This document shows, in pieces, positions 1 to 64,000 of a stretch of 64,000 bases of DNA. A program made the position numbers and the translations under genes. The DNA lies in the NCBI GenBank assembly GCA_022823225.1, contig JAJDXM010000063.1, forward strand, positions 1 to 64,000. The letters run 5' to 3'. A model generated the notes under the pieces. That model did no database searches, was not told the origin of the DNA, and saw nothing but the letters and a program-made list of their open reading frames with translations. The number at the start of each line of letters is the position of its first letter. The stretch's first letter is position 1. Source of the stretch: Gemmatimonadota bacterium. Lineage in GTDB: Bacteria > Gemmatimonadota > Gemmatimonadetes > Longimicrobiales > Gaopeijiaceae.

Positions 1-55
1 AACTGTCATGTCTACATTACCAAATGTCATGTTTTGTTTACATTTTGGTCCTTGA
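1..55. repeat. AT-rich direct repeats at left edge
   Basis: The octamer TGTCATGT occurs at positions 4-11 and 25-32, 21 bases apart. Each copy is followed by a TACATT at 13-18 and 39-44. The stretch is conspicuously AT-rich against its surroundings. Repeated short motifs like this are seen at the ends of some insertion sequences (IS21-type ends carry several internal repeats) and in regulator-bound promoters. Only one edge is visible, so which of these it is cannot be decided here. Confidence 0.35.
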
Positions 56-63
56 GGCTCCGC

Positions 64-152
64 TATGCGTTGCTCCTCGGGCAAATAGCTCTGCTATTCG
101 CCCTTCGTCGCGCCTTGCCAGCCCGGCGCCTCGGCACTCTCGTTAGCACGCG
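64..152 (+). repeat. Dispersed hairpin repeat, copy 1
   Basis: About 90 bases that reappear, inverted and diverged, at 47795-47889. Both copies share long blocks such as GCGACGAAGGGCGAATAGC (read on the minus strand here). The core forms a stem in which GCGAATAGC pairs with GCTATTTGC around a three-base loop. The stem sequence differs from copy 2, but pairing is preserved. No coding function is visible. It looks like a miniature interspersed or REP-like element. Confidence 0.7.
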
Positions 153-216
153 AACTTCCGGGACGGGACACCAGGATGGGTGACGAAAAACTCCGCCGCC
201 GCATGGCGGCTTCCAG

Positions 217-533
217 GTGGGGATGGGGATGGCTGGACTTCCATACGAGCACAGCGTGACCCGTGAGTCTTGCTCGGACGGAACCCGGTGTTTCGTTGCA
301 CGCGTCATCGACTTGCCGGGCTGGCGCCGAGGGAAGCCTTGCAGAACATGCAGGTCTGATACACGGAGGCTCCAGATCGCGAGAGCCACGGTGACACTCC
401 AAATGAGGCTCTGAAGAACCTCGAGGCTGCGAAGCGCCTCTACGTCCAGAGCATGCTGGATGACGGCCTCGCACCTCCCGAGGGACCGGGACCACGCGCC
501 AAGACCGACCACCCCGCAAACGCCCCAGCATAG
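217..533 (+). pseudogene. Broken hicB-like antitoxin gene
   Basis: The reading frame from 217 gives a HicB-type amino terminus ending in RCFVARVIDLPG. The typical HicB carboxy-terminal half is found only after a frame change. From 360 to 533 a second frame reads SHGDTPNEALKNLEAAKRLY followed by VQSMLDDGL and a stop at 531-533. A stop at 357-359 separates the parts in that second frame. The two halves match the normal HicB pattern of a short degenerate RNase H-like fold followed by a helix. The gene is therefore recognisable but interrupted by at least one frameshift. No intact hicA lies beside it. Confidence 0.6.
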
Positions 534-583
534 GAGCCCGTGGAACAAGGTACCCCTCGGGTGTCAGTCCACGGATCCGGCTC

Positions 584-1069
584 CTACCGCCCCCTCACCC
601 GCACCCTGTACACGACGATCTGCGGAACCATCGCGTCATCGTACTCCAGGACACTGACGGCCGGTTCGCCTCCATGGTCCATGAAGGTCATGCCCGTCGC
701 GTCCCACACATGGCTCCCCAGGTGGCGCTGCTCCCGGAGGTTGAAGACATCGATGCGGGTGTCCCGGTAGTCGTCCCCCCGGCCAGGGGGCAGTTCCGGT
801 CCTTCCGGCCCTGGAATCATCTCGATCTCATCCCATTCCGGGTCGGCCGTGGAGACCAGCATCCAGAGGTTGTCTTCCCGGTCCAGCCCAACGCCGCGCC
901 ACCTTGTCGACGGCGGCTCCCGCCTCCTGTCGGGGAACTCGGCGATTCCCTGGAACCACGGCAGTTCTCCTTCGATCACCCTCAGCTGCTCACCCTCGAG
1001 CGACCATTCCTCGACAGCCGGAAGCGGGCGCGCAACCGAATGTTGCCCGGGAGCAACCCGACTCGACAT
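584..1069 (-). pseudogene. Truncated six-bladed beta-propeller gene (3' part)
   Basis: Up to 161 codons survive, corresponding to the last part of the propeller lipoproteins found elsewhere in this window. The product has the family's closing blades, including GVGLDREDNLWMLV and a final strand ending VVYRVRVRGR. It has no signal peptide, no lipobox cysteine and none of the amino-terminal blades. Its 5' side runs directly into the opposite-strand thioesterase gene at 1106, so the missing part was probably lost by rearrangement. The ATG at 1069 is simply the first in-frame one and may not be used. Confidence 0.6.
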
Positions 1070-1105
1070 CCTTGCGCTCCCGCGGCGGCCGATCCACAGT
1101 GCCCC

Positions 1106-1519
1106 ATGGACATGCTCGACCTGGGCCGGAAGATCCTCGCCTCCCAACCCTTCAGCGTCCTTCTGGGCGCCGAGTTGATCCACCTCCATGAAGGTGCAGC
1201 CGAGATCAAAGTGCCCATCACCCGCCAGCTGGGACAGCAGCACGGGTTCGTGCACGGGGGCGTCGTGAGCTATATGGCCGACAATGCCCTGACCTTTGCC
1301 GGGGGCACCGTGCTCGGACCCGCCGTGGTGACGTCCGAATTCAAGATCAACTACCTCCGGCCCGCCCGGGGCGATGCCCTGGTGGCACGCGCAAGGGTGA
1401 TCCATCACGGCAGGCGGCAGACGGTGTGTCGCTGCGACGTCTTCGGCCTGGAAGGGGACGACGAGGTTCTTTGTGCCACGGCCCAGGGGACGATCTCCAG
1501 GTTGTCGATGCCGTCGTAA
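1106..1519 (+). CDS. PaaI-family (hotdog) acyl-CoA thioesterase
   Basis: The product is 137 residues, the normal size for a single-domain hotdog thioesterase of the PaaI/DUF4442 group, which hydrolyse acyl- or aryl-CoA thioesters in the cytosol. The diagnostic segment HGFVHGGVVSYMADNA contains the HGG motif and the helix-borne aspartate used in catalysis. A long open frame continues upstream of this ATG, but it is antisense to the broken propeller gene, so the ATG just before MDMLDLG is preferred. It ends two bases before the convergent oxidoreductase gene. The substrate cannot be told from sequence. Confidence 0.82.
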   Translation: MDMLDLGRKILASQPFSVLLGAELIHLHEGAAEIKVPITRQLGQQHGFVHGGVVSYMADNALTFAGGTVLGPAVVTSEFKINYLRPARGDALVARARVIHHGRRQTVCRCDVFGLEGDDEVLCATAQGTISRLSMPS

Positions 1520-1521
1520 CC

Positions 1522-2763
1522 TCAGAACCGCCCCGCCCCGAAGGCCCCCACGTCCACCCCCGCCCGCCCCTCCACCACCAGCCCGGCAAGCGCCCAACCG
1601 CTGCCGGGAGCGAGCGTCACGCCCAGCATCTGGTGGCCGGTATTCACATACACGTTCTCGCGCGACGGCAGCCGGCCGATCACGGGGAGGGTGTCCGGCA
1701 CCATCGGGCGCATCCCTACCCAGGCACGGCCTCCTTCCCGCGCCTCCGGGATGTCCACGTCGCGGCTGACCGCGCGGCGGAGCGCCCGAACCCTCGCCAT
1801 GTCCATCCGGCGGTTCACGCCTGACAGCTCCATTGTCCCGCCGAAGCGAAGTGCGCCCTCGAAGGGGGTCATCCCGACGCGCGCGTCGCCCAGGAAGAGG
1901 GGCTGGCGCAGCTGTCGCGCTGGCCGCTCGATCGTGACCGAGTATCCTTTCCCGGCGGTGATCGGGATGCGCCACCCCGCCATCCGGGCCAGGGCCCCCG
2001 TCCGCGCGCCCGCGGCCAGCACCACGGCGTCCACCTCAAGGTTCCCCCGCGAAGTCACGATCGCGCGCACCCGCGTCCCGGACCCCTCCCACTCGAACCC
2101 CAGCACCATCGTCCCTTCGTGAATCTCGGTGCCGCCGGCCCGCAGCGACGCGGCCAGTCCCCCGGTCAGAGATTCAGGGCGCACATGCCGGTCGGTCTCA
2201 ACATGGATTCCGCACGTGAATCCGGGCCGCAGCAGAGGTTCCATCTCGTACAGCGCGTCCCGGTCCAGATCCCGCCAGGAAGCCCTGCCGCTCGCCCCCA
2301 CGGCCTCGAGTCCCTCGACTTTCTCACCTCGGAGCGCCGGGTCGCGGTACGCGAAGAGAATCCCCGACCGCCCCCGCTCGAACTCGACTCCGTCCGCCGC
2401 AAGCTCGTCGTAGAGTTTCCCGGTGACCGCATTCAGCGACGCCAGCGCACGGATCCCGTGGGTCCGGGCGGCCGTCGTACAGTGCGCGCGAAACTGCAGC
2501 AGCCAGGGGGCGAGCCGGGGCAGCGCCGCCGCCCGGATGTGAAAGTGACTGGCCCGACGCAGCATCCAGACGAGTGATCTGGCGGTCAGGCCGGGTGCCG
2601 GAAGCGGTGCGGAGGTCGAGGGGCATACCCAGCCGTTGTTCCCCCGCGAGCAGCCGCCACCGACCTCGCCGGCCTCGACGACGACCGGCTCCGCGCCGAA
2701 CCTCCTGAGGTAGTACGCTGTCGCGAGGCCAACGACACCACCGCCAACCACACCAACTCGCAT
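1522..2763 (-). CDS. FAD-dependent D-amino acid dehydrogenase-like oxidoreductase
   Basis: The product is 413 residues with an amino-terminal Rossmann dinucleotide-binding motif GVVGGGVVGLATAYYL and the DAO fold. Overall architecture resembles DadA, which oxidises D-amino acids to 2-oxo acids at the membrane and passes electrons to the respiratory chain. Near the end is the conserved FAD-contact region GMRPMVPDTLPVIGR, followed by NTGHQMLGVTLAPGSG. The start places the FAD motif at residue 4, as in the family. It is convergent with the thioesterase and divergent from the propeller gene at 2916. DadA, hydroxyproline or related amine oxidation are all possible; the substrate is unknown. Confidence 0.85.
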   Translation of the reverse strand: MRVGVVGGGVVGLATAYYLRRFGAEPVVVEAGEVGGGCSRGNNGWVCPSTSAPLPAPGLTARSLVWMLRRASHFHIRAAALPRLAPWLLQFRAHCTTAARTHGIRALASLNAVTGKLYDELAADGVEFERGRSGILFAYRDPALRGEKVEGLEAVGASGRASWRDLDRDALYEMEPLLRPGFTCGIHVETDRHVRPESLTGGLAASLRAGGTEIHEGTMVLGFEWEGSGTRVRAIVTSRGNLEVDAVVLAAGARTGALARMAGWRIPITAGKGYSVTIERPARQLRQPLFLGDARVGMTPFEGALRFGGTMELSGVNRRMDMARVRALRRAVSRDVDIPEAREGGRAWVGMRPMVPDTLPVIGRLPSRENVYVNTGHQMLGVTLAPGSGWALAGLVVEGRAGVDVGAFGAGRF

Positions 2764-2915
2764 CAGACTCCGCCTGGCCGTTCGGGCCGATATGCCGGTT
2801 GTTCTCCGGCGGGCATCCGGCGATGAGGCAACCCGTTACCCGCCGGTCCACACCATACCATACAAAAGGCAGACAAGCCGTTCCCGCTACTGTCGCGGCC
2901 CAGGAGGTAGTTCCA

Positions 2916-4130
2916 ATGTCTCGTCCATTGCTGGCCATCATCGTTGCCGCCGCCGTTTCCTCCTGCGCGGAGTCCGCAGGCCCTCCCGCACTCCGCGAGA
3001 CCCTCCCGAACGGCGCGCTTCTCGTGCGGTACCCGGACCTCCCGGCCATCGACGACACCGTGCCGGAGGTCATCGAAGCGCACGTGGACCTTCAGTTCGG
3101 CGAACTCGAGGGCGACGACCCGAACCTGATCTTCGGCGACATCCGCGGCGTCCAGGCTGCCAGCGACGGCACCATCTACGTGCTGGACTACCAGGCCACC
3201 GAAGTGCGGGCGTACGATCCGGAGGGCCGGTACCTGCGGACGGTCGCACGAAAAGGCGAAGGGCCGGGCGAGATTACCGAGGCCAACGGCATTCTCCTCT
3301 CCGGCGACACGCTGCTGTGGATGAACGATCACGCCAGGTGGGTAATCGTCGGCGTCGACCCGGACGGAAACGAGGTGCGCCGCTTCGACAAGCCGGTCCG
3401 GAGCTATGGATACATCTGGGACGGCGTTTTCGACCATCGGGGGCGCTACTGGAGGGATGATTCCCATTCGGAGGACGGAATCGTCTATCCCCCCCCGCCG
3501 GGTCTGAGTACGAGTACCTACCGCGACTACTACAAGTCTCACGACCTGTCCACCGGAGCCGTCGACTCGGTCTTCCTGGGCGAGAGCAGACATCGGTCCT
3601 ACTCCTATGAGGACGCGGTCGGGCTGTGGCAGTTCCTCCCCCTCATGTACGAGGCGGGAGCGAGCATCGCGGTGAACCCGTCCGGGGGATTCTGGCGCGC
3701 AAACACCGCGGAGTACCGCGTCGTCCGGACCAGCGAGGATGGAGATACGCTGCTCGTCATCGAAGCCGGGCTGCCGGTGCTGCGGGTCACGGATGAGGAC
3801 CGCGACGCCTACGTCGAGGGGATCCTGGAGTACAGCCCCGATATTCGCAGTGAAGCAGAAGAGGTCGCGGGCCTGATGCCCGACGTCAAGCCCATTCTGG
3901 CGAGTCTGTTCGTGGATGACGAGAGCCGGCTCTGGGTGGAGAGAGTCACGCCGGACGGTGCCGCCCCCTTCTACGACCGATACTCACAGGACGGCGACTA
4001 CCTCGGCTCGGTTCGCCTGTCGTTCACGCCGGCCTGGCGCAGGATATGGGTCCAGCACGACGCAATCTACACCTGGGTCACGGACGAGATGGACGTTCCG
4101 TACGTTGTGAGGGCGCCCCTGTCTTCCTGA
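2916..4130 (+). CDS. Six-bladed beta-propeller lipoprotein
   Basis: The product is 404 residues. The start is set by an AGGAGG at 2902-2907 and by a lipoprotein signal MSRPLLAIIVAAAVSSC, with lipid attachment expected on Cys17. The rest is built from propeller strands of the NHL/6-blade type. It contains the family hallmark GEGPGE at residues 114-119 and the closing strand DEMDVPYVV. Members of this family are very numerous in Gemmatimonadota; their function is unknown, and they presumably sit at the cell envelope. The last 53 bases overlap the opposite-strand GNAT gene tail to tail. Confidence 0.85.
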   Translation: MSRPLLAIIVAAAVSSCAESAGPPALRETLPNGALLVRYPDLPAIDDTVPEVIEAHVDLQFGELEGDDPNLIFGDIRGVQAASDGTIYVLDYQATEVRAYDPEGRYLRTVARKGEGPGEITEANGILLSGDTLLWMNDHARWVIVGVDPDGNEVRRFDKPVRSYGYIWDGVFDHRGRYWRDDSHSEDGIVYPPPPGLSTSTYRDYYKSHDLSTGAVDSVFLGESRHRSYSYEDAVGLWQFLPLMYEAGASIAVNPSGGFWRANTAEYRVVRTSEDGDTLLVIEAGLPVLRVTDEDRDAYVEGILEYSPDIRSEAEEVAGLMPDVKPILASLFVDDESRLWVERVTPDGAAPFYDRYSQDGDYLGSVRLSFTPAWRRIWVQHDAIYTWVTDEMDVPYVVRAPLSS

Positions 4131-4833
4131 CCAGCAGGTAACGCCCGTATTCCCGGCCGGGGACGAATCCTGCCACCCGTCCGCCGTCCGCCAGCAAACG
4201 GGTGAATGCGTCGCGCGTGGTGCGGCGCCATTCGAGCGCCTCATCCACCGAACGCGCCTCGACCGCCTCGATGTCACTGGGGATCACCACCTCGACCGTC
4301 TCGCCGCCGTCCCCACGCGGCCGGTCCGCCGCTTCCCCGTCCGGACACCACTTCACGATGAACCGGTCGGTCCCGAGCCGGTGCAGGCTGCTGTCGGATT
4401 GCCCGTACATGTCGGGGACGTATTCGTCTATCGCGGCACCCAGAAGGTTCAAGTTCAGGTGCGCGTTCCGCGCCACAAGAGGATCGTAGGTCCAGTATAC
4501 GTTCTTCACCCCCAGGGCCCGCAGCGCGTCGGCCTGGGCCAGCTTGAGTCGCCTGCCTATCCCCTGGTCCCGAAGGTCCGGCCTGACGGCAAGCATGTGG
4601 GACCAGTGCGCCAACTCTCCCTTCCGGACGCCGGTGATCCCGTACACGAAGCCGGCGAGTTTCCGATCCGGCCCGAAGGCGCCCATGCAGACCCCGCCCA
4701 TCTTCACCGAGACCTGCAGCATGCTCACGGGGACGACATCGGAGAAGGACGATCCCCAGGTATCCCGCTGCAGGTCGATGCAGGCGGCAAACTCGTCCTC
4801 GGTCCGCAGGTGCCGGATGTCGACTTCGTCCAT
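4078..4833 (-). CDS. GNAT-family acetyltransferase (COG3375-like)
   Basis: The product is 251 residues from the ATG giving MDEVDIRHLRTEDEF. A GNAT core is visible in the first 130 residues, with the acetyl-CoA pyrophosphate-binding stretch RPDLRDQGIGRRLKLAQ (motif A, R/Q-x-x-G-x-G). The region after it, with WTYDPLVARNAHLN, matches a subgroup of uncharacterised predicted acetyltransferases longer than the minimal GNAT fold. The upstream extension of the open frame is proline- and arginine-rich and probably not translated. It overlaps the 3' end of the propeller gene. The acceptor substrate is unknown. Confidence 0.8.
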   Translation of the reverse strand: MDEVDIRHLRTEDEFAACIDLQRDTWGSSFSDVVPVSMLQVSVKMGGVCMGAFGPDRKLAGFVYGITGVRKGELAHWSHMLAVRPDLRDQGIGRRLKLAQADALRALGVKNVYWTYDPLVARNAHLNLNLLGAAIDEYVPDMYGQSDSSLHRLGTDRFIVKWCPDGEAADRPRGDGGETVEVVIPSDIEAVEARSVDEALEWRRTTRDAFTRLLADGGRVAGFVPGREYGRYLLVRKTGAPSQRTERPSRP

Positions 4834-4931
4834 GCTGCTCGTCCGTGCCGCCGGGGTGGGCCCGCACCGGGCCGGGTCGCAAAGCGGCATCCTACCGCCC
4901 GCGAATCGAAAGCGGCAAGTTAAGCAAAACG

Positions 4932-6113
4932 ATGAGCGGACCCACCCCCCACACCCACCCCTCGCCCGACGTCGCCGTCATCGGCGCCGGGATCGTCGGC
5001 GCGTCCTGCGCGTGGCACCTTGCTGCACGCGGCCTGTCGGTCACCGTCCTGGAGCGCGAACAGGCCCCCGCGCTCGGCTCCACCGGTCGCAGCGCGGCCG
5101 GAGTGCGCGTCCAGTTCACGACCCGCACCAACATCGAATGGTCGATGCACTCGCTGCCGGTCTACCGCGACTTTCGGCAGCGGCACGGCTTCGAGGTCGG
5201 GTACCGCAACATCGGTTACCTGCTTCTGGTGCCGCCGGAACGCTGGGAGTCGCATCTGGCGTCCGTCGCGCTCCAGCGCAGCCTCGGCGCGCCCGTGGAG
5301 GTCCTTTCTCCGGAAGACGCGCTTCGCTACGTCCCGCTCGCGACCGAAGGCCTCGCCGGCGCGACCTACGGCCCCTGGGACGGCGTAATCGACCCCCACA
5401 TGGCCACGCACGCCTGGGTCGCCATGAGCCGGGACGCGGGCGTCGACTACCACTTCGGCCGCACCGTCACCGCGCTTGAGCCGGCGGGCGGCGGGTGGCG
5501 CGTTCAATGCGGTGCCGAAGCGCTCTCGTGCGGCTTCGTCGTCAACGCCGGCGGCGCATGGTCGGGCGAGATCGCTCGCCTCGCGGGGCTCCGCGTGCCG
5601 GTCCGTCCCAAGCGCATCCAGATCTTCCTGAGCGGACCGATCGCCGACGACCGCATCTACCCCCTCACGATCGACCTCGGGACCGGCGTCTATCTGCGCA
5701 GCGAGGGCGACCGGATTCTCTTCGGCCTCGACACCCACGCCGACGACGGCTTCACCGAGGGGGTCGACTGGGCGTGGCTGGAGGAGGTCCTCGTGACCGG
5801 AGTCGAGCGCTATCCCTGGTGGGAGGAACTGGGCGTCGACCGCCGCGGCAGCTGGTGGGGCTACTACGGCGTGACGCCCGACAACAGCCCCGTGATCGGC
5901 CGCAACCCGGGCGCCCTCTCGTGGATCGATGCCTGCGGCTTCTCGGGACACGGGATCATGCACGCGCCCGCGACCGGCCTGACCGTCTCCGACATGATCG
6001 CCGATGGCCGGGCAACAACCCTTGACGCCGACGCCTTCCGCCACGAAAGGTTCCAGAATGCCGGAAGCGAGGTGGGGGAAGCGGGCGCCGAGGTGGAGAC
6101 TAACATCTTCTGA
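4932..6113 (+). CDS. FAD-dependent oxidoreductase, sarcosine/glycine oxidase-like (DAO family)
   Basis: The product is 393 residues. The FAD-binding motif VAVIGAGIVGASCAWHLA begins near residue 14. It is followed by the family signature around STGRSAAGVRVQFTT and the carboxy-terminal segment GYYGVTPDNSPVIGR, with GFSGHGIMHAPATG contacting the flavin. The layout resembles monomeric sarcosine oxidase, glycine oxidase and the beta subunit of heterotetrameric sarcosine oxidase, all of which oxidise secondary or primary amines. It is the second amine-type flavoenzyme in the first 6 kb. A GTG-initiated GPP34 gene follows nine bases after the stop, suggesting cotranscription. Confidence 0.83.
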   Translation: MSGPTPHTHPSPDVAVIGAGIVGASCAWHLAARGLSVTVLEREQAPALGSTGRSAAGVRVQFTTRTNIEWSMHSLPVYRDFRQRHGFEVGYRNIGYLLLVPPERWESHLASVALQRSLGAPVEVLSPEDALRYVPLATEGLAGATYGPWDGVIDPHMATHAWVAMSRDAGVDYHFGRTVTALEPAGGGWRVQCGAEALSCGFVVNAGGAWSGEIARLAGLRVPVRPKRIQIFLSGPIADDRIYPLTIDLGTGVYLRSEGDRILFGLDTHADDGFTEGVDWAWLEEVLVTGVERYPWWEELGVDRRGSWWGYYGVTPDNSPVIGRNPGALSWIDACGFSGHGIMHAPATGLTVSDMIADGRATTLDADAFRHERFQNAGSEVGEAGAEVETNIF

Positions 6114-6122
6114 GGAAACATA

Positions 6123-6791
6123 GTGTTGAGATTCGCTGAAGAGGTGATGCTGCTTCTCCTCGATGACCAGGGGGAGAGATTCCTGCGCGTGCCCGATTGG
6201 TCGCTGCGCTACGCGCTGGGCGGGGCCGTGCTCATGGACCTCGCAATGGAGGACCGGATCGACACGGACCTCGAGAAACTGATGCTGGTCGACTCCACAC
6301 CCCTCGACGACGACATCCTCGACCCCCTGCTGGCCGAGATCGTGCAGGAATCGGAGAGGCTCGAACCGGACACCCACGATTCCCGTTTCTGGGTGGAGCG
6401 CGCCTCCGCCCGCTCCGACGAGATCCGCGAAGCCGCGATCAACCGCCTCATCGCCCGCGGAATCCTCGAGCGCCGCGAAGACCGCTTCCTGTGGGTGTTC
6501 CGCTCGCGCCGCTACCCCGTCGTCGACGGCACCGCCGAGCGCGAGGTCAAGCTTCGCATTCTGGAGCTGCTCTTCAGCAACATGATCCCCACCCCGCGAG
6601 ACGTCGTGATCATCTGCCTCGCCGACGCGTGCGGCATCTTCAGCGAACTGCTGACACGACGGGAACTGGCCAACGTGACGCCCCGCATCCGCGACCTTCG
6701 CCAACTGGACCTCATCGGCCAGGCGGTGACCGCGGCGGTCTGGGACATCGAGGTGTCGCTGGCCAAGGTCATTCGGCCCCACTTCGCGTAG
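6123..6791 (+). CDS. GPP34 (GOLPH3/Vps74-like) domain protein
   Basis: The product is 222 residues with a GTG start. The sequence follows the GPP34 pattern: an amphipathic amino terminus FAEEVMLLLLDDQ, then a helix-rich body with ALGGAVLMDLAMEDRI, a conserved ERREDRFLWVFRSRRYP hairpin and a late NVTPRIRDL helix. In eukaryotes this family binds phosphatidylinositol 4-phosphate and retains Golgi enzymes. Bacterial members are cytosolic or membrane-peripheral and of unknown function. It probably shares an operon with the upstream flavoenzyme. Confidence 0.8.
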   Translation: MLRFAEEVMLLLLDDQGERFLRVPDWSLRYALGGAVLMDLAMEDRIDTDLEKLMLVDSTPLDDDILDPLLAEIVQESERLEPDTHDSRFWVERASARSDEIREAAINRLIARGILERREDRFLWVFRSRRYPVVDGTAEREVKLRILELLFSNMIPTPRDVVIICLADACGIFSELLTRRELANVTPRIRDLRQLDLIGQAVTAAVWDIEVSLAKVIRPHFA

Positions 6792-6890
6792 CAGTCCCGC
6801 GGATAGCCCCGCGCGGCCACCGAGTGCGGCGAGCCAAGGCGCCTCTCAACCCCGCCTTCGCCCGTGCGGCGAGCCCATTCTGACACCATT

Positions 6891-6931
6891 CTGACAAGTG
6901 TACTTTACATATTATAATGTAAACGTTACAC
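6891..6931 (+). promoter_or_regulatory. Promoter with overlapping inverted-repeat operator of the molybdate operon
   Basis: A CTGACA (6891-6896) and a perfect TATAAT (6913-6918) are separated by 16 bases. An inverted repeat TTTACAT/ATGTAAA (6904-6910 and 6917-6923), with outer arms GTGTA and TACAC (6898-6902 and 6927-6931), encloses the -10 box. A repressor bound here would block the promoter. The first downstream gene is an HTH regulator with a molybdate-binding-like domain, so autoregulation in response to molybdate is the simplest reading. Confidence 0.65.
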
Positions 6932-6992
6932 TTTCTTCCCTTCAGGTTCCGTGTGGCGCACCCTGAAGTCATCCTCCGGAAAAGGAATTACC

Positions 6993-8099
6993 ATGGACAC
7001 CCGCCTCGAAAACCACGTCAGAAAACACCGCAAGGCCGACGGGCTTTCGCAGAAGGCGCTGGCCGAACTGCTCGGCGTTTCGCGGCAGGCCATTCACGCG
7101 ATCGAGACCGGCGCGCAGGTGCCTTCCACCAGCCTGGGGCTGCGGATGGCGCGGGTGTTCGGATGCGGAATGGAAGACCTCTTCAGACTCGCCGCCGACC
7201 CGGGAATCCGTGCCAGTCTGGCTCCTGCCGCGCCCGGTTGCGGGAACAGCTCGCGCGTCGCGCTGGGCCGCGTGGACGGTCGCTGGGTCGCCCACCGGCT
7301 CCCTCCCCACGGACTGACGGCCGCGGACGGCATCCTGGCCGGCGAAGTCAAAGGAAGCCAGGCCGATGTGCAGCCGCTCGCCGATGTGGGACACCTCGTC
7401 CGCAACGTGCTCGTGGCCGGGTGCGCGCCGCTGCTGGGTGCCGTGGCACAGCGCGTCGGGCGCCGCTACAACGATTCCCGCGTGACCTGGCTTCGGGCCG
7501 GCAACGCCCGCGCGCTCGACCTCCTGGCCAGGGGATTGGTTCACGTGGCCGGAATGCACTTTGCCGACCGGAATGGCGACGCGGGCACGGCTGCCGCGGC
7601 TCGGAAGGCGCTTCCCGGCAGACGGCTCCTGGTGGTCAACCTGACCCGCTGGCGCCAGGGACTGATTGTGGCGGCAGGCAACCCCCTGGGGATCGACTCC
7701 GGGGCCGACCTGCTGCGGCCCGGACTTCGTGTCGCGCAGCGCGAAGAGGGCTCCGGCGCCTATGAGGTTGCCGCGCGGCTCGCGGCGAAGGGCAAGAGCG
7801 CCATGCCGTCCGACGGACCGGCCGCGGGAGGGCACGGCGAGGTGGCGCGCCTGGTGCGTACCGGAACCGCCGATGTCGGCATCGCCATCGAGAGTGCGGC
7901 GCTTGCCGAGGGCCTCGACTTCATTCCGCTCGCGGACGAGCGCTTTGACCTGGTCGTACCGGAGGCGCTCGCGACAAGGAAGCACGTTTCGCGGCTCCTC
8001 GATGCGGTCGACGACCCCGGCTTCCGCGCCGAGGTGGGTCACCTGCCCGGCTACGACGGCTCGCTCAGCGGCCAGGTCACCACCGTGGAAGCCGCGTGA
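6993..8099 (+). CDS. XRE-type HTH regulator fused to a substrate-binding (molybdate-type) domain
   Basis: The product is 368 residues from ATG 6993. Residues about 5-62 are an XRE helix-turn-helix (LSQKALAELLGVSRQAIHAI). The remainder is a type-2 periplasmic-binding-protein fold of the COG1910 kind, used here as an intracellular effector domain, with stretches such as SGAYEVAARL and GTADVGIAIESAA. Such fusions sit next to molybdate transporters and are thought to sense molybdate. Its stop overlaps the GTG of modA by four bases, so it heads the modABC operon. The upstream palindrome is its probable target. Confidence 0.83.
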   Translation: MDTRLENHVRKHRKADGLSQKALAELLGVSRQAIHAIETGAQVPSTSLGLRMARVFGCGMEDLFRLAADPGIRASLAPAAPGCGNSSRVALGRVDGRWVAHRLPPHGLTAADGILAGEVKGSQADVQPLADVGHLVRNVLVAGCAPLLGAVAQRVGRRYNDSRVTWLRAGNARALDLLARGLVHVAGMHFADRNGDAGTAAAARKALPGRRLLVVNLTRWRQGLIVAAGNPLGIDSGADLLRPGLRVAQREEGSGAYEVAARLAAKGKSAMPSDGPAAGGHGEVARLVRTGTADVGIAIESAALAEGLDFIPLADERFDLVVPEALATRKHVSRLLDAVDDPGFRAEVGHLPGYDGSLSGQVTTVEAA

Positions 8100-8887
8100 G
8101 CAAGGCGGCCCGCTCGCTGCTCCGGCTTTTCGTCTGGGCAGCCGGAGCGGCCGCGTGCGCCAGCGGGACCCCCGAACGCGAGCCGCTCCGCGTATTCGCC
8201 GCCTCGTCGCTCACCGAAGCCTTCCAGGAGATGGCAGCAGCCTTCGAGACCGCCTCCCCGGACACGGATGTGGTGCTGGTCTTCGCCGGGAGTCAGGCGT
8301 TGCGCCTTCAGATCGAACAGGGCGCTCAGGCCGACATCTTCGTGTCGGCCAACCACGGCCACATGGAGTCGCTGACGCGCGGAGGCCTGGTGAGTGCTGA
8401 GCGCGTTCTGGCCGAAAACGAGCTGGTGGTGATCGTGCCGCCGGACAATCCGGCCGGGGTCGAATCCTTCGGTGACCTCGCGAAGGTTGAACGCCTTGTG
8501 ATCGGAACCGCGAACGTACCAGTGGGCGCGTACACGCGCGAAGCGCTTCGCCGGGCCGAGACGGACGGGGGTCTTCCCGGGTTCGAAGCGGCGGTCATGG
8601 GCCGTGTGGTCTCCGAGGAGCACAACGTCCGCCTGGTGCGCGCCAAGGTGGAACTCGGGGAGGCCGACGCCGCGATCGTGTATCGAACCGATGCCGTGCC
8701 CGGGCGGGTGCGGACCGTGCAGGTGCCGCCCGGCGTGAACGTGCGGGCACGCTACCTGATCGGGGTGGTGGCAGGTGCAGGCAATCCCGCCGCGGCGGAG
8801 CGGTGGGTGGGGTTCGTGTCGTCGCCGGAAGGACGCCGGATCCTTTCCCGACACGGATTCCTCTCGGATATCACGACTGCGCAGTAG
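8096..8887 (+). CDS. modA: Molybdate ABC transporter, substrate-binding lipoprotein ModA
   Basis: The product is 263 residues with a GTG start overlapping the preceding stop (GTGA). The amino terminus is a lipoprotein-type signal with AAAC placing Cys21 as the lipid anchor. The mature protein has ModA motifs: RVFAASSLTEAFQEMA at the amino end, the oxyanion-binding VFAGSQALRLQIEQGAQAD, and DAAIVYRTDA near the carboxy end. It captures molybdate or tungstate outside the inner membrane and delivers it to ModBC. Neighbours modB and modC follow immediately in the same direction. Confidence 0.9.
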   Translation: MSKAARSLLRLFVWAAGAAACASGTPEREPLRVFAASSLTEAFQEMAAAFETASPDTDVVLVFAGSQALRLQIEQGAQADIFVSANHGHMESLTRGGLVSAERVLAENELVVIVPPDNPAGVESFGDLAKVERLVIGTANVPVGAYTREALRRAETDGGLPGFEAAVMGRVVSEEHNVRLVRAKVELGEADAAIVYRTDAVPGRVRTVQVPPGVNVRARYLIGVVAGAGNPAAAERWVGFVSSPEGRRILSRHGFLSDITTAQ

Positions 8888-8890
8888 GGC

Positions 8891-9739
8891 GTGACCCGGG
8901 GCCGGTCTCTCACGGAGCGGGCGCCGTTCCTCGCCGCCGTCCCGATGTTGCTCATTCTCGCCGTGCCCCTTGTCGCGCTGGCGGGTGCTTCCTCACCGGG
9001 CGACCTCGCCGCCGGAGCGCGCAATCCTCTCTTCGGCCCGGCCCTCTGGCTGAGCACGCGCACTACCCTGGTCAGCCTGGCGGTGGTCGTGCTCGCGGGG
9101 ACACCGCTCGCGTGGTGGATGGCCTCGCGCCCCGGTCGCCGGTCGCGCATCGTGGAGTCGCTCGTGGATCTCCCGATCGTGGTGCCTCCCGCCGTCATGG
9201 GGATTGCGCTCCTCGAGGCCTTCGGACGAAACGGCCTCTTCGGCCCGGCCCTCTCGTCACTGGGGCTTCACATCCCATTCACAACCGCCGCCGTCGTGGC
9301 CGCGCAGATCGTGGTGTCGGCCCCCTTCTACATCCAGGCATCGGCCACCGCATTCCGCCGCGTCGACGAGGACCTTCTGATCGTCGCGCGCACGCTCGGC
9401 CACTCCCGCTCCAGCGCCTTTTTCCGGGTCGCGGTCCCCCTGGCCCTGCCCGGCATGGTGGCGGGCGCAGCCCTCTGCTGGGCGCGTGCACTGGGAGAAT
9501 TCGGCGCCACGCTGCTGTTCGCAGGCAATCTCCCGGGCACCACCCAGACCATGCCGCTCGCGATCTACACCGCGCTGGAGTCGGACGCGCGCGTCGCGGT
9601 CGCTCTCTCCCTCGTCCTTGTCGGCGCCAGCGCCTTCCTTCTCTTCCCCCTCCGCACCGTCCCCGCGCTGATCGTTCGCCGGTTCGGAACCGGAAACCCC
9701 GGCGGCGGCCGTCCCGTCCGGGGAATCGCAGGACCCTAG
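8891..9739 (+). CDS. modB: Molybdate ABC transporter permease ModB
   Basis: The product is 282 residues with a GTG start three bases after the modA stop. It has several hydrophobic spans and the permease EAA-type coupling loop around [19 protein letters not shown], where it contacts the ATPase. The segment [15 protein letters not shown] is typical of ModB. It forms the membrane channel for molybdate with ModC. Tight spacing with modA and modC indicates one transcript. Confidence 0.9.
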
Positions 9740-9745
9740 CGTCCC

Positions 9746-10582
9746 GTGGACAGAATCTCCCCGGCACTCGAACGGCTTCATCCACGGACCACCGAGCCCG
9801 TGCAATGGCGTGTCCGCATTGAAGCATCGGCCGGGGACTTCCGCCTCGACGCCGAGATCGAGGGCGACGCCGCCCCGGTCGTCGTCATCGGTCCCAACGG
9901 CTCCGGGAAGACCACGCTGCTGCGTGTCGTGGCCGGCGCGTATCGCCCACACGCCGGCCGGATCCGCATCGGCGACCGGGTGCTCTTCGATTCGGAACGC
10001 GGTATCCGCATTGCGCCGGAGGAACGGCGGGTCGGTTACGTGCCCCAGGGATACGGACTCTTCCCCCACCTGACGGCACTCGACAACGTCGCCTTCGGAA
10101 TGGCCGCCGGAACCGAACGCCGGCCACGGCCCGAGCGCCGCCGCGTGGCGGCCGAACTCCTTGCAGAGGTCGGATGCGCACACCTGGCGCAGCGCTACCC
10201 CGCGACGCTTTCGGGAGGCGAGAAGCAGCGCGTCGCACTGGCCCGCGCGCTCCTCCCCAGGCCCGAAATGCTGCTGCTGGACGAGCCGCTTGCCGCGATG
10301 GACGTCGCCGCCAGGCGGGGCCTCCGCGCCTACCTTGCGCGCCACCTCGCCCAACGCACCCGCCCCGCGATCGTCGTCACGCACGACCCTCGGGACGTCT
10401 GTGCTCTCGGGTCCCCCGTCGTCTGTGTCCTGGAGGAGGGAAGGGTGGTCCAGTCAGGCCCCCGGGAACATCTCGCCGCGCAACCCGCAACCGACTTCGT
10501 CGCCGAGTTCTTCGCGGTCGACCAGTGTCCCGTCCGGGTGGGAGAACCCCCTACCCGCCGCGGACCCTGTACCTCATCGTGA
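9746..10582 (+). CDS. modC: Molybdate ABC transporter ATPase ModC (short form)
   Basis: The product is 278 residues with a GTG start. Walker A is GPNGSGKTTL, the signature is LSGGEKQRVALARALL, and Walker B is MLLLDEPLAAMD, followed by the switch histidine in VVTHD. It energises molybdate import. Canonical ModC proteins of about 350 residues carry a carboxy-terminal molybdate-sensing MOP/TOBE domain. This one ends about 50 residues after the switch region and lacks that domain, which fits sensing having moved to the fused regulator. The final 32 bases overlap the convergent barrel gene. Confidence 0.88.
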   Translation: MDRISPALERLHPRTTEPVQWRVRIEASAGDFRLDAEIEGDAAPVVVIGPNGSGKTTLLRVVAGAYRPHAGRIRIGDRVLFDSERGIRIAPEERRVGYVPQGYGLFPHLTALDNVAFGMAAGTERRPRPERRRVAAELLAEVGCAHLAQRYPATLSGGEKQRVALARALLPRPEMLLLDEPLAAMDVAARRGLRAYLARHLAQRTRPAIVVTHDPRDVCALGSPVVCVLEEGRVVQSGPREHLAAQPATDFVAEFFAVDQCPVRVGEPPTRRGPCTSS

Positions 10583-11162
10583 CCGACAACACCCCGTTGT
10601 AGATCGCGTTCCCCCTGACTGTCGCCTCGACCGCCCGGAGCCCTGCTTCGTAGCGGACGCCGACCGCCCCGCCACGAGTCTCGATCTCGGTCCCCAGGAC
10701 GAGGCTCAGGTCGAAGCGGCTCTCGTTGAAGTCGGCGATGTCCTTGCATCTCTGCTCCGCAAGCTGGCAGCGCAACAGGGCCCCGACGGACACGCCCAGG
10801 AACATGTGGGGCCGAAAGGTCCCTCCGGGAGCGGTACGCAGCTGCGCCAGCAGCGGCAACTGGACGTACGACAGGCGGAAGGCCAGATCACCCGGCCCGC
10901 CCCGCTCCGTCTTTACCGATGAGCCCTTGCTCGAGTAGTAGAGTTCCGGCCGCACGGAGAACGTTTCGGTCAGCGGATAGTCCCCCACGACGCCAATCAT
11001 ATAGGCCGTCCGCCACGTGAATTCGCCGGATCCGCCGCCGATGAAATTGGCCCGCTGGATGCCTCCGATCACCCCGTAGGCCGACTGCGCCTGCGCCACC
11101 GATGTCGGCGCCACAACCAGCAGAGCGGCCAGCAGCGCGGCGCGCCTCATGTCACTCGCCAT
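10551..11162 (-). CDS. Outer-membrane beta-barrel protein (PorT/OmpW-like)
   Basis: The product is 203 residues from ATG 11162 (an alternative ATG lies at 11150). It has a Sec signal peptide cut after AQAQ. The mature part alternates amphipathic strands: GGIQRANFIGG, FSVRPELYYSSKG, LSYVQLPLLAQLRT, VGVRYEAGLRAV, ending in a strand with VTMRYRVRGG. The pattern matches the small outer-membrane barrel domain (PorT/OMP_b-brl_2) common in Bacteroidota and Gemmatimonadota. The last residue is not aromatic. The specific role is unknown. It overlaps the end of modC on the other strand. Confidence 0.75.
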   Translation of the reverse strand: MASDMRRAALLAALLVVAPTSVAQAQSAYGVIGGIQRANFIGGGSGEFTWRTAYMIGVVGDYPLTETFSVRPELYYSSKGSSVKTERGGPGDLAFRLSYVQLPLLAQLRTAPGGTFRPHMFLGVSVGALLRCQLAEQRCKDIADFNESRFDLSLVLGTEIETRGGAVGVRYEAGLRAVEATVRGNAIYNGVLSVTMRYRVRGG

Positions 11163-11295
11163 TCGTCTTGTCCACCTGGTCCCTCCGGCACCGGGGCTGC
11201 AGACAATCCCGTGAAACGCTCTTGACACCCACGGGCTGCTCGTGGGTACCATCTTATGTTGCCACGTCCTCCAAACCAAGGAGCACCGGACGCCC

Positions 11296-11679
11296 ATGAA
11301 ACGCTCGACGACCCTGTTCTTCCTGACTGCCTTCGGGCTCGCCACGGGGCTTGCGGCCTGCGCCAGCGGCGGCTCCGGTGAGCGTGGCCCGCGCCGCGAC
11401 CCCAATCTGATCACCGCCGAGGAGTTGACGGACTTCCCCACGGTATCCGCGCTCGATGCGATTCGCCGCCTGCGGCCCCGGTGGCTGCAGGGACGGGGGA
11501 ACATGCGTCCGCAGCTGGTCCTGGACGGTGCCCGCATGAGCAACCTCGAGGACGGCCTCCAGTCGGTCCAGGCCGCGAGTGTGCGGACCATGCGTTACCT
11601 CAGCGCCTCGGACGCGACGATGCGCTTCGGCACCAACTACATCGGGGGCGCCATCGAGGTGATCACCCGCGGCGGGTAG
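11296..11679 (+). CDS. Small lipoprotein resembling a stand-alone TonB plug domain
   Basis: The product is 127 residues, with a lipoprotein signal ending LATGLAAC (Cys22). The carboxy-terminal 60 residues follow the plug domain of TonB-dependent receptors: PQLVLDGARM, then a helix VQAASVRTMRYL, then DATMRFGTNYIGGAIEVITRGG split over the final strands. No barrel follows; the stop comes right after the plug-like end. Related short plug lipoproteins occur in this lineage. The role is unknown, perhaps as a partner of outer-membrane receptors. Confidence 0.65.
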   Translation: MKRSTTLFFLTAFGLATGLAACASGGSGERGPRRDPNLITAEELTDFPTVSALDAIRRLRPRWLQGRGNMRPQLVLDGARMSNLEDGLQSVQAASVRTMRYLSASDATMRFGTNYIGGAIEVITRGG

Positions 11680-11686
11680 CAGCCCG

Positions 11687-12856
11687 TCAGCTTTGCAGGA
11701 ATCGGCGCGAAAAATCAGTCAGGATCCGAGCACAGGCCTCGATTCCCGACGCCTCCACCCACTCGTCGACCGTATGCGCCTGCGCAATCGATCCCGGTCC
11801 AAAGCAAACGGCCGGCGTTCCGCTCTCGTTGAGGAAGCACGCGTCCACCCACGCCGTCATCCCCTCCACCACCCCCGGCAACCCCGCGCGGCGGCACGCG
11901 CTCACCAGTCCTTCGACCAGCCCGGACGTCACGGGAACCTCTGTTCCCGCCCGGAACAACCCTGCCTCCACCCGGGCGTCCAGTCCCGGGCAGCGCTCCC
12001 CCGCGGCGGCCAGCACCCTGGCCGCCTCGGTCATCACGCGCTCCGCCGCTTCCCCCGGCAGCGTCCGGCGCTCCACGACCAGATGGCACCGATCCGGGTA
12101 GACCGACGGGGCGCTTCCGCCCGAGATCGTGCCGGCGTGGAGCGAAGCGGCGCCGAGGAGCGGATGATCGGTCTCCCGGGCCAGGCGCCGCGACTCCTCC
12201 TCGAACGCCACGAGCACATGCCCCATGTGCGAGATCGCGTCGACACCGGCGTCGGGCCGGGATCCGTGGGCCGCTCGCCCCTCTGCGAACACATCGAGCC
12301 AGAAAAACCCCTTGTGGGCCGGCATCACCGCGAGGCTGGTGGGCTCGCAGACGATTGCCGCATCGGCCGCCACCCCCGAAGCGACCAGCGCCTCCATGCC
12401 GAGCGACGCGTGCTCCTCGTCCGCCGTGAATGCGACGATGAGTCTGCCGGGGATCTCCTCGCCCGCGAGCTGTGCGGCGACGGTCAGTACGCACGCCAAC
12501 CCGGACTTCATGTCCGCGGCTCCCCGGCCGAAAACGCGGCCCTCACGGACCTCGCCGGAGAAGGGGGCCGCCATTTCCCCCACGCCCACCGTGTCGAGAT
12601 GGCCGTTCAGGAGCAGTGACGGACCCGCCCCGGCGCCGCGCCGCGCAACCACGTTGAATCGCCCGTGCGCCACCTCGGTCGTGACCGGCCGGTACCCCCA
12701 CCCCCGCAACCATTCGGCCACCAGCTTCGCGATCTCGCCCTCGCCCGCACCACCGGCTTCCAGTACCGGATTCACCGATGGCGTGCGGACGAGTTCCCGG
12801 GTCATCCTCACCGGATCCGCGCCGTAAGCCGCCTGGTTCCCGTGTCCAGATTTCAC
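11687..12856 (-). CDS. M20-family metallopeptidase (ArgE/DapE-like deacylase)
   Basis: The product is about 389 residues if the GTG at 12856 is used; the open frame extends to an ATG at 12955, and an internal ATG lies at 12805. M20 motifs are intact: LLNGHLDTVGVG, with the first metal histidine and catalytic aspartate, RGAADMKSGLA, then TADEEHASLG with the catalytic glutamates, and a late GFG-type region PAVCFGPGSIAQAHTVDEW with the final histidine. Enzymes of this family remove acyl groups from amino acids such as N-acetylornithine or succinyl-diaminopimelate in the cytosol. The exact substrate cannot be assigned. Confidence 0.85.
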   Translation of the reverse strand: MKSGHGNQAAYGADPVRMTRELVRTPSVNPVLEAGGAGEGEIAKLVAEWLRGWGYRPVTTEVAHGRFNVVARRGAGAGPSLLLNGHLDTVGVGEMAAPFSGEVREGRVFGRGAADMKSGLACVLTVAAQLAGEEIPGRLIVAFTADEEHASLGMEALVASGVAADAAIVCEPTSLAVMPAHKGFFWLDVFAEGRAAHGSRPDAGVDAISHMGHVLVAFEEESRRLARETDHPLLGAASLHAGTISGGSAPSVYPDRCHLVVERRTLPGEAAERVMTEAARVLAAAGERCPGLDARVEAGLFRAGTEVPVTSGLVEGLVSACRRAGLPGVVEGMTAWVDACFLNESGTPAVCFGPGSIAQAHTVDEWVEASGIEACARILTDFSRRFLQS

Positions 12857-13124
12857 GTCACCGTTCAGAAAAAAAGTACACCGCGGCGGCGTCGACACGC
12901 GCGCCACCGGCGGTTCGATTTCCCCTCGAATCCTCGGAAACGTATGTCTTCGCACACGAAACCGCCTCCCGGGGCGCCGTCAGGCCGCGCAGGACTCCAA
13001 CGGCGACTCCAACGGCACGGTAATTGCTAAGATTAATGTCACCGGCCGGGAAGCCCGGCGCGCGGCACGAAACCCGCACACCGGTTCCGGCGTTCGCCAA
13101 CACTGCAGCACAAAGGAGGGTGCG

Positions 13125-13304
13125 ATTCGCAAGTTCACCGTCAATCTGCTGGGCGCGGCAGCGCTCGTCGCAGCGGGCTACGCACTCCTCCGCCAGGGAA
13201 GCAGCCGGTCCGAGCAGGATGAGGCTCGGAACGAAGATGTCCCTGCGGGAGAGAAGGATCCCGGCAACATCCGGCTGGACAAGCTGAGAGAGCTGGGGAT
13301 CTGA
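13125..13304 (+). CDS. Small single-span membrane protein with apparent ATT start
   Basis: A 59-residue frame reads IRKFTVNLLGAAALVAAGYA, then a charged tail ending in RLDKLRELGI. The profile is a positive amino terminus, one transmembrane helix and an acidic cytosolic or periplasmic tail. An excellent ribosome binding site AAAGGAGG (13112-13119) sits five bases before an ATT codon. No ATG, GTG or TTG exists in frame nearby. A GTG at 13120 belongs to another frame with an implausible product. A strong terminator follows at 13368. ATT initiation is rare, so a sequencing error is the alternative. Confidence 0.55.
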   Translation: MRKFTVNLLGAAALVAAGYALLRQGSSRSEQDEARNEDVPAGEKDPGNIRLDKLRELGI

Positions 13305-13367
13305 TCCCGGCCTGGGAGAGTCCCAGGCTGCCGGATTGGGCCCGCCGTCGAGCAAGGCGGCGCCAGG

Positions 13368-13402
13368 AAAGGGGGGCGACCCGTCACGGGTCGCCCCCCT
13401 TT
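13368..13402. terminator. Perfect 16-bp hairpin terminator, bidirectional
   Basis: The 16 bases at 13368-13383, beginning AAAGGGGGG, pair perfectly with 13387-13402 around a three-base TCA loop, and the stem has A/T tracts at both ends. It lies between the convergent small membrane protein gene and the ferredoxin gene, so it can end both transcripts. Confidence 0.85.
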
Positions 13403-13407
13403 GTCGT

Positions 13408-13641
13408 CTATTCGAAGTGGTTCGCGTTTTTCTCGATATAGTCGGACCACTCGGGCGGGACGTCGGTGTCCGGGAAGATGGCCTGCACCGGGCACTCGGG
13501 TTCGCATGCACCGCAATCGATGCACTCGTCAGGGTGGATCAGGTACTGCTCGCCCGCTTCATAGATGCAATCCACCGGACAGACTTCGACGCAACTTGCG
13601 TCCTTGGTTCCGATGCAGGGCTCGGTGATGATGTATGTCAA
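13408..13641 (-). CDS. fdxA: 7Fe ferredoxin (FdxA type)
   Basis: The product is 77 residues. Cysteines at 9, 17, 21 and 25, and at 43, 46 and 50 with C40, give the seven-iron pattern: [17 protein letters not shown] near the start and [12 protein letters not shown] in the middle, for one 3Fe-4S and one 4Fe-4S cluster. The carboxy-terminal [12 protein letters not shown] matches the FdxA family. It is a soluble low-potential electron carrier. The perfect hairpin at 13368 terminates its transcript. Confidence 0.92.
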
Positions 13642-13725
13642 CGCTGCCTCTGTCGATTTCCGTGTGATTGGCGGACCTTATGATTGCCGATCGCCATCCC
13701 CTTGGCAACCCTGGGAGTGGCGGGT

Positions 13726-14613
13726 TCAGCCGCGTGCCGCCAGCGACTGGCGGAAGTGCTTCACGGTGGCGGTGGCCGCTCTTTCCAGCCCGGGGGTGGG
13801 CTCCTCCAGGGGGTGGGCGGCCTCGAAGGTGTGACCCGAACCTCCCACCTCAACGAGTTGCGACCCGGCGCAGGCGCCGGCCAGCGCCCGGGCCTCGTGC
13901 ACGGGCACGGTGAGATCCCCGGTTCCGTGAACGATCAGCCAGGGCACGCGCACCCGCGACGCGGCCGCCAGAACATCGAACCGCGCCGGGTTCGCCCTGA
14001 GGTCGTCCAGAACCGAGCGGTAGAGAGGCATTTCCTGTCCCGTGCGCGCATTAAGTACCCAGGTCACTCCCCTCTCCGCCCAGTCCCGCTCCTGCTCGGG
14101 CGACCAGCGATGAAATGTGGAGACCGCGGCCCACGTCGCAAGCGACGACACCACTCCGCTCTCGGCCGCAACGATCACGCCGTTGCCGCCGCCGCGGCTG
14201 TGCCCCAGCACCCCAAGTGTGTCCGGAGCCCTGCCGCGGCTCCACTCACCGGCCGCGGCGCGCTCGACCATCCAGTGAAGGTCGTCCACCTCGCGGCCGA
14301 CCGTGTTGCGGCCGAAGGCTTCCAGATCGGTGAAGTCCAGCAGACCGGGGCCCACACCGTTCAGCGACGTGTTGAAGGAGATGACCAGGTGGCCGTCCCT
14401 GGCGAGGCTCTCGCACACCCAGGGGAAGAAGCCCCAATCCTTGAAGCCCTTGAAACCGTGCGCGACGATCACCGCCGAACGGGGCACGCCCCGTGCCGGG
14501 CGCCGCACATCCGCGCGAATGACGTCGCCGTGCGGGGGGGTGGTCTCGACCCGCGCATGCACGACTTCCCGGCGTTCCCGGGCACCTTCCCCCGCTCCCG
14601 TCCGACCCGTCAT
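13726..14613 (-). CDS. Alpha/beta hydrolase (dienelactone hydrolase-like)
   Basis: The product is 295 residues from ATG 14613, which overlaps the stop of the adenosyltransferase gene as ATGA. The alpha/beta hydrolase fold is shown by VIVAHGFKGFKDWGF (oxyanion region), the nucleophile elbow GVLGHSRGGGN with Ser in GHSRG, the acid-bearing strand VPWLIVHGTGD and a late histidine in GSGHTFEA. It probably acts as a cytosolic esterase or peptidase. It is the last gene of a three-gene operon with the cobalamin adenosyltransferase. Confidence 0.82.
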   Translation of the reverse strand: MTGRTGAGEGARERREVVHARVETTPPHGDVIRADVRRPARGVPRSAVIVAHGFKGFKDWGFFPWVCESLARDGHLVISFNTSLNGVGPGLLDFTDLEAFGRNTVGREVDDLHWMVERAAAGEWSRGRAPDTLGVLGHSRGGGNGVIVAAESGVVSSLATWAAVSTFHRWSPEQERDWAERGVTWVLNARTGQEMPLYRSVLDDLRANPARFDVLAAASRVRVPWLIVHGTGDLTVPVHEARALAGACAGSQLVEVGGSGHTFEAAHPLEEPTPGLERAATATVKHFRQSLAARG

Positions 14614-15167
14614 GCGCCGCCTTGCCACTCGACATCGCCCCGTCCGGCGAGGTGGTTTTCGACCCGCGCGGCCGCGAAGAGATAGTCGGAGAGGCGGTTG
14701 AGGTACGAGGTGATCTCTCCCGCCACATGCGACCGGCCCGCCAGCGCGACGACCCGCCGCTCCGCCCGGCGGCAAACGGCGCGCGCCGCATGAAGGTGAC
14801 AGGCACCTTCGCTCCCACCGGGCAGAACGAACTTCCGCAGCGGAGCGCAAACCCCGGTCGCGGCGTCGATCCACGACTCGAGCTCCGCGATCCGCGTCGC
14901 CGGCAGTTCCGGCAGCTCCGGCGGGCGTCTCCCGGGACGCGCCGGGGGCGTGGCCAGATGCGCCCCGATTGCGAAGAGGTCCGCCTGAAGGGCGCCTAGC
15001 TGCTCCCGTGTCGCCGTATCCGACACATGCAACCGCGCGAGTCCGATCGACGTGCTGAGCTCGTCGACCGATCCGTAGGCTTCGACCCTCGGGTCGTCCT
15101 TCGGGATCCGCCCACCTCCTAAAAAGCCGGTCTCGCCACCGTCCCCGCGCCGCGTATAGATCTTCAC
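14610..15167 (-). CDS. Cob(I)alamin adenosyltransferase, PduO type
   Basis: The product is 185 residues. The amino-terminal ATP-binding signature KIYTRRGDGGETGFLGGGRI is followed by DDPRVEAYGSVDELSTSIGLARL and, in the last third, CRRAERRVVAL and TSYLNRLSDYLFAAAR, all diagnostic of PduO-type ATR. It transfers adenosyl from ATP to cob(I)alamin, producing the coenzyme for B12-dependent mutases. The start overlaps the preceding gene's stop by four bases, and its own stop overlaps the hydrolase start the same way. Confidence 0.92.
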   Translation of the reverse strand: MKIYTRRGDGGETGFLGGGRIPKDDPRVEAYGSVDELSTSIGLARLHVSDTATREQLGALQADLFAIGAHLATPPARPGRRPPELPELPATRIAELESWIDAATGVCAPLRKFVLPGGSEGACHLHAARAVCRRAERRVVALAGRSHVAGEITSYLNRLSDYLFAAARVENHLAGRGDVEWQGGA

Positions 15168-15421
15168 CTCGGTCTCAGCCTTGTGAAGTCCCGGATCGCC
15201 TTGGCCTTGTCGAGCAGGCTCGACCCCTCCGGCTCGTCCTTCTCGCCCAGGCCGGCCAGGGCGTCGCGCAGATCAAGCATGACCTCCAGCATGACCTGGT
15301 CGCGCTGAAACCCGAAGTCCAGCGCATCCATCCGACTCTGGTCATCCGTCTTCGCCGCCTTCTCGAACGCCTCCTTGTACACCGCCTCGAGGCTTCCGAT
15401 AATCCGTGTTCTCGCACGCAT
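15164..15421 (-). CDS. Small helical protein, unknown, operon leader of the ATR gene
   Basis: The product is 85 residues from ATG 15421, preceded by AGAGGCGA. It is predicted to be entirely helical and highly charged (SLEAVYKEAFEKAAKTDDQS, DQVMLEVMLDLRDAL). There is no signal peptide, membrane span or recognised domain. Four-base overlap with the adenosyltransferase gene implies translational coupling. The open frame reaches further upstream but becomes arginine- and proline-rich, antisense to the DsbA-like gene region. Confidence 0.65.
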   Translation of the reverse strand: MRARTRIIGSLEAVYKEAFEKAAKTDDQSRMDALDFGFQRDQVMLEVMLDLRDALAGLGEKDEPEGSSLLDKAKAIRDFTRLRPR

Positions 15422-15632
15422 TCGCCTCTGCCTGGCGTTTCCTCGTTCGTGGGGCCGGGGCGGCACGATGCCTCCACTCGATCCGCGTAAGCAAGCCCCG
15501 GCCGGACGCTCGCACAAGGGCACGGGGTGGCGTGAGCGGTGCCATTCTGCCAGGATTCTCGTGCTGGAGGCCGTCCGCGCCCATCCGCGCGGCGGCGAGA
15601 CAGGCGGGCTGCACCACGGGAGTGAACAGGAC

Positions 15633-16388
15633 GTGAGACGCAACACACGCGGCGCCGGGTACGTTGTCATGGTCGCCGGGTCGCTGATCGTGGCGCCGGC
15701 GTGCGGCGGCGCGGGCGGCGGGAGTGGCACACCTTCCGAGTCGGCACCGTCATCGCTGCTCCCCGGGGGCGGCTCCGGTCCCGGGCTTCCCGCCCAGGGG
15801 CTCGCGCTCGACGATATCGGCTTCGACTTCGGCGCGACCGACGCCCCCATCAAGGTGGTCGAGTTCAGCGATTTCGGATGCGGCTACTGCAGGCGTTTTC
15901 ACAGCGAGAAGTTTCCCACCCTGATGACCGACTACATCGAGACGGGCAAGGTGCAGTGGAAGTACGTGACCTTCGTCAGCGGCATGTTCCCGAACGGCAG
16001 AGCCGCCGCCCTGGCGGGGGAGTGCGTGGGCGAACAGGGACACTTCGCGCCCATGAGCGACCTGCTCTACCAGCGCCAGCCCGAATGGAGGAGCGAGTCG
16101 GACCCCGCCGACGTGTTCGAGGCCCTGGCCGTCGAGGCGGGCGCCGAAGCGAGGCGGTACCGCGAGTGCGTAGCCGAAGAGCGTCCCGCTGAACGGCTTC
16201 GCAGCGGCTTCCTCACCGGAGCCCGGCTGGGCGTGCGCGGCACCCCCACCTTCATCATCAACGGGATTCCCCTGGTGGGTGATCAGCCGCTTTCCATGTG
16301 GGCCGACATATTCACTGCCATCGGGGCCGCGGCCGCGAACGCGAACGAGCCCGGCGGCGGGGCGCCGCCACCCGAACCTCGTCCATGA
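15633..16388 (+). CDS. DsbA-family thiol oxidoreductase lipoprotein
   Basis: The product is 251 residues from a GTG at 15633 (an in-frame ATG lies 12 codons later). A hydrophobic signal leads to APAC, with Cys24 as possible lipid site, followed by a Gly/Ser/Pro linker. The thioredoxin-fold domain starts about residue 62. The active-site CGYC is at 83-86, and the cis-proline loop is GVRGTPTFIINGIPL. The insert helical domain is present, as in DsbA/DsbG relatives. It acts on disulfides in the periplasm. The carboxy terminus overlaps the convergent membrane protein gene by 77 bases. Confidence 0.82.
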   Translation: MRRNTRGAGYVVMVAGSLIVAPACGGAGGGSGTPSESAPSSLLPGGGSGPGLPAQGLALDDIGFDFGATDAPIKVVEFSDFGCGYCRRFHSEKFPTLMTDYIETGKVQWKYVTFVSGMFPNGRAAALAGECVGEQGHFAPMSDLLYQRQPEWRSESDPADVFEALAVEAGAEARRYRECVAEERPAERLRSGFLTGARLGVRGTPTFIINGIPLVGDQPLSMWADIFTAIGAAAANANEPGGGAPPPEPRP

Positions 16389-17934
16389 CCACCTCGAAGT
16401 CCTCCTCGTACCCGACCGCGTCGGGCGTGGGCAGGTAGCGGGACAGGTCCACCTCCGCCCTCGCCAATTCGCGGTCGAAGGCGTCGAGATCCCGCTGCGA
16501 CGCCTCGGTTTCCGTGTCCGAGGTCGCGTAGACGATCGGCCCGAGTTTCTGGTCCTGGAGCCGGAGTTGCCGACGCATCAGTTCGGCCTCGACAAAGGTC
16601 TCGCGGATCGCCGGGAAACGGTATCTGTATCCGCCGTCGTCCGCTTCGACCGCCGCATCGAATTCGGCCGCCAGCCTCTCCAGTTCCTTGAGCACCAGCG
16701 CGCCGGTCACCCTTTTGTCCTTCAGTCTGCCCGTGACGTGACCGATCGCGTCGCCGACTGAAATCCACCGCACCGTTCCCACGCTGCGGCCATAGATGAG
16801 TCCGAGCAGGAGGCGCCGCACATTGCGGCGGCGGCGAGCTCTATTGTCACGGCTCACGGCGAATGACCGCAGGCAGGGAATCAGAAAGAAGAGACCGCTG
16901 AAGGTCACCGGGATCACCCCCAGCCCAAAGAAGACGAGCGGACTGACCGTGCTGACCCCCAGCACGGTGGCCTCCCCCACGGGCATCAGGCCGAAGAAGC
17001 TGCCAGCGGCCAGGTTGAACCCGTTCATGGCCCCGATCCCCAGGTTGGAGCCACTGGCGTTCCCGGTCAGCTTTCCGGGATACTCCAGCCGCATCCACGC
17101 GGGGTTCGGCTCGGTGGCCCGGACCTTTCCGTGGGCGCTCTTCATCAACCCCGGAAACGCGTACACCACCTCGCCGGCATCGGAAACGCGCGGATCGCCC
17201 CCGTAGGCGCCCGTGAGGCGCCCCATCTCTTCCCGGGCGTCCTCCAGCGGCAGGGCGGTGTGTTCGACCAGCTCGGCGGTGGTCAGGACTCCCTTGCGCG
17301 CCCGGATCAGCCGCAGCGCGCTCCTGTCCTTCTGAAGCTGCGTGGGCCGGGGCTCCTCGGGTCCGAAGATGAATGCGAACACCTTCTTGTAGAATGGCGG
17401 CTGGGCGTCCTTCGGGAGCCTCCTGGCGTGCCGATGACCGTAGTAGAGGCTGCCGCGGCTCCATCCCCGTCCTCCCATCAGCCAGTGAAGGATGAAGAAG
17501 TCGCCCAGGCCGAAACCGCCCCGGCGACCGAAGCTGCCGCGCCCGTCGCGGTTGGCCGTCAACGCCGCAATGACCAGCAACACGAAGACGATGAAGTAGA
17601 CGACGAGCATCACCGCCGTCCACACCTTGAAGCCCGTCTTGAAGGCCGACCAGGCCGCCTTCCGGAAGCGGGTCCAGAGCGACCGCCGGTCACGCGCGAC
17701 GAGCTTCGGATCGAATTCGTAGAGGAGGTCACCGGAATCCGAGACCGCCAGATGCCCGCGGCATCGCTCGAGGAGACCCTTCAGCGCACTCTCGGCCGCG
17801 TCTTCGGACATGCCCGTCGCGGAGACGACATCGCCAAGGGTGGCGCGACCGCGCAGGCGGAGGAGGGCGGCGGTCAGGTCCGGATCCGCCTCCAGGGTCC
17901 TGGTGTTTGTTATACCAGTCAAGGAATCGCTCAA
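16312..17934 (-). CDS. Large membrane protein with two winged-helix-like modules
   Basis: The product is about 540 residues from a TTG at 17934; the start is uncertain. Two similar helical modules appear: residues about 20-60 (LRGRATLGDVVSATGMSEDA) and about 210-250 (RARKGVLTTAELVEHTALPL). Both look like winged-helix folds followed by a strand-rich segment ending in VY-F or LYEF. Hydrophobic spans lie near residues 107-127 and 310-375. The layout resembles uncharacterised integral membrane proteins known from cyanobacteria and plants. The function is unknown. It overlaps the DsbA-like gene at its 3' end. Confidence 0.7.
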   Translation of the reverse strand: MSDSLTGITNTRTLEADPDLTAALLRLRGRATLGDVVSATGMSEDAAESALKGLLERCRGHLAVSDSGDLLYEFDPKLVARDRRSLWTRFRKAAWSAFKTGFKVWTAVMLVVYFIVFVLLVIAALTANRDGRGSFGRRGGFGLGDFFILHWLMGGRGWSRGSLYYGHRHARRLPKDAQPPFYKKVFAFIFGPEEPRPTQLQKDRSALRLIRARKGVLTTAELVEHTALPLEDAREEMGRLTGAYGGDPRVSDAGEVVYAFPGLMKSAHGKVRATEPNPAWMRLEYPGKLTGNASGSNLGIGAMNGFNLAAGSFFGLMPVGEATVLGVSTVSPLVFFGLGVIPVTFSGLFFLIPCLRSFAVSRDNRARRRRNVRRLLLGLIYGRSVGTVRWISVGDAIGHVTGRLKDKRVTGALVLKELERLAAEFDAAVEADDGGYRYRFPAIRETFVEAELMRRQLRLQDQKLGPIVYATSDTETEASQRDLDAFDRELARAEVDLSRYLPTPDAVGYEEDFEVVMDEVRVAAPRRRARSRSRPRPRWQ

Positions 17935-18182
17935 TCCATGTTCGAGTGTCGGGGTTGGTAGCGTTCACGCTGTAATACGGTATCTTTGGAAAGATCCTTT
18001 CGGGGGCGCCCCGAGCGCAACCGGGGGAGTATCGTGGAACCGTGAGCGGGGATTTCCGGTAATCCAGCGCTCCAATGTTCACGATACTGTGCGGGGTGGG
18101 GTGGTGATGACCGGACGATGATGGCAGCCCGTTAGCCTGGTCGGAATTTGCCAACCGCCACAGGCCAAGGAGCTACCATCAC

Positions 18183-19046
18183 ATGACGACGTCACACTTC
18201 CCCCGGGAAGCGGTCCTTCTATTGCGGCCGCCCTACGATCGCCTGGTCGCGGTCGATCCAGCGAGCCCGGATCAGCCCTTCATGGGCGGCTGGGTCATGG
18301 TCTGGAACCTGGGGAGCGAAGCCCGGTCCCAGGCCAGGCACATGGTCGCGCACCGGCCGGCCGGATTGCCGCTGGCCGTGATCCTGCCGGAGAGCGACGA
18401 CCACCTTTCGGTGCTGCGGGTGCTCAAGGCAATCGAACGGTCGCGTCCGCAGGCGGTCCTGCCGTTCCATCGAACGGCGCGGCCCCGCGAGATTGCCAGC
18501 GTCATTCGGCGTGCGCCCGCGAGCCTTGCGACAAGCGTGACCGAATACCTGGAATGGCGCGGATTCGCGCTGGACTCGGTGACCCGCAGCGTCATCTACC
18601 GCACGGTGGAACTGAGTTCCCGCGTCCGCACCATGTCCGACCTGGCGAAGCACCTGTACATGTCCCGGCGCGCGGTGGGCCGGAGATTCCGAAACAGCCT
18701 GCTTCCGGTCCCTTCACACTGGCTGCATATCGGCCGCGTGCTGCGGGCAACGATCCGTCTCCAGAATTCCGACGCGACCCTCTTCAACATCGCTTGCTCC
18801 CTCGGGTATCCCGACGGGTTTTCCCTGAGCAACCAGATGCGGCGCCTGTGCGGCTTCCGTCCTCAGACGGTTCGCGACCTGATCGGATGGGAATGGGTGT
18901 TCGAGGCATGGATTCAGAGGGAGGCGGCCGCGGGCAATGTCGCCCCCGATGTTCTCGACGCGCGGCGGCCGATCACCGGTCTGCGTCCTGACACCGGGGA
19001 CCCGGACGAAGCGGTCGCCGAACCGGGACGGGCTGTTTCGATCTGA
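18183..19046 (+). CDS. AraC-family transcriptional regulator
   Basis: The product is 287 residues. The carboxy-terminal half holds the double helix-turn-helix of AraC proteins: VRTMSDLAKHLYMSRRAVGRR, then IACSLGYPDGFSLSNQMRRL with FRPQTVRDL. The amino-terminal 140 residues are not a recognised sugar-binding cupin and could be a receiver-like sensing fold (VAVDP, PLAVILPESDDHLSVLRVL). Its stop is followed after one base by the start of a large SARP-type regulator, so the two form an operon. Family activators also control some qhp operons, but nothing here proves that link. Confidence 0.78.
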   Translation: MTTSHFPREAVLLLRPPYDRLVAVDPASPDQPFMGGWVMVWNLGSEARSQARHMVAHRPAGLPLAVILPESDDHLSVLRVLKAIERSRPQAVLPFHRTARPREIASVIRRAPASLATSVTEYLEWRGFALDSVTRSVIYRTVELSSRVRTMSDLAKHLYMSRRAVGRRFRNSLLPVPSHWLHIGRVLRATIRLQNSDATLFNIACSLGYPDGFSLSNQMRRLCGFRPQTVRDLIGWEWVFEAWIQREAAAGNVAPDVLDARRPITGLRPDTGDPDEAVAEPGRAVSI

Positions 19047-19047
19047 A

Positions 19048-22000
19048 ATGGCAACCTCCGAATCGGTTGGAACCGGCGGCAACTCCCCGCTTCTGCGACT
19101 CGAACTGTTCGGTGGCCCCGCATTGTGGCGGGATAGGAGCGCGGTAAAGGTATCGCCGTTCCAGGCCGCTCTCCTCTCGGTCGCCTTCTCCGCCGGATCG
19201 GACAGAATCCCGCGCTCCAGGGTGCAGTGGCTCCTGTGGGAGCTGGAGGAAGACAAGTCCGTGCGGCACCGGCTGAGCCAGCTGGTCTATCAGGTGAACC
19301 AGAACTGCGACGCCAGAGTCCTTGAGCTGGAAAGGGAGCACATACGGGTCTCACGTCAACTCGTCTGGTGCGACCTCGACGGATTCGGCGAACTGATCGA
19401 GGCGAACGACTACAAGAAGGCGTTCGAGATGTTCGAGCGCGGCTTTCTCTCGGCGCTTACCGCGAAGCGGACCGAGGCGCTTGCGGACTGGCTCGACGAA
19501 AAAAGGCGCGATCTGCGCAACCGTCTGCGGACATCGGCCCTGGAGCACTGGGACGCAGCCGAGGCGGCACACGACTGGACCGCCGCCAGGACGACGGCGG
19601 AGGTGCTGCTCCGGCTGAATCCAGGCGAGGAACTGGTCCTCAGACGGGTGATGCGTGCACACGCGATGACCGGCCAGGTACGCGAGGTCGAGGCAACTTA
19701 TCGGGCCTTCGCGGAAAGGGCCGCCCCGGAAGGCGTATGGGTTCCCGAACCGGAAACTCTTGAACTCCTGAAGGAATTCAGACCGGCGACCGGGACAATA
19801 CCCCGCGGCCGCATGGATGAAGTCTCGGATCCCGGAGCGACCGCGCCCTTCGTGGGAAGGAACGACTCGATCACGCCCGTCAGCAACAGAGTCCATCAGA
19901 CCGGACGACACTGGCAGACCGTTGTCGTGGCCGGCGAAACAGGAATCGGCAAGACCAGGTTCGCTCAGGAACTCGTCAAGAGCGCAAGTCTGCGCGGATA
20001 CCGGATCGTCAGCGCCTCGCCGGCCGAACTGGAAGCTGGAATACCCCTGGGCCTCATGCTTGAGGTAGTGAGTCAGCCGTGGATCACTCCGTTCATCGAC
20101 GGTCTGCCGGCACCCTGGAAGCCCATGCTGCTCTCCTTGCTGCCAAGGTCCCACGCGAAGGTGGAAGGGACCCTGGCAGCCCAGGTTCCGACCCTCGAAA
20201 ACCTCCCGAGGCACATCTGTGAGGCGTTCCTGCACCTCTTCACGGCCATCGCCCGCACGCGCAAGACGATTCTCTTTCTGGACGGCTTCCATTGGGCGGA
20301 TGAGGCGTCCGTGCGCCTGCTGCAGTTCCTGGCCAGGCGATGGACCACGGGCGGTTTCACCCTGCTGCTCGCCTATCGTCCCGAGGAACTGCGCGGCCGC
20401 GACATCGTCTCCCAGTGGATCGACCTGCTGAAGGCCGATCCGGGCGCCACCGTCACCACGCTCGGACCGTTGAAACCCGACCCTGCGCGGCGGCTGGCGA
20501 GGGCAATCGCCGCGGACGACGTAACGGACGCCGCGATCGACCGGGTCGTGGCCCTGGCGGGCGGGAATCCCCGGTTTCTGATCGATCTGGCGGTCGCGAC
20601 CAAGGTCGGTGCGGATCGGTACATGTACCGCGACAGGATCGCCGTGCCTCCTTCCGTGGAGCAGTCGCTCATCCGCCGTATGCAGGGGTTGAGCGAGCCA
20701 GCCCGGCGGGTGCTCTCATCCCTCGCCGTTCTCGGCCGGGCGGCGACCTTCGCGCATTTGCTGCGCATCGCCGACTGCAGCCGCGACGACTGCGCGGACG
20801 CTCTCGAAGAACTTCAGGATCGGCGTCTGGTGGTCTGGGTGAACGGCGGGGTCCGGATTCGCCAGGACATCGTCAGCGCAGCGATCTACGAACGGCTCAG
20901 CCCGGCCCGCCGCACGCTCCTTCACGCTCGAACGGCCGAACTCCTGAACGACCAGCGCGAGCGCGAACCACTCGAATTGGTCGCGCTCCACTACTTCTGG
21001 GCCGGAAACCACGACATGGCCTACCTCTACGCGACCGAAGCGGTGAAAAAGACGCCGGCGGCGGACATCTCCGGACGCCTCCACCTCCTCAGGGTCGCAT
21101 ACGATGTGAGCGCGGGCCTGTCGCGGACTCTGGTGGCCGCCAGCCTTGCCAGCGCCAACTACGGCTCCCGGCGATTGCGAGCGGCGCTCCGGTTCGGTCA
21201 GGAAGCCCTGCAACAGCCCGGCGAATTCCAGCCGGCGGAGTTGGCGGCGATACGTCTCATGGTCGCCGATACGCAGCACAGGCTCGGATTCACGGAGACC
21301 GGGACCGCTTTGCGCGAGTTCTCGGAAGCAGCGGCCATTGCAGCGAACGAGCGCGATGATGTGCTTCGGGCCGCCGTGGTGGAAACCACGGTGGAGCTGC
21401 TGGACCGGACGGCCGACTACGAATCGATGGCGGAGCAGGCGTCCCGCATCGCGAAGATGGGTTCCCTGGTCAATCCGGCCGCGCAGTCAAGGATATCCGC
21501 GGCGCTTTCACAGGCGTCACGGCATGCCGATCCGGAGGCGGCGATCCGCCACGCCGAAAGCGCGGTCGAGGTGGCCCGCCAGGCTGAACTGCAGGACGAA
21601 ACCGCCGCGGCCCTGTACCGCCTCGCGATCACGCTGAAGGCGCGTGGCCAGCTCGCCGCCGAGGGGGCCTGGGAGGTCCTGGATGAGGCGAAGCGCGCGT
21701 GCAGTGAGGCCGGTCACTGCGGCTCCCTGGCCGTGCTCCTGCTTGCACAGGCCGACTGGCAGACCAGAACCGGAGACCACGAGAGCGCCGAGGACGCGCT
21801 TGCCGAAGCCGCCGCAGTCGTCGACACCATGGACTGTCCGCAGATCCGGGCCATGGAGGGGCTGGCCCGGGGCATCCTCGCCCTGGCAACCGGAAGGGTC
21901 AAGTCCGCGGAGCGAGCGCTCGACCTCGCCCGCGGTCCGGAGTCGGATCACGCCGACTCGGACCCGGAAGTGCATTCCCATCCTGCGAAGACAACCGCGG

Positions 22001-22368
22001 CGCTCGGCGGCCTGGAGGGCTGTGTGCTCCTGGAGTCCGGCAGGATCGGCGTGGCCGCCAGGGTGGCGGAACGTCACCCGCTTCAGGAACCCATGGAGCA
22101 TCAGCCGCAAATCCTGATTCTCTTCCACACGCGTCTCAAGTCCCGCGTGGGCGACCTGTCCGGCGCCCTGGATCTTCTTGAGCGAGCCGTTGACGCGACT
22201 GAAGCGGTGAGGCCGATGGAATGGCTGAGTTTGGCGCTGGAACTCGTCCGGCTGGCCCGGAGGAGCGGAAACCCGCGGCCTGAACTCGCCCGAAAGGCAC
22301 AGACCACGGCCAGGAGCCTCGGGCTGCCGGGTCTGGCGGAGGAGTTCGGACCCTTCAGCGGCGCGTAG
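19048..22368 (+). CDS. SARP-type AAA ATPase transcriptional regulator (BTAD + AAA + TPR)
   Basis: The product is 1,106 residues. Domains in order: winged-helix DNA-binding domain at about 15-105 (LRLELFGGPALWRDRSAV), bacterial transcriptional activation domain at about 110-245, NACHT/AAA ATPase from about 265 with Walker A AGETGIGKTRF and Walker B TILFLDGFHWADEASV, then a long helical TPR-like region to the end. This is the architecture of large SARP/LAL activators, which use ATP to switch assembly and activate promoters. The start ATG is one base after the AraC gene's stop. The target genes are unknown. Confidence 0.83.
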   Translation: MATSESVGTGGNSPLLRLELFGGPALWRDRSAVKVSPFQAALLSVAFSAGSDRIPRSRVQWLLWELEEDKSVRHRLSQLVYQVNQNCDARVLELEREHIRVSRQLVWCDLDGFGELIEANDYKKAFEMFERGFLSALTAKRTEALADWLDEKRRDLRNRLRTSALEHWDAAEAAHDWTAARTTAEVLLRLNPGEELVLRRVMRAHAMTGQVREVEATYRAFAERAAPEGVWVPEPETLELLKEFRPATGTIPRGRMDEVSDPGATAPFVGRNDSITPVSNRVHQTGRHWQTVVVAGETGIGKTRFAQELVKSASLRGYRIVSASPAELEAGIPLGLMLEVVSQPWITPFIDGLPAPWKPMLLSLLPRSHAKVEGTLAAQVPTLENLPRHICEAFLHLFTAIARTRKTILFLDGFHWADEASVRLLQFLARRWTTGGFTLLLAYRPEELRGRDIVSQWIDLLKADPGATVTTLGPLKPDPARRLARAIAADDVTDAAIDRVVALAGGNPRFLIDLAVATKVGADRYMYRDRIAVPPSVEQSLIRRMQGLSEPARRVLSSLAVLGRAATFAHLLRIADCSRDDCADALEELQDRRLVVWVNGGVRIRQDIVSAAIYERLSPARRTLLHARTAELLNDQREREPLELVALHYFWAGNHDMAYLYATEAVKKTPAADISGRLHLLRVAYDVSAGLSRTLVAASLASANYGSRRLRAALRFGQEALQQPGEFQPAELAAIRLMVADTQHRLGFTETGTALREFSEAAAIAANERDDVLRAAVVETTVELLDRTADYESMAEQASRIAKMGSLVNPAAQSRISAALSQASRHADPEAAIRHAESAVEVARQAELQDETAAALYRLAITLKARGQLAAEGAWEVLDEAKRACSEAGHCGSLAVLLLAQADWQTRTGDHESAEDALAEAAAVVDTMDCPQIRAMEGLARGILALATGRVKSAERALDLARGPESDHADSDPEVHSHPAKTTAALGGLEGCVLLESGRIGVAARVAERHPLQEPMEHQPQILILFHTRLKSRVGDLSGALDLLERAVDATEAVRPMEWLSLALELVRLARRSGNPRPELARKAQTTARSLGLPGLAEEFGPFSGA

Positions 22369-22437
22369 GGGTTCGCGAACGCGCCCGGACGGCCCGGCGG
22401 CCTGGCAGCGCGGGCGAAATGCACCCGGACTCGGTAC

Positions 22438-23163
22438 TCACGCGGGTTCGTCGACTCGGTGCTGCATCAAACCCAGGCATGCCTCGCTTGTCAGGGGCCC
22501 CTCCCACCCCTCCGCAACCCGGGCCACCATCCCCGTCGCATTCGCGACCGCGAAGCTGATCCCGTTGAGGTTGCGCTCCCGGGGGACACCCGGGATCGGC
22601 CTCGGGTATGGCGCGGCGGCGACCACTTCGGACCGGCCGCCCTCTTCCCCCCGCACCTCCACGCACCCGCGCGGGCAACGCTCATCCGTCACCACGCCCA
22701 GCGCCTTTGGCAGCGAGCCCGGCCACCATCGCTGCCCGTCTGCCGTCGCCGCCGCCACAACCACGCCCCCGGCCGCCGCCAACCGGTCCACCGCCGCTTC
22801 CAGCATCGACGCGTGTTCTTCCCGCAGCGTGCCGAGACTCAGATTCACCACCCGCACCTCGCGCTCGGCGGCCCAGTCGATCGCGGCGACAAGCGCGCGC
22901 ACGCTCGTCCTCAGCCGGTCTGTGAATACCCGCAGCGCGAAGATCTGCGCCGCGGGCGCCTTCTCCTGAATGGCCGCGAAGACGGCCGTACCGTGCCCGA
23001 GCCGGTCCACGTAGTCCTCCGAGACCTCGCCCGACAACTCGATCCGCGCGCCGCCGGCCACCGCCCCGACGTGCGGATGCTCCGCGTTGACGCCGCTGTC
23101 GATCACGGCAACCGTCACGCCGCGGCCCCGGAGATCGTGCGCGCCGGGCGAATCGATGCACAA
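22438..23163 (-). CDS. qhpE: Small subtilisin-like serine protease, QhpE
   Basis: The product is 241 residues from a TTG at 23163, 14 bases after the DUF1801 stop. The triad is complete: Asp22 in VAVIDSGVN, His57 in DRLGHGTAVFA, Ser203 in LNGISFAVANATG. There is no signal peptide or pro-domain, unlike secreted subtilases. Such minimal cytosolic subtilases accompany QHNDH genes as QhpE, which cleaves the leader of the crosslinked gamma subunit. The usual oxyanion-hole asparagine after the VVAAA strand appears to be replaced (AAATADG). Assignment rests on size, fold and the other qhp genes nearby. Confidence 0.8.
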   Translation of the reverse strand: MCIDSPGAHDLRGRGVTVAVIDSGVNAEHPHVGAVAGGARIELSGEVSEDYVDRLGHGTAVFAAIQEKAPAAQIFALRVFTDRLRTSVRALVAAIDWAAEREVRVVNLSLGTLREEHASMLEAAVDRLAAAGGVVVAAATADGQRWWPGSLPKALGVVTDERCPRGCVEVRGEEGGRSEVVAAAPYPRPIPGVPRERNLNGISFAVANATGMVARVAEGWEGPLTSEACLGLMQHRVDEPA

Positions 23164-23177
23164 CCGGGTCGCCCCCC

Positions 23178-23588
23178 TCAGAATAGCTCCTCTCCGGGCA
23201 GCACGGCCGACTGTCTGATCCAGTTCAGCAGGAGGTCCTCGTCGATCTCGTCGTCCACGTGGATGTGGAAGTACCGCACATGCTCGTGCTTGGACGCAAC
23301 GGGCGGAGCGGGACGCAGCGAGGCACCGCAGAGCCAGGTCACCTTGATGTACTTCGTAAAGCAGTGGAAGGACAGAAACCAGCCCCGGCCCTCGATTCCG
23401 TAGAAGGGCGAGTTCCACCTGACCGCCTTGCGAACTTGCGGTGCGGCGCGCTCGACCAGCGCGTCGAGGCGGCGTCCGACCCCGCGCTTCCAGCCCGGCA
23501 TGGCCGCGATATAGGCTTGCACCGGCGCATCCCCGTCAGCCTTGGGAATCTGGGGGTTGCCGCCCGACAGGAGTCTCGGTTTCGCCAT
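23178..23588 (-). CDS. DUF1801 (YdhG-like) protein
   Basis: The product is 136 residues from ATG 23588 (MAKPRLLSGG); a TTG nine bases upstream is less likely. The DUF1801 pattern is clear: YIAAMPGWKRGVGRRLDAL, the KAVRWNSPFYGIEG core and a carboxy-terminal IDVDDEIDED-like acidic stretch. These are small cytosolic proteins of unknown biochemical function with a fold related to frataxin/YdhG. It precedes qhpE by 14 bases and probably shares its transcript. Confidence 0.82.
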   Translation of the reverse strand: MAKPRLLSGGNPQIPKADGDAPVQAYIAAMPGWKRGVGRRLDALVERAAPQVRKAVRWNSPFYGIEGRGWFLSFHCFTKYIKVTWLCGASLRPAPPVASKHEHVRYFHIHVDDEIDEDLLLNWIRQSAVLPGEELF

Positions 23589-23741
23589 GACAGACAATCA
23601 AGCCGGCGGCGGGCGGAAAGGAAACCCCCGGTCCGCGGATCTTTAGTCGGTCAGAACGGTATAAGTATGCCACCCGGCGCGTCGCCACGGCTCTCTTTGA
23701 ACCGGGCGCGATACTGTATTCGACATATTCGGGATCGAAAA

Positions 23742-24971
23742 ATGCGAAATAGTATATCAATTGGCCGTCTGACCGCTGTTGCTGTGGTGCCCTGCTCCTT
23801 TTCTCTCCTTTTCTCCACCGCCTGCGACGACTCCGCGGGCCCCGCCGGCGACGCCTTCACCACCTGGATCAGCGAACCGGAGTACAGCTTCGGCGACGCG
23901 CCCGAACACGAGGTCTTCTTCACGGTGCCCTTCCTCCGCGCGGACCCCTACCGGGACCGCATCCTGGTCCGCGACCGTGGCGACAAGCAGATCAGCGCAT
24001 GGACACCGGACGGCTCCCTCCTCTTCGTGGTCGGGGGGCCCGGGGAGGGGCCCGGGGAGTTCACCTCGCCCAGCCGCATCTACTTCGCGCCCGACGGCGG
24101 CTTTTCGGTGCGAAACGATTTCGGGATCCGGTTCACAAGCTACTCGGCGGACGGAGAGCACCTCGAAACGGTGTCGGCGCAGGATGGGACGCTCGAATAC
24201 GACGGCCTGATGCTCAACCTGGAAGCCCCCGCCGGCGACGGCTACCTGGGGTTCCCGCTGACATGGGCGGCGCTGGAACTCGGCGACCACGGCGATCCCC
24301 TCGAGCGCATCGCGGTGGTGCATGCCACCCGCTCCGAAGTCGGACAGCGGCGGGCTCCCGAACCGCTCTTCTGGATGGACATCGGCGGTCGGGTGCGAGA
24401 CACGAAATTCCCGGATGACAGTGGCCTGATCGGGGGCCAGCCGTTCACGGACGCCGACCAGGCGAGGTTCCTGCCGGGCGTGGCCGTGGTGATGCGCATG
24501 AGAGACCTGCCGCCCGGAGCCGTGGAGCTGATCGAGGTGAACGCAGAGGGCGATACGGTATGGCAGCGGCGCCTTCAGCTCGAGCCGCGACCGCTGACCC
24601 CGGCGCTTCTGGATGCGTGGATGGACGAACAACTCGAATGGATGTTGCCGGCCCGCTCCGAGTGGTCGGAGGACGAGGTTCGTGAAGCCCTGGACGCGTC
24701 CGTCCACAAGCCCGAATACCTGCCGGCCGCTACGGGGCTCGTCCTAACCGCGTCGGGCGAAGTCTGGGTCCGGACCAGCGAGGCCGAGGACACGCTCCGC
24801 GTCCACTACGCGGTGCGAAGAGGCGACGCCGACGGCGCGGCGCGGCGGGTCCTGCTGCCGGAATGGCTCGAAATCGAGGACGCGACCGACACCCATGTGT
24901 GGGGGGTCCGGCGCGACGAGATGGACCTGCCGCGGGTCACGGGGCGGAGGCTGGTACGGGCGGGCTCGTAG
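23742..24971 (+). CDS. Six-bladed beta-propeller lipoprotein
   Basis: The product is 409 residues. A lipoprotein signal ends at FSTAC (Cys28). The hallmark GEGPGE is at residues 101-106 in GGPGEGPGEFTSPS, and the closing region has RRDEMDLPRV. Blades are visible as repeated D-x-G-x-hydrophobic turns. It has the same architecture as the copies at 2916, 28384, 46608 and 51520. It sits on the plus strand between qhpE and qhpF and is convergent with qhpF. The upstream 80 bases are AT-rich for this window, but no convincing promoter could be fixed. Confidence 0.85.
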   Translation: MRNSISIGRLTAVAVVPCSFSLLFSTACDDSAGPAGDAFTTWISEPEYSFGDAPEHEVFFTVPFLRADPYRDRILVRDRGDKQISAWTPDGSLLFVVGGPGEGPGEFTSPSRIYFAPDGGFSVRNDFGIRFTSYSADGEHLETVSAQDGTLEYDGLMLNLEAPAGDGYLGFPLTWAALELGDHGDPLERIAVVHATRSEVGQRRAPEPLFWMDIGGRVRDTKFPDDSGLIGGQPFTDADQARFLPGVAVVMRMRDLPPGAVELIEVNAEGDTVWQRRLQLEPRPLTPALLDAWMDEQLEWMLPARSEWSEDEVREALDASVHKPEYLPAATGLVLTASGEVWVRTSEAEDTLRVHYAVRRGDADGAARRVLLPEWLEIEDATDTHVWGVRRDEMDLPRVTGRRLVRAGS

Positions 24972-25010
24972 CAGGCCGTACCGGAGGTCGCCCCCGGGGG
25001 CCCCGCAGGA

Positions 25011-26657
25011 TCACCCGCCCACCAACACCACCCGGTCCGCCACGCGGAGCAACTCCTCGCGGTGCGTGATCAGCACCGTCGTGCGGCCCCTCATTGCCTC
25101 GCGGTACGCACCCACCACCTGCGCTTCGGTCGCCGCGTCGAGCGCGCTCGTGGCCTCGTCGAGGACCAGGACGGCGGGGTCCGCCAGGAGCGCGCGCGCG
25201 ATCGCGACCCGCTGCCGCTCGCCCGCCGATAGCGCCTGTCCGCGCTCCCCGACAAGGGTGTCCAGTCCGTCCGGCAGCGCGGTGACGAAGGCGCCCAGCC
25301 CGGCCCGCTCAACCGCGCGCATCACCTCCTCGGTGTCGGCGTCGGGCCGGGCGTAGCGCACGTTCGCCAGGATCGAGGTGTTGAAGACGATGGCCGCCTG
25401 GTCGACCAGCGCCACCTGCGCCCGCAGCTCGGCCAGCGCGATGTGGCGGAGATCGGTGCCGTCGAGGAGGACGCGGCCGCGGTCGGGGTCGAGGTGCCGC
25501 ACGATCAGGTCGGCGACCGTGGACTTGCCGCTCCCGGACGGTCCCGTGAGCGCGACGATCTCGCCGGGTGGGATGGTGAGCCGGAAGTCCTCCAGCACCG
25601 CACCGCCCCGCCCGTGCCCGCACGACACGTCCTCGAAGACGATCTCGCCGCGCACCGGACCGAGCGCCACCGGCTCGGCCGCCTCTGCCACCTCGACCGG
25701 CTCGTCGAGCAGCTCGTGCACGCGCCTGAGCGACACCCGCGCCGACCCCAGCCCGGTGTAGAGTCCCATCAGCCCCTGCACGGGCCCGATCAGGCGTATC
25801 TGGTAGGCCATGAACGCCGTGAAGGTGCCCAGCGTGACCGCGCCGTCGATCACCCGGGAGCCGCCGTACAGGAACACGACCGCCGTGCTGGCCGACAGAA
25901 GCAGCGCGGGAAGCCCCCCGGCGAGGTAGCTGAGCCGCTGCATCCTCATCAGCGCGGCGACGAAGGAGTCGTTGCGGCGCCTGAACCGCTCGGCTTCGCG
26001 CTCGCCCGCGTTCGAGGCCGCCACCAGGCGCACCCCGCCCAGCGTCTCGATCAGGAAGGCGCCGATGCTCGCGCTCCGCTCGCGCATCACCCGCACCCGC
26101 ACCACCAGCCGCCGCCGGTACCGCACGATCGCCCAGATCGCCGGCGGCAGGAGCGCGGCCGCGGCCAGGAATAGGCGCCAGTCGAGCCAGAGCAGCATCC
26201 CCACCGTCCCGGCCAGGAATGCCACGTTCCCGAGCCACGCCAGCGCCGCGTCCGCGAGCACCCGCTGGATCTCGCTCACGTCGTTGTTGAGGCGCGACAT
26301 GATCTCGCCGAGCGGGGTGCGCGCGAAGAATCGGGGCGACAGCCGCTGCAGGTGCCGGTACACGGTCAGGCGCATGTCGAAGAGGATCTCGGCCGAGACC
26401 CTCGTGTAGCGCATCCCGCTGACGAAGTTCAGCACGAAACTGGCCACCGTGACCGCCGCGAAGAGGCCGACGATCCGCACCAGCGCGTCGCTGTCCTGCC
26501 CCAGCAGCGCGTCGTCGACGAGCGAGCGCGTGAGGAAAGGGATGTAGAGCGCGAGCGCGGTCCCGGCGAGATTGACGGCCAGGATAATCGCGAGACGGCG
26601 CTTGTAGGGGGTGACGTAGCGGAAGCCCCGCCGGATTTCCTGGTCGAGAATGGCCAT
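25011..26657 (-). CDS. qhpF: ABC transporter, fused permease-ATPase, QhpF-like exporter
   Basis: The product is 548 residues. The amino-terminal 300 residues form a type-I exporter membrane domain with about six spans; the carboxy-terminal half is the ATPase. Walker A is GPSGSGKST, the Q-loop region is VALVDQAA, the signature is LSAGERQRVAIARALL, Walker B is VLVLDEATSALD, and the switch region is VLITHRE. It lies directly downstream of qhpB and qhpC on the same strand. In known QHNDH clusters QhpF moves the crosslinked gamma subunit to the periplasm. By sequence alone it could be any small half-transporter; context drives the assignment. Confidence 0.8.
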   Translation of the reverse strand: MAILDQEIRRGFRYVTPYKRRLAIILAVNLAGTALALYIPFLTRSLVDDALLGQDSDALVRIVGLFAAVTVASFVLNFVSGMRYTRVSAEILFDMRLTVYRHLQRLSPRFFARTPLGEIMSRLNNDVSEIQRVLADAALAWLGNVAFLAGTVGMLLWLDWRLFLAAAALLPPAIWAIVRYRRRLVVRVRVMRERSASIGAFLIETLGGVRLVAASNAGEREAERFRRRNDSFVAALMRMQRLSYLAGGLPALLLSASTAVVFLYGGSRVIDGAVTLGTFTAFMAYQIRLIGPVQGLMGLYTGLGSARVSLRRVHELLDEPVEVAEAAEPVALGPVRGEIVFEDVSCGHGRGGAVLEDFRLTIPPGEIVALTGPSGSGKSTVADLIVRHLDPDRGRVLLDGTDLRHIALAELRAQVALVDQAAIVFNTSILANVRYARPDADTEEVMRAVERAGLGAFVTALPDGLDTLVGERGQALSAGERQRVAIARALLADPAVLVLDEATSALDAATEAQVVGAYREAMRGRTTVLITHREELLRVADRVVLVGG

Positions 26658-26724
26658 TCAGTGACGTTGGGCGCGGAGCGCCGCCTTCGCTACCCGTCCC
26701 GCCGAATCTGCCCCGCCAGCCCCC

Positions 26725-27876
26725 TCAACCCCCCCTCGGCCCAGTCCCCTCCGGGATCATCAGGAAGTGCGTCATGTCCGCGTCGAAGGTCACGGTGCGG
26801 ATGAACTCGTAGCTGTCCGCGTCGTAGATGTCGATCGTGGAGCCGGCGTTGTAGATGTACAGGAATTCGCCGTTCGAGCTGACCTCCAGGCTCATCCGCG
26901 GCCGGCCTCGGAAGCGCTGGCGGCTCTCAACCCGCCGGCCCTCGACATCGAAGGTCCAGAATTCGTAGTTCCCGATCTGCTGCACCAACCCGTACGCCTT
27001 TTTGCCGCCGGGCGCGAGGCGGAAGCTGACCCCCTGGCTGGGGCCCAGGGTGAAGAACTCGTACTCCTTCTCGGCCAGATTGACGCGCGCGATCCCCATC
27101 ATGCGCCGGTTCTGCACGGGATCGGTGAACCGCAGCAGGCTGGTGTAGTAGCCGGGATCGTCGTGGGGGCTTGAGGGGAACCCGAAGCTCAGGCGGCCCA
27201 GCCCTTCCTCCAGCGGGCGGGAGAGGTCCCAGCGGTCGACCTCGCTGAAGTCGTCCGGGTCCAGAACGCGGATCTCGGCGCCGAAGAAGTACAGGTACTC
27301 GCCGTCCGGAGAGAACATGAGACGCGCCCGCGAACGCAGCTCTCCGTCCGGCCACGGAATCGTGTCAGTGACCTCCCTGGACTCCAGATCGTACTTCAGC
27401 AGCGTCGGGTCGCCGATCTCCCAGCGGTCGATCTCCTTCGTGTAGCGCATCGTGTTGAGGATGACGAACTCCTCGTCGGGATCGACGGTCATGCCCCAGA
27501 TCCGCACCGTGGAGCGCCCGCTGCTGAGCGTGAAGCTGCCGATGGACTTGCGCGTCGCCACGTCCACGATCTCGATCTCCTCGAACTCGGCGTCGCGCAC
27601 GTAGATGCGCTCGTGGTCCTCCGAGAGGGCCAGCGAAGTGGGGATCCCGGTCGTCAGCTCGATCCGGTCGACGACCTCCATCGTGTTCTCGTCGATGACG
27701 TGGATCGCGTGGTCGTACCCGGCCATGTAGATGATGCCGTTGCCGCCGCCCTGGGCGTGGGCGGTCGGGGCGGTGAGGGCGAGGGCCGCCAGCACGGCCG
27801 CGGCCGCGAGCGGGCGGTGCGCTGCGCGCGTCCGGGCGCCCCCCGCCCGAAGGCCGCTCGCCGTTTCGGCCCTCAC
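26725..27876 (-). CDS. qhpB: Quinohemoprotein amine dehydrogenase beta subunit
   Basis: The product is 383 residues from a GTG at 27876, whose GTGA overlaps the stop of qhpC. A Sec signal peptide ends near AHAQG (about residue 42). The mature protein is a YVTN-type seven-bladed propeller: IIYMAGYDHAIHVIDENTM, TSLALSEDHERIYVRD, LMFSPDGEYLYFFG, LEVSSNGEFLYIYNAGST. Both sequence and location identify the QHNDH beta subunit, which packs against the heme and CTQ subunits in the periplasm. An ATG at 27924 would give an over-long arginine-rich leader, so GTG is preferred. Confidence 0.87.
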   Translation of the reverse strand: MRAETASGLRAGGARTRAAHRPLAAAAVLAALALTAPTAHAQGGGNGIIYMAGYDHAIHVIDENTMEVVDRIELTTGIPTSLALSEDHERIYVRDAEFEEIEIVDVATRKSIGSFTLSSGRSTVRIWGMTVDPDEEFVILNTMRYTKEIDRWEIGDPTLLKYDLESREVTDTIPWPDGELRSRARLMFSPDGEYLYFFGAEIRVLDPDDFSEVDRWDLSRPLEEGLGRLSFGFPSSPHDDPGYYTSLLRFTDPVQNRRMMGIARVNLAEKEYEFFTLGPSQGVSFRLAPGGKKAYGLVQQIGNYEFWTFDVEGRRVESRQRFRGRPRMSLEVSSNGEFLYIYNAGSTIDIYDADSYEFIRTVTFDADMTHFLMIPEGTGPRGG

Positions 27877-28307
27877 GGGAAGATCAGGTCGAGCTTGCGC
27901 CAGTCCTTCTGCGCGGACGCGCACTTCCCCGTCCAGTCGGGCGCGTGGTTCAGCTGATCAGGCACGTGGGCGGGCCAGAAGCAGGCCAGGTGGCAGTCGA
28001 AGAGGTCGCGCTCCACCGGCTGGCAGAGGCCCGCGGTGCCGCCGGTCGAGTCCACCTCCCAGCCGGGCGCGAAGACGAGGGAGCAGCCGAGGGGGATGTT
28101 CGGGCCGCTTTCGAGCGCGACGACGTCGAGGTCGGCGGGGTCGCCGGATGCGAGTGGGCTGTCGGGGGGGCCGCCGTTGCCCGGAGATGGCGCGGGCTCG
28201 CCTTCGGCTCCCGGGGCGCTGGCTCCGGATGCCTGGGCCCCCGCCAGCGCGTCGGTGTGCCCTTCGATCCGGCGTGCCTTCTGGTTGATGGCCTTCAGGT
28301 GGTCCAC
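27873..28307 (-). CDS. qhpC: Quinohemoprotein amine dehydrogenase gamma subunit (CTQ precursor)
   Basis: The product is 144 residues from a GTG at 28307, with GGAAGA seven bases upstream. A conserved leader start MDHLKAINQKARRIEG is followed by about 45 low-complexity Gly/Ala/Pro/Ser residues and then the core. All crosslink partners of known QhpC are in register: Cys75-Glu84, Cys95-Asp101 and Cys109-Asp117 for thioether bridges, and Cys105-Trp111 for cysteine tryptophylquinone. Cys129 is additional. It is modified by QhpD, QhpG and QhpE before export. The leader is much longer than the roughly 28 residues known in Paracoccus. Confidence 0.88.
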   Translation of the reverse strand: MDHLKAINQKARRIEGHTDALAGAQASGASAPGAEGEPAPSPGNGGPPDSPLASGDPADLDVVALESGPNIPLGCSLVFAPGWEVDSTGGTAGLCQPVERDLFDCHLACFWPAHVPDQLNHAPDWTGKCASAQKDWRKLDLIFP

Positions 28308-28383
28308 TGGTTCGTCTTCCTTGTTACACAGGGTAACCGGCTGGCACTCAACATTGGGGCGGTCCCTGCCCGCTCCGCAATAC

Positions 28384-29595
28384 TCAGCCCTTCAGCAGTC
28401 CGTAGAGTTCAAGGAAGGGAACCTCCATTTCGTCCGTCCTCGCGAGGAGTACGTAGTCATCCCCGATGTCCATCAGCTCCGACCCCGCGGGAATCGCGAC
28501 CTCGCCAAGCAGGCGGCCGTCGGCGAGAAAGACCTCGTACGTGTCGCGGCCGGTCCCCTCGTCGCCCACGGGCCAAAGCCCCACCCAGGTGTTTCCGCTT
28601 TGATCGACCAGCAGTGACCTGCCGCCGGAACTGTTCTCCGGGGCCGGGAAGGTCTCTTCCACAACCTCCGGGCCGACCTCCACCATGTCGGCCACCCTCC
28701 GGTAAAGGGCCGCGAGCGCCTCGCCCTCCGGCGCTCTCCTTACACCGTGCCGCCGCACGATGCGGAGCGTATCGCCGGCGGCCGTCATGAAGGTCAGCTC
28801 GTAGCGGTCACGACGCAGAGAAGCCAGGACCGGGGGCGACCCCCCCACGGCAACCCGGTCCGCCCGCTCGAACGGGTCGAAAACATGCCGGTAGAGGCCG
28901 TCGGGTCCCTGACGGTACGCGTTTCCCGGACCCGTGAACAGACCGACGGTATCGAAGCGTTCCCCTCTCCAATCCGCGCGCAACAGAAGGTATTGAGGCC
29001 TCTGGACGATGCCTTCGGCGGGCAGGCCTCCCAGCGGAATGAAGTCGCAAAGGAACACATCGTCGCCGTTGAAGGTCTGATCACAGGAGTACTGCTGAAG
29101 GGGTGTCCAGTCGAAGCGCTCGTCGGAAATCAGGTCGCCAGAGGAACTGAATCGAACGCGCTTGTCCTTCCCCCGGATCTGGACCCCACCAGCAAACCTC
29201 GACAATTCGTCGGCCCACTCGACTTCGCCGGGCCCCTCGCCCGGTCCACCCGCGGTGAACAGGTGCACCCCCTGACCATCGAAGAAGCGCAGATCCCGGG
29301 ACTGCCAATCGAGGACCACGATCGTGTCGGACGCGAGCCGCAGGGCCCCTGCAATCTCGGAGAACTGGTATTCCGCTTCACCCGATACGGCCCCGATCGT
29401 CACGGAGGGCTCAGGTGTGAGACGCCAGGCATCGCCACCGGGCGAGATCGCTTCCCACACGTCCACAACCGCGATTCCCGCCGAGTCTTCGATGGTGAAC
29501 GCGGGCCCATCGGTGGACGCGTCCCGGCCACCGCCATCTCCGCCAGTACACGCGCAGAGCAGCAGGCCGGCTGCGAGCGGTCTCAGGACTCGAAT
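28384..29595 (-). CDS. Six-bladed beta-propeller lipoprotein between qhpD and qhpC
   Basis: The product is about 403 residues. The family hallmark is present (AGGPGEGPGEVEWAD), as is the closing RTDEMEVPFLELYG. The amino terminus IRVLRPLAAGLLLCAC is a short lipoprotein signal with Cys16 as anchor. No ATG, GTG or TTG fits before it in frame; the plausible starts are ATT (29595) or CTG (29586), both overlapping the end of qhpD. Overlap implies translational coupling inside the qhp transcript. This is not a known qhp gene. Its role, if any, in amine oxidation is unproven. Confidence 0.75.
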   Translation of the reverse strand: MRVLRPLAAGLLLCACTGGDGGGRDASTDGPAFTIEDSAGIAVVDVWEAISPGGDAWRLTPEPSVTIGAVSGEAEYQFSEIAGALRLASDTIVVLDWQSRDLRFFDGQGVHLFTAGGPGEGPGEVEWADELSRFAGGVQIRGKDKRVRFSSSGDLISDERFDWTPLQQYSCDQTFNGDDVFLCDFIPLGGLPAEGIVQRPQYLLLRADWRGERFDTVGLFTGPGNAYRQGPDGLYRHVFDPFERADRVAVGGSPPVLASLRRDRYELTFMTAAGDTLRIVRRHGVRRAPEGEALAALYRRVADMVEVGPEVVEETFPAPENSSGGRSLLVDQSGNTWVGLWPVGDEGTGRDTYEVFLADGRLLGEVAIPAGSELMDIGDDYVLLARTDEMEVPFLELYGLLKG

Positions 29596-31031
29596 TGCTC
29601 CAGATACCCCGGGTTCCTGACCGCGATCTCGCCGTACACCTTCAGGCACGTATCCGTCCAGCTCCGGATCCAGTCGCAGTAGTGCAGGTTGGCCACGCCC
29701 GTGTCGCCGTAGCGGACGTGCGCCTCGTGGTAGCAGCCGCCGGCGCAGAGGGGCCGGGCCCAGCAGGTGTTGCAGTCGGTCTTGTTGGCGACGTGATGCC
29801 GTCCCAGGAACTCGAACTGGCGCTGGCGGTCGAGTCCCTTGTCCACCGACCCGATGCTGTGGTCGTCCGAGCCCGCGAACCTGTGGCAGAGCGCGACTTC
29901 GCCGTCCGTCGCCACCCCCATCAGCCCCAGCCCCGCCCCGCAGGGGAAGGCCTTGCTGACGCCCTTGTGGATCTCCTCGATCGTGTCCTTCACATTCGAG
30001 AAGCCGTGGTGGCGGTCCTCGACGGCGAACTGCAGGAACTCCTGCGCGAGCTCCTCGAACTGGCCGAGCATGCGGTCGAAGCCGGTGTCCTGGATCGCGT
30101 AGCCGCGCCCGTTGGCGGTCGTGACCGGCGCGAAGCCGACCTCCCAGAAGCCGATCTCGTTGCGCAGGTGGTGGAAGATGCGGGTCACGTTCAGCGTCTG
30201 GCGGGTGAGCGTCACGCGGGCCCCGATCGGGCGCGAGCGGTGGCGCTCCAGGAGCCGCCTGATCTTCGGCATCGCGTAGTCGTAGCTGCCCATCCCGTTC
30301 TTGAAGACACGGAACCTGTCCTGCATCTCCTTCGGCCCGTCGATGCTGACCGTCACCCCGACGCGGTTCTCCGCCAGCCAGTCGATCACCTCGTCGCGCA
30401 GCAGCGTGCCGTTGGTCGTGAGCGAGAAGTCGACGTCCTTCCCCAGCTCCTTCGCCCGCCGGCGCGCATAGGCGACCGTCTTCTTCAGCACCTTGAAGTT
30501 GAGCAGCGTCTCGCCGCCGAAGAAGGTGAGGTGCGCCACCGGCAGGTCGCCCGACTGCTCGAACATGAAGTCGACGCTCTGGCGCGCGGTCTCCTCGCTC
30601 ATGTAGTTCGGCGCGGGGTCGCAGGCCGTGTCGACGATCTTGTCCTCGCCGTACTCGTAGCAGTACGTGCACGCCAGGTTGCACTTGTTCGTGACGTTGA
30701 GGACCATCGTCGTGAGCGGAAAGTCGGCCTGCGGGAGGACGCGGGGGAAGGTCTCCTTCGGCGCGCTGGTGAGGCCGATCGCGCGGACCCGCATCAGTTC
30801 GGCCAGGCTGCGGCGCACGGTGGGTTCGCCGTGGTGGGGGGCGAGCGCGGCGATGATGGTGTCTTCGCTGGCCGGGCCGGAATCGAGGGACTGCAGGACG
30901 GCAAGCGAGGCCGGGTCGAGGTGGAAGACCGCCGCCGAGGGGACGAGGTACAGGAAGGTCTCGCCGCCGGCTTCGAAGGGGTGGAATTCGCGTTGGGCGA
31001 GGAAGGCGGGGTCTGTGGTGGGGGTGCTCAT
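29583..31031 (-). CDS. qhpD: Radical SAM/SPASM QHNDH maturase QhpD
   Basis: The product is 482 residues from ATG 31031. The radical SAM cluster motif CNLACTYC is at residues 117-124, with the SAM-binding GGE in LTFFGGETLLNF. The carboxy-terminal SPASM region has CGAG and CNTCWARPLCAGGC for auxiliary clusters. The amino-terminal 100 residues form the RRE-like/peptide-recognition part. QhpD makes the intrapeptide Cys-to-Asp/Glu thioether bonds in QhpC using SAM. It is the first gene of the minus-strand qhpD-propeller-qhpC-qhpB-qhpF series and is divergent from the ankyrin genes. Confidence 0.93.
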   Translation of the reverse strand: MSTPTTDPAFLAQREFHPFEAGGETFLYLVPSAAVFHLDPASLAVLQSLDSGPASEDTIIAALAPHHGEPTVRRSLAELMRVRAIGLTSAPKETFPRVLPQADFPLTTMVLNVTNKCNLACTYCYEYGEDKIVDTACDPAPNYMSEETARQSVDFMFEQSGDLPVAHLTFFGGETLLNFKVLKKTVAYARRRAKELGKDVDFSLTTNGTLLRDEVIDWLAENRVGVTVSIDGPKEMQDRFRVFKNGMGSYDYAMPKIRRLLERHRSRPIGARVTLTRQTLNVTRIFHHLRNEIGFWEVGFAPVTTANGRGYAIQDTGFDRMLGQFEELAQEFLQFAVEDRHHGFSNVKDTIEEIHKGVSKAFPCGAGLGLMGVATDGEVALCHRFAGSDDHSIGSVDKGLDRQRQFEFLGRHHVANKTDCNTCWARPLCAGGCYHEAHVRYGDTGVANLHYCDWIRSWTDTCLKVYGEIAVRNPGYLEQFES

Positions 31032-31170
31032 GACATGACAGTAGGGGAATGTGGCGCGGGGGGCCAGAGTAGGGACCGAGGAGGGGAGTGTTGTCGACGA
31101 ACGTGCAGGATAGCGGCCCACCACCTACACACTCCCGGACCCTGACCCGGCACCGCCGGGTATCACACGG

Positions 31171-31176
31171 TATAAT
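31171..31176 (+). promoter_or_regulatory. Probable -10 box of the ankyrin operon
   Basis: A perfect TATAAT lies 54 bases before the ATG of the first ankyrin gene, in the 198-base gap shared with qhpD. No good -35 hexamer is seen at standard spacing. A GGAGGA ribosome binding site follows at 31220-31225. Confidence 0.45.
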
Positions 31177-31229
31177 GGGATGACCCGGATTCAACCGCCC
31201 CAGGGCACCAGAGGCACTTCGGAGGAACC

Positions 31230-34200
31230 ATGAAAGAGTTCGCTCTGGCGGGTCATCGGCCAGTTGTTGCGGGCGTCCGCTCGGCCTCCTTCTTTGCCCT
31301 GGTTCTCCTCCTTTGCCAAGCCTGCGCCGCTGCCCCCACCGCAGACCCGGGAACCGCGCGCGCCGCCACCCCAGCCACCACCACCCACCCCACCTGCGAC
31401 CATTGGGGCTCGATCGACTTCTTCCGCGATGCCACCCCGCAACTGGTGCGCGAGTGCCTCCAGGCGGGCGCGGACCCCAACGGCCCCCCGGGGGTGTACC
31501 CCCTGCCACCCCTCTTCGTCGCGGCCGCGCGGTCGCCGCATCCGGTCGTCATCCCGATACTGGTCGATGCCGGAGCAGACGTGGCCGCCCGCGAATGGGG
31601 CGACCTCACTCCCCTGCACGAGGCCGCGGGTCAGAACACGAACGCCGGGGTCACAGCCGCGCTCCTGGAGGTGGGGGCGGACCCGAACGCGCGGGATCGG
31701 GACGGGATTGCCCCGCTGCACCTGGCGGCGAACAACAACAGCAACCCGGATGTCGTCACCTTCCTGATCGAGGCTGGCGCCGACCCCAACACCCGCGATC
31801 CATACGGCAACACGCCCCTTCACCTGGCTTGGGCCGACAGCTGGTTTGATCGCCGCCCGGTCATGCGCGAACTCCTGCGTCTGGGTGCCGATCCACTCGC
31901 CCGCAACGATGCGGGAGAGATCGCCGACCAGACCCACTGCGACAACTGGGACGCGGGCTACTTCGCCTCTTCGGCGCTCCCTGCCGACTACGTGCGCTGC
32001 CTCGACGCGGGTGCGGACCCCAACGCACGCGATGGCGAAGGGCAGATGTTGCTCCACCGGGCTTTGGAGAACCGAAACCCGGAGGTCACCGCCCTGTTGC
32101 TGGACGCTGGCGCGGACCCCAACGCTGCGGGGCTTGGGGGTCCCCCGCTCATGCGGGTGATCTGGCTTAATTCCCGGCGCTACAGTAGTCCCGACCCCGC
32201 GATTGCAAGTGAACTGGTCCGGCTACTTCTGGCTGCGGGCGCGGACCCCAACGGGGATAGGTCCAGAACCGGGACGCCGTTGCACAGTGCCGCTAGCCAG
32301 GGGGCTGCAGAACTGGTTGGCATGTTGCTGGAGGCCGGCGCGGATCCGAACCCGCCGACTCGGCGCTGGGAGACATCGCCGCTCGCCGCTGCCACCCGAT
32401 CCGGCCACACCGAAGTCATCCGGCTCCTGGAAGCCGCCGGAGCCGAAGCCGACTCCCGGACCGGGAACGAATCGATGCGCGAGCGTCGAGCCCCGGCGGG
32501 GGAAACACTCCCCGACGACCCCGACTACCCCTGCGGCGACACGGAATTCCTTGAGTTTGCCCCGCCCGAGAGCCTGCACGCCTGCCTGGAAGCCGGCGCC
32601 CGGTTCGACGAACCCGTCTCCCGGTTGACCCCACTCTCATTCCTGGCCAGAGAGGGTGGTGCAGCCGTCCCCGAGAAGATCGCCCTCCTGCTGGCGGCGG
32701 GCGCGAATCCAAACACGGTCGATGACCAAGGGCGGACGACGCTGCACCTGCTCGTCGGGCGGGAGTCGGGGGACGACGCTGTTGGGCGGATCACCGTCCC
32801 GGCTTTGCTTGACGCGGGTGCCGACGTGAACGGGCGCGACGACCGAGGCCGAACCCCCCTGCACGACGCGGTGGAGGCGGCCGTTCGGGGGGGAACACTC
32901 GCACAGGACGCGAGCCATGTGATCCGGCTGCTGCTGCGGGCTGGCGCGGATGCGAATGCGCGCACGCACCTCGGCGAAAGTCCATTGCACATCGCAGCGT
33001 CTGTGCCCACTCGCAACGCGACGGACGTTGCCCCCGTGATTGCCGCCCTGCTCGAGGCCGGCGCGGAGATCGATGCCAGGACCGAAGACGGGCGGACGCC
33101 GTTGCATTTGGCCATCCAGACGAACCGGCCCGCCGCTGTACTACCGTTCCTCGAAGCAGGCGCGGATCCGGCGCTTCGCGACGACGCGGGGAACCTTGCC
33201 GATCCGACCACCTGCGAGCACTGGGGCAAGGCGGTGTTCTTCGCGACTGCCGACGCAGATGTCATCGCCCGTTGCATTGAGGCCGGGGCGGACCCGGTTT
33301 CACCAGTGGAAGCGGCCGCACAGCACAGGGCTTCGCTTCTCCATTTCGTTTCCGGCCACGCCCGCGATCCCGCAGTGATCACTGCCCTCGTGGAAGCGGG
33401 CGCCGACGTCAACGCACGCGACGTATGGGGATTCACGCCCCTGCATTCTGCCGCGGAGAACGCCACGCCCGCCGCCGTGCAGGCACTGGTCCAGGCCAGC
33501 GCCGACGTCAACGCGCCGTTGAGATCGTTCGGCCGCGGTTTGGACTCCCGGGGAGGACGGACCCCGCTGCACATTGCGGCGTCCAACCCCAACCCGGAGG
33601 TCGTCGCCGCGCTGATCGAAGCCGGCGCAGATGTCGGCGCGCGCGCGGGCACTTGGACCGGCACCCCCCTGCACCTCGCTGCGCGGAACCCGAATCCGGC
33701 GGTGGCGGCGCTGTTGCTGGACGCCGGTGCCAACGTGCACGCACGGGAGTTGGCAAGGACCTATTCGCCGTACGGGCTGACCGTGAGCAGCGTGGACGAG
33801 ACCACCCGCCGGCTGGGTGGAATCACCCCGCTGCACGGGGCGGCGTGGCTGAATCCGAATCCGGAGGTCCTCGCCCTGCTCCTGGAGGCCGGAGCGGATC
33901 CCGGAGCCCTGGCATGGAGGACCGAGGACCACCACCGTGCGGAACGGCGGAGCGACAACCCCCACTACCAATGGTCGGGGAATGTAACTCCCCTTTACGA
34001 CGCGGCCCGGTTCAGCGCCGATCGCGCAGCCGTGGAGACTCTCGTCGCAGCGGGCGCCGACGTGAATGGTCGCGGAGCGCAGTTGACCTTTCATCCCCGG
34101 CAGCAGGCCACGTCTCCCGACCCGCACCTGTCGCCTCTCTATCTGGCGGTTCGGGGGGACGGGCACCCCGCCACAATCGAGGCCCTGGTGCGCGCGGGTG

Positions 34201-34412
34201 CCGACCTCGAGCTGACCGATCCGGACGGCCGCACCGTGCTCCACGTGGCGGCGATCGGCTACCCAGCCGTCTTCCCCCTCCTCCTGCGCCTGGGTGCCGA
34301 CCCCGAAGCCCTCGACGCCGACGGCAAGACGCCCATGGATTACGCGAGGGAAAACTACATGCTGCAGCCTTGGGAGCGGGTCAAAATGTCATCTCCGCTT
34401 GGCCGAAGGTAA
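31230..34412 (+). CDS. Giant exported ankyrin-repeat protein 1
   Basis: The product is 1,060 residues. A signal sequence around residues 18-32 (SASFFALVLLLCQAC) suggests export, possibly as a lipoprotein at Cys32. The rest is nearly continuous ankyrin repeats of the TPLH(L/A)A...LLEAGADPNAR type. Four times the array is punctuated by a module with paired cysteines: 56/76, 237/257, 435/452 and 662/682, each in a C-x-x-W or similar context followed by C(L/I)xAGA. Such cysteine pairs suit an oxidising compartment. It is followed seven bases later by a paralogue with the same plan. The binding partner is unknown. Confidence 0.85.
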   Translation: MKEFALAGHRPVVAGVRSASFFALVLLLCQACAAAPTADPGTARAATPATTTHPTCDHWGSIDFFRDATPQLVRECLQAGADPNGPPGVYPLPPLFVAAARSPHPVVIPILVDAGADVAAREWGDLTPLHEAAGQNTNAGVTAALLEVGADPNARDRDGIAPLHLAANNNSNPDVVTFLIEAGADPNTRDPYGNTPLHLAWADSWFDRRPVMRELLRLGADPLARNDAGEIADQTHCDNWDAGYFASSALPADYVRCLDAGADPNARDGEGQMLLHRALENRNPEVTALLLDAGADPNAAGLGGPPLMRVIWLNSRRYSSPDPAIASELVRLLLAAGADPNGDRSRTGTPLHSAASQGAAELVGMLLEAGADPNPPTRRWETSPLAAATRSGHTEVIRLLEAAGAEADSRTGNESMRERRAPAGETLPDDPDYPCGDTEFLEFAPPESLHACLEAGARFDEPVSRLTPLSFLAREGGAAVPEKIALLLAAGANPNTVDDQGRTTLHLLVGRESGDDAVGRITVPALLDAGADVNGRDDRGRTPLHDAVEAAVRGGTLAQDASHVIRLLLRAGADANARTHLGESPLHIAASVPTRNATDVAPVIAALLEAGAEIDARTEDGRTPLHLAIQTNRPAAVLPFLEAGADPALRDDAGNLADPTTCEHWGKAVFFATADADVIARCIEAGADPVSPVEAAAQHRASLLHFVSGHARDPAVITALVEAGADVNARDVWGFTPLHSAAENATPAAVQALVQASADVNAPLRSFGRGLDSRGGRTPLHIAASNPNPEVVAALIEAGADVGARAGTWTGTPLHLAARNPNPAVAALLLDAGANVHARELARTYSPYGLTVSSVDETTRRLGGITPLHGAAWLNPNPEVLALLLEAGADPGALAWRTEDHHRAERRSDNPHYQWSGNVTPLYDAARFSADRAAVETLVAAGADVNGRGAQLTFHPRQQATSPDPHLSPLYLAVRGDGHPATIEALVRAGADLELTDPDGRTVLHVAAIGYPAVFPLLLRLGADPEALDADGKTPMDYARENYMLQPWERVKMSSPLGRR

Positions 34413-34419
34413 AGAGAAG

Positions 34420-37400
34420 ATGACTACCAGGGGGCAACCGAAGCCGTTCGGGAGCGCAACGTTCCTGCTGCTACCCCTCCTCGTAGCGGGTTGCACCGCC
34501 ACGCCCGCACCCAGCTCGCCCACCCCCGCGTCACCCCCCTGCGACGGCTGGGGCGCGTTCACCTTCTTCGAGTCGGCTACCCCGCAGGACGTTCGCGAGT
34601 GCCTGGAAGCGGGTGCCAACCTCAACGACCCGTTCTGGGGACAGGTTTTCCACACGGCGGCGCGCTACTCCCCGGACCCGGCCGTCATCGATGTGCTGAT
34701 CGAGGCCGGCGCGGACTTGTACGCCCACAATTCGGAAGGCGGCACGCCCCTGCACTCGGCCGCGGCGGGCAACACTCACACAGGCGTCATTGCCGCGCTG
34801 CTGGAGGCTGGCGCCGACCCCAACGCGCGGGACCTGGACGGCCTGACGCCCCTGCACATGGCCGCCCACACGAACGACAATCCGGACATCGTCACCGCCC
34901 TCGTGCAAGCCGGCGCCGACCCCAGCGCCCGGGGCCCCGCCGGCCTGACGCCCCTGCACATGGCCTGGAACCAGCGGTGGCCCGGCATCCGCCCCGCGGC
35001 AGTCCGCGAATTGCTGCGGCTGGGCGCCGACCGCCTCGCGCGCGGCGATCTCGGTCAGATCGCCGACCCGACCCACTGCGACCATTGGACCACGGCCACC
35101 TTCGCCCAGCTCGCGGTGCCGACAGACTTCATCCGTTGCCTGGAACTGGGCGCGGACATCCTCGCCCGCGACGATCAGGACAACACTCCCCTGCACCGCG
35201 CAACGCAGAACGACGATGCATCCGTCCTGGCGGTGCTGCTGGACGCGGGGGCCGATCTCGAAGCCCGCAACCGACGGGGCCACACCCCACTGCATTCCGC
35301 AATCAGCCACGGCAACCTGACCGCCATGACCGCCCTGCTGGCCGCCGGAGCCGACATCGAAGCCGATGCTGGCGGCTTCTACAGGACACCCCTCAACTAC
35401 GCGGCCTTGCGCATCACCCGCTCGGTGAAGGAGCGCAACGAGGTCACGATCACCCTCATCGAGGCCCTGCTCGAGGCGGGGGCCGATGTCAACACCGCCG
35501 ACGAACGCGGTGACAGCCCACTCGTGAAAGCCCTCAGATATGGCTTGCCGGATGGCCCATCCACACCCCGATCCGATTCCATTGCCGATGCGGTGGCCGA
35601 CCTCGCCTTGAAGCTGTTGGCGGCCGGCGCGGATCCCGGCGCTCAGGGTAGGTCGGGATCAACCCCGCTGCACGAGGCCGCAGAATACAAACCCCCGATT
35701 CTGGTGCAAGCCATGCTGGACGCCGGGGCCGATCCGGATCTACGTAACGGCGCCGGCAATTCCGCGCTGCATTCGGCCGCACGGTCCGGCAGCGTCGAAG
35801 TCATCGAACTTCTGATCAACGCCGGTGCGCAGGTGAACGTTCGAAACCGGTCCGGGATGTCCCCCCTTCACAGTGCGGTTCTCTCGGGAAGGACCTCCAT
35901 GATCGCCGTGCGAACTCCAACCCTGGAGACGGGACCGTGGCTGCAGCGGGCAGCCGCCCTGCTCGAAGCCGGCGCGGACCCGAACCTGGCGGATGCCAAC
36001 GGTGACACCCCCCTGCACTTCGCCGCGCAGGTTTTCGACACCGCACTGGTGTCCCTCCTGGCAGACGCCGGTGCCGCTGTGAACACCCTCAACGACGGCG
36101 GTGAGACTCCGCTGCAGGCGGCCCGGAACCACGCCAACGCGGCGGTTGCGCGCAAGCTGGTCGACATTGGGGCGGATCCGGTCGCGCTCGAGGGCACCGG
36201 TGGGATTGACGGCCCATTCTGCGCCCTGGACGCCTTCATGTTCGTGATTCTCGCCCCACCCGAGACCTTGAGAGATTGTCTGGCTGCCGGCTTCTCCATC
36301 AACACGCCTGACTGGGCCGACCTGACGCCCCTGGTCCAGCTGGTGCGCTTTGGCTCCACACGCGGCGCCCCCGAGAAGGTCGCGCTCTTCCTGGCGGCGG
36401 GGGCGGATGTGAACGCCCGCAATTCCCGCGGAGAGACGCCGTTGCACAGAGCGGCACGCCGGGAGAGTCCCGACACAGCCTCCATGGAGTCGCTGCTGCT
36501 GGAGGCCGGTGCGGACGTGAACGCCCGCGCGAACGACGGACAGACCCCGCTGCACCTGGCCGCGTCCCTCGACCACATCCCCGTCGTAGCCGTTCTGCTG
36601 GAGGCCGGCGCGGAGGTGGACGCCCGTACGAACGCCGGCCACACCCCGCTGCACCTGGCTCTGCTGGGGGGTCGGCGCGCCGCCGCAGCCACGCTGTTGG
36701 AAGCCGGAGCCGATCCGGACGCACGCGACGGCGACGGCAGACTCGTCGATCCGGCCAGCTGCGAGCGCTGGGGCACCGAGACCTTCTTCGTGTTCGCCAC
36801 TGCCGATGTCGTGGCCGCCTGTCTGGAGGCGGGGGCGGACGCTCGCGCGATCAGACCGCAGCCGGATCCCCCGGTTCTCCCGGATGGATGGATCGTGCGC
36901 CCCCGGCGCCCGAGCACTCCCCTCCACATGGCTGCCGCCCAGACACGGGACCCCATCGTCATCACCGCCCTGGTGGAGGCCGGCGCAGATGTGGCCGCGC
37001 GCGACAACGGGGACTACACGCCGCTGCACAAGGCCGCCGAGACCGGCACGCCGGGCGTGGTGCGGGCGCTTCTGGAGGCCGGGGCCGAGGTGGACGCCCG
37101 GCCCCAGGGCTTCGATCGCGGGTTTTCCAGTGGCCGCAATACCCCACTGCACAATGCCGCGCGCAACCCGGATCCGGCGGTTGCCGGGGCGCTCCTCGAA
37201 GCGGGTGCGGAGGTCAACGCCCGTGGTCGGGACGGCATCACCCCGCTGCACTATGCGGCGTGGAATCGGAATCCGGCGGTCGCAGAACTCCTTCTGGAGG
37301 CTGGAGCCGAAGTCAACGCGCGCTCATCCCGCGGCCTCACTCCGCTTCATCGGGCGGCTTCGGGGAACTCGAACCCTGCGGTGCTTTCCGTCCTGCTGGA

Positions 37401-37857
37401 GGCCGGGGCCCACGTACACGCGCGAGGATCGTACCGCACCGCCCACGACCCGCCCGGCCGGCTGACACCCCTGCACTCCGCAGCGAACTGGAACCGCAAC
37501 CCGGAGATCGTGACGCTGCTCGTCGCCGCGGGGGCGGACCCCGATGGAGGGTTGGCTCGGGCAGTCGTTCCCCGGTCGCCCGTCAGCTTGGCCGCCTTCA
37601 CCAACGGCAACCCCGCCGTGCTAGAGGCACTCCTGCACGCGGGCGCGAGCCTGGATCTGGCCGACTCCGAAGGCCGCACCGTCCTGCACCACGCGGCGAT
37701 CACTTTTCCCGCTGCCTTCCCCCTCCTGCTGCGCCTGGGCGCCGACCCGGAAGCGCGCGACGTGGAGGGGAAGACGCCCATGGACTACGCGAGGGAGAAT
37801 CCGGCGCTCAATCCCTGGGAGCGAGTCAGAATGTCAACTCTGCTTGGCAAAAGGTAA
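34420..37857 (+). CDS. Giant exported ankyrin-repeat lipoprotein 2
   Basis: The product is 1,145 residues from ATG 34420. It has a clean lipoprotein signal, FLLLPLLVAGC, with Cys25 as anchor. Ankyrin repeats fill the rest, interrupted by cysteine-paired modules at 41/61, 220/240, 601/620 and 781/801. The carboxy terminus GKTPMDYAREN then NPWERVRMS is almost the same as in the upstream paralogue (QPWERVKMS), so the pair arose by tandem duplication. Both stops are followed by AAGAGAAG. It is likely cotranscribed with ankyrin 1 and displayed on the cell surface or in the periplasm. Confidence 0.87.
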   Translation: MTTRGQPKPFGSATFLLLPLLVAGCTATPAPSSPTPASPPCDGWGAFTFFESATPQDVRECLEAGANLNDPFWGQVFHTAARYSPDPAVIDVLIEAGADLYAHNSEGGTPLHSAAAGNTHTGVIAALLEAGADPNARDLDGLTPLHMAAHTNDNPDIVTALVQAGADPSARGPAGLTPLHMAWNQRWPGIRPAAVRELLRLGADRLARGDLGQIADPTHCDHWTTATFAQLAVPTDFIRCLELGADILARDDQDNTPLHRATQNDDASVLAVLLDAGADLEARNRRGHTPLHSAISHGNLTAMTALLAAGADIEADAGGFYRTPLNYAALRITRSVKERNEVTITLIEALLEAGADVNTADERGDSPLVKALRYGLPDGPSTPRSDSIADAVADLALKLLAAGADPGAQGRSGSTPLHEAAEYKPPILVQAMLDAGADPDLRNGAGNSALHSAARSGSVEVIELLINAGAQVNVRNRSGMSPLHSAVLSGRTSMIAVRTPTLETGPWLQRAAALLEAGADPNLADANGDTPLHFAAQVFDTALVSLLADAGAAVNTLNDGGETPLQAARNHANAAVARKLVDIGADPVALEGTGGIDGPFCALDAFMFVILAPPETLRDCLAAGFSINTPDWADLTPLVQLVRFGSTRGAPEKVALFLAAGADVNARNSRGETPLHRAARRESPDTASMESLLLEAGADVNARANDGQTPLHLAASLDHIPVVAVLLEAGAEVDARTNAGHTPLHLALLGGRRAAAATLLEAGADPDARDGDGRLVDPASCERWGTETFFVFATADVVAACLEAGADARAIRPQPDPPVLPDGWIVRPRRPSTPLHMAAAQTRDPIVITALVEAGADVAARDNGDYTPLHKAAETGTPGVVRALLEAGAEVDARPQGFDRGFSSGRNTPLHNAARNPDPAVAGALLEAGAEVNARGRDGITPLHYAAWNRNPAVAELLLEAGAEVNARSSRGLTPLHRAASGNSNPAVLSVLLEAGAHVHARGSYRTAHDPPGRLTPLHSAANWNRNPEIVTLLVAAGADPDGGLARAVVPRSPVSLAAFTNGNPAVLEALLHAGASLDLADSEGRTVLHHAAITFPAAFPLLLRLGADPEARDVEGKTPMDYARENPALNPWERVRMSTLLGKR

Positions 37858-37946
37858 AGAGAAGGCGACACACGGCAGTTCGATGACGCTGCCACGTCTT
37901 GGGGCCAAGCCGCCGAGCGACTACCCCTGGCGTCGACAACTTCCCC

Positions 37947-39752
37947 CTAACTCCCGTCCGTCCGCCTCGGCAGCACCAGCGTGATGTCCCCGATCCGCCA
38001 CGGTTCCCAGCGCATGTAGAGCGGCACCGTGACGATCAGGTGGGCCCGCCCGCGCACCTCCTCGCCGTCGGGGCCGTGCCAGGTCGCGACCACCCACACG
38101 TCGCCGATGTTGTTGCGCATGCCGCTGCGCTCGGGGTTGGGGCCGTCGATCGCGGGATGGAAGAGGCCGCCCTCGTCCAGCGTCCCGATGTACTCGATGT
38201 CGTCGTCGTCGAAGACCGCGGCGTATTCCTCGACGCTCCAGGTCACGTCGACGTGGCCGAGCGGCAGGTCGTCCCCGGTTTCGGGGTCGCCGTCGGGGCC
38301 GTTGCTGTAGGCGGTCGCCTCGAACTGGGCGAATCCCTTGGGGAAGTTCCCGCCACCGACCCGCGCCATCCCCGCCTCGGGCGTCACCGCGATCCGGTCG
38401 ATGGTCTCGTAGACGGTGAACGCTCCCGGGACAGGCTGGCCGGCCAGGAACACATCCCGGGCGCCCGCAGCGGCGTCCTCGGCAGCCGCCACCTCCGCCG
38501 TGAACCGGTCCGACCCGCTCTCGACGACGCGCACGAGCTCCACACCGGGTCCCAGATCGACATCGTCGGGGCCCAGCCCCTCGGCCAGGTTCACCCCGTG
38601 CACGGTCACGGTCGCCGTCGTCCCGGCACGCACCGCCACCGGATGCAGCCCCGACAGCACCGGACCGTTCGCGCGCACGAGCTTCACATCCGGCCCGAAC
38701 TCGTCGTAGGCGCCCATGAACCAGCGACCGTTGATCTCGTTCCAGCCGCGCTCGACCATCATCACCTCGCGCAGCGCCGTCTCCTCGTCCCCTCCGACGA
38801 AGGAGCGACCGCGCCACTGGTAGCCGGTGTAGACGATCGTCCGGCCGTCGCGCTCGATCCGCTCGCCCGTGCGCACATACTCGTAGCGGAGCCGGGTGAT
38901 GAAGCTGGACGCGTCTGCCCCCTCCGCGATCTCCACCGTCCCGTAGATGGGCCCGAATCCCGGATCGTGACCGCTGAGCGCCCACGTTCCCGCGATCCGC
39001 GGCGGCCGCTTCGTCGCCGACCAGGCCGTCCACTCGGGAGTCACGAGCGGGAACTCGCCCGACAGGTGGCGCACCGCGGCGTCCTTCGGATGGCCGGAAC
39101 TCGCTCCGAACCGCATGAACCCCTGGCCGTCCGAGAGCGGGTAGTAGCCCCGGTGCGTCGCCATCAGCAGGTCCCATTCCTCCCGGGTCCGACGCTGGGT
39201 GATGACCCGTCCCATGGAGTGGCACTGGCTGCAGGTATCCTCCACATCCTCGTCCGGCTCGTAGCTCCAGTCGATCAGCCGCCGCTCGACCTCGAAGCGG
39301 CCCGGCCGGAGCTCCTCCGGCGCGATCCCGTGATTGTCCGACAGGTAGCGGACGATGTCGCGCGCCACCGCCTCGTCCAGCTCCACGTTGTTGAGCGTCA
39401 CCATGCGCCGGATCGACTGCTGCCACCCCTCCGGAGTCTTCCGCATGTAGGAGATGCGGGTCATCATGCCGTCGTCGTCGACCGCATGGCAGCGCTGGCA
39501 GGCGTCGATGACGGTCTCGTTGGTAACGGGGATGCCTTCGTCGTCCCCGTCGTCGCCGTTCTGCTGGGCAGTGGCGAGGGCGGGGATCGTGAGGGAGAGG
39601 AGGACGGCGGCTGGGAGCCTCCGGGACACGAACGCCGAGCACGGGCGCGAGACCGGCCGCGCACCAGAAGGCCGCCGGCCCGAGAGCCGGGGTCCGGGAA
39701 GTTGACGCAGCGCCCGCTCCGCACCGCTCCGACCAGCCATGAGAGGTTTCAT
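37947..39752 (-). CDS. qhpA: Quinohemoprotein amine dehydrogenase alpha subunit (diheme)
   Basis: The product is 601 residues from ATG 39752 (an alternative lies at 39740). It has a long amino-terminal extension, then a signal core LLSLTIPALATAQQ. Two c-type heme motifs are CQRCH (85-89) and CSQCH (174-178), forming the diheme domain. The carboxy-terminal two thirds are beta-sandwich/barrel domains with GEFPLVTPEWTAWSA and later Ig-like repeats, as in QhpA. It accepts electrons from CTQ in the gamma subunit and passes them to a periplasmic carrier. It is separated from the other subunit genes by the ankyrin pair. Confidence 0.9.
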   Translation of the reverse strand: MKPLMAGRSGAERALRQLPGPRLSGRRPSGARPVSRPCSAFVSRRLPAAVLLSLTIPALATAQQNGDDGDDEGIPVTNETVIDACQRCHAVDDDGMMTRISYMRKTPEGWQQSIRRMVTLNNVELDEAVARDIVRYLSDNHGIAPEELRPGRFEVERRLIDWSYEPDEDVEDTCSQCHSMGRVITQRRTREEWDLLMATHRGYYPLSDGQGFMRFGASSGHPKDAAVRHLSGEFPLVTPEWTAWSATKRPPRIAGTWALSGHDPGFGPIYGTVEIAEGADASSFITRLRYEYVRTGERIERDGRTIVYTGYQWRGRSFVGGDEETALREVMMVERGWNEINGRWFMGAYDEFGPDVKLVRANGPVLSGLHPVAVRAGTTATVTVHGVNLAEGLGPDDVDLGPGVELVRVVESGSDRFTAEVAAAEDAAAGARDVFLAGQPVPGAFTVYETIDRIAVTPEAGMARVGGGNFPKGFAQFEATAYSNGPDGDPETGDDLPLGHVDVTWSVEEYAAVFDDDDIEYIGTLDEGGLFHPAIDGPNPERSGMRNNIGDVWVVATWHGPDGEEVRGRAHLIVTVPLYMRWEPWRIGDITLVLPRRTDGS

Positions 39753-39932
39753 CCGACCGATTGCTTTCCGTTTGGGAGGGATGGAGTATTCGTGCTTGCC
39801 GGTTTCGGCGACTGATTGAGTTAACAGGCTGATCGCAGACTTCGCCAGCCCGCACCAGGATCGGAGCAAGCCGCCGGTGCCACCGGGCGCTTCCGTTGCG
39901 GCCCGTCTCCAACGACGTACCACGCACAGGAA

Positions 39933-39974
39933 TTGACCACCGGTTCTTGATTCTGATACCATATTGTGGTATCA
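39933..39974 (+). promoter_or_regulatory. hicAB promoter and operator
   Basis: A TTGACC at 39933-39938 and a TACCAT at 39957-39962 are spaced by 18 bases. A perfect inverted repeat TGATACCA/TGGTATCA (39954-39961 and 39967-39974, five-base spacer) covers the -10 region, just before the hicA start. It is the probable binding site of the HicB ribbon-helix-helix domain. Confidence 0.7.
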
Positions 39975-39980
39975 TCGCTG

Positions 39981-40235
39981 ATGAGGCGCAGGCACCGCGA
40001 GACGCTCGAAATGCTCTTCGCCCATCCGGTCAGCGGCAACATACCCTGGCGGCGAATCGAAGGGCTGTTCGCTGAGCTGGGCGCGGAGATCAGCGAGCGG
40101 AAAGGATCCCGCATCGGCGTGAGACTGTTTGGCGACCGACGGGTATTCCACCGCCCGCATCCATCGCCGAACGCCGATGTCGGCGTGGTCGTCAGCATCC
40201 GGAATTGGCTTCGACGGAATGGAGTGGAACCATGA
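39981..40235 (+). CDS. hicA: HicA-family toxin
   Basis: The product is 84 residues from ATG 39981; a GTG at 39966 lies within the operator and is less likely. The sequence shows the HicA dsRNA-binding-like fold of the longer subgroup: TLEMLFAHPVSGNIPWRRIE, ERKGSRIGVRLFGD, then VFHRPHPSP. HicA toxins cleave mRNA at the ribosome or free. Its stop overlaps the hicB ATG (ATGA), the normal hicAB coupling. Confidence 0.85.
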   Translation: MRRRHRETLEMLFAHPVSGNIPWRRIEGLFAELGAEISERKGSRIGVRLFGDRRVFHRPHPSPNADVGVVVSIRNWLRRNGVEP

Positions 40236-40564
40236 GAAACACCATGGAGATCAATGGCTACAAGGCTGTCATCCAGTTCGATCCGGATATCGACATGTTC
40301 CGGGGCGAGTACATTGGCCTGAACGGCGGAGCAGATTTCTACGCCCGCGACGTTGCCGGTCTCAGGAAGGAGGGGGAAGCGTCGCTGAAGGTGTTCCTGG
40401 AGATGTGCGAAGAGGACGGCGTAGAGCCGCGAAAGTGGTACTCGGGCAGATTCAATCTGCGGATTTCGCCGGAACTGCACGCAAGCGCCGCTGCCGCTGC
40501 GGCTGCCGAGGGGAAGAGCCTCAACCAGTGGATTGCCGGCGCGCTCGCCACGATCTTGCTGTGA
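40232..40564 (+). CDS. hicB: HicB-family antitoxin
   Basis: The product is 110 residues. The amino-terminal degenerate RNase H-like domain is INGYKAVIQFDPDIDMFRGE. The carboxy terminus is a ribbon-helix-helix DNA-binding domain, GRFNLRISPELHASAAAAA with SLNQWIAGAL. It neutralises HicA and represses the operon through the palindrome at 39954-39974. It ends 13 bases before the convergent qhpG stop. Confidence 0.87.
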   Translation: MRNTMEINGYKAVIQFDPDIDMFRGEYIGLNGGADFYARDVAGLRKEGEASLKVFLEMCEEDGVEPRKWYSGRFNLRISPELHASAAAAAAAEGKSLNQWIAGALATILL

Positions 40565-40577
40565 GCCGACTCCGGGA

Positions 40578-42239
40578 TCAGGTCCCACCTCCCCCCGGCA
40601 CCAGCACCCCATCCGCAACGAGCAGCGCGATCACGCTGATGAAGTTGCCCAGGTCCACCGGGGGCAGATCCTCGCGGGCCGCCCACTCGGTGTACGTCTC
40701 GAAGAGCACGCCGGGGTTCGCGCACCCGGGGGCGAGGTGCACGACCCGCAACAGGTCGACATCGCGAAAGTAGCGGACGCCGCCGGGGAAGCGCGGGGTG
40801 ACCAGGGACGGCGCCATCCGGATCCGGTTTCCGATGACCAAGGGGCACTCGACGGTCTTGCGGGATCCGATCCGCAGCCGGCCCGAGCCAAGCCGCAGGG
40901 CGTGAAAGGCCGCCCGGACTTCCGCGTCGTCGCGGAGTTCCTCGGCGCCCGGACCGTCGGGCGAATTGGCCTCGGCTCCATCTTCCGGCCGGTCGGCGAG
41001 CCAGCGGGCGCGCTTTTTCCAGAAAGCGTCCGGGGCCGTCGCCGTCTCGCTTCCCGTCCCGCTGCCCGTGGGCCTCGCGGCGGTTTCCACCTCCTGCCCG
41101 CCCGCGAGCACACCCCCGGTCCGCGTCCCCGCGACCTGTACCGCGAGCCCTTCCCGCATCGACCGGTACATCGCCCGCTCCCGCTGGCTGAAGAATTCGG
41201 TCGCAATCCCCGCCAGCTCCGGCGTCCGGATCGCCGTGTGGACCGCCACCGCCGCGAGCCACCCCGAGGCCAGCGCCTTCTTCACCCCGTACGACGACAT
41301 CGGGTCGGCGAAGGAGGCGGCGTCGCCCACCAGCAGCGCCCGCCCCGGGGCGAACTCGGACGAAGTGTACATCGACGCGGTCACAGCCCAGGCGTCGCCG
41401 GTCGGCACGGCGGGTTTTGTGATGGAGGACATGAGGGCGGTGTTGGCAATCTCGGCCTCGAAGGCCGACGAGAGGTCGGCGGCCCCCTCCATCACGGCCT
41501 GTAGGCGAGGGTCCACCATCACCGCCACATGGCGTTCCTCGTTCGAGGTCGGGACGGACCAGGCCCAGCCGCGCTCGAAGCTCTCCACCAGGGCGTGCGC
41601 GGGGTCGACATTGCTCCAGCCGCCGTCCCTCCGGTACCGCCGCACGACCGCGAGCGTCGGCGCGCCGGCCTCCATCACCCTGTAGCGCCGCCCCACCACC
41701 CCCGCCCGCCCCGTGCAGTCCAGCACCCAACCCGGGACGATCTCCGCGCGCCCCCCGCCATCCAGCGCGACCACCACCCGCCACCCCTCCCCCTCGCCAT
41801 CCCGTTCCGGCATCCGCGCCACCCCCCCCACGATCTCCGCCCCGGCCTCCGCCGCCGCCTCACGCAGCACGCGGTCGAACCGGGACCGCAGCACATGGAA
41901 CCCGGTGGCGCCCCCCGCGAAGTCGTCGCGGCGCCCCTCTCCGCCCCAAAGCGCGGTATTCCCCCCGTTCGGGTGAAACCCCGCCGCCTCCACAACCCCC
42001 AGCAGCCCCGTCGCGCCCAGGACCTTGCGCGTACTCGGCGGCAGCGACTCGGCGAGCGATTGGGCGCCCGCCGCGCGGCTGGCACCACCCAACTCCCGCT
42101 GCACCACCACGACCTCCACCCCCCACTGCGCAAGCAGCCGCGCAGACGCCGCCCCGGCGGGACCGCCACCGAGGACGAGCACCTGGGGATCTGTCGTCAC
42201 GTTGCCGCGTCCGTCGTCTGCGGCTGCCTGGTTCGTCAT
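40578..42239 (-). CDS. qhpG: FAD-dependent monooxygenase QhpG
   Basis: The product is 553 residues. The amino-terminal FAD motif is VLVLGGGPAGAASARLL (about 20-36). The class-A flavin monooxygenase/halogenase region PGRALLVGDAASFADPMSSYGV follows, with the GD motif. The carboxy-terminal 150 residues form an extra domain (CPLVIGNRIRMAPSLVTPRF). In characterised clusters QhpG dihydroxylates the tryptophan of the thioether-linked gamma subunit, building CTQ. The middle (about 395-450) is a Gly/Ala/Thr-rich low-complexity insert. It is identified by architecture plus the complete qhp set nearby. Confidence 0.85.
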   Translation of the reverse strand: MTNQAAADDGRGNVTTDPQVLVLGGGPAGAASARLLAQWGVEVVVVQRELGGASRAAGAQSLAESLPPSTRKVLGATGLLGVVEAAGFHPNGGNTALWGGEGRRDDFAGGATGFHVLRSRFDRVLREAAAEAGAEIVGGVARMPERDGEGEGWRVVVALDGGGRAEIVPGWVLDCTGRAGVVGRRYRVMEAGAPTLAVVRRYRRDGGWSNVDPAHALVESFERGWAWSVPTSNEERHVAVMVDPRLQAVMEGAADLSSAFEAEIANTALMSSITKPAVPTGDAWAVTASMYTSSEFAPGRALLVGDAASFADPMSSYGVKKALASGWLAAVAVHTAIRTPELAGIATEFFSQRERAMYRSMREGLAVQVAGTRTGGVLAGGQEVETAARPTGSGTGSETATAPDAFWKKRARWLADRPEDGAEANSPDGPGAEELRDDAEVRAAFHALRLGSGRLRIGSRKTVECPLVIGNRIRMAPSLVTPRFPGGVRYFRDVDLLRVVHLAPGCANPGVLFETYTEWAAREDLPPVDLGNFISVIALLVADGVLVPGGGGT

Positions 42240-42359
42240 CCCGCAATTGCTGCGGGCCGACGTCCTTGCGTCAAGTCCGCTTCACCCTGCGCCCCGCCGG
42301 GTGTGCAGCAAGTCTTCTGCCGCGGCACCGCCCCGAGCCGCGCCGCGCCGGACCCCTTC

Positions 42360-42400
42360 TTGACTCTGAATGAATCACTGACTAGTCTGCTAACTAGTCA
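42360..42400 (+). promoter_or_regulatory. phd-vapC promoter and operator
   Basis: A TTGACT at 42360-42365 and a TAGTCT at 42383-42388 are 17 bases apart. A perfect inverted repeat TGACTAGT/ACTAGTCA (42379-42386 and 42393-42400) overlaps the -10 box. This is the expected site for autorepression by the Phd/YefM-type antitoxin encoded next. Confidence 0.7.
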
Positions 42401-42440
42401 GATCACCGCCGAACTGGAACCTCGTAGCCGCGGAGGCCCC

Positions 42441-42698
42441 ATGCCCCGAGTCTGGCAGGTACAGGAAGCCAAGGCCCGCTTCAGCGAGATGCTCGATTCG
42501 TCGCAGGACGAGGGGCCGCAGATCGTCACCAGGCGCGGTGTGGAAGCGGCCGTCCTCGTCAGGGTCGATGAGTGGCGCCGGCTTCGAAAGCTTGCGCGGC
42601 GGGACGTCAAGGACCTCCTGCTCGCGACGGAAGCCCGGACGGAGGCACTGGTGCCGCGGCGCCCGCAGCGCTCGCGTCTGGAGCCACCCCCCCTGTAG
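42441..42698 (+). CDS. Phd/YefM-family antitoxin
   Basis: The product is 85 residues from ATG 42441. The amino-terminal Phd domain is classic: VWQVQEAKARFSEMLD, GPQIVTRRGVEAAVLV, DEWRRL. The basic carboxy terminus would wrap the toxin. It lies 43 bases upstream of a PIN-domain gene and behind a palindromic operator, making a Phd-VapC type II module. Confidence 0.85.
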   Translation: MPRVWQVQEAKARFSEMLDSSQDEGPQIVTRRGVEAAVLVRVDEWRRLRKLARRDVKDLLLATEARTEALVPRRPQRSRLEPPPL

Positions 42699-42741
42699 CC
42701 CGGCTAGGGCCGCACAGCGCACCTGTCCACGGAGCCCAGCC

Positions 42742-43146
42742 ATGTATCTCCTCGACACCGGCGTCGTCTTCGAACTCCGCCGGCCGGAGCCGCACCCGTC
42801 CCTGGTCCGGTGGATCACCGAGGCCCCGTCCGACCAGCTGTTCCTTTCAGCTGCCACCCTTGGCGAGGTCCAGGCCGGGATTGAGAACGTGCGCGACTGG
42901 GACCCCGGCAGCGCCACCAGGCTGGAGGTCTGGCTCGACGCCGTGATTGAATCGGGCGCGGTGTTGCCGATGGATGCGGAGTGCTTCAGGGAGCACGCGA
43001 GGATCCAGCACCGCCGGCCAAGCGGCGTCTCGAGCGTGGCGATGATCGCGGCTACCGCCCGGGTCCATCGATTGACGGTCGTGACACGGGATGGTCGGGA
43101 CTATCGGCGACTCGGGATCGGCTGTGTGAATCCGTTCGAGCTCTGA
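42742..43146 (+). CDS. VapC-like PIN-domain toxin with altered active site
   Basis: The product is 134 residues with the PIN fold of VapC/FitB toxins. The first acidic residue, Asp6 (MYLLDTGVV), and the glutamate in LGEVQAGIE are present, as is the late aspartate in VVTRDGRDY. The usual aspartate before the AAT(A) helix is replaced: the sequence reads SVAMIAATA where ADALIAATA is expected. Normal members cut RNA with a four-acid magnesium site. This copy may be weakened or inactive, or use a neighbouring residue. It pairs with the preceding antitoxin. Confidence 0.8.
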   Translation: MYLLDTGVVFELRRPEPHPSLVRWITEAPSDQLFLSAATLGEVQAGIENVRDWDPGSATRLEVWLDAVIESGAVLPMDAECFREHARIQHRRPSGVSSVAMIAATARVHRLTVVTRDGRDYRRLGIGCVNPFEL

Positions 43147-43252
43147 GGTCCACGGCGCTACCGCGGGACCGCATCGCGCGCCGACCGGGTCTCTGATCTG
43201 CCGCCCTGGCACGCCGGCCGGCGGAGGCGGTTGGCACAGGCGTTTGCGCTCG

Positions 43253-43648
43253 TCACGTTTGCGCCTTCTCCTCCACGATCTGGATCAGGTTGCCGCAGGT
43301 ATCGTCGAAGACAGCGGTAATGACGGTCCCGAGGTCCGTCGGCGGTTGCACGAATCGCACACCCTCAGCCACGAGGCGCTCGTGCTCGGCTCCGACATCG
43401 TCGACGGCGAAGGCGGTATAGGGGATCCCGTCCTTCACCAGCGCCTTCCTGAACGGAACGACTGCGGGGTGCCCAGCAGGCTCCAGTACCAGCTCCGTGC
43501 CCTCCGGATCTTCCTCCGATACCACGGTGATCCACGCGTGTTCTCCGAGAGGGATGTTGTGCTTCAGCCGAAAGCCCAGCGTTTCGGTGTAGAAACGAAG
43601 TGCCTTCTCCTGATCGTCCACGCAGATGCTGGTCCAGTTGATTCTCAT
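43253..43648 (-). CDS. VOC/glyoxalase-superfamily protein
   Basis: The product is 131 residues from ATG 43648, whose ATGA overlaps the stop of the ArsR-type gene. It has a single vicinal-oxygen-chelate unit: SICVDDQEKALRFYTETLGF, ELVLEPAG, then AVFDDTCGNLIQIVEE. Such proteins include glyoxalases, fosfomycin-type resistance enzymes and binding proteins. Coupling to an ArsR regulator suggests an inducible detoxification or binding role. The ligand is unknown. Confidence 0.82.
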   Translation of the reverse strand: MRINWTSICVDDQEKALRFYTETLGFRLKHNIPLGEHAWITVVSEEDPEGTELVLEPAGHPAVVPFRKALVKDGIPYTAFAVDDVGAEHERLVAEGVRFVQPPTDLGTVITAVFDDTCGNLIQIVEEKAQT

Positions 43649-43983
43649 TCCTTGATGTCCTCGTCGGTTGAGTGTGAAGTGTCCACGTCCTGTGAAATGT
43701 CCTCGTCTGTCGAGATCGGCCACCGCTTGCCGATCGCCTCCAGCGGGGCGCCCTCAAACCAGTGGAGCTTCGACCTCCCCTCGCGCCTCGTACGAATGAG
43801 CCCGGCGGCTTCCAGGACGTCCAGGTGTTGCGAGATTGCCTGCCGCGAGGAGCTGATGCCGTGTTTCATGATCAGGCGCGCGCAGAGTTCGAAGAGCGAT
43901 TGACCCGACCGATCCACGAGCTCATCCAGGATGGCCCGCCTGGTTCGGTCAGCGATCGCGCGATAGATGTCCACATGAATCAT
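43645..43983 (-). CDS. ArsR-family helix-turn-helix regulator
   Basis: The product is 112 residues from ATG 43983. The winged helix is YRAIADRTRRAILDELVDRS, then HGISSSRQAISQHLDVLEAAGLI split over the recognition helix, then the wing RREGRSKLHWFEG. There are no arsenic-type cysteine pairs, so it is of the SdpR-like subgroup. The acidic Ser/Thr/Asp tail is odd. It precedes and overlaps the VOC gene. A palindrome sits directly before its start. Confidence 0.84.
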   Translation of the reverse strand: MIHVDIYRAIADRTRRAILDELVDRSGQSLFELCARLIMKHGISSSRQAISQHLDVLEAAGLIRTRREGRSKLHWFEGAPLEAIGKRWPISTDEDISQDVDTSHSTDEDIKE

Positions 43984-43987
43984 GATA

Positions 43988-44005
43988 TGCAAGCGTGGAC
44001 TTGCA
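43988..44005 (-). promoter_or_regulatory. Operator-like inverted repeat before the ArsR gene
   Basis: TGCAAG at 43988-43993 and CTTGCA at 44000-44005 form a perfect six-base inverted repeat with a six-base spacer. The repeat ends five bases from the ArsR-type start codon. It is a likely autoregulatory site. Confidence 0.5.
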
Positions 44006-44062
44006 TGTCAACTGCTGCGGGTCATCCCCGCGGTCATCCGCCCCTCGCTCGGCGGCGCGGGG

Positions 44063-44506
44063 CTAACCGCTGCCCGCATCCCCACTCTTCCGTGATCCGA
44101 ACCAGACGCCGACGGCCCCGATCAGCGGGTTGAGCCAGTTGAACCAAGCCGGCTGAAGGGCGCCCGCAGTCGCCTCCATCATGGACACGTCGTCGGGGCG
44201 CGGTCCTGCCGCGGTCTCCGGCGCCATCAGGGCATTCACCACTCCGAGCACGATCACCAGGCCGATCAGAATCGTGGCGCCCCTGGCATCGTGCGCCACC
44301 CTGGCACAGACTTGCCCGCCGATGTACGCGCCCGCCAGCCCAAGTACGAGCTGGACGAGAGCCCAGTTGCCGGGCACGTCCCAGGAACCAGGCTCGAAGG
44401 CGCGCGAAGGTCCCACTGTCAGCCACAGAAGCGAGAAGAGTGCGAAGAGCACTGCAGCCATGGCAATGTAGCCGGCGACGGCGGCGAGGATGTTTCGGAG
44501 CATCAT
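44063..44506 (-). CDS. Small integral membrane protein, unknown
   Basis: The product is 147 residues with four hydrophobic spans: residues about 5-32, 50-72, 80-100 and 122-140. Recognisable pieces are LRNILAAVAGYIAMAAVLFA and LVLGLAGAYIGGQVCARVA. There is no known domain beyond a general membrane protein, and the function is unknown. It lies between the ArsR gene and the tRNA genes on the minus strand. Confidence 0.7.
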   Translation of the reverse strand: MMLRNILAAVAGYIAMAAVLFALFSLLWLTVGPSRAFEPGSWDVPGNWALVQLVLGLAGAYIGGQVCARVAHDARGATILIGLVIVLGVVNALMAPETAAGPRPDDVSMMEATAGALQPAWFNWLNPLIGAVGVWFGSRKSGDAGSG

Positions 44507-44647
44507 GTTCCTCCACCGAACGAGTGGTGTTGTCGGCCCGATTCGCGTGCCCGCCCCTAAGGTAACTTGAGTCCCCGGGAGATTCCCTATAGCTTATCTG
44601 CCCCGCGTCACCGTCGGCGCAACGCCGCGGCGGCGAGGAACACGGAC

Positions 44648-44720
44648 GCCCCCATCGTCTAGTGGACTAGGATACCTGGTTCTCAGCCAGGAGACCGGGG
44701 TTCGATTCCCCGTGGGGGTA
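44648..44720 (+). tRNA. tRNA-Glu (CTC)
   Basis: A 73-base cloverleaf. Acceptor GCCCCCA pairs with TGGGGGT, the anticodon stem CCTGG/CCAGG encloses loop TTCTCAG (anticodon CTC), and the T arm is CGGGG-TTCGATT-CCCCG with discriminator A. The CCA end is not encoded. A weak TTGAGT (44567) and TATAGC (44588) upstream could be its promoter. Confidence 0.95.
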
Positions 44721-44758
44721 CTTGGCAGGCTGGAGCGGCGGTTGCGCCCGCCTGTCAC

Positions 44759-44831
44759 GGTCGCTTAGCTCAGTCGGTAGAGCACTACGCTCACATCGTA
44801 GGGGTCGCTGGTTCGAGTCCAGCAGCGACCA
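44759..44831 (+). tRNA. tRNA-Val (CAC)
   Basis: A 73-base cloverleaf. Acceptor GGTCGCT pairs with AGCGACC, the D arm is GCTCAGTCGGTAGAGC, the anticodon stem CTACG/CGTAG holds loop CTCACAT (anticodon CAC), and the T arm is CTGG-TTCGAGT-CCAG with discriminator A. It lies 38 bases after tRNA-Glu and ends three bases before the convergent hipA stop. Confidence 0.95.
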
Positions 44832-44834
44832 TTC

Positions 44835-46136
44835 TCACCTCCGCAAGCCAGCCAGGCAGGTCTTCGCCTGCTCCGTCACCGCCTCCTCCAGCCTGGCCAC
44901 GATCGGGTGATCCATCCCTTCGGCGCGGGCGTCCGCGACAATCTGAATGAGGCGACCGGGCACCCCCACGGCCACGGATTCGCAGATTCCCAGCACCTCG
45001 TCGCCCGGCAGCCCGACCTCCGCGGCAAAGCGTTCCCAGTGCCTCGCCCGGATGTACCCGATCCGCGACTCCCCGCCGACCTTCATCGCCAGCTTCAGCC
45101 GCGGCGAGTAGTGGCCGGGATAGGGCAGGGCGCTGGCCAGGTCGTAGAGCGGAGCAAGCCTGACAGTCCCCCCCGCGCCGATCAGCAGGGAGAAGTTCCG
45201 GGCGTGCGCGTCCGTGCCGCCGATCACCCAGTTCAGCGCGATCGCCCTGACGAAGGTCCGCAGGTCTTCGCCCGCCGGCCTGCAGTGGGAACGGATAGCC
45301 GCCGCGATGTCACGGCAGCTCGGCCCACCCTCGTTTTCGTACTTCCTCAAGGGGCTTCGGCCCAGCGTCTGGCAGAGATCCTCCTGGTGCAGCCGGACCA
45401 GGCGTCCCCCGGCCCTGATCCGGTCGTACCGCTCGACGACGATGGCGGTCTCTTCACCGAAGCGGCTCACCCCGGATCGCGCGGCGGGGATTCCGAGGGC
45501 GCGAGCGAGGGCCAGGCAGAGGTGCTCGTTCTCGCAGTGGCCCGGGAAGCCGGGGATCGGTGGCTTCAGGATGTGTGTGGTGGGCGTCGCGCCACGGGGC
45601 ACTCCCCAGCGGCCGTCCTCGAGGAGCAGGGCCGTCTTCGACTGCGCTCCCGCGAGGCTGAATTGCCCCACGTCATCTTCCAGGCGCCAGGCGCTGTTGT
45701 CGTGGCGCAGGGTGCGGAGCCGCGCCTCGATCTGGCCGGTTGTCAGCCACGCGACCTGGCGGCCGGATTCGGGGACATGGGGCGTTTGAGACGTCAGCAG
45801 CCGAGCTGCGCGCTCCGGACGGGCGAACTGAACTGCCCCCGGGCAGTCCTCCCCGGTGGCGGTCAGCAGTGAGAAGGCACTGCGGGCCGACACCTGGAAT
45901 CTCCGGGCCCAGCGGGCCAGCACGTTCTCGTTGTCGGGCAGAAGTCCCCAGAGCCAGGGCTCGATTCTGTCGTGCTTGTGGCGCGGAGTGGCCAGCGGCA
46001 TTGAGAGGGACAGCGGATATGCCGACGGGTACCGTCGCCAGCCCGCGTCGTAGTCGAAGCGCAGGCGCTCCCTGGCATCGCGCCCGATCTCGCCGACCAG
46101 GCGGCCACTGCCCACTGCGATCAGACGGTCGGTCAC
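44835..46136 (-). CDS. hipA: HipA-family serine/threonine kinase toxin
   Basis: The product is 433 residues. HipA landmarks: the amino-terminal couple domain (WLWGLLPDNENVLARWA), the ATP-binding loop in FSLAGAQSKTALLL, ILKPP lysine strand, ENEHLCLALARALG, VVERYDR, the catalytic NWVIGGTDAHARNFSLL and the metal-binding LAPLYDLASALPYP. Such kinases phosphorylate targets like glutamyl-tRNA synthetase and halt growth. It overlaps hipB by four bases. It ends next to a tRNA-Val gene and close to tRNA-Glu, an amusing neighbour given the usual target. Confidence 0.9.
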   Translation of the reverse strand: MTDRLIAVGSGRLVGEIGRDARERLRFDYDAGWRRYPSAYPLSLSMPLATPRHKHDRIEPWLWGLLPDNENVLARWARRFQVSARSAFSLLTATGEDCPGAVQFARPERAARLLTSQTPHVPESGRQVAWLTTGQIEARLRTLRHDNSAWRLEDDVGQFSLAGAQSKTALLLEDGRWGVPRGATPTTHILKPPIPGFPGHCENEHLCLALARALGIPAARSGVSRFGEETAIVVERYDRIRAGGRLVRLHQEDLCQTLGRSPLRKYENEGGPSCRDIAAAIRSHCRPAGEDLRTFVRAIALNWVIGGTDAHARNFSLLIGAGGTVRLAPLYDLASALPYPGHYSPRLKLAMKVGGESRIGYIRARHWERFAAEVGLPGDEVLGICESVAVGVPGRLIQIVADARAEGMDHPIVARLEEAVTEQAKTCLAGLRR

Positions 46137-46429
46137 GGGGGCGTGCGCCGGTGCGCTTCCAGTACCGCGTCGAGATCAATGTCCTCAGCCGGGTCTTCCG
46201 ACTCGCGAAGTTCGGGAATCCCCTCGCCGTGGATTGTGAGCGACAGATCGAGCGCTGCCAGGGTCTGAAGCACCCGGCCGACCTCCGCGCGGGGCTTCCC
46301 GGCCTCGACCTCAACGATCCATTGGCGCCCGACGGCCGCGGCGCGCGCCAACTCTTGCTGGGTTATCCCTCTTGCTCGCCGGGCCTGGCGGATCATCAGG
46401 CCGAAGTCGACGGGAGTGCGAACTTGCAT
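46133..46429 (-). CDS. hipB: HipB-family antitoxin (XRE HTH)
   Basis: The product is 98 residues. The XRE helix-turn-helix is IRQARRARGITQQELARAAAVG then RQWIVEVEAGKPRAEV. The acidic carboxy-terminal tail ESEDPAEDIDLDAVLEAH is typical of HipB-type antitoxins. It represses the hipBA promoter at 46473-46501 and neutralises HipA. ATGA overlap with hipA couples their translation. Confidence 0.88.
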   Translation of the reverse strand: MQVRTPVDFGLMIRQARRARGITQQELARAAAVGRQWIVEVEAGKPRAEVGRVLQTLAALDLSLTIHGEGIPELRESEDPAEDIDLDAVLEAHRRTPP

Positions 46430-46472
46430 GGGAGGTGGTCTCGGTGCGGGGGGAAACCCAGATTCACGCTGA

Positions 46473-46501
46473 AATGTAGTCGTTCGACTACTTTAGGACA
46501 A
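46473..46501 (-). promoter_or_regulatory. hipBA promoter with palindromic operator
   Basis: On the minus strand, TTGTCC (46496-46501) and TACATT (46473-46478) are separated by exactly 17 bases. A perfect inverted repeat GTAGTCG/CGACTAC with a two-base spacer (46476-46491) fills the spacer and part of the -10 box. HipB is the obvious ligand. Confidence 0.72.
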
Positions 46502-46607
46502 TATCGGCGAACGGCGACAAGTCGATGATGTCGGTGTTCGACGACACCAAGTGGCAGGCTGAAGGTGCCGACGGTCCGCTGAACCGATCCGTCCGTCGTC
46601 GCCCGCG

Positions 46608-47834
46608 TCAGCCCGACTCCCGAAAGGTCATTCGCACGATCTCGGGGATGTCGAAGGCCCCCGTTCCCACACCGACGGCCGCGTCGCCCCGGATCGCGCC
46701 CTCCCGCAGCGACACTTCCAACGGCCACAGCGCTTCAAAGAGGAAGTTACCCGCGTGATCATACACGTGTGCCGTCGCGAGCGAGTCGCCATCCGCCTCC
46801 CACAGCTGGACCCATAGCCTTCCGTCCTCGTCATACCACAGGTACCTGATCGGCGGCTTTCGGTCGGGAACGGTGAAGTCCGGATAGTCGCCGGGCTGGT
46901 ATGCGGTCCTCAGGCTGTCCACCACGAACTCCTCGCGGCGGCGCTCCGCATTCGACACCGTGGGGCCGACCAGCTCCCGCGTAATCCTGCGGAACCGGAC
47001 ACCCCGCTCGTCAAACAGATCGATCTCGTAGCGCCGGGTCACGCACCTGGCGTATGCGCCCGACCGGGCATCGGCCAGGCGATCCGCGGGGGCGAACGGA
47101 CCGAGCACTTCAACCCAGTTCGATCCCGGCGTTCCCGGAAACGTGAACCTCCGGGCGCCCAGGTCTTCACCGGAAACATGACGAGGCAGGGTATCTTCCC
47201 GGACGACGGTTCCATCCGGGTCGACCCAGAGGCGCGTGCCGTGCAACGGACCGTCACAACTCGTGAGGCCGATCAGTCCGTCGGCGGCGAAGAGCGGCTT
47301 GCGGGAGCTCAGGCACCGTACTTGCTCCTCCCGGTGCCGATAGAGCGACAGAAACCCGAGGTACGACGCCCCGGCCGGCTCCAGTGTGTAGGTCAGAAAG
47401 CCGTCGCGACCAGGCGAATGATTGAAGATCCACACCGAACCCGCCGGATCCACGGCGACGGTCCAGGGCCGTTCGAATTCGCCAGGTCCCTCCCCAACCC
47501 CTCCGATCCCGGTGATGAACCGGCCATCCGACGCGTACAAACCCACCCGTTGCGCCATGTAGTCCGACCCCACGAACCGATCGTCCGGCAGCAACGCCAG
47601 CCCGCGAACATCGGCGAACTGGTACTCCTCACCCGCCGCTATGTCACCCCCGATCCGGAAGTCGACATCCGCCACGCGGCGTTCCGGCCGGTCGGCCGCG
47701 CTCGTGTCTTCGGAGTTGCCGGCGCCTTCTCTGTCCCCACACCCCGCCAGGAACGTGACTCCCAGGAGGAAGCACCAGCGGCCCGTGGATAATCCGCGCG
47801 TAGCACCGAGAGCGGCGAGGCGCCGCGTTGGCAA
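46608..47834 (-). CDS. Six-bladed beta-propeller lipoprotein with 5' end inside a repeat
   Basis: The product is about 408 residues if the TTG at 47834 is used; a GTG at 47858 is an alternative. The lipobox region LLGVTFLAGC marks the mature start, and the hallmark appears as GGVGEGPGEFERPW. Carboxy-terminal blades include RYLWYDEDGRLWVQLWE. No ATG lies between the lipobox and the dispersed repeat at 47795-47889, so every usable start codon falls inside the repeat. The original start was probably replaced when the repeat arrived. The gene may be a recent fusion or poorly expressed. Confidence 0.72.
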   Translation of the reverse strand: MPTRRLAALGATRGLSTGRWCFLLGVTFLAGCGDREGAGNSEDTSAADRPERRVADVDFRIGGDIAAGEEYQFADVRGLALLPDDRFVGSDYMAQRVGLYASDGRFITGIGGVGEGPGEFERPWTVAVDPAGSVWIFNHSPGRDGFLTYTLEPAGASYLGFLSLYRHREEQVRCLSSRKPLFAADGLIGLTSCDGPLHGTRLWVDPDGTVVREDTLPRHVSGEDLGARRFTFPGTPGSNWVEVLGPFAPADRLADARSGAYARCVTRRYEIDLFDERGVRFRRITRELVGPTVSNAERRREEFVVDSLRTAYQPGDYPDFTVPDRKPPIRYLWYDEDGRLWVQLWEADGDSLATAHVYDHAGNFLFEALWPLEVSLREGAIRGDAAVGVGTGAFDIPEIVRMTFRESG

Positions 47835-47889
47835 GGCGCGACGAAGGGCGAATAGCACCGTTATTCGTCCGAGGCGCAACGCAAAGCGC
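47795..47889 (-). repeat. Dispersed hairpin repeat, copy 2
   Basis: This is an inverted, diverged copy of 64-152. Shared blocks include GCGACGAAGGGCGAATAGC and CCGAGG-GCAACGCA-AGCG. Its core stem CGAATAGC/GTTATTCG with loop ACC differs from copy 1 at several positions, yet pairing (including one G-T) is kept. It supplies the 5' codons of the propeller gene at 46608. Confidence 0.7.
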
Positions 47890-47989
47890 TGCAACCGTCC
47901 GCCGATGATCCCCGCGTCCGTACAGGATGCGTCGGCGCCCGAATGGAGCTGGGCCCTGTTCCGCCGCGAGCCAGGCCCATGCCTACGCC

Positions 47990-48661
47990 CTAGAAGCACA
48001 CGGGCTTCCGCTGCGCGAGCTCCACCCCCTCCTCCGCCGCAATCGCCTCCCACACGAAGGGCGCCTCGCCCGCAAAGGCGAGGCAATCGAACAGCGGCTC
48101 TATTCGGGTGGTGGCACCAATGAAGGTGTAGGGACCGCTCAACCAGCTCTCCTTCGCCGTCAGGCGCGCGGTCCAGCCGCCCGCGGCTGTGCGGAGGTCG
48201 ACCAGAAGGTGTGCCGGCAGGCCGTAGTCCGACGGTGCGCCGAATCCGGGGAGATCGTCGACGGAGGCGGCGTATTCCCCGGTCTGCTCCAGATGCCGGT
48301 CCTGGGCGGTGACCAGTGCGTCCAGCGCGGCGAGCCGGTCTTTCCGGGTTTGCTCGACCCACTCCTCCGTCAGGGTGTACCAGGCCCCCGCCTGCACCTG
48401 GATCCCGTAGTTCTCTTCCACCCAGCGCCAGCACACCATCTCCCACGAATGGACTTGCCGGCCATCGTTCTTGAGCCACTCGAGAAAACCCTCGAAGTCG
48501 CCGTCGTGCACTTCGTGGTTGAGCAGGATGACAAAACCCGGCATGTCCTCTCCCACCGTACCCCTCCGGGGACACTTGAGCGTGTCGGATGGGCGATCGA
48601 GGACGCCCGCGGGCGCTACGCCCACGAGCAACAGAAGCAATGCGGTTGCGAGATTTGGCAT
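47990..48661 (-). CDS. Exported protein of unknown function
   Basis: The product is 223 residues with a short signal peptide (MPNLATALLLLLVGVAPAG). The mature part has FVILLNHEVHDGDFEGFLEW, then a helix with LAALDALVTAQDRHLEQTGEYA followed by a DLPGFG turn. That last stretch resembles the region of pilin-like or secretion pseudopilin proteins after their long helix, but no type IV prepilin motif exists. Five cysteines are scattered. No family could be named. It lies between the aconitase-family gene and the repeat. Confidence 0.6.
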   Translation of the reverse strand: MPNLATALLLLLVGVAPAGVLDRPSDTLKCPRRGTVGEDMPGFVILLNHEVHDGDFEGFLEWLKNDGRQVHSWEMVCWRWVEENYGIQVQAGAWYTLTEEWVEQTRKDRLAALDALVTAQDRHLEQTGEYAASVDDLPGFGAPSDYGLPAHLLVDLRTAAGGWTARLTAKESWLSGPYTFIGATTRIEPLFDCLAFAGEAPFVWEAIAAEEGVELAQRKPVCF

Positions 48662-48762
48662 GGTATTCCTCCTCCTGGATGCGGTCCCGGGGCCTGTGCG
48701 GAGCGGGCTGTCGCCTGGTCGACTCCGTTCTGCTACTACCTACGAAGGATGCGGTAGTTCTA

Positions 48763-50871
48763 TTACAGCAGTCCCCTGCCCTCGTCGCTGCAAGCACGCT
48801 GGAGAGGGTCCCGCAGACCCCCCGGCTCCCACCCCACCACCCTTCCCGCCACCGCCGACGCGGCGACCGAATAGGGCGACACCAGGTACAGCTGGCCCGG
48901 CCCCGAGCGGCCTGGGAAGTTCCGGTTCTGCGACGACACACTCACCTGGTCCGGCGACCGGGTAATCCCCGGCCCGGCGGCGATGCACGCGCCGCACCCC
49001 GGCTCGATGAACTCGGCGCCGATGTCGCGGAAGAGGTCCAGGTAGCCCTGCTCGCGCGCGTACTCACGCACGTCCGTCGAGCCGCACTGGATGTAGCAGT
49101 TCACATCCCGGTGCACGCCGCGCCCCTCGCGCTCCCACGCCTCGCGGAAGACCCGGGCGTACATGTCCATGTCCTCCTTCTTGCCGGCCGTGCACGACCC
49201 GGCGTAGGCGATCTCGATGGGGACCGGGTCGGCGAGCTCGTCGATGTACAGGCCGTTTCCCGGATCGCCGGGCAGCGCGACCATCGGGCGCAGCCGTGAG
49301 GCATCGAGCTCGATGACCTTGACGTATTCGGCGCCGCGGTCGCTGTGTACGCCGTCGACCAGGGCGCGGGCGCGCTCGTCGTCCATCCCCCGCTCCCCGA
49401 CCAGGAACTCGACGGTGCGCTCGTCCGCCGCGACCAGGCCGGTAAAGGCGCCCACCTCGGCCGCCATGTTGGTCATCGTCGCCCTCTCGTCCACCGACAG
49501 CCCCTCCACAACCGGCCCCGCATATTCCACAATCTGTCCGATCGCGTGCCCGTCGCGCACATAGGGATGGCGCAGAATCTCCAGCATCAGATCCTTGGCG
49601 GTCACATTCGCGGGCAGCTCGCCGGTCACATGCACCCTGAAGGAGGGCGGAATCCGCGCCCGCACATCCTTCGTGATCCACGAGTTGAAGATCGCCGTGG
49701 TCCCGACCCCGAAGGCCAGCGCCCCGACCGCACCCGCGTGGGGCGTGTGCGAATCGGTGCCGATGATCAGCATCCCGGGCTCGGCGTAGTCCTCCAGGAT
49801 CTTGGAGTGGCAGATCGCCTCGGAGCCCATCACGTGGCCCTGCTGCTCGCCGTAGAGGCGGATCCCCTGCTTCTCCGAGAACTCGCGCTGCTTGACCTCG
49901 AGTTCGTTCGCAACCGCCAGCAGCCCCTGCTCGATCCGCTCCTGGCTCATGACCTTGTGCAGGAAGGTCAGGTGGTCGCGAAAGAAGAGGATCGAGTCGG
50001 GGTCGAGGACCTTCGCGTCGGCGCCCAGCTTCTGCTCGAAGAAGATGGCCGCCATCGGGGTCACGTACTCGTGCGAGAAGCGGATGTCGGCGCGGAAGAA
50101 GCCCGCCTCGCCGGGCTCGGCCGACGCGGTGCCGATGCGCCCTTCGGCGGCATCGACGACCCATTTGCTGGCGAAGATCTTCTCGCCGAGGGTCATGGGA
50201 TTCCCCCCCTCCGCGCGCGGCGGCGGCACCGTCACCTGGCCCGCCAGCCGCGCCATGTTGAACTCGAAGAGGCCGCCGTATTCGATGATCTGGCGGGTGA
50301 TGTCGTCGGTGCCCGCCGTGAATTCGCTGAGCGCGATCGGCTCGCCGGAACGGATCCGCTCGATCAGCCCGAAGTCGGTCGTGGTGAGGATGCCGAGGTT
50401 CTGGCAGTTCTCGTTGTAGATGCGCTCGATGCTCTCGCTGACGACGACCTTGATGCCGGCCATCAGCTCGGCGTAGGGGCTCTGTTCGCGGCTCGATCCC
50501 TTGCCGCGGCGCTTCCCGGCAACGGAGCAGACGAAGCCGCCCACGCGCACGCTGCCGCGCTCGATGGGGGCCTCGGTCCCGCCGGAGCGGGCGCGGCCGT
50601 CGCCCTCGGAGCCCCCGCTCGCGACCTCGAGTCCCAGGTAGGGGAATTCCCCCAGGGTCTCGTCGTAGAAGAAGCAGATGTAGGCCGGCGTGATCTCGTC
50701 GGTGCTGATCTGGTCGCGGAGCTGCGCCTTGAGGTCGGGCGTAAGCTCCGGATCCAGTCCATCGTGCAGCTGGCGGCGGATCAGGTCGGCGTCGTCGGCC
50801 AGGAAGAGGACGCGACCGCCGAAGGAGACCTCCGGCGGCCGTTTGGCGGGGATGGGGGCGGTAGGGCGCAT
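48763..50871 (-). CDS. Aconitase-superfamily hydratase with amino-terminal swivel domain
   Basis: The product is 702 residues. The swivel (LeuD-like) domain comes first, with GKGSSREQSPYAELMAG and NENCQNLGILTT at about 125-160. The catalytic LeuC-like part begins about 226 with MTLGEKIFASK and includes IIGTDSHTPHAGAVGALA, AYAGSCTAGKKEDM and EPGCGACIAAGPG, the three cysteines that ligate 4Fe-4S, plus SSQNRNFPGRSG. Domain order is that of AcnB without its HEAT-like leader; A-type aconitase and most fused isomerases have the swivel last. Aconitate, homoaconitate or related hydro-lyase activity is possible. Confidence 0.83.
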   Translation of the reverse strand: MRPTAPIPAKRPPEVSFGGRVLFLADDADLIRRQLHDGLDPELTPDLKAQLRDQISTDEITPAYICFFYDETLGEFPYLGLEVASGGSEGDGRARSGGTEAPIERGSVRVGGFVCSVAGKRRGKGSSREQSPYAELMAGIKVVVSESIERIYNENCQNLGILTTTDFGLIERIRSGEPIALSEFTAGTDDITRQIIEYGGLFEFNMARLAGQVTVPPPRAEGGNPMTLGEKIFASKWVVDAAEGRIGTASAEPGEAGFFRADIRFSHEYVTPMAAIFFEQKLGADAKVLDPDSILFFRDHLTFLHKVMSQERIEQGLLAVANELEVKQREFSEKQGIRLYGEQQGHVMGSEAICHSKILEDYAEPGMLIIGTDSHTPHAGAVGALAFGVGTTAIFNSWITKDVRARIPPSFRVHVTGELPANVTAKDLMLEILRHPYVRDGHAIGQIVEYAGPVVEGLSVDERATMTNMAAEVGAFTGLVAADERTVEFLVGERGMDDERARALVDGVHSDRGAEYVKVIELDASRLRPMVALPGDPGNGLYIDELADPVPIEIAYAGSCTAGKKEDMDMYARVFREAWEREGRGVHRDVNCYIQCGSTDVREYAREQGYLDLFRDIGAEFIEPGCGACIAAGPGITRSPDQVSVSSQNRNFPGRSGPGQLYLVSPYSVAASAVAGRVVGWEPGGLRDPLQRACSDEGRGLL

Positions 50872-51519
50872 TGTGCGGGTGGGGATGAGGTGGGACTGTC
50901 TAGGAAGATACCACGGTGGGGCGGCTGGCGAGCCGTGTTGCCGGGGTCGATGCAGTGGGAGCGGTCGACATCACATCCGCACGACGGCAGGGGCGAGGCC
51001 CTGTTTCCGGGGGCATCAAGGGTCCCCGGGACGGCGGCTCCCAGGCCCTTGCATACTGCCGTCCGCGCATGGTAGGGTGATGGCATGGCGTTCAGATCGC
51101 CGTCTAATGGGTGGGAAATGGCCACTAGGCGCCAAGCTCTGGTCGTCAAGCCCGCGCTGCGAGAGGGATCGGTGGCCTATGAGGCCGCCTGAGCGATACC
51201 CGCACGATAGACTGGCCGCACCGATCTGCCCTGGCCCACGAGATCCGCCCGGCACCGCGGTGCGTCCGGGTGCCGAAACCCGGCTCCGCAGGCGACGGCG
51301 GACGTCGGCTCTCGGTCCCAAATCCAGCCGGTCCCCCCTTTTAGGAATCGGGTCTGCTCCTTGCTGGAAGCCGCTCCATTCGCCAGACTACCTTCGTTCC
51401 GCACGTTCACGTGCAAGACGGGGTCATGTCATTAAGTCACGCGCACCGCATACCCGGCCCTAGGAGACTCCGTGCCCAGAGTCTCGTTGTCCGACCGATC
51501 TACCAACTGGGAGGATCGC
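50872..51519. other. Gene-free stretch of about 650 bases
   Basis: This lies between the divergent aconitase-family gene and the next propeller gene. Only short frames occur. The best, 51085-51192 on the plus strand (35 codons), has no recognisable features. A GGACGGC/GCCGTCC pair surrounds 51030-51065 with a long loop. A GGGAGGA ribosome site at its end belongs to the propeller gene. No RNA gene or clear promoter was recognised. Confidence 0.6.
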
Positions 51520-52794
51520 ATGGCAAAGCTGCTGACCGTGGCGCTACTCGCCGCCGCGTGCACCGGCACCTCCGATAGCACCGGGGACGAGACCGCTCAG
51601 AACAGGATCTCGGAGCCGGTGAGTTCCGAACAACAGCTGTCGCTTGTGGAGGAATTGCGGATCGGGAGTGCGCTGGACGGCGATCAAGGAGAACAGTTCT
51701 CCGAGGTAATCGGTGTCGAGATTGGGCCAAGTGGGGAGATCTATTCTCTCAGCGGCCGTGACAATGACGTGCGCGTCTTCTCTCCGGCGGGGAACTTCCT
51801 CCGCTCCTGGGGCCGTCGTGGCGAGGGTCCCGGAGACTTCCAGAGGCCGCATGACCTGGCCGTAGCGCGAGACACCGTCGCAATTACCGATGGTGATCGT
51901 GTGCACTTTTTCGATCTCGCCGGTCGGTTCCTCAACTCCGTGTGGCCGGGCGGACAATCTGGCCGCTACTCGGTAGACACCATTCTTTCCACGGACCTGG
52001 GTTGGGTTGTCGGTCTCGGTGTCCGTCAGGCTGCAAGCGGCACACGGGGTCCAACGGTCCCGCAGGAGGTTCGTTACCTGGTTCCAGTCAGTGGCGCCCT
52101 GGGCGAAACGATCATCACCTACGATAGGGTGCCGGACAGGGTCCAGCTGTCGTCGGGAGGGTTGATCACCCCCGCGTTTGCCCGCTTTGTCGACCATGGC
52201 GTGGACCGAGCCGGCAACGTCTACCGGTCGAATGGGATGGATTATGAGATGTCGGTCTACAGCAGCAAGGGTGTGCTGAGACGCACTGTACGGATGGATG
52301 TAGAGCCCGTTTCGGTTACGGACGACATGCTGGAACAGGTACGGCTTTCTCAAATTGAGAGCTGCCGGATTCCCGGAAGGAGGCGGCTCTGCGAACGGCC
52401 CGGCGGGTTTCTCGACACGGGCCTTCCGGCGGTCCTCGCTCACGCCAACCGGCAGGTTCCGGCGTTCGACCGATTCCTCGTGGCCCCGGACGGGCACCTG
52501 CTCATACGCCGGGTAGATCTCGTGTGGGATCAAGCCGGACAAGGTTACCCCAGGCCTTATGACCTGATTTCTCCGGATGGTCGTTTCCTGGGCCGGGTCA
52601 ACCTCCCGACAGACTTCCGACCGCTGATTCTGCGGGATGGGCGGGTCTTCGGGGTCGCGCACGACGAGTTGGATGTACCTTACATCGTGAAGTACCGACT
52701 GGCGGATCCGAAGGATGTCACCCCTGGCGCGAAGCGTCAGGATGGCGTTCAGGGTAGGTTGTCCCTAATCGCAGGAGTTCCCGACCATGAATAA
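51520..52794 (+). CDS. Six-bladed beta-propeller lipoprotein
   Basis: The product is 424 residues from ATG 51520, with GGGAGGA five bases upstream. The lipoprotein signal is MAKLLTVALLAAAC (Cys14). The hallmark is GRRGEGPGDFQRPH, the closing strand is HDELDVPYIVKY, followed by a 25-residue tail. Third codon positions look richer in A and T than in most neighbours, as in the two genes downstream. The last codons overlap an ATG (52787) that may start the cysteine-rich protein gene. Confidence 0.85.
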   Translation: MAKLLTVALLAAACTGTSDSTGDETAQNRISEPVSSEQQLSLVEELRIGSALDGDQGEQFSEVIGVEIGPSGEIYSLSGRDNDVRVFSPAGNFLRSWGRRGEGPGDFQRPHDLAVARDTVAITDGDRVHFFDLAGRFLNSVWPGGQSGRYSVDTILSTDLGWVVGLGVRQAASGTRGPTVPQEVRYLVPVSGALGETIITYDRVPDRVQLSSGGLITPAFARFVDHGVDRAGNVYRSNGMDYEMSVYSSKGVLRRTVRMDVEPVSVTDDMLEQVRLSQIESCRIPGRRRLCERPGGFLDTGLPAVLAHANRQVPAFDRFLVAPDGHLLIRRVDLVWDQAGQGYPRPYDLISPDGRFLGRVNLPTDFRPLILRDGRVFGVAHDELDVPYIVKYRLADPKDVTPGAKRQDGVQGRLSLIAGVPDHE

Positions 52795-52838
52795 CGGACC
52801 GAGAAACAGGCGAATCACCTGTCTGGCTCGCCTTTGGC

Positions 52839-53093
52839 GTGAGTCTAACGGCCCTCTTGACGACTGCGGCAGATCGCGTTCAGGACGAGTGCGAGCAGAA
52901 GGAGCAAGGCTGTCTCACGTACTGGGAGTGCTGTCGCGCCGAAGGCGAGCCATGTAGCGACTGCGCTTCAATCTGTGTGCACTTGGGTTGCGACGTCCAG
53001 CACGAAACACCCTGTGAGGAATATCCAGAGTATTGCCCCGACAGCGACAAACCGTTGCTGGACGATTGCGCCTGCGGAGAGCGGCAGTGGTGA
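52839..53093 (+). CDS. Cysteine-rich small secreted protein (12 Cys), possible frameshifted signal
   Basis: From the GTG at 52839 the product is 84 residues with cysteines at 18, 25, 31, 32, 39, 42, 46, 51, 59, 66, 77 and 79. Codons upstream in the same frame continue a hydrophobic run (VWLAFGVSLTALLTTAA) but lack a start. The ATG at 52787, overlapping the propeller stop, opens in another frame with a basic MNNGPRNRRITCLA. A one-base shift near 52828 would join the two into a normal signal peptide. The real gene may therefore span 52787-53093. No family is recognised. The DsbA-like protein downstream could form its disulfides. Confidence 0.55.
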   Translation: MSLTALLTTAADRVQDECEQKEQGCLTYWECCRAEGEPCSDCASICVHLGCDVQHETPCEEYPEYCPDSDKPLLDDCACGERQW

Positions 53094-53108
53094 AAGTAAA
53101 CAATTCGG

Positions 53109-53831
53109 ATGGGTCCGATCATGCCACCTCCTGAAGGTCCGGAGCTTCGTGAATCGGAGGCACGTGTGAAGGGCGTCCGCGACACGTTGTCTGACTTGAT
53201 GATGATCGCTATGGTCGTTTGCACGATCACGATCACGGTGGTAATCGTGCGACGGGAAGTACTCGGTCCCGACACGTCCACCTCCCCCCCTCCACCAGTG
53301 ACCGTTTCCGACTGGCCTGAGATCGCGGATGTAGGCCACCGCATCGGTCCTGAAGACGCCGCCGTGACACTAGTCACTTTCAGTGATTTCGAGTGCCCTA
53401 CGTGTGCCTACCTCGCGAGGGAAGAGTTGCCGCGGCTACGAGAAAAGTACCCGGGAAGCATCGCACTCGTATACCGTCATTGGCCCCTTAGCAGGCATCG
53501 GTTTGCGTATCCCGCCGCGCGGGCAGTGGAATGTGCGGCCCAGCAAGATCGGTTCGAGGCCTTTCACGACATCATCTTCGCACAGCAGGATTCCTTAGGA
53601 CTAAAAACGTTTGCGGAGATGGCATCCGAGGCTCACATACCCGATCTCACACTCTTCGAGGTATGCATGAGGAACACCGAACCTGTGCCGTCAATCGAAG
53701 CCGACATCGCGAAAGCGATTGAATTGGGGGCAACCGGCACGCCGACGCTGGTCGTGAATGGGCTGTTGCTGCGTGGAGCAATACGCAGTGAGTTGCTCGA
53801 TTCGATCGCTGATGCCGCGCGGATGCCCTGA
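53109..53831 (+). CDS. Membrane-anchored DsbA-like thiol oxidoreductase
   Basis: The product is 240 residues. One transmembrane span lies at about 29-48 (DLMMIAMVVCTITITVVIV), then a Pro/Thr linker, then a thioredoxin-fold domain. The active site is CPTC at 96-99 in FSDFECPTCAYL; the cis-proline is Pro212 in GATGTPTLVVNG. It resembles DsbA/BdbD-type oxidants. It begins 15 bases after the cysteine-rich protein gene in the same direction, which suggests that protein as substrate. A second DsbA-like protein is at 15633. Confidence 0.85.
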   Translation: MGPIMPPPEGPELRESEARVKGVRDTLSDLMMIAMVVCTITITVVIVRREVLGPDTSTSPPPPVTVSDWPEIADVGHRIGPEDAAVTLVTFSDFECPTCAYLAREELPRLREKYPGSIALVYRHWPLSRHRFAYPAARAVECAAQQDRFEAFHDIIFAQQDSLGLKTFAEMASEAHIPDLTLFEVCMRNTEPVPSIEADIAKAIELGATGTPTLVVNGLLLRGAIRSELLDSIADAARMP

Positions 53832-54157
53832 TTCGACTCTGTGCTTGTCGGGTTTGCCGCCGGGCGCGGCGCCGTCGCCCTGATCGACGAACGAATAGCG
53901 GGCGATGCGAGAAGTGGTCGAGCGAATCGGCGCCGATCGGGCGGCCGAGTGCCCAAGCCTGCCTCGTTGGACGCGCACGATGCGGGGCGCCTGACCTGTA
54001 CTACGGCCGCAGATCGTCCGTGCCCGGCGCACATCCGCAGGGGTGGGCCGCCGCGGCGAGCTCGTCGCGCCGCCACGCGGTCGCGGTCGACACAGCCCTG
54101 GCCCGAGGGGCGTGCCGCGGCCGGCCCACGACGGTCCCCCCGGGACACCCTACGCCA
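53832..54157. other. Gene-free stretch of about 330 bases
   Basis: This lies between the convergent DsbA-like gene and the NSS transporter gene. An open frame across it (53841 onward) encodes an arginine- and alanine-rich product without protein-like character. No terminator, RNA or repeat was recognised. Confidence 0.55.
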
Positions 54158-55552
54158 TCAGCTGAAGTCCCTCCCCAGAATCACGAACAGGATGATCGCG
54201 AGCACCGCGGCGGGCGCGATGAACCGCACGAAGAACCTCCAGACGCCGTAGTTGAACCATTTCGGCTCCGTGCCGTCCACCAGCTCGGACTCGCTGGCCT
54301 TTCGGGTCATGAACCAGCCGACCGCGATCGTGATCCCCAGGCCGCCGATAGGCAGCATCCAGTTGGAGACGAAGTGGTCGGCGGTGGAGAACCAGCCCGC
54401 TTTCCCCTGAAATACTTCAAGTGTCGAGAAGAACGGTGTGCCGGTGAAGGACAGCGCCGCGAAGATGGTGAAGACGAAGATCGCCACGCCCGACACGATC
54501 GTGGCCTTGTGGCGCCCCAGGCCCCGTTCATCGATCAGGTAGCTGGTCACGACCTCGAGCAGCGAGATCGTCGACGTCAGCGCGGCGAGCGCCACCAGCA
54601 CGTAGAAGAGCGGCCCCAGTACGACCCCGAAGGGCACCTGCGTGTAGAACAGCTCCGGGAGCGCGACGAAGAGCATTCCCACCGCGCCGACCTCGCCCGC
54701 GTCGACCTGTTGCTGCATCCCCGTCACGGAGAAGATCACCGAGAACATGATGATCGTCGCGAAGAGCGCGATGATGGTGTCCAGCGCCACGATCGCGCCC
54801 GACGCCTTCACGACCGACTGCTTTCGCGAGATGTACGAGCCGTAGGTGATCATCGCCCCCATGCCCAGCGAGAGCGTGAAGAAGGAGTGGCCGACGGCTT
54901 CCAGCACGCTGCTCGGTTCCAGCTCGGTGAAGTTCGGGCGGAAGATGAAGGTGAGCGCCTCGCCCGACCCGCTCATCCCCAGCGCGCTGATCAGCATCAG
55001 GATCAGGATGCCGAAGAGGATCGGCAGGAAGACCCGGGCCACCCGCTCGATCCCCTTGCTGACCCCGAAGTAGACCACCCCGATGGTCGCCGCGCTGAAG
55101 GCAAGCGAAAGGCCCAGCTGCAGCGGCGCGCTGCTGACCTGGTCATTGAAGAGATCCCCGGCCACCATGCCCTCGGGGAACGAACCGAAGGTCCAGCTGA
55201 CCGTCTTCGCGAAGTAGAAGAGCGACCAGCCGGCGATGACAGTGTAGTAGCTCAGCAGGATGAACCCCGCAGTCACGCCCCAGCCGCCGATCAGGCCCCA
55301 CGCGGGCCCCGCCGCGTCCTTGAGCGCCCCCACGGCGCTCTTCTGGCTTCGGCGCCCGATGAGCAGCTCGGCCATCATGATCGGCAGACCCACCGCCGCG
55401 ATGCAGATCAGGTACACGAGGACGAAGGCCCCGCCGTCGTTCACCCAGGTGATGTAGGGGAACTTCCAGAGGTTGCCGAGGCCGATCGCGCTGCCGGTGG
55501 CGGCCAGCACGAGGCCGGTGTTGGAACTCCAATGGTCGCGGGTCTGGGACAT
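54158..55552 (-). CDS. Sodium-dependent transporter, NSS (SLC6/LeuT) family
   Basis: The product is 464 residues from ATG 55552. The first span carries the family signature TGSAIGLGNLWKFPYITWVN, where sodium and substrate bind in LeuT. About eleven to twelve hydrophobic spans follow, with SYYTVIAGWSLFYF (span 3) and SFFTLSLGMGAMITYGSYIS (span 6). NSS proteins import amino acids or amines with sodium. The substrate is unknown. It is divergent from the BMP-type binding protein gene at 55684, with a 131-base shared upstream region. Confidence 0.9.
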   Translation of the reverse strand: MSQTRDHWSSNTGLVLAATGSAIGLGNLWKFPYITWVNDGGAFVLVYLICIAAVGLPIMMAELLIGRRSQKSAVGALKDAAGPAWGLIGGWGVTAGFILLSYYTVIAGWSLFYFAKTVSWTFGSFPEGMVAGDLFNDQVSSAPLQLGLSLAFSAATIGVVYFGVSKGIERVARVFLPILFGILILMLISALGMSGSGEALTFIFRPNFTELEPSSVLEAVGHSFFTLSLGMGAMITYGSYISRKQSVVKASGAIVALDTIIALFATIIMFSVIFSVTGMQQQVDAGEVGAVGMLFVALPELFYTQVPFGVVLGPLFYVLVALAALTSTISLLEVVTSYLIDERGLGRHKATIVSGVAIFVFTIFAALSFTGTPFFSTLEVFQGKAGWFSTADHFVSNWMLPIGGLGITIAVGWFMTRKASESELVDGTEPKWFNYGVWRFFVRFIAPAAVLAIILFVILGRDFS

Positions 55553-55683
55553 GTGGGCTTCCAGTCGGTTGGGAGGTGTGCCTTGGGTCAGCCGTATATT
55601 GTACTGTTCCACTCCGAAGGGGCACCAGAGCGGTTCTTCGCCGAGCACCGCCGGCGCCTCACCCGAATGCTGCGAGGACTGCC

Positions 55684-56724
55684 ATGATCCGTTACCTCCG
55701 CTGCCTGCCGATCGTTCCCCTCATGTTTTCCGCGGGGTGCGGCGGCGATTCGACCGCCGTCGACGGGCCCGCCGTCGCGCTGCTCACCTCCGGTCCGGTC
55801 AGCGACGCCGGGTGGCACGCCGGCGCCTACGAGGGGCTGCAGATGATCGGGGACTCGCTGGGGGTGCACATCTCCCACCAGCAGACCCGCACGCCCGCCG
55901 ACTTCGACGAGGCCTTCATCTCGTACGCGGAAAGCGGATATGGGCTGATCTTCGGGCACGGCTTCGAGTACCAGGACGCCGCAAGCCGGGCCGGTGAGGC
56001 GTATCCGGACGTCACCTTCGTGGTGTCGTCGGGGTCGCGGCCCTCGGCGAACGTCGTGCCGATCATCTTCGGGCTGCACGAGGCGTCCTATCTGGCGGGA
56101 ATGGCCGCCGGGGCGATCACCGCCAGCGGGATCGTGGGCATGGTGGGCGGCGTCGAGATTCCGTCCGCCAAGGGCACCTTCATCGCCTTCGAGGCGGGGG
56201 TGAAGGCGATGCGCGAGGACGCAACGGTGCTCGAAACCTTCATCGGCAGCTGGGACGATGTCTCGGCGGCCAAGGAGGCGGCCGCCGCGCAGTTGCGTCA
56301 GGGGGCGGACGCGCTGATCCACAACGTCGACGCCGCGAGCTTCGGCTTCTTCCAGGCGGTGCGCGAGGCCCGCGAGGGCGGGCGCATGGCGTGGGCATTC
56401 GGCATGAACCGCGACCAGAACGACGTGGCCCCCGACGTGATCGCGGGGAGCGCGGTGATCAACATCCCGCAGATCTTCGTGCAGACCGCGCGGGCGTGGC
56501 AGGACGGGACGCTGGAGGGGCCGCTGTATACGGGACTCGCGACCGGCGCGGTGGATTTCGTGCCGAACCCCGCGCAGCCGGGGGCCGTTCCGCCGATGGT
56601 GCTCGTGCGGATCGAGGAAGCCCGCAGGCTGATCATCGAGGAGAAGATCGACGTGCCGAGCATCGACTTCGTGGAGCCGGCGGCGGGGGATCCGGTTGCC
56701 GCGGGGGATCCGCCTACCTGCTGA
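55684..56724 (+). CDS. BMP-family ABC transporter substrate-binding lipoprotein
   Basis: The product is 346 residues with a lipoprotein signal ending FSAGC (Cys19). The BMP/PnrA family is shown by VALLTSGPVSDAGWHAGAYEG, the IFGLHEASYLAGMAAGAI loop and VGMVGGVEIPSAKGTFIAFE. Family members bind purine nucleosides or related bases. It is the first gene of an operon with an ATPase, two permeases and an outer-membrane protein. The carboxy terminus ends in a cysteine (DPPTC). Confidence 0.88.
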   Translation: MIRYLRCLPIVPLMFSAGCGGDSTAVDGPAVALLTSGPVSDAGWHAGAYEGLQMIGDSLGVHISHQQTRTPADFDEAFISYAESGYGLIFGHGFEYQDAASRAGEAYPDVTFVVSSGSRPSANVVPIIFGLHEASYLAGMAAGAITASGIVGMVGGVEIPSAKGTFIAFEAGVKAMREDATVLETFIGSWDDVSAAKEAAAAQLRQGADALIHNVDAASFGFFQAVREAREGGRMAWAFGMNRDQNDVAPDVIAGSAVINIPQIFVQTARAWQDGTLEGPLYTGLATGAVDFVPNPAQPGAVPPMVLVRIEEARRLIIEEKIDVPSIDFVEPAAGDPVAAGDPPTC

Positions 56725-56761
56725 CCGCCATGAGCAGCGCCAACCTTCCACGGGCGGCCAG

Positions 56762-58321
56762 GTGACGGCGGCGGTCAGTCTACGGGGCGTCACGAAGCGG
56801 TTCGGCGCGCTGAGGGCCCTCGACGCAGTCGACTTCGAACTGGCCCCGGGGGAGATTCACGGGCTGCTGGGCGAGAACGGTGCCGGGAAGACCACGCTCG
56901 CGCGGGTCGTGGCGGGACTCCTGGCGCCGGACGCGGGGCGGGTCCAGATCGGCGGCCGCGAGGTCAGGCTGGGCAGCGCGGCGGAGGCCCGTGCCCTGGG
57001 CGTGGCCATGGTGCATCAGCACTTCTCGCTGGTGCCGCGGTTCACCGGGTTCGAGAACGTGGCGCTGTTCAATGCGGAAGCGTGGACCCCGCGCGGGGGT
57101 GTCCGCGACGACTACCGTGGACGGATCGAGGCGCGGGCCGCCGAACTGCGGTTGCCGGTACAGCTGGATGTGCCGGTGGAGCGGATGGGCGTGGCCGACC
57201 GCCAGCGGATCGAGATCCTGAAGGCCCTGATGGGCGAGACCCGGGTGCTGCTCCTGGATGAGCCCACCGCGGTGCTCGCGCCGCAGGAGGTGGAGGGCCT
57301 GTTCGCAGTGCTTCGCCGGGTGGCCGCCGCCGGGACGGGGATCGTGCTGGTGGCGCACAAGCTGGACGAGGTGCTGGCCGCGGCCGGCCGGGTGACGGTG
57401 CTGAGGCGGGGGCGGTGGGTGCTGACGCGGGAGGCGGGCGGGGTGACGGCGCGTGAGCTGGCGGATGCGATGGTGGGGGTGGGGGGGGTCGCGGCCGGGC
57501 TTCCCGGCGGCGGGAGCGTGCTGGCGGGGCAGGAGGCCCCGGCACCGGCGATCGTGGCCGAGCTCAAGGACGTCTCCGCCGCGAGCGTGAGCGGGGCGGG
57601 GCTGCGGGGCGTCTCGCTGGCGGTGCGCCGGGGCGAGATCCTGGGGATCGCGGGCGTGGGCGGGAACGGGCAGCGGACGCTGGCCTCGGTCCTCGCGGGG
57701 CTGCAGGCGCCGGATGCGGGTGAGGCCGTGCTGCCGGCCGAGGCGGGGTGGATTCCGCAGGAACGGGACGGCGAAGGACTTGTGAACGATTTCACAATCG
57801 CCGAGAACGTGGCGCTGGCGGTGCATGCGAAGGGGGCATACCGAAGGGGTCCGTGGCTCGACTGGGCGGAGGTGGAGGAGGCAGCGGCCGCGCTCGTCGG
57901 CGAGATGGATGTGCGTTCGGGGGCGCCGGGTGTGGCCGCCGGGACGCTGTCGGGGGGGAATCAGCAGAAGATGGTCGCCGGGCGGGAGTTCCTGCGCAGC
58001 GGCAAACTGCTCGTCGCCGAGTCGCCGACCCGGGGGCTCGACGTGAAGGCGACGGTGGCCGTTCGCGAGAGGATCACGGCCTTGGCGAAACACGGCGACC
58101 GCGCTCCCGGCATTGTGCTGATCTCGACCGACCTGGACGAGATCCTGGAGCTGTCGGACCGGATCGCGGTGATGGTGCGGGGGCGGCTTATTCCCGTGCC
58201 GCCGGAGGATCACAATCCGGCTGCGATCGGGGAGCTGATGCTGGGGGCGGGCAGCCGCGGCGGCGTGCGCCACCAGGCCGACGCCCGTGACCGCCCGGGC
58301 GCGCGAGAGACCGCCGGATGA
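56762..58321 (+). CDS. ABC transporter tandem ATPase (BMP/nucleoside type)
   Basis: The product is 519 residues from a GTG at 56762. It has two ATPase modules. The first has Walker A LGENGAGKTTLARVV, a Q-loop before HFSLVPRFTGFENVAL and Walker B VLLLDEPTAVLAP. The second begins near residue 260 with a degenerate P-loop GVGGNGQRTLASVL, a signature LSGGNQQKMVAGREFL and VAESPTRGLDVKA. This is the RbsA/XylG-like pattern used by BMP importers. The stop overlaps the next permease start (ATGA). Confidence 0.88.
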   Translation: MTAAVSLRGVTKRFGALRALDAVDFELAPGEIHGLLGENGAGKTTLARVVAGLLAPDAGRVQIGGREVRLGSAAEARALGVAMVHQHFSLVPRFTGFENVALFNAEAWTPRGGVRDDYRGRIEARAAELRLPVQLDVPVERMGVADRQRIEILKALMGETRVLLLDEPTAVLAPQEVEGLFAVLRRVAAAGTGIVLVAHKLDEVLAAAGRVTVLRRGRWVLTREAGGVTARELADAMVGVGGVAAGLPGGGSVLAGQEAPAPAIVAELKDVSAASVSGAGLRGVSLAVRRGEILGIAGVGGNGQRTLASVLAGLQAPDAGEAVLPAEAGWIPQERDGEGLVNDFTIAENVALAVHAKGAYRRGPWLDWAEVEEAAAALVGEMDVRSGAPGVAAGTLSGGNQQKMVAGREFLRSGKLLVAESPTRGLDVKATVAVRERITALAKHGDRAPGIVLISTDLDEILELSDRIAVMVRGRLIPVPPEDHNPAAIGELMLGAGSRGGVRHQADARDRPGARETAG

Positions 58322-59412
58322 GCGACCAGTCAGGCACCCCCCGCGTCCGCGCCGACCTCCGCCCCGCACTCGGCGCCGCCGCTGCGCTGCTGGCCACCAT
58401 GGCGATCGCGGCCGCCCTCCTCGCGCTCGGGGGCCATTCGCCCGCCGTCGCCTTCGGCGCCCTCGCCCGGGGCGCCTTCGGATCCTGGCACAACTTCATC
58501 TCGGTCACGCTGGTGCAGGCCACGCCCCTGCTCCTGACGGGCCTGGCCGTCGCGCTCGCCTTCAAGGCCCGCGTGTGGAACATCGGCGCGGAGGGGCAGC
58601 TTCACGCCGGGGCGCTCGCCGGCGTGGCCGTCGCGGTCTCGGTGCCCGCGAGCAGCGCCTTCCTCCTCCTCCCGGCGACCCTCCTCGCCGCCGCCGCCGC
58701 CGGGGCGCTGTGGGCGTCGGTCCCGGCGGCGATGAAGACCCGGATGGGCGTCGGCGAGGTGATCACCACCCTGCTCATGAACTTCGTGGCGCTCTTCCTG
58801 GCCCAGTTCCTGGTGCACGGCCCGCTGCGGGAGTCCCGGGGCGTCTTCAATCAGACCGACGCGATCCCGGCCGCGGCCCAGCTTCCCACGCTGATCCCCG
58901 GCTTCCGCCTTCACCTGGGGTTCCTGATCGGCATCCTGATCGCGGTGGCGCTCTGGCTGTACCTGGCCCGCACGCCGGGCGGCTTTCGCATCCGCGCGGT
59001 CGGGGCGTCGCCGCGCGCCGCCGAGGTGAGCGGCCGGTTCCGCACAACTCCGGTGATCTGGCGCGCGTTCCTGGTTTCCGGCGCGATCGCGGGGCTGGCC
59101 GGATGGATCCAGGTGTCCGGGATCACGCACCGCATGTACGAGGGCCTGTCGCCCGGATGGGGCTACACGGCGATCGCCGTGGCGCTCCTGGCGCGGCTGC
59201 ACCCGCTGGCCGCCGTGCTCACCGCAATCGTGTTCGGCGCGCTGAGCGCGGGGGGCGGGGCCATGCAGCGCGAGGCGGGCGTGCCGGACGTCTGGGTCCG
59301 CGGGATCGAGGCGCTGGTCATCCTCGCCGTGCTCACCGTCGACCGCGTCCTGCAGACCATTGACAGGCGAGCGGCCCGTGGCTCGCCGCGGGCTGCGCAC
59401 TCCCGTGCCTGA
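58318..59412 (+). CDS. ABC transporter permease 1 (BMP/RbsC-like)
   Basis: The product is 364 residues with eight to ten spans. The family segment FKARVWNIGAEGQLHAGALA lies early, and MGVGEVITTLLMNFVALFLA follows. The coupling region RAVGASPRAAEVSGRF contacts the ATPase. It forms a heteromeric channel with the second permease. It overlaps both neighbours by a few bases. Confidence 0.88.
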   Translation: MSDQSGTPRVRADLRPALGAAAALLATMAIAAALLALGGHSPAVAFGALARGAFGSWHNFISVTLVQATPLLLTGLAVALAFKARVWNIGAEGQLHAGALAGVAVAVSVPASSAFLLLPATLLAAAAAGALWASVPAAMKTRMGVGEVITTLLMNFVALFLAQFLVHGPLRESRGVFNQTDAIPAAAQLPTLIPGFRLHLGFLIGILIAVALWLYLARTPGGFRIRAVGASPRAAEVSGRFRTTPVIWRAFLVSGAIAGLAGWIQVSGITHRMYEGLSPGWGYTAIAVALLARLHPLAAVLTAIVFGALSAGGGAMQREAGVPDVWVRGIEALVILAVLTVDRVLQTIDRRAARGSPRAAHSRA

Positions 59413-60334
59413 CGTCGCCGCCCTCTCCTCCTTCCTCGTCTCCGCAGTGGGGCTGGCGGTGCCGCTGGCGCTTGCGGCTCTCGGCGAGACCGTCTCGCAG
59501 CGGGCCGGAGTGATCAACATCGGGCTCGAGGGCTCGGTGATCTGGGGCGCGCTCGGTGGGGCGCTCGGCTCGCTCGCCGGCGGGGGTTACGCCGGGCTCC
59601 TGGCAGGCGCGCTCGCGGGCGGCGCGGCCGCGCTCGTCTTCGCGGTCTTCGCGGTCAGGCTGAACACCGACCAGATCATCACGGGGACGGCGGTGACCAT
59701 CGGCAGCCTGGGGTTCACCGGCGCCCTGTACCAGTCGCGCTTCGGTGTGACCGGGGTGGCGCTGGAGCTGGAGACGCTGCCGGCGTGGGAGCTGCCGCTG
59801 CTGTCGCGGATCCCGGTGGTCGGGCCGGCGCTCTTCGACCAGGCGCTGACCGCGTACCTCGTGTACGTCATGGTGCCGCTGCTGGCGTGGCTCCTCTTCC
59901 GGACCCGGTGGGGGCTGGCCCTGCGGGCGGTCGGCGAGTCCCCGGAAGCGGCGCACGCGGCGGGCGTCCCGGTGGTGCGCACACGCATGCTGGCGGCGGT
60001 TTTTGCGGGGCTGATGGCGGGGCTGGCGGGCGCGCACCTGAGCCTGGTGCATACCGGCACCTTCGCCGAGAACATGTCGGCCGGAAAGGGGTTCATCGCG
60101 ATCGCGGTGGTCGTGCTGGGGCGCTGGCGGCCCGCGGGAGTCCTGGCGGCTGCGCTGTTCTTCGGCGGGGCCGAGGCGCTTCAGTTCGCGCTGCAGGCCT
60201 TCGACGCCGATCTTCCCTACCCGCTCTTCCTGGCGCTGCCCTACGTGCTCAGTCTGGCGGCGCTGGCCGGGTGGTTCGGGCGGTCGCGGGCGCCCGAGGG
60301 GCTGGCGTTGCCGTGGCCGCGGAGGGGGCATTGA
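59405..60334 (+). CDS. ABC transporter permease 2 (BMP/RbsC-like)
   Basis: The product is 309 residues from a GTG at 59405; the frame is open back to a TTG at 59360, but the family start fits VPDVAALSSFLVS. Signature ETVSQRAGVINIGLEGSVI, then RLNTDQIITGTAVTIGSLG and the coupling loop RAVGESPEAAHAAGV. It pairs with permease 1. Its stop overlaps the ATG of the outer-membrane protein gene. Confidence 0.85.
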   Translation: MPDVAALSSFLVSAVGLAVPLALAALGETVSQRAGVINIGLEGSVIWGALGGALGSLAGGGYAGLLAGALAGGAAALVFAVFAVRLNTDQIITGTAVTIGSLGFTGALYQSRFGVTGVALELETLPAWELPLLSRIPVVGPALFDQALTAYLVYVMVPLLAWLLFRTRWGLALRAVGESPEAAHAAGVPVVRTRMLAAVFAGLMAGLAGAHLSLVHTGTFAENMSAGKGFIAIAVVVLGRWRPAGVLAAALFFGGAEALQFALQAFDADLPYPLFLALPYVLSLAALAGWFGRSRAPEGLALPWPRRGH

Positions 60335-61155
60335 TGGGACGAGAACCGATGGCGCTTGCGAGAACCCTGGCGTTTGCCGCGCTGCCGGCGCTGTTGCCGG
60401 CCGGGCCGGCCCACGCGCAGAACCCGCTCATCGCGGACCGCCCCGACTTCACCGAAGGACCGAGCACCGTGGGGCTGGGCGCGGCCCAGATCGAATTCGG
60501 CTACACCCTCGGACGAGGCCGAGAGGGCGGCGCGACGGTGATCGCCCATTCCCTCGGAGAGCCGCTGCTGCGCCTGGGGCTGTTTGCGGAATGGCTCGAG
60601 TTGCGCTTCGGCGCCGGCCTGATCGCCCGGCGCACGCAGATGAACGGGGCGAGCCTCGACGACAACGGGTTCGACGACCTCTACCTGGGCGTCAAGCTGG
60701 CGCTCAGTGAGCAGAACGGCGTCATTCCGGCGCTGGGCATCCTGCCGCAGGCGACCTTCCCCACGGGCAGCGACGGGTTTTCCGGCGGCAAGGTCCTTCC
60801 CGGGCTGAACCTGGTGTACAGCTGGGACGTTACCGGCGCGTTCTCGCTCTCCGGGGGCACGCAGGTGAACCGGGCGGTCGGGGAGGAGGGCGGCGCGATC
60901 GTCGAGTGGGCCCAGTCACTGTCGGGCGGCATCGGACTGGGTGACCGGCACGGCCTCTACGGCGAGTGGTTCGCGCTGTTTTCCGATGAGCCGGGCGGGA
61001 TGCTGGCCGAGCACTATCTGAACACCGGGCTGACGTGGCTTCCGATGGACGACCTGCAGTGGGACATCCGGGTCGGCGTCGGACTGAACGACCGGGCCGA
61101 AGACGTGTTTTTCGGGACGGGGTTCGCACTGCGGCTGCGCGCGCCGCGGGACTGA
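60334..61155 (+). CDS. Outer-membrane beta-barrel (transporter, MetA-like) protein
   Basis: The product is 273 residues. The signal peptide ends at PAHAQ. The mature start NPLIADRPDFTEGPSTVG is the hallmark of a family of predicted outer-membrane transporters annotated near phenol-degradation MetA proteins. Alternating amphipathic strands continue to an end of GTGFALRLRAPRD. It overlaps the second permease by one base, so it is the last gene of the BMP operon and may let the substrate across the outer membrane. Confidence 0.78.
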   Translation: MGREPMALARTLAFAALPALLPAGPAHAQNPLIADRPDFTEGPSTVGLGAAQIEFGYTLGRGREGGATVIAHSLGEPLLRLGLFAEWLELRFGAGLIARRTQMNGASLDDNGFDDLYLGVKLALSEQNGVIPALGILPQATFPTGSDGFSGGKVLPGLNLVYSWDVTGAFSLSGGTQVNRAVGEEGGAIVEWAQSLSGGIGLGDRHGLYGEWFALFSDEPGGMLAEHYLNTGLTWLPMDDLQWDIRVGVGLNDRAEDVFFGTGFALRLRAPRD

Positions 61156-61163
61156 CCGGCAGG

Positions 61164-61733
61164 TCACCCGGGGCGGCTGAAGCCGGCGCGTCCGGGGGCT
61201 GCGAGTTCCTGTCCGCCCGCCGGCGCCAGCCCCGCCCGCGCGCGCCGAATCCGCACCTTGACCGCGGCTGATTCCGTCGCTTCGGCCGCGTCAAATAGCG
61301 CCTCAACCTCCGGGCGCCGCGCCGGGTCGGCCACCGCGAGCAGGCCGAGGCCATTATAAGCCCATGCCCGGATGAACACACGCTCCGACCGGATCAGGCG
61401 CTTGAGGGCGCGGCCGAGGCGGGCGCGGCGATCGGCGGGGATCTCCACATGCGGCAGCGTCTGCAGGAGATGCAGCACCGCGTCCGGTTCGCCCACCCGC
61501 TCCAGGAGGTCGATGACCCGCTCAGCAGCCTCCCCGCACGGCGCGTCCCCACGCTCCGCCAGGTACTTGACCACCCAGGTCGCGCCCACCTGTAGCGCCG
61601 CCTCGTCGCTTACCGCAAGGTCGAGGAGCACCGGCACCGCGCTCTCCGGCGCACCGCGCACGGCCTCGGCGACCGCGCGAAACGGCGCGACCCGCTTCCC
61701 GTCGTAGCTCCTGAGCGTTGCGGCGATATCCAT
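61164..61733 (-). CDS. HEAT-like alpha-helical repeat protein
   Basis: The product is 189 residues, all alpha-helical. Paired helices of roughly 35-40 residues recur: VPVLLDLAVSDEAALQVGA, ERVIDLLERVGEPDAVLHLL, RALKRLIRSERVFIRAWAYNGL. The last 20 residues are Gly/Pro-rich. It is a probable protein-binding scaffold in the cytosol, and its partner is unknown. It is convergent with the outer-membrane protein gene, eight bases apart. Confidence 0.7.
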   Translation of the reverse strand: MDIAATLRSYDGKRVAPFRAVAEAVRGAPESAVPVLLDLAVSDEAALQVGATWVVKYLAERGDAPCGEAAERVIDLLERVGEPDAVLHLLQTLPHVEIPADRRARLGRALKRLIRSERVFIRAWAYNGLGLLAVADPARRPEVEALFDAAEATESAAVKVRIRRARAGLAPAGGQELAAPGRAGFSRPG

Positions 61734-61842
61734 GGCGCTCTCCGTCGTGACCCCTCGCTTGGCTGGAGGTTACCTTCTCCCTACCGGGGCGCGCGAGGGC
61801 CGACCGGTTTACGTCATGGAACAGGGGCGGGACGGAGGAACG

Positions 61843-64000
61843 ATGAAACACCGCAGGATTCTCACCACGGCGGCGTTTGCGGTGGTGGCCGCGTCGCTCG
61901 CGGTGGTGGCGGCGGCACCGGCCATCCCAGCCAGCGCGCAACAGGACCGGGGCATCGTCGGCACGGCGCTCCAAATGCGGCAGCTCGACGGGGTGAAGCG
62001 CGTGCTGATGATCGCCGCCCACCCCGACGACGAGGACACCGGCCTCCTCACCGCGCTCGCCCGCGGGATGGGCGCCGAAACGGCCTACCTGTCGCTCAGC
62101 CGGGGCGAAGGCGGACAGAACCTCATCGGGCCGCGGCTGCACGAGGGCCTCGGCGTCATCCGCACCGGCGAACTCCTCGCCGCGCGCGCTCTGGACGGCG
62201 GCGAGCAGTACTTCACCCGCGCCTTCGACTTCGGCTACTCGAAGAGCGTCGAGGAGGCGTTGGAGCTGTGGCCCCTCGAGGAGGTGCTCCGCGACGTGGT
62301 CTACGTGGTGCGCAAGTTCCGGCCGCATGTGATCGTCTCGGTCTTTTCGGGCACGCCGCGCGACGGGCACGGCCAGCACCAGCTCGCCGGAATCGCCGCG
62401 CGCGAAGCGTTCGCCGCCGCGGGCGACCCGGACCGCTTCCCCGAACTCGCCGCCCACGGCGTCACCCCCTGGCAGCCCGCCAAGCTCTACAACTCCAACC
62501 GCTCCTTCTCGCGCGACGCCACCATCAGCGTCCCGACCGGCACCTTCGATCCCGTGCTCGGCCGCTCGCACTTCCAGCTGGCCATGGAAAGCCGGAGCCA
62601 GCACCGCTCCCAGGACATGGGTTCCGGCCAGTCAATGGGCCCGCGGTCCAGCTCGCTGCGCCTCGAGGCTTCGGTGGTGGAGGGGATGGAGGACGACGGC
62701 ATCTTCGCGGGCGTGGACACCACGCTGCTCGGACAGCTGGGCACTCCCCTGCCTGCGGGATGGCCCGCGGACACCGAACGGCGGCTTGCCCGGTACCGCG
62801 GCGCGCTGGCGGCGGCGGCGGAAGGGTTTTCGGCGACCCGGCCGGACGGGGCGGTGGCGGGGCTGGCCGAGGCGGCCGGGATTCTGCGGGGGCTCCTGGA
62901 CGAGGGCGCGGCCGCCGCCGAGGGCCGGCGAGTCCTCGAACGCCGCCTCGCGCAGCTCTCCGAAGCGATCCTCGCGGCGGCCGGGATCGTCACGGAGGCG
63001 CGTGTGGGGCGCAACACGCTGACCCCCGGCGAGCCGGTCACCGTGGACGTGACCGTCTGGAACGGCGGCGCCTTCGACCTTGCGGACGTCGCCCCGGAGC
63101 TCGTCCTGCCCCACGGCTGGACGGCGACGCCGACGGACGAACCGGCGCCCAGCCCGTCGCGGTCGCCGTTCTTCCGCCAGCAGGCTCCTCCCACCCCGGC
63201 CGACGGGAACATCGCGGCCGGTGACATCGGGCGGTGGAGCTGGCGCGTGGCGGTCCCCGCCGATGCGCCGGCCTCGGTCCCCTACTACCTGCACGAGGAG
63301 CGTGACGGCGCGCTTCACCGCTGGGCCGCAGATGCGGCGCTGTGGGCGCTGCCATTCGATCCTGCGCCGATCTCGGCCCGCGTCGCGATGCGGCTGGGAG
63401 GCGGCGGAGCGGGGGCGGTGGCGCTGGCCACCCGGCGCACCGCCGAATACGTGGGCGTCGACCAGGCGGCCGTCGAGTACCGCGAGCCGGTAGTGGTCAT
63501 GCCGGCGCTCAATGTGGAGGTCGACCCGCCGTGGATGGTGTGGCCGTCCGGGGCCGAGGAGACGCGCGAAGTAACCGTCGTGCTGACCAACACCTCGACA
63601 GCGGCGCGCTCCGGCGAGGTAAGCCTCGAGGTTCCGGACGGCTGGCGGGTCGAGCCCCCCGGCGTCCCCTTCGCGCTCGAACCCGGCGGCGCAAACGGTT
63701 CGTTCACCTTTGCCGTGACGCCGCGCGGCACCCCCGGGGAGGGCTCGCACGCCTTCCGCGCGGTCGCCCGCGAGGCACCGGCGGACCCCCCCGCTAACCG
63801 TGCCAGATTCCCGGACAGATTGGCTGACAGATTCCCAAGGGAATTTGTCACGGAGTTCGACATCGTCGATTTCCCGCACATCCCGCGGACGCTGATGGCG
63901 AGGGAGGCGGCGGTGCGCGTTTCGGTGTTCCCCGTCGCGGTGGACACGGACTTGCGCGTCGGCTACGTCATGGGCACCGGCGACGATGGCCCGGCCGCGC
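61843..64000 (+). CDS. PIG-L (LmbE) family deacetylase, exported, cut by window edge
   Basis: From ATG 61843, with GACGGAGGAACG upstream, at least 719 codons are open and no stop is reached. The signal peptide ends about PASAQQ. The PIG-L domain has the zinc-binding AAHPDDEDTG at about residues 59-68, LSLSRGEGGQNLIG and a late DGHGQHQLAG. After about residue 390 come Ig-like beta domains (VTVDVTVWNGGAF, EVTVVLTNTSTAARSG). Such exported forms deacetylate N-acetyl sugars or related substrates. The protein is longer than a basic 250-residue LmbE enzyme. Confidence 0.87.
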   Translation, partial: MKHRRILTTAAFAVVAASLAVVAAAPAIPASAQQDRGIVGTALQMRQLDGVKRVLMIAAHPDDEDTGLLTALARGMGAETAYLSLSRGEGGQNLIGPRLHEGLGVIRTGELLAARALDGGEQYFTRAFDFGYSKSVEEALELWPLEEVLRDVVYVVRKFRPHVIVSVFSGTPRDGHGQHQLAGIAAREAFAAAGDPDRFPELAAHGVTPWQPAKLYNSNRSFSRDATISVPTGTFDPVLGRSHFQLAMESRSQHRSQDMGSGQSMGPRSSSLRLEASVVEGMEDDGIFAGVDTTLLGQLGTPLPAGWPADTERRLARYRGALAAAAEGFSATRPDGAVAGLAEAAGILRGLLDEGAAAAEGRRVLERRLAQLSEAILAAAGIVTEARVGRNTLTPGEPVTVDVTVWNGGAFDLADVAPELVLPHGWTATPTDEPAPSPSRSPFFRQQAPPTPADGNIAAGDIGRWSWRVAVPADAPASVPYYLHEERDGALHRWAADAALWALPFDPAPISARVAMRLGGGGAGAVALATRRTAEYVGVDQAAVEYREPVVVMPALNVEVDPPWMVWPSGAEETREVTVVLTNTSTAARSGEVSLEVPDGWRVEPPGVPFALEPGGANGSFTFAVTPRGTPGEGSHAFRAVAREAPADPPANRARFPDRLADRFPREFVTEFDIVDFPHIPRTLMAREAAVRVSVFPVAVDTDLRVGYVMGTGDDGPAA

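Follow-up and report, generated by a model that had tools for sequence, protein, structure and literature searches.

How does a multi-gene maturation line survive when its operon falls apart? The question is raised by a qhp locus in the window, i.e., the whole 64,000-nucleotide stretch of a Gemmatimonadota contig that we analysed, in which seven genes occupy the minus strand at 22438-42239 in the order G-A-D-C-B-F-E over 19.8 kb (19,751 bp between the outermost model edges). A complete-looking set of this extent outside Proteobacteria had been reported in a first-pass annotation, and it is indeed present. The genes do not form a contiguous single-strand operon: the gaps measure 1017 (G-A), 6975 (A-D), 1278 (D-C), 41 (C-B), 94 (B-F) and 1883 bp (F-E), and the set is interrupted on the plus strand by hicAB, two ankyrin genes and one propeller-like gene, while the stretch from D through a second propeller-like gene to C, B and F keeps one direction, with short gaps; the separate regulation of parts envisaged in the first-pass annotation is thus conjectural. 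All seven genes have open frames of near full length (starts were picked by a codon-usage script), and a search of the genome recovered one gamma subunit, one QhpA and one QhpD (the last at E 1e-80). We propose that the locus very probably encodes a quinohemoprotein amine dehydrogenase (QHNDH) together with its whole maturation line, and that an ancestral compact run was spread by insertions with order and strand kept.

Four of the seven products are recognised by curated family models. The qhpA gene (37947-39629) matches TIGR03908 (467.9 bits; cut-off 274.35) and 1jmx_A (E 8.9e-73), and the two CxxCH haem motifs and domains II-IV (PF09098, PF14930, PF09099, PF09100) of its product identify the alpha subunit. 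The qhpD gene (29583-31031) codes for the radical SAM/SPASM maturase (TIGR03906, 561.3 bits; cut-off 453). The product of qhpC (27873-28307), whose match to the QHNDH gamma family had been named as a check in the first-pass annotation, scores well above the cut-offs of both NF037958 (119.6 bits; 50) and PF08992 (114.1; 25). In this precursor a leader of about 64 residues, as delimited by alignment, precedes the CTQ core, against 28 residues in the classical system according to the excerpted text of PMC7876137. The subtilisin-like leader protease QhpE (approximately 22438-23118; start uncertain, with the frame open to 23418) matches NF049966 by a narrow margin (167.2 bits; cut-off 165), in line with its earlier naming; the copy in G027, from another genus of the family, falls below that cut-off at 153.3. 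Given that qhpB and qhpG score under their curated cut-offs and qhpF lacks a model of its own, these three names are based largely on synteny. TIGR03907 is still the best NCBIfam model for the beta subunit QhpB (26725-27876, overlapping qhpC) at 56.7 bits (cut-off 223.2), and a PDB search places 1jju_B second (E 4e-4), behind a surface layer protein. QhpF (25011-26657) has the transmembrane and ATPase domains of an ABC exporter and matches general exporter models, MsbA type first, with no QhpF-specific model among the matches shown. For the FAD monooxygenase QhpG (40578-42239), NF049967 is the best family model at 211.9 bits (cut-off 240), but the top matches in a single-sequence PDB search are halogenases, with 7ctq fourth, and a tree (supports 82 and 72) is compatible with its belonging to classical QhpG but does not firmly establish this. 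Its assignment as the peptidyl tryptophan dihydroxylase thus derives mainly from synteny, the gene leading the G-A-D-C-B-F-E run wherever that run is compact.

These are the same gene products as in the Paracoccus and Pseudomonas enzymes (PDB 1jju/1pby and 1jmx/1jmz). By analogy, QhpD would tie cysteines to aspartate or glutamate in the gamma precursor, QhpG would dihydroxylate its tryptophan, QhpE would remove the leader and QhpF would export the peptide, which would then assemble in the periplasm with QhpA and QhpB into an enzyme that oxidises primary amines, the electrons leaving through two c haems.

By its relatives, the genome of the window belongs to the Gemmatimonadota (Longimicrobiales). 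Examination of compact loci elsewhere indicates which state is ancestral. Among 79 surveyed loci outside the genus, A-D-C-B forms one run in 73, with a largest gap of 257 bp; the remaining six lack a member, five of them at contig ends, and the exception is a locus titled Blastocatellia (L141), where D, F and E are present in a 21 kb stretch and A, C and B were not recognised. Other genera of the family and Acidobacteriota show the window's gene order as a single compact run of roughly 8-12 kb, as in G027 (8.8 kb), G033 (11.8 kb, including a 2.5 kb G-A gap) and five complete loci titled Acidobacteria or Bryobacteraceae (L071, L076, L080, L082 and L086; 8.6-9.2 kb). These compact loci from Acidobacteriota and other Gemmatimonadota share with the window a five-cysteine gamma subunit and a QhpD that is 63-70% identical, and differ from it in being one run. 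When an A+D tree is rooted on G038, the branches of the compact genera fall outside the genus. Judged from these sequences, the split is a derived, lineage-specific state produced by insertions. The contrast with compact proteobacterial clusters drawn in the first-pass annotation was overstated. The three classical plasmid loci measured extend over 8-10 kb with A-D-C-B together and E, F and G variously around them, and proteobacterial layouts differ among themselves (the Leisingera layout was also compared); the excerpted PMC7876137 describes qhp arrangement, order and strand as variable. Likewise, the set outside Proteobacteria is complete-looking and split in the window as claimed, but compact complete sets are common there in our survey.

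Within the genus, all members agree in gene order and strand as far as their qhp genes lie on one contig (in G005, G007, G012, G013 and G019 the locus lies on more than one contig, so that the full order is not visible), and every junction except C-B is widened in some member. At one end of the range G004 retains a complete compact G-A-D-C-B-F-E run of 8.8 kb; at the other, the locus of G022 spans 49.7 kb, and since this 4.47 Mb genome is a single contig, dispersal cannot be put down to a fragmented assembly. Of the 17 genomes holding A and D on one contig, 7 have an A-D gap above 500 bp; the F-E gap exceeds 1.5 kb in 8 of 13, while C-B remains within 309 bp in all 19 genomes having a gamma subunit. 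The inserts comprise repeat families, toxin-antitoxin genes and insertion sequences. Ankyrin genes opposite to the qhp genes lie between A and D in the genome of the window, G009, G019, G021 and G022, and adjoin A in G012. The 24 kb D-C gap of G022 contains an IstA/IstB pair and, near its ends, two inverted copies of an integrase-core-like gene (identical at 420 of 422 positions; Pfam integrase-core match 32.2, just below the cut-off of 32.6), arranged as in a composite transposon. In the A+D tree the two dispersed clades are joined with weak support (68), so that the A-D insertion may have arisen once or repeatedly; G009, whose insert is of this kind, belongs to the other clade.

In the window, the A-D gap holds two plus-strand ankyrin-repeat genes: 31230-34412, matched by Pfam ankyrin families, and 34420-37857, for which NCBIfam ankyrin models match a longer ORF (34294-37857) than the gene call. 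The toxin-antitoxin pair hicA (39966-40235, plus; PF07927, 34.3 bits, cut-off 27) and hicB (40232-40564, plus; PF05534, 81.9 bits, cut-off 21) lies between A and G; relatives of hicB with 82% and 85% identity occupy the D-C interval of G012 and a site upstream of G in G022, the position differing in each of the three genomes. Between F and E is a plus-strand propeller-like gene (23784-24971, a gene call), which is without a Pfam match and whose longer frame gives a single weak propeller-type match (NF035926, 20.8 bits; cut-off 350). All these had been listed in the first-pass annotation, but two genes on the minus strand had been overlooked: a DUF1801 gene immediately ahead of qhpE (23178-23588; PF08818, 57.0 bits) and a second propeller-like gene between D and C (28384 to about 29595). 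The latter, named by eye, has no Pfam or NCBIfam match; its N-terminus abuts or overlaps the end of qhpD, and its start is uncertain, with no ATG, GTG or TTG near the N-terminus and ATT or CTG as the nearest candidate. At least four blocks would thus need their own promoter or read-through: G; A; D-propeller-C-B-F; and DUF1801-E. When sequences upstream of qhpD were aligned for 11 genomes in search of a promoter and judged by eye, the genome of the window, G012 and G021 had a block in common, but no block was shared by all the dispersed ones.

The recurrence of the propeller-like and ankyrin inserts invites the reading that these genes have been recruited as functional partners of the dehydrogenase, the locus having been enlarged and not disrupted. 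Propeller-like genes or arrays do recur between B and F in six genomes (G007, G012, G013, G019, G021 and G022), as do ankyrin genes in the A-D gap of several relatives, and the D-C propeller-like gene of the window is in line with its two qhp neighbours and has a 69% relative in the corresponding position of G005. However, the propeller-like family has 73 matching stretches in the genome of the window (G000; the query itself included) and 125 in G022, where the closest relative (60%) lies about 0.47 Mb from the qhp locus; there is no space for such genes in the compact loci, and ankyrin genes remain near the site in G003 and G015, which lack qhp. Given this genome-wide spread or absence from compact loci, we reject these genes as qhp parts in the main reading and regard a partnership as very improbable. 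Across the genus, members of proliferating families (ankyrin arrays and propeller-like genes), toxin-antitoxin genes and insertion sequences occupy nearly every junction, with order and strand unchanged.

A comparable issue is posed by the AraC-type gene and large AAA-domain gene beside qhpE (18183-22368, plus; Pfam HTH_18 and AAA_16), which we treat as a syntenic landmark. That the AraC-type gene is the qhpR of the locus might be supposed from AraC or helix-turn-helix regulators near classical qhp loci and from its adjoining the AAA gene that neighbours qhpE in the genome of the window, G004, G009 and G022. In G001, however, it lies more than 30 kb from qhpG-qhpF, and a relative occurs in all 16 genus genomes searched, including G003, G011 and G015. 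Its retention in these genomes without qhp led us to reject it, and we consider the identification improbable.

Dispersal might alternatively signal decay, the insertions having broken the operon of an enzyme no longer made. QhpA, QhpC and QhpD gave no match in 3 of 23 genus genomes (G003, G011 and G015), and in G003 and G015 the place where qhp would be, about 1.3 kb past the AraC/AAA landmark, holds ankyrin genes; on both grounds the split locus may be heading for loss. G017 also carries a second, frame-split qhpG, and the gamma subunit of G005 has Cys27 replaced by tryptophan. Against decay, the seven genes of the window are open and near full length, its gamma subunit keeps all cross-linking residues, and QhpD of six dispersed genomes measured (G005, G009, G012, G019, G021 and G022) is 87-98% identical to that of the window, the same range as in compact members. 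Decay thus seems unlikely here, and the intact frames suggest that the split system is still in use.

The gamma subunit of the window shares with the Paracoccus and Pseudomonas type the pattern Cys7-Glu16, Cys27-Asp33, Cys41-Asp49 and Cys37-Trp43 (numbering as in the excerpted PMC8172795), i.e., Cys37, Trp43 and every residue of the three Cys-Asp/Glu pairs, and three Cys-to-acid bridges are described in the excerpts of PMC7876137 and PMC8172795. It departs from that type in a fifth cysteine at position 61 (codon 27921-27923). From 201 records we obtained 109 distinct gamma cores by a pattern that demands Cys37, Cys41, Trp43 and an acid near 49 and leaves Cys27, Cys61, Asp67 and residue 72 free (three fetched loci, L088, L141 and L218, had no gamma record). 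Cys61 is present in 96 of the 109, a sample biased towards the branch of the window, which comprises every core read from Gemmatimonadota, Acidobacteriota and Planctomycetota and from the sphingomonads and acetic acid bacteria recovered by the scan. An acidic residue at 72 occurs in 95 of the 96 cores with the fifth cysteine and in one of the 13 without it. The classical gamma subunit has four cysteines and lacks Cys61; it carries Asp12 and Asp39, and in 12 of 13 cores residue 72 is Gly or Gln. The crystallised enzymes lack the fifth cysteine, both gamma sequences matched in the PDB being of the four-cysteine type.

The Cys61-Asp67 spacing of +6 equals that of Cys27-Asp33, and Asp/Glu72 follows Cys61 in its occurrence. 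A fourth Cys-to-acid thioether is plausible as a prediction. The candidate acceptors in the window are the aspartates encoded at 27903-27905 and 27888-27890. The fuller proposal, that in this branch QhpD makes a fourth thioether from Cys61 to Asp67 or Asp/Glu72, a bridge that the crystallised Paracoccus/Pseudomonas type lacks or lost, we put forward tentatively, as somewhat short of probable. Cysteine conservation does not support a disulfide from Cys61 to either of the other subunits, alpha or beta. With a reporting limit of 25%, the 87 QhpA sequences yield no cysteines beyond the four that bind haem (0.99 among the 84 non-classical ones), and the two cysteine columns of 100 QhpB sequences reach only 0.36-0.37. 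An AlphaFold model of the mature gamma subunit (A3, 38 sequences) has a mean pLDDT of 59.5 and hence decides nothing on the bridge; taken at face value it places Cys61 within a helix (own residues 61-70) and Asp67 just after it, and would lean mildly against a Cys61-Asp67 bridge. We found no mention of the fifth cysteine in the literature titles and abstract openings searched, a range that excludes the main QhpD/QhpE papers, and an earlier mention is possible.

The fifth cysteine lends the idea of a non-model CTQ enzyme better support, at the sequence level, than the first-pass annotation had given it. The five-cysteine branch takes in no fewer than three phyla, with part of a fourth, and the conserved residue may take part in a cross-link that enzymes examined to date do not show; whether QhpD makes four thioethers instead of three is a question accessible to mass spectrometry. 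The genus itself offers a natural gradient, beginning with a compact locus of 8.8 kb and ending with one dispersed over 49.7 kb, with order and strand preserved throughout, in which one can ask how such a maturation line outlasts its operon and which junction is never given up (only C-B here). A further point of comparison is PapB, which makes Cys-Asp thioethers according to the excerpted PMC8172795: the QhpD of the window scores 280 bits on the PapB model, under its cut-off of 340, and the product of the Freyrasin/PapB-type ranthipeptide systems is, unlike that of qhp, a peptide and not an enzyme subunit.

The window, taken from the start of its genome's contig C9 and 64 kb long, carries seven qhp genes, all on the minus strand and arranged G, A, D, C, B, F, E. 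The QhpA, QhpC, QhpD and QhpE proteins match their curated models above cut-off; the QhpB and QhpG models are the top NCBIfam match for their respective proteins, yet score below cut-off, and QhpF matches general ABC exporter models. Against the PDB, the alpha subunit matches 1jmx_A (E 8.9e-73) and the gamma subunit 1jju_C (E 3.8e-22), with the beta subunit reaching 1jju_B at only E 4e-4, ranked after a surface layer protein. A single-sequence PDB search with the window flavoenzyme places halogenases at the top and 7ctq, a peptidyl tryptophan dihydroxylase, fourth of 20. The quinohemoprotein amine dehydrogenase family is already known, and its characterised set is described in PMC7876137 as qhpABCDEFGR, with QhpD forming three Cys-to-Asp/Glu bonds, QhpG performing the dihydroxylation, QhpE cutting a 28-residue leader and QhpF handling export. 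By analogy with these characterised systems, the window should yield an amine dehydrogenase with the CTQ cofactor. Its gamma leader spans ~64 residues by alignment, in contrast to the 28 described in PMC7876137, and a Gly/Pro/Ala-rich stretch precedes its conserved DVVA end.

The gamma family was recovered in 19 of 23 same-genus genomes (the window's own counted), in 3 of 12 genomes belonging to the family's other genera, and in 1 of 24 from the remainder of the order. Across the phylum it occurs in 75 of 395 genomes (74 above cut-off), and in draws from the phyla of a planctomycete and a Sphingobium genome in 19 of 392 (18 above cut-off) and 7 of 398, respectively. Within the genus, the gamma subunit was missed in G008, which has QhpA and QhpD and may have an assembly gap at this point; G003, G011 and G015 gave no match to A, C or D in the search of the 23 genomes. 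One gene of the pair flanking qhpE, the AraC gene, marks the qhp site: it is retained in 16/16 genus genomes searched, with qhp present or absent. Ankyrin genes lie ~1.3 kb beyond this mark in the qhp-less G003 and G015, and no ankyrin match was found beyond it in G011.

Gene arrangement was surveyed by running profile models, built from the window and plasmid seeds, across the fetched loci. The sample from outside the genus comprised 79 loci, namely 4 plasmid records and 75 from a QhpD-alignment scan of named genomes (best 80 of 477 relatives kept), in which L070 and G032 share one contig, as do L119 and L137, two separate matches. A-D-C-B forms a single run in 73 of the 79, with gaps all of at most 257 bp, and the other six lack at least one of these four genes. 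Five of the six (L088, L090, L091, L103 and L138) are truncated by a contig end; L141, incomplete although not cut in this way, is the exception among the 79. The fully compact run G-A-D-C-B-F-E is seen in L071, L076, L080, L082 and L086 (8.6-9.2 kb) and in G027 (8.8 kb), and also in L081 and L085, where one or both ends are cut off. One locus scored as lying outside the genus, L068, is its closest tree neighbour and may be a genus member. On one Acidobacteriia contig (L124) two qhp sets occur in opposite directions.

Inside the genus, order and strand are constant among genes on a common contig, and it is the spacing that varies. Where qhpG and qhpE share one contig, they span 8.8 kb in G004, 14.9 kb in G009, 19.6 kb in G006, 19.8 kb in the window's genome, 20.2 kb in G010, 23.5 kb in G017 (measured from an extra qhpG copy), 24.2 kb in G014, and 34.8 and 49.7 kb in the single-contig genomes G001 and G022. 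The most widened junction is F-E in G001, G006, G010, G014 and G017. A-D is widened in the window's genome, G007, G009, G013 (787 bp), G019, G021 and G022; B-F exceeds 5 kb in G007, G012, G013, G019, G021 and G022; D-C is widened by ~1 kb or more in the window's genome, G005, G009, G012, G019, G021 and G022; and G-A is widened by 4.7 kb in G019. The C-B gap stays at or below 309 bp in 19/19 genus genomes, making C and B the only pair kept together without exception. The dispersed locus is a derived state: in a maximum-likelihood tree of QhpA and QhpD, with 23 rows (18 genus genomes without G005 and G008, plus G027, G032 lacking QhpA, G033, L068 and the root G038), the widened genomes fall inside and the compact genera outside, the joining node being weak (support 68). 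Variable qhp operon arrangement is already in print (PMC7876137), and a search of titles and abstract openings found no report of a dispersed locus.

Judged from gene positions, the window locus would fall into at least four blocks (G; A; D-propeller-C-B-F; DUF1801-E), each requiring a separate promoter or read-through. QhpC, QhpD and QhpG are described as complexed during maturation (PMC7876137), which would agree with a need for coordinated production, although C-B is the one junction that always stays closed.

Several genes are inserted in the window locus. Those on the strand opposite to qhp are HicAB (between G and A), a pair of ankyrin genes and one propeller-like gene; those on the qhp strand are another propeller-like gene, located between D and C, and a DUF1801 gene ahead of E. 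The propeller label is weakly based, the opposite-strand gene having one faint NCBIfam match and the same-strand gene none. Ankyrin genes opposite in strand to qhp occupy A-D in the window's genome, G009, G019, G021 and G022; in G012 ankyrin genes adjoin A, with D on a separate contig. The B-F inserts are propeller-like genes, and G-A holds a PIN gene in G019 and HicAB in the window. The propeller-like family has 73 matching stretches at E <=1e-5 in the window's genome, 125 in G022, 54 in G021 and 33 in G001 (some genes yield two stretches, and candidates from the window's genome and G022 were scored in part), and therefore finding it at the qhp locus is not specific. In G001 an integrase-core gene occupies the F-E gap. 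In G022 the D-C gap, 24 kb long, contains an IS21-type IstA/IstB pair and, near both ends, one gene in two opposite-direction copies (L145 3604-4869; L056 17709-18974), which are identical at 420 of 422 translated positions, stop counted, and match an integrase core slightly below cut-off. These inverted near-identical copies enclose most of the gap and look like the arms of a composite transposon.

HicB copies with 82-85% identity occur in the window's genome, G012 and G022, each time at a different position within the qhp locus (window 40232-40564; L040 13619-13960; L144 4105-4461). At window positions 42441-46429, beside qhpG, lie two genes each accompanied by a small one: a PIN (VapC-like) gene, whose upstream companion looks antitoxin-like by eye, and a HipA gene, whose companion looks HTH-like by eye; PIN and HipA relatives occupy the same qhpG-side place in several genomes.

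The 201 gamma records of the fetched loci, all of them retained, reduce to 109 distinct cores. At position 61 (Paracoccus numbering), 96 of these have Cys and 13 have Ala or Val. The sample is uneven, since the QhpD scan, limited to loci closest to the window's QhpD, supplied 64 of the 109. In even draws, Cys61 is present in every gamma read from the window's own and the planctomycete phyla (19 and 14 distinct cores; no more than 30 loci were fetched per draw); in the phylum of the Sphingobium genome it occurs in that centre genome alone and is absent from 7 gammas of 6 others. The 13 cores that lack it all trace to plasmid records of Paracoccus, Leisingera, Pseudomonas and Cupriavidus or to the draw from the Sphingobium genome's phylum. 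Five-Cys loci are also present in named strains of Novosphingobium and Sphingobium (L060, L096). At residue 67, all 96 Cys61 cores have Asp (with one additional residue between in L217), and the 13 others have Asp (11) or Asn (2); residue 72 is acidic in 95/96 Cys61 cores (93 Asp and 2 Glu, the exception being the Cys of L217) and in 1/13 others. These counts are not independent, because the five-Cys and four-Cys sets mostly form distinct clades. Five positions of the core (23, 32, 36, 61 and 72) tell the sets apart, and among acidic residues Asp36 is kept only in the five-Cys set, Asp12 and Asp39 only in the four-Cys set.

The QhpA alignment has no conserved Cys other than those of the haem motifs and the QhpB alignment no Cys kept throughout the set; therefore a partner cysteine for Cys61 is not in sight. 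For a lone conserved Cys in a protein whose other Cys are all bridged, the single most likely reading is a fourth Cys-to-acid thioether, with Asp67 or Asp/Glu72 as candidate acceptor. Cys61 may instead stay a free thiol or serve another role, and the gamma fold model is too poor to inform on the thioether. No report of the fifth Cys was found among titles and abstract openings, and a prior mention is possible. The L217 gamma (G844 C23), a highly divergent member from the planctomycete phylum, has seven Cys in the core region, with its Cys61-like residue one place farther from the Asp and a Cys at position 72. In the gamma of G005 C605 (L059/L024, 240-641) Trp replaces Cys27 and the remaining bridge residues are kept, a change that reflects either an error in the sequence or loss of this bridge.

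Other components also vary. QhpD has an extra Cys at position 458 (window qhpD as reference) in 88% of non-classical sequences, and Gly there in the three classical sequences, the planctomycete loci and some acidobacterial sequences. QhpB has a Cys pair at reference positions 290 and 310, perhaps an internal disulfide, in ~37% of non-classical sequences, including sphingomonads. In loci of sphingomonads and acetic acid bacteria (L096 12911-13903, L108 13000-14022 and similar), qhpB and qhpF are separated by a ~1 kb gene whose start looks GxGxxG-like by eye; the L096 copy gave no Pfam match at 1e-3 and no NCBIfam match at 1e-20. It clusters with classical QhpG (support 88) and may stand in for QhpG in these loci. 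In L025 (G017 C7) a second qhpG-like copy at 5868-7348, broken across two frames, adjoins an intact qhpG, and in L053 (G018 C37) the qhpG match at 10170-11763 consists of two overlapping pieces in different frames.

Follow-up and report, generated by a model that had tools for sequence, protein, structure and literature searches.

The window analysed here, 64,000 nucleotides of contig JAJDXM010000063.1 from a Gemmatimonadota bacterium, holds a full qhp gene set (qhpA, B, C, D, E, F, and G) on its minus strand, although QhpB and QhpG score below the cut-offs of their models and the cluster is interrupted (Table 1). Within the cluster (22438–42239), two plus-strand ankyrin-repeat genes separate qhpA from qhpD, a propeller gene sits between qhpD and qhpC, and one plus-strand gene and one DUF1801 gene lie between qhpF and qhpE. 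Two same-genus loci (L039 and L046) have a contiguous G-A-D-C-B-F order, unlike the window. About 4.2, 4.4, and 1.0 kb of extra DNA are present between qhpD and qhpC in L037, L038, and L024/L043, respectively; the two genes are adjacent in nearly all other genomes of the genus.

Table 1. Genes of the qhp cluster and features of the qhpC product, in window coordinates.
Feature	Position	Strand	Basis or remark
qhpG-like flavin monooxygenase	40578..42239	(-)	NF049967 best match, 211.9 bits, below cut-off 240
qhpA, di-haem alpha subunit, start approximate	37947..39962	(-)	TIGR03908 468.7 bits, cut-off 274
qhpD, radical SAM/SPASM maturase; N-terminal domain RRE-like; start probably the ATG at 31031	29583..31031	(-)	TIGR03906 561.3 bits, cut-off 453
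qhpC, gamma subunit of quinohemoprotein amine dehydrogenase, 144 aa, GTG start	27873..28307	(-)	NF037958 and PF08992
qhpC leader start motif, residues 1–16 (MDHLKAINQKARRIEG)	28260..28307	(-)	Predicted binding site for QhpD's RRE-like domain
qhpC spacer, residues 17–59, rich in Ala/Gly/Pro/Ser; disorder predicted past about residue 28	28131..28259	(-)	Codon comparison and structure model
Predicted QhpE site LDVVA64/L65, residues 60–65	28113..28130	(-)	Aligned to VVA28/M29 of the P. pantotrophus precursor
Crosslinked core, residues 75–144, four pairs	27876..28085	(-)	Direct reading and alignment
Cys129 to Asp135 (C-X5-D), candidate fourth Cys-acid thioether	27903..27923	(-)	Conservation counts
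Divergent qhpB-like beta subunit; actual start lies downstream of the ORF start	26725..27924	(-)	TIGR03907 56.7 bits, below cut-off 223.2
qhpF, ABC exporter	25011..26657	(-)	PF00664 and PF00005; comes after qhpB in relatives
qhpE, subtilisin-like protease, start approximate	22438..23178	(-)	NF049966 167.2 bits, cut-off 165

The qhpC open reading frame, read from 28307 down to 27873, scored 119.6 bits against the QhpC equivalog model NF037958 (cut-off 50) and 114.1 bits against the Pfam family QH-AmDH_gamma, PF08992 (cut-off 25); with both scores above cut-off, the resemblance to QhpC is not a matter of chance. Its translation revealed the pairs Cys75-Glu84, Cys95-Asp101, Cys109-Asp117, and Cys105-Trp111, and alignment showed that their spacings of 9, 6, 8, and 6 are those of the solved subunits 1jju_C and 1jmx_G. 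The eight crosslink positions were invariant across 53 classical and 98 five-cysteine QhpC sequences. The original prediction of a genuine gamma subunit with all four pairs conserved at these spacings was therefore borne out, as was the position of the frame, which had been given without a strand and lies on the minus strand. Judged by profile, crosslink pairs, and gene set, the frame is a true QhpC; the thioethers and the CTQ cofactor of the mature protein are predicted. One same-genus QhpC (L235) has Trp in place of the crosslink residue Cys95, which may be a draft-assembly error.

Compared with QhpC of Paracoccus and Pseudomonas (1jju, 1jmx), the protein has the same three Cys-Asp/Glu pairs and the same Cys-Trp pair at identical spacings, an NxKA leader motif, and a predicted cut site comparable to the known [DE]V.A before Met. 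It differs in its predicted leader (64 residues versus 28, or 25 in a few), in its number of core cysteines (five versus four), and in the mature stretch before the first cysteine (10 residues, 10–22 in its lineage, versus 6–7); a few extra residues also separate the two at the C-terminus. What is known here is a member of the QhpC family, and what differs is the leader length, which does not define the family, and the fifth cysteine.

A leader of this length in a low-complexity, GC-rich stretch of a draft genome of 97 contigs could be an artefact of annotation or assembly, and a later start near residues 55–60 in related genomes would have made it one. The frame, however, has in-frame ATG, GTG, or TTG only at codons 1, 85, 98, and 115, so that no start exists near residues 55–60, and a later translation start is ruled out by the absence of any such codon across codons 2–84. 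A Shine-Dalgarno-like AAGGAAG precedes the GTG, the same leader motif follows a start codon in relatives, and close relatives have leaders of 54 residues. We consider an artefact barely credible, and the long leader stands as originally proposed.

Conserved at both ends (MDHLKAINQKARRIE and DVVAL), the leader has between them a fast-changing spacer of Ala, Gly, Pro, and Ser (31 of the 43 residues at 17–59, in agreement with the Gly/Ala/Pro/Ser-rich stretch first described between leader start and core). Model confidence was about 50 over most of this spacer. Compared codon by codon with L019 and L020, both close relatives, the start motif, residues 60–74, and the core changed synonymously only; in the spacer, 12 of 33 aligned codons differed in amino acid from L019 and 15 of 33 from L020, with insertions and deletions in addition. 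This pattern indicates selection on both ends of the leader and little on its middle. Within residues 1–16, described earlier as conserved, Asn-8, Lys-10, and Ala-11 were invariant among 53 aligned QhpC.

To place the end of the leader, we relied on the Paracoccus pantotrophus precursor, in which residue 29, following VVA28, aligns to residue 1 of the mature chain 1jju_C. This matches the published 28-residue leader of known QhpC (PMC7876137). Each of the 53 classical QhpC has [DE]V.A with Met as the next residue, and almost every five-cysteine QhpC has DVVA or DVVG with Leu in that place; in total the cut-site motif was kept in 53 + 114 sequences. By this alignment, QhpE is predicted to cut at DVVA64/L65, which would give a leader of 64 residues.

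The characterised 28-residue leader is therefore not matched in the window. The earlier contrast of about 65–70 residues with about 28 was right in that the leader is long and that known QhpC has 28 (PMC7876137; 1jju_C alignment), and its length is corrected to a predicted 64. Classical QhpC, a set drawn mostly from one family, had leaders of 28 residues in 49/53 and 25 in 4/53. Leaders of five-cysteine QhpC ranged from 20 to 64 residues (median 33), that of the window being the longest in a sample that is uneven and favours close relatives, its contig scan having kept the best 80 of 572 confirmed hits. Even among 19 genomes of the genus, the predicted length ran from 25 to 64. Since members recognised by the same profile span 20–64 residues, a 28-residue leader does not define the family, and with variation this wide the 64-residue leader is the extreme of a variable trait. 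The long leader had been thought to raise the questions of where QhpE cuts and how QhpD recognises the peptide; it poses little mystery for either enzyme, because the cut site can be aligned and leader length is free across the whole lineage.

The structure model of QhpD (pLDDT 90.9) displayed strands and then three helices over residues 10–81, resembling an RRE, the N-terminal domain looked for in the maturase of an RRE-guided, ranthipeptide-type substrate. Its best structural match was CteB (5wgg, Z 39.6, aligned residues 14–470); CteB (5wgg, 5why) is the nearest solved structure over the whole length of QhpD, RRE included, and unlike QhpD it modifies a peptide, the thermocellin precursor CteA. 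In CteB, the leader joins the RRE sheet and extends it (PMC6231123). By profile, PapB lies close to QhpD (280 bits); it tolerates a poly-Ala spacer between leader and core (PMC9413430), and in the PapB system an RRE contact has been proposed for a conserved leader Asn, Asn-8 being the invariant one in QhpC. For known QhpC, QhpD binding needs the leader (PMC7876137). The freyrasin system PapA/PapB shares with QhpC and QhpD the leader-guided formation of Cys-to-Asp/Glu thioethers by a radical SAM enzyme, Cys placed before the acid, and a tolerated leader-core spacer; unlike QhpC, an enzyme subunit with a quinone cofactor, PapA is a short peptide natural product with the native motif CX3D.

Taken together, the RRE-like domain of QhpD, the leader contact in CteB, and the spacer tolerance of PapB lead naturally to a tether role, and the RRE-like domain probably holds the conserved leader start. 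We propose that leader residues 1–16 would be bound by this domain, while the variable and mostly disordered spacer (residues 17–59) would serve only as a tether, giving the core access to the QhpD active site. QhpD would then join the core cysteines to acids in three pairs of known type, possibly with a fourth between Cys129 and Asp135; Trp111 would be hydroxylated by QhpG, the leader cut by QhpE at DVVA64/L65, and the subunit exported by QhpF. The identity of the gene, its conserved pairs, the two-ended leader, the hypervariability of the spacer, and the conservation of Cys129 within a single lineage are direct results; the QhpE cut site, the RRE binding, and the order of steps are inferred by homology. 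We put this reading, a QhpC precursor of the five-cysteine lineage matured along this path, at roughly 80%, a figure that leaves the fourth thioether aside.

If the spacer is only a tether, its length should hardly matter. A compensating change in the RRE-to-radical SAM stretch of QhpD was rejected, that stretch showing no significant correlation with leader length (Spearman 0.20, p 0.13). The spacer could instead have a specific job, for example in QhpG binding or in slowing QhpE, and it is retained, though altered, in most genomes of the genus. Against such a job stand the 25–64 range of leader length within the genus, the mostly amino-acid-changing substitutions with insertions and deletions, and one same-genus member in which the spacer is nearly absent, which together make it unlikely.

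The presence of a fifth cysteine at residue 129 was confirmed on the translation, and the view that it has no obvious partner does not hold, as two candidate acids lie downstream: Asp135 at +6, the known Cys27-Asp33 spacing, and Asp140. Cys129 was found in 115/115 sequences of the five-cysteine lineage versus 0/53 classical QhpC. Wherever it occurs the downstream acids are invariant, Asp135 in 115/115 and Asp or Glu at position 140 in 115/115; classical QhpC has Asp135 in 41/53, with Asn or Ser in the other 12/53, and mostly Gly or Gln at position 140. The lineage occurs in Gemmatimonadota, Acidobacteriota, sphingomonads, and a few bins labelled Gammaproteobacteria. A tree of QhpD recovered the same two groups as QhpC, split by one long branch with support 100/100, so that the Fisher p of 4e-7 for the contrast between the lineages does not count independent events.

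Our leading hypothesis for Cys129 is that QhpD of the five-cysteine lineage installs a fourth thioether, Cys129-Asp135, which would bring the gamma subunit to five crosslinks counting Cys-Trp. The conservation of both residues, the lack of a conserved partner cysteine in QhpA and QhpB, and the behaviour of PapB make it plausible: PapB crosslinks CXnD motifs with n 0–6, to completion for n 1–5, and not those of reversed order (PMC9413430), and Cys129-Asp135, a CX5D motif with Cys first, falls within this range and order. We hold it tentatively, at slightly less than an even chance. By our rough estimate an acid would stand at one of the known spacings by chance about one time in three, and the always acidic position 140 is a rival acceptor for Cys129. 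The structure model of the QhpC core, with a pLDDT of about 45, is too poor for the Cys129-Asp135 geometry.

Alternatively, Cys129 could stay a free thiol, conserved for structure or packing, the rest of maturation proceeding as proposed. Asp135 is common in classical QhpC that have no Cys129, which implies another role for this acid as well, and many other core positions are equally invariant; because the five-cysteine core is conserved throughout (1/115 has lost Cys95), the invariance of Cys129 alone is weak evidence of a crosslink. Yet a strictly conserved free cysteine would be unusual for a periplasmic subunit, and QhpD, the maturase of this very protein, joins cysteines to downstream acids. 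We regard a free thiol as a serious competitor, itself somewhat short of an even chance. Cys129 might also form a disulfide, its partner being a different subunit or a second copy of gamma; this would suit the oxidising periplasm in which the gamma subunit works, and the two conserved cysteines of classical QhpB indicate that disulfides may occur in such complexes. In the five-cysteine lineage, however, mature QhpB is free of cysteine in 85/100 and mature QhpA has no cysteines beyond the four haem ones in 70/74, with no other conserved cysteine column in QhpA (n = 74) or QhpB (n = 100). In the window itself, the four mature cysteines of QhpA all lie within two CXXCH motifs, and the mature part of the QhpB-like protein contains none. 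A disulfide of Cys129 with either of these subunits was rejected when no conserved partner cysteine was found in QhpA or QhpB; a gamma-gamma bond would still be conceivable, and a disulfide of either kind is, in our judgement, very unlikely. Both conserved cysteines of classical QhpB are missing from QhpB of the five-cysteine lineage, whose copy in the window falls far below the TIGR03907 cut-off.

No description of the five-cysteine QhpC lineage was found in the openly accessible literature searched. Within the literature covered, this is a broad and uncharacterised sub-lineage of quinohemoprotein amine dehydrogenases, whose extra cysteine may be part of an unrecognised post-translational crosslink. 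Within one genus, leaders of 25–64 residues precede near-identical cores, a natural series in which the tether model of RRE-guided modification could be tested directly and in which the parts of a RiPP-like leader that matter are told apart from those that do not.

An extra cysteine near the C-terminus of QhpD (residue 462, numbered from the ATG start) is invariant in the five-cysteine lineage, 47/47 versus 0/14 classical QhpD. In one same-family genome (L236), only the 3' half of qhpC is present, fused to unrelated sequence and followed by qhpB; this could reflect breakage of the gene or a join made in assembly. Another genome (G404) has two classical qhpC copies (L123 and L129) about 30 kb apart.

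Follow-up and report, generated by a model that had tools for sequence, protein, structure and literature searches.

In textbooks, ankyrin repeats form cytosolic solenoids that do not depend on cysteines. The window, a stretch of 64,000 nucleotides from a Gemmatimonadota bacterium, holds two giant ankyrin genes whose products carry export signals and cysteines set in regular pairs. For these pairs the earlier note had suggested disulfide-stapled capping repeats that divide the solenoid into segments for a surface or periplasmic role. The two genes lie between qhpA and qhpD and split an operon for quinohemoprotein amine dehydrogenase, at a site that is occupied in 9 of 19 species of the genus; the region is laid out as follows.

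29583..31031, minus strand: qhpD, quinohemoprotein amine dehydrogenase maturase, left flank (TIGR03906, 561.6 bits, cut-off 453)
31032..31229, no strand: divergent intergenic stretch from the likely qhpD start (31031) to giant 1 (promoter scan)
31230..34412, plus strand: ankyrin giant 1, 1060 aa, four cysteine-pair modules (open reading frame, cysteine census, Pfam Ank/Ank_2)
31230..31325, plus strand: signal region of giant 1, hydrophobic stretch with C29/C32 and a weak lipobox
31395..31457, plus strand: module 1 of giant 1, C56/C76 (cysteine census)
31938..32000, plus strand: module 2 of giant 1, C237/C257 (cysteine census)
32532..32585, plus strand: module 3 of giant 1, C435/C452, spacing 17 (cysteine census)
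33213..33275, plus strand: module 4 of giant 1, C662/C682 (cysteine census)
34420..37857, plus strand: ankyrin giant 2, 1145 aa from ATG 34420, four cysteine-pair modules (open reading frame, cysteine census, Pfam)
34420..34494, plus strand: signal peptide of giant 2, ending in the lipobox LVAGC, lipidated Cys25 expected
34540..34602, plus strand: module 1 of giant 2, C41/C61 (cysteine census, both models)
35077..35139, plus strand: module 2 of giant 2, C220/C240 (cysteine census, both models)
36220..36279, plus strand: module 3 of giant 2, C601/C620, spacing 19 (cysteine census, one model)
36760..36822, plus strand: module 4 of giant 2, C781/C801 (cysteine census, one model)
37947..39962, minus strand: qhpA, alpha subunit, right flank (TIGR03908, 467.9 bits, cut-off 274.35)

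Giants 1 and 2 share 53% identity and far exceed the Pfam cut-offs for Ank (PF00023; 314.1 and 401.1 bits, cut-off 21.1) and Ank_2 (PF12796; 311.1 and 451.8 bits, cut-off 27.3). The most likely start of giant 2 is ATG 34420, not GTG 34294; the gap to giant 1 is then only 7 bases, so that both are probably on one transcript. The promoter scan of 31032..31229 revealed no sigma-70-type consensus pair. In an NCBIfam search of both giants every name of specific function stayed below its cut-off. Identity as a Dot/Icm type IV secretion effector (AnkY; 188.6 and 291.3 bits, cut-off 600) was rejected, the matches being at repeat level only, and so was MzaA of the MZA anti-phage system (141.6 and 196.6 bits, cut-off 800). 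The PA4642 family (NF038106) matched 26 residues of giant 2 with 54 bits (cut-off 50); this weak and unrelated match was taken for a repeat artefact.

A full census finds cysteines at 29, 32, 56, 76, 237, 257, 435, 452, 662 and 682 in giant 1, the first two in the signal region, and at 25 (lipobox), 41, 61, 220, 240, 601, 620, 781 and 801 in giant 2. Outside the signal and lipobox regions every cysteine of both giants sits in a pair. The four pairs per giant described in the earlier note are confirmed residue by residue, with a spacing of exactly 20 in six of eight and of 17 and 19 in the other two. Its motif, usually C-x-x-W followed by C(L/I)xAGA, holds as a usual form, each half being exact in six of the eight modules; CLELGA and CLAAGF deviate from the second half. 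Numbered as an ankyrin repeat, each module spans a single repeat, in which Cys1 is usually followed by Trp4 and Cys21 lies in helix 2. When eight cysteines were placed at random, four pairs at spacings of 17-20 arose in none of 200,000 trials for either giant. The pairing is not due to chance.

Both giants carry an export signal before the repeats, a lipobox in giant 2 and a hydrophobic signal with a weak lipobox in giant 1. Among relatives, first modules come after signal peptides or lipoboxes, and most module proteins start with one; the N-termini thus bear out the view that these proteins are exported, as predicted from sequence. A gene for VKOR adjoins one for DsbA on contig C37 of the same genome.

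The pairing extends beyond these two giants. In 123 ankyrin reading frames, which were not selected by number of pairs, a filter found an upstream partner for 338 of 352 helix-2 cysteines, and an upstream cysteine at only 59 of 3699 helix-2 sites without cysteine; the family loci were retrieved with a profile containing the cysteines, which biases toward paired modules. Of the 14 cysteines missed by the filter, ten had lost their C1 in sequences like CANWG, three lay at frame ends or in the signal region and one was real, and inspection of these exceptions raised the count to 348 of 352. A profile with masked cysteines was dropped as a pairing test and replaced by these site-based counts, because with the cysteine columns blanked local alignments stop before C1, and most rows have a gap at that position. 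Among the 80 members with at least three pairs, 600 of 706 cysteines fall into pairs of spacing 16-24, the spacing is 20 in 217 of 300 pairs, 53 members have exactly four pairs and 46 have no unpaired cysteine; additional cysteines come mostly in twos. Regular pairing is thus obligatory across the family, and the search for the module in other genomes, which the earlier note had called for, found it in dozens of related giants and in a second phylum.

None of the eight cysteines varies across 38 aligned full-length members, selected for having four pairs, at a mean column identity of 40%. An alignment of 46 modules, selected to differ and all selected to carry the pair, left only C1, F9, C21 and G25 fully invariant. 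Cysteines at repeat positions 1 and 21 that are kept together, as proposed for a disulfide-stapled repeat, are therefore what the family displays. The same alignment bears on another idea, in which the pairs would hold a metal or cofactor, or would be redox-active, in place of forming a structural disulfide. Fixed pairs with the conserved aromatic residues Trp4 and Phe9 adjacent would suit such a function, as would a neighbouring cluster encoding a redox enzyme. However, each module offers two cysteines and no conserved His, Asp or Glu partner, and modules also occur where the redox cluster is absent, both at individual loci and in whole genomes, which makes this explanation unlikely.

AlphaFold models of giant 2 reached a pLDDT of 88.9 (308 aa) and 86.8 (1109 aa). 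Each of the four modules has a helix 1 of six residues in these models, beginning 14 residues ahead of the second cysteine, as compared to eight residues in regular repeats nearby. In the canonical ankyrin fold, repeat positions 1 and 21 lie apart, so that a C1-C21 bond needs an altered N-terminal coil, and the models hint at such a coil before helix 1. Among the best 60 of 229 matches in a sequence search of the PDB, no best stretch started before profile position 15. Taken together, the pairing, the shortened helix 1, the export signals and VKOR/DsbA make a putative intra-repeat disulfide staple the best reading of sequence and models. Giants that are exported, lipid-anchored and present in tandem copies might also be cross-linked into a polymer or coat by disulfides between molecules. 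We regard this as improbable, since two cysteines at a short fixed distance within a single repeat, a pattern recurring four or five times along each protein, are more readily explained by an internal bond.

The models bear on capping as well. DARPins including their N-cap fit residues 3-166 of the 308-residue model at about 3 Å, and module 1 of giant 2, aligned with the DARPin N-cap end, occupies the expected place of an N-terminal cap, as the model supports. Partial fits up to about residue 166-200 gave 2.7-3.6 Å, fits over 1-299 mostly 6-8 Å, which suggests a solenoid split into segments at the modules; curvature could give the same differences. The junction at module 2 is modelled with high confidence (pLDDT about 90). 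Of the proposed capping repeats, module 1 is thus a predicted true end, whereas modules 2-4 are internal and may divide the solenoid.

The family has expanded throughout the genus into proteins of about 1,000-2,000 residues, in which four or five modules follow one another in a conserved order, and it grows by tandem duplication into arrays. Common ancestry alone could thus have spread the motif, and the pairs might be a relic of an ancestral repeat with neither bond nor role. This is quite improbable: both cysteines are invariant while modules diverge (in the 46 modules chosen with the pair), the partner is retained even though spacing varies (17-24), and loss of either cysteine alone is close to absent among relatives in the 123 frames. 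Moreover, relatives in a sample of the Bacteroidota phylum (G331) keep all ten cysteines at 56-57% identity over about 1,750 residues. With Gemmatimonadota and the phylum of this sample covered, such close relatives make transfer between phyla likely. In 37 close pairs dN/dS is mostly 0.25-0.5, so the giants are maintained proteins. Neither entropy by repeat position nor codon comparison in these pairs gave signs of diversifying selection on the binding face, the concave face being not clearly faster than the back (pN/pS 0.445 vs 0.424). When a 77-aa module was used as query, plasmids and phages gave only general ankyrin matches; among the matches listed, which cover 15 of 20 plasmid and 14 of 14 phage records, none covers query residues 1-5, and most start at residue 21 or later. 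Viral contigs gave no pattern match for giant 2.

That the radical SAM maturase QhpD makes thioether cross-links on these cysteines, the giants being part of the amine dehydrogenase system, is highly improbable and QhpD was rejected as modifier: an ankyrin gene or remnant does adjoin qhpD in opposite orientation in 9 of 19 genus genomes with QhpD over the cut-off, but no ankyrin gene lies between qhpA and qhpD at 10 of 19 genus and 16 of 16 non-genus family loci, many arrays are on other contigs or far from qhpD, two genomes with module proteins (G011, G015) have no QhpD over the family cut-off, and among the papers searched none names both ankyrin proteins and QhpD.

We consider it rather likely that the giants are exported ankyrin solenoids, giant 2 being lipid-anchored, with intra-repeat disulfide staples, and serve as segmented binding scaffolds of the envelope. 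Both would leave the cell by Sec and giant 2 would receive its lipid anchor. At four fixed places a specialised repeat would offer Cys1, usually Trp4, a shortened helix 1 and Cys21 in helix 2; VKOR/DsbA would then oxidise each pair, and the disulfide would pin the coil preceding helix 1 onto helix 2. Module 1 would cap the N-terminus, and the internal modules would lend the solenoid stability and probably break it up into a few ankyrin segments. Such stapling would suit a very long protein outside the reducing cytosol. Like other symbiont ankyrin-repeat proteins, the segments may bind proteins, as a scaffold in the cell envelope that is most likely directed at other cells, those of a sponge host being the likely candidate. 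The bond, the segment boundaries, the location beyond export and the binding partner are what we infer in this model, as is an extracellular scaffold that is probably host-facing.

Several known systems share parts of this design. DARPins with their N-terminal capping repeat have the same fold and a capped solenoid; their caps rely on polar substitutions and are not known to carry a disulfide. Tankyrase ARCs likewise place several ankyrin segments on one chain, and ARC1-3 (5jhq) was among the matches to the full model; they are unrelated in sequence beyond the repeat, cytosolic and not known to carry disulfide staples. Best structural matches to the whole model were ankyrin-1 and ankyrin-B with 24 repeats (4rlv, 8cs9), which, in contrast, are cytosolic membrane adaptors with one continuous solenoid. 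The alpha-Latrotoxin family is a giant ankyrin solenoid working outside cells; its match (9goa; TM-score 0.24, 21% identity) is at repeat level only, and in this comparison no domain other than ankyrin was seen in the giants. CxxWNT-like caps in other symbiont MAGs are a lead rather than a result.

The nearest known kind is the symbiont ankyrin-repeat protein, and the cysteine modules are the new element. Secreted ankyrin-repeat proteins of sponge symbionts combine ankyrin repeats with export signals as the giants do, whereas the giants add a length of 1000-2000 residues, four or five ordered cysteine-pair modules and tandem arrays; in a literature search at listing level nothing in print was found on the modules. 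The relatives come from MAGs of Gemmatimonadota whose isolate names begin with, for example, RHO, SB0661 or APA, and these MAGs look sponge-derived, judging from these prefixes and from passages of PMC8163846, the sample of which includes Rhopaloeides odorabile. The same passages give ankyrin repeats as 0.25% of coding genes in sponge-associated Gemmatimonadota vs 0.09% in seawater MAGs, and state that some symbiont ankyrin-repeat proteins change uptake by host phagocytes (PMC8163846).

Tentatively, and with rather more doubt than confidence, we propose an undescribed class of disulfide-stapled extracellular ankyrin solenoids, in which four or five specialised repeats at conserved places would each hold one staple. 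Whole giant genes would have passed between phyla and been amplified into symbiont arrays, as species-specific, oxidation-proof rods for contact with host or neighbours; the array of one lineage would have split the qhp operon and may share a divergent control region with qhpD. If stapled, the giants would represent a natural route to a long, stable ankyrin scaffold outside the cell. Engineers of ankyrin binders would gain a test piece, a single 33-residue repeat with a C1-C21 pair, and the sequence handle C-x2-W-x16-C-L, together with the fixed module order, would allow the tracking of host-contact proteins as they move between symbiont phyla.

The genome (4.19 Mb, 97 contigs), in which the window is C9:1-64000, encodes two adjacent long ankyrin proteins, here called giants 1 and 2.

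31230-34412, + strand: giant 1, long ankyrin frame, 1060 residues
34420-37857, + strand: giant 2, long ankyrin frame, 1145 residues, ATG 34420 being the most likely start

The giants share 53% identity and are probably co-transcribed, since the start of giant 2 lies only seven bases past the giant 1 stop. The residue positions that the earlier note had assigned to the eight cysteine pairs, four per giant, are exact in both proteins. The stronger fact is that the mature giants contain no cysteines beyond the paired ones. All eight cysteines of a giant fell into pairs 17-20 residues apart in none of 200,000 random placements for either protein.

For placing these modules we used the standard ankyrin numbering, with anchor G25-A26-D27; 29 such anchors are counted in giant 2. 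The typical 20-spaced module fits this numbering without gaps (Cys 1, Trp 4, Phe 9 and often also 10, Ala 13, Cys 21, Leu/Ile 22), and is therefore a single ankyrin repeat, one cysteine lying in the turn that leads into helix 1 and the other within helix 2. Two models of giant 2 were built, one of the mature protein (1109 aa, pLDDT 86.8, pTM 0.72) and one of its first 308 residues (pLDDT 88.9, pTM 0.82). In every module of both models, helix 1 starts 14 residues upstream of the second cysteine, is six residues long and precedes the start of helix 2 by eight, as against eight residues and an offset of 11 in neighbouring regular repeats, of which examples are:

helix 1 at 40-47, helix 2 from 51
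helix 1 at 74-81, helix 2 from 85
helix 1 at 108-115, helix 2 from 119

The full model is matched best by 24-repeat ankyrins, NOMPC and DARPin fusions; alpha-latrotoxin and the tankyrase clusters rank lower. Capped DARPins superpose on residues 3-166 of the 308-residue model with a fit near 3 A, and for several partners a fit of 2.7-3.7 A extends to about residue 200. Over residues 1-299 the fit is mostly 6-8 A (ankyrin-1 7.5-8.0 A), with two matches at 14 A and more. These figures agree with a possible break of the solenoid at module 2 (C184/C204 of this model), the earlier note having proposed that stapled repeats divide the solenoid.

Among 20-spaced modules the consensus varies with the position of the module in the protein:

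First module: CDDWGTRDFF..V.ACLEAGADPNAP
Second module: CENWNTAVFARVALPADFARCLEAGADVNARD
Fourth module: CERWNTATFFALATADVVAGCIEAGADVNAR (54 members)

The third module mostly reads C-D-W with spacing 19. Thus a single ancestral module order has been retained throughout the expansion of the family.

This genome, 18 named loci and stretches taken from genomes of the same genus as well as from related genomes supplied the ankyrin frames, of which 123 were left once near-copies had been removed, both giants included. Across their 4051 helix-2 sites, 338 of 352 helix-2 cysteines have a cysteine 16-27 residues upstream, as against 59 of 3699 sites without a helix-2 cysteine. Only one of the 14 unpaired cases is real; ten have a plain partner lost to the filter and three lie at frame ends or in the signal region. 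The retrieval profile itself contained the cysteines and so favoured paired modules among the fetched loci, a bias which is reduced, not removed, by counting all repeats of these proteins. Eighty proteins were initially counted with at least three pairs, one of which ends up with only two when assignment is complete. Of the eighty, 53 have exactly four pairs, 46 have all their cysteines in pairs, and in 74 the number of leftover cysteines is even, zero included. Leftover cysteines are often vicinal CC (VSAxxCCADFENV, EVWDRCC), pairs spaced 25-26, or in out-of-frame tails. Pair spacing is 20 in 217, 19 in 55 and 23 in 18 of 300 pairs. The eight cysteines are invariant in a 38-member alignment, whose members were picked for four pairs (38 of 40 passing, two much longer ones excluded).

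The CC of VSAxxCCADFENV lies about 50 residues past the start of the third module in a subset of paralogues, including those at loci L074, L093, L070, L077 and L086. At loci L011 and L017 the N-terminal cysteine pairs are shorter, with spacings of 18 and 14. In this genome, locus L015 (contig C47) encodes a 750-residue ankyrin protein with one N-terminal module (CEMWNTEEFF...ACLDAGADP), perhaps a single-domain ancestor form. Five further ankyrin proteins of this genome have no modules and share a conserved C-terminal CxxC:

Locus L012: CRSCGGRR
Locus L013, first gene: CVSC
Locus L013, second gene: CVSC
Locus L014: CLGC
Locus L016: CRTC

Regarding export, an automatic rule assigned a lipobox to 28 of 106 module-bearing frames and an SPI-like signal to 48, with three truncated and 27 'none or internal'. 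On reading, 16 of these 27 have a plain hydrophobic signal that the rule had overlooked, and in 11 the first module to be matched lies internally. A VKOR gene of this genome adjoins a DsbA gene (C37:38779 and C37:38184), which equips the cell for extracytosolic disulfide formation; there are several further DsbA-like matches, two of them within the window:

16029-16307, + strand: DsbA-like (PF01323) profile match
53367-53801, + strand: DsbA-like (PF01323) profile match

The giants lie between qhpA and qhpD, on the strand opposite to this quinohemoprotein amine dehydrogenase cluster. QhpD was found above the cut-off in 19 of 23 genus genomes; qhpA abuts qhpD in ten of these, and in the other nine an ankyrin gene lies beside qhpD and points away from it. 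On the far side of the ankyrin array qhpA is visible in five of the nine, and in four the sequence stretch ends within the array. The ankyrin insertion is the derived state, because qhpA adjoins qhpD at all 16 family loci with QhpD outside the genus. The QhpD tree needs two changes for the occupied label and places eight of the nine occupied genomes in one group (support 84/84); the insertion may still have had a single origin. One occupied genome, G013, retains only a short single-module ankyrin remnant ending in a stop (L162 3663-4547); arrays are therefore also lost. The qhp operon gathers insertions, since the qhpC-qhpD gap holds a propeller-like lipoprotein frame in the window (28384-29580, - strand) and an ankyrin stretch in genome G009, and genomes G012 and G021 likewise have a long gap there. 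Elsewhere in the window, a long frame (18937-22368, + strand) weakly matches a TOMM kinase/cyclase fusion (68 bits against a cut-off of 705.75).

A search beyond this genome, as the earlier note had proposed, found the module in same-genus, other Gemmatimonadota and Bacteroidota genomes. An initial profile of the module gave matches in 38 of 98 relatives at E 1e-3, but also captured plain ankyrin repeats. With a 46-row profile at 1e-5, carriers were 29 of 298 Gemmatimonadota genomes; they fall in four of 119 genera and for the most part in the genus of this genome; copy numbers per genome from this profile are 'at least' values. Named relatives are Gemmatimonadetes/Gemmatimonadota MAGs (prefixes RHO, SB0661, APA, jk18x) and a Longimicrobiales chromosome; a weak Flavobacterium match among them has no module. 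These MAGs presumably come mostly from sponge samples, and PMC8163846 describes ankyrin proteins as enriched in sponge Gemmatimonadota. Four of 296 Bacteroidota genomes carry the module. Two of them have frames of 1734 and 1740 residues with five pairs each, ten cysteines in total past the signal peptide, and the module order of giants from another Gemmatimonadota family. These Bacteroidota giants are 56-57% identical to Gemmatimonadota five-module giants over about 1750 residues, have a G+C content of 55% versus 70%, and nest within the Gemmatimonadota five-module clade (14-protein tree, midpoint root only). Inter-phylum transfer of five-module giants is the simplest reading.

The ankyrin repeat and the symbiont setting are already known; among the open-access papers listed we found no account of a cysteine-stapled repeat with fixed module order, nor any description of giants shared across phyla or of their insertion into the operon. 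In a codon comparison of 37 close pairs, dN/dS is mostly 0.25-0.5 (range 0.25-0.78), core positions are the most constrained and no clear excess of change is seen on the concave side. The giants are thus working proteins, and their putative binding face shows no hint of an arms race. We propose that they are exported via Sec, that each C1-C21 pair would then be oxidised, and that folding would yield an extended rod, about 29 repeats in length, with a stapled N-terminal cap and three stapled internal repeats. The rod may serve as a host-facing binding scaffold, the weakest step of this proposal, suggested by analogy with what ankyrin proteins of symbionts are known to do.
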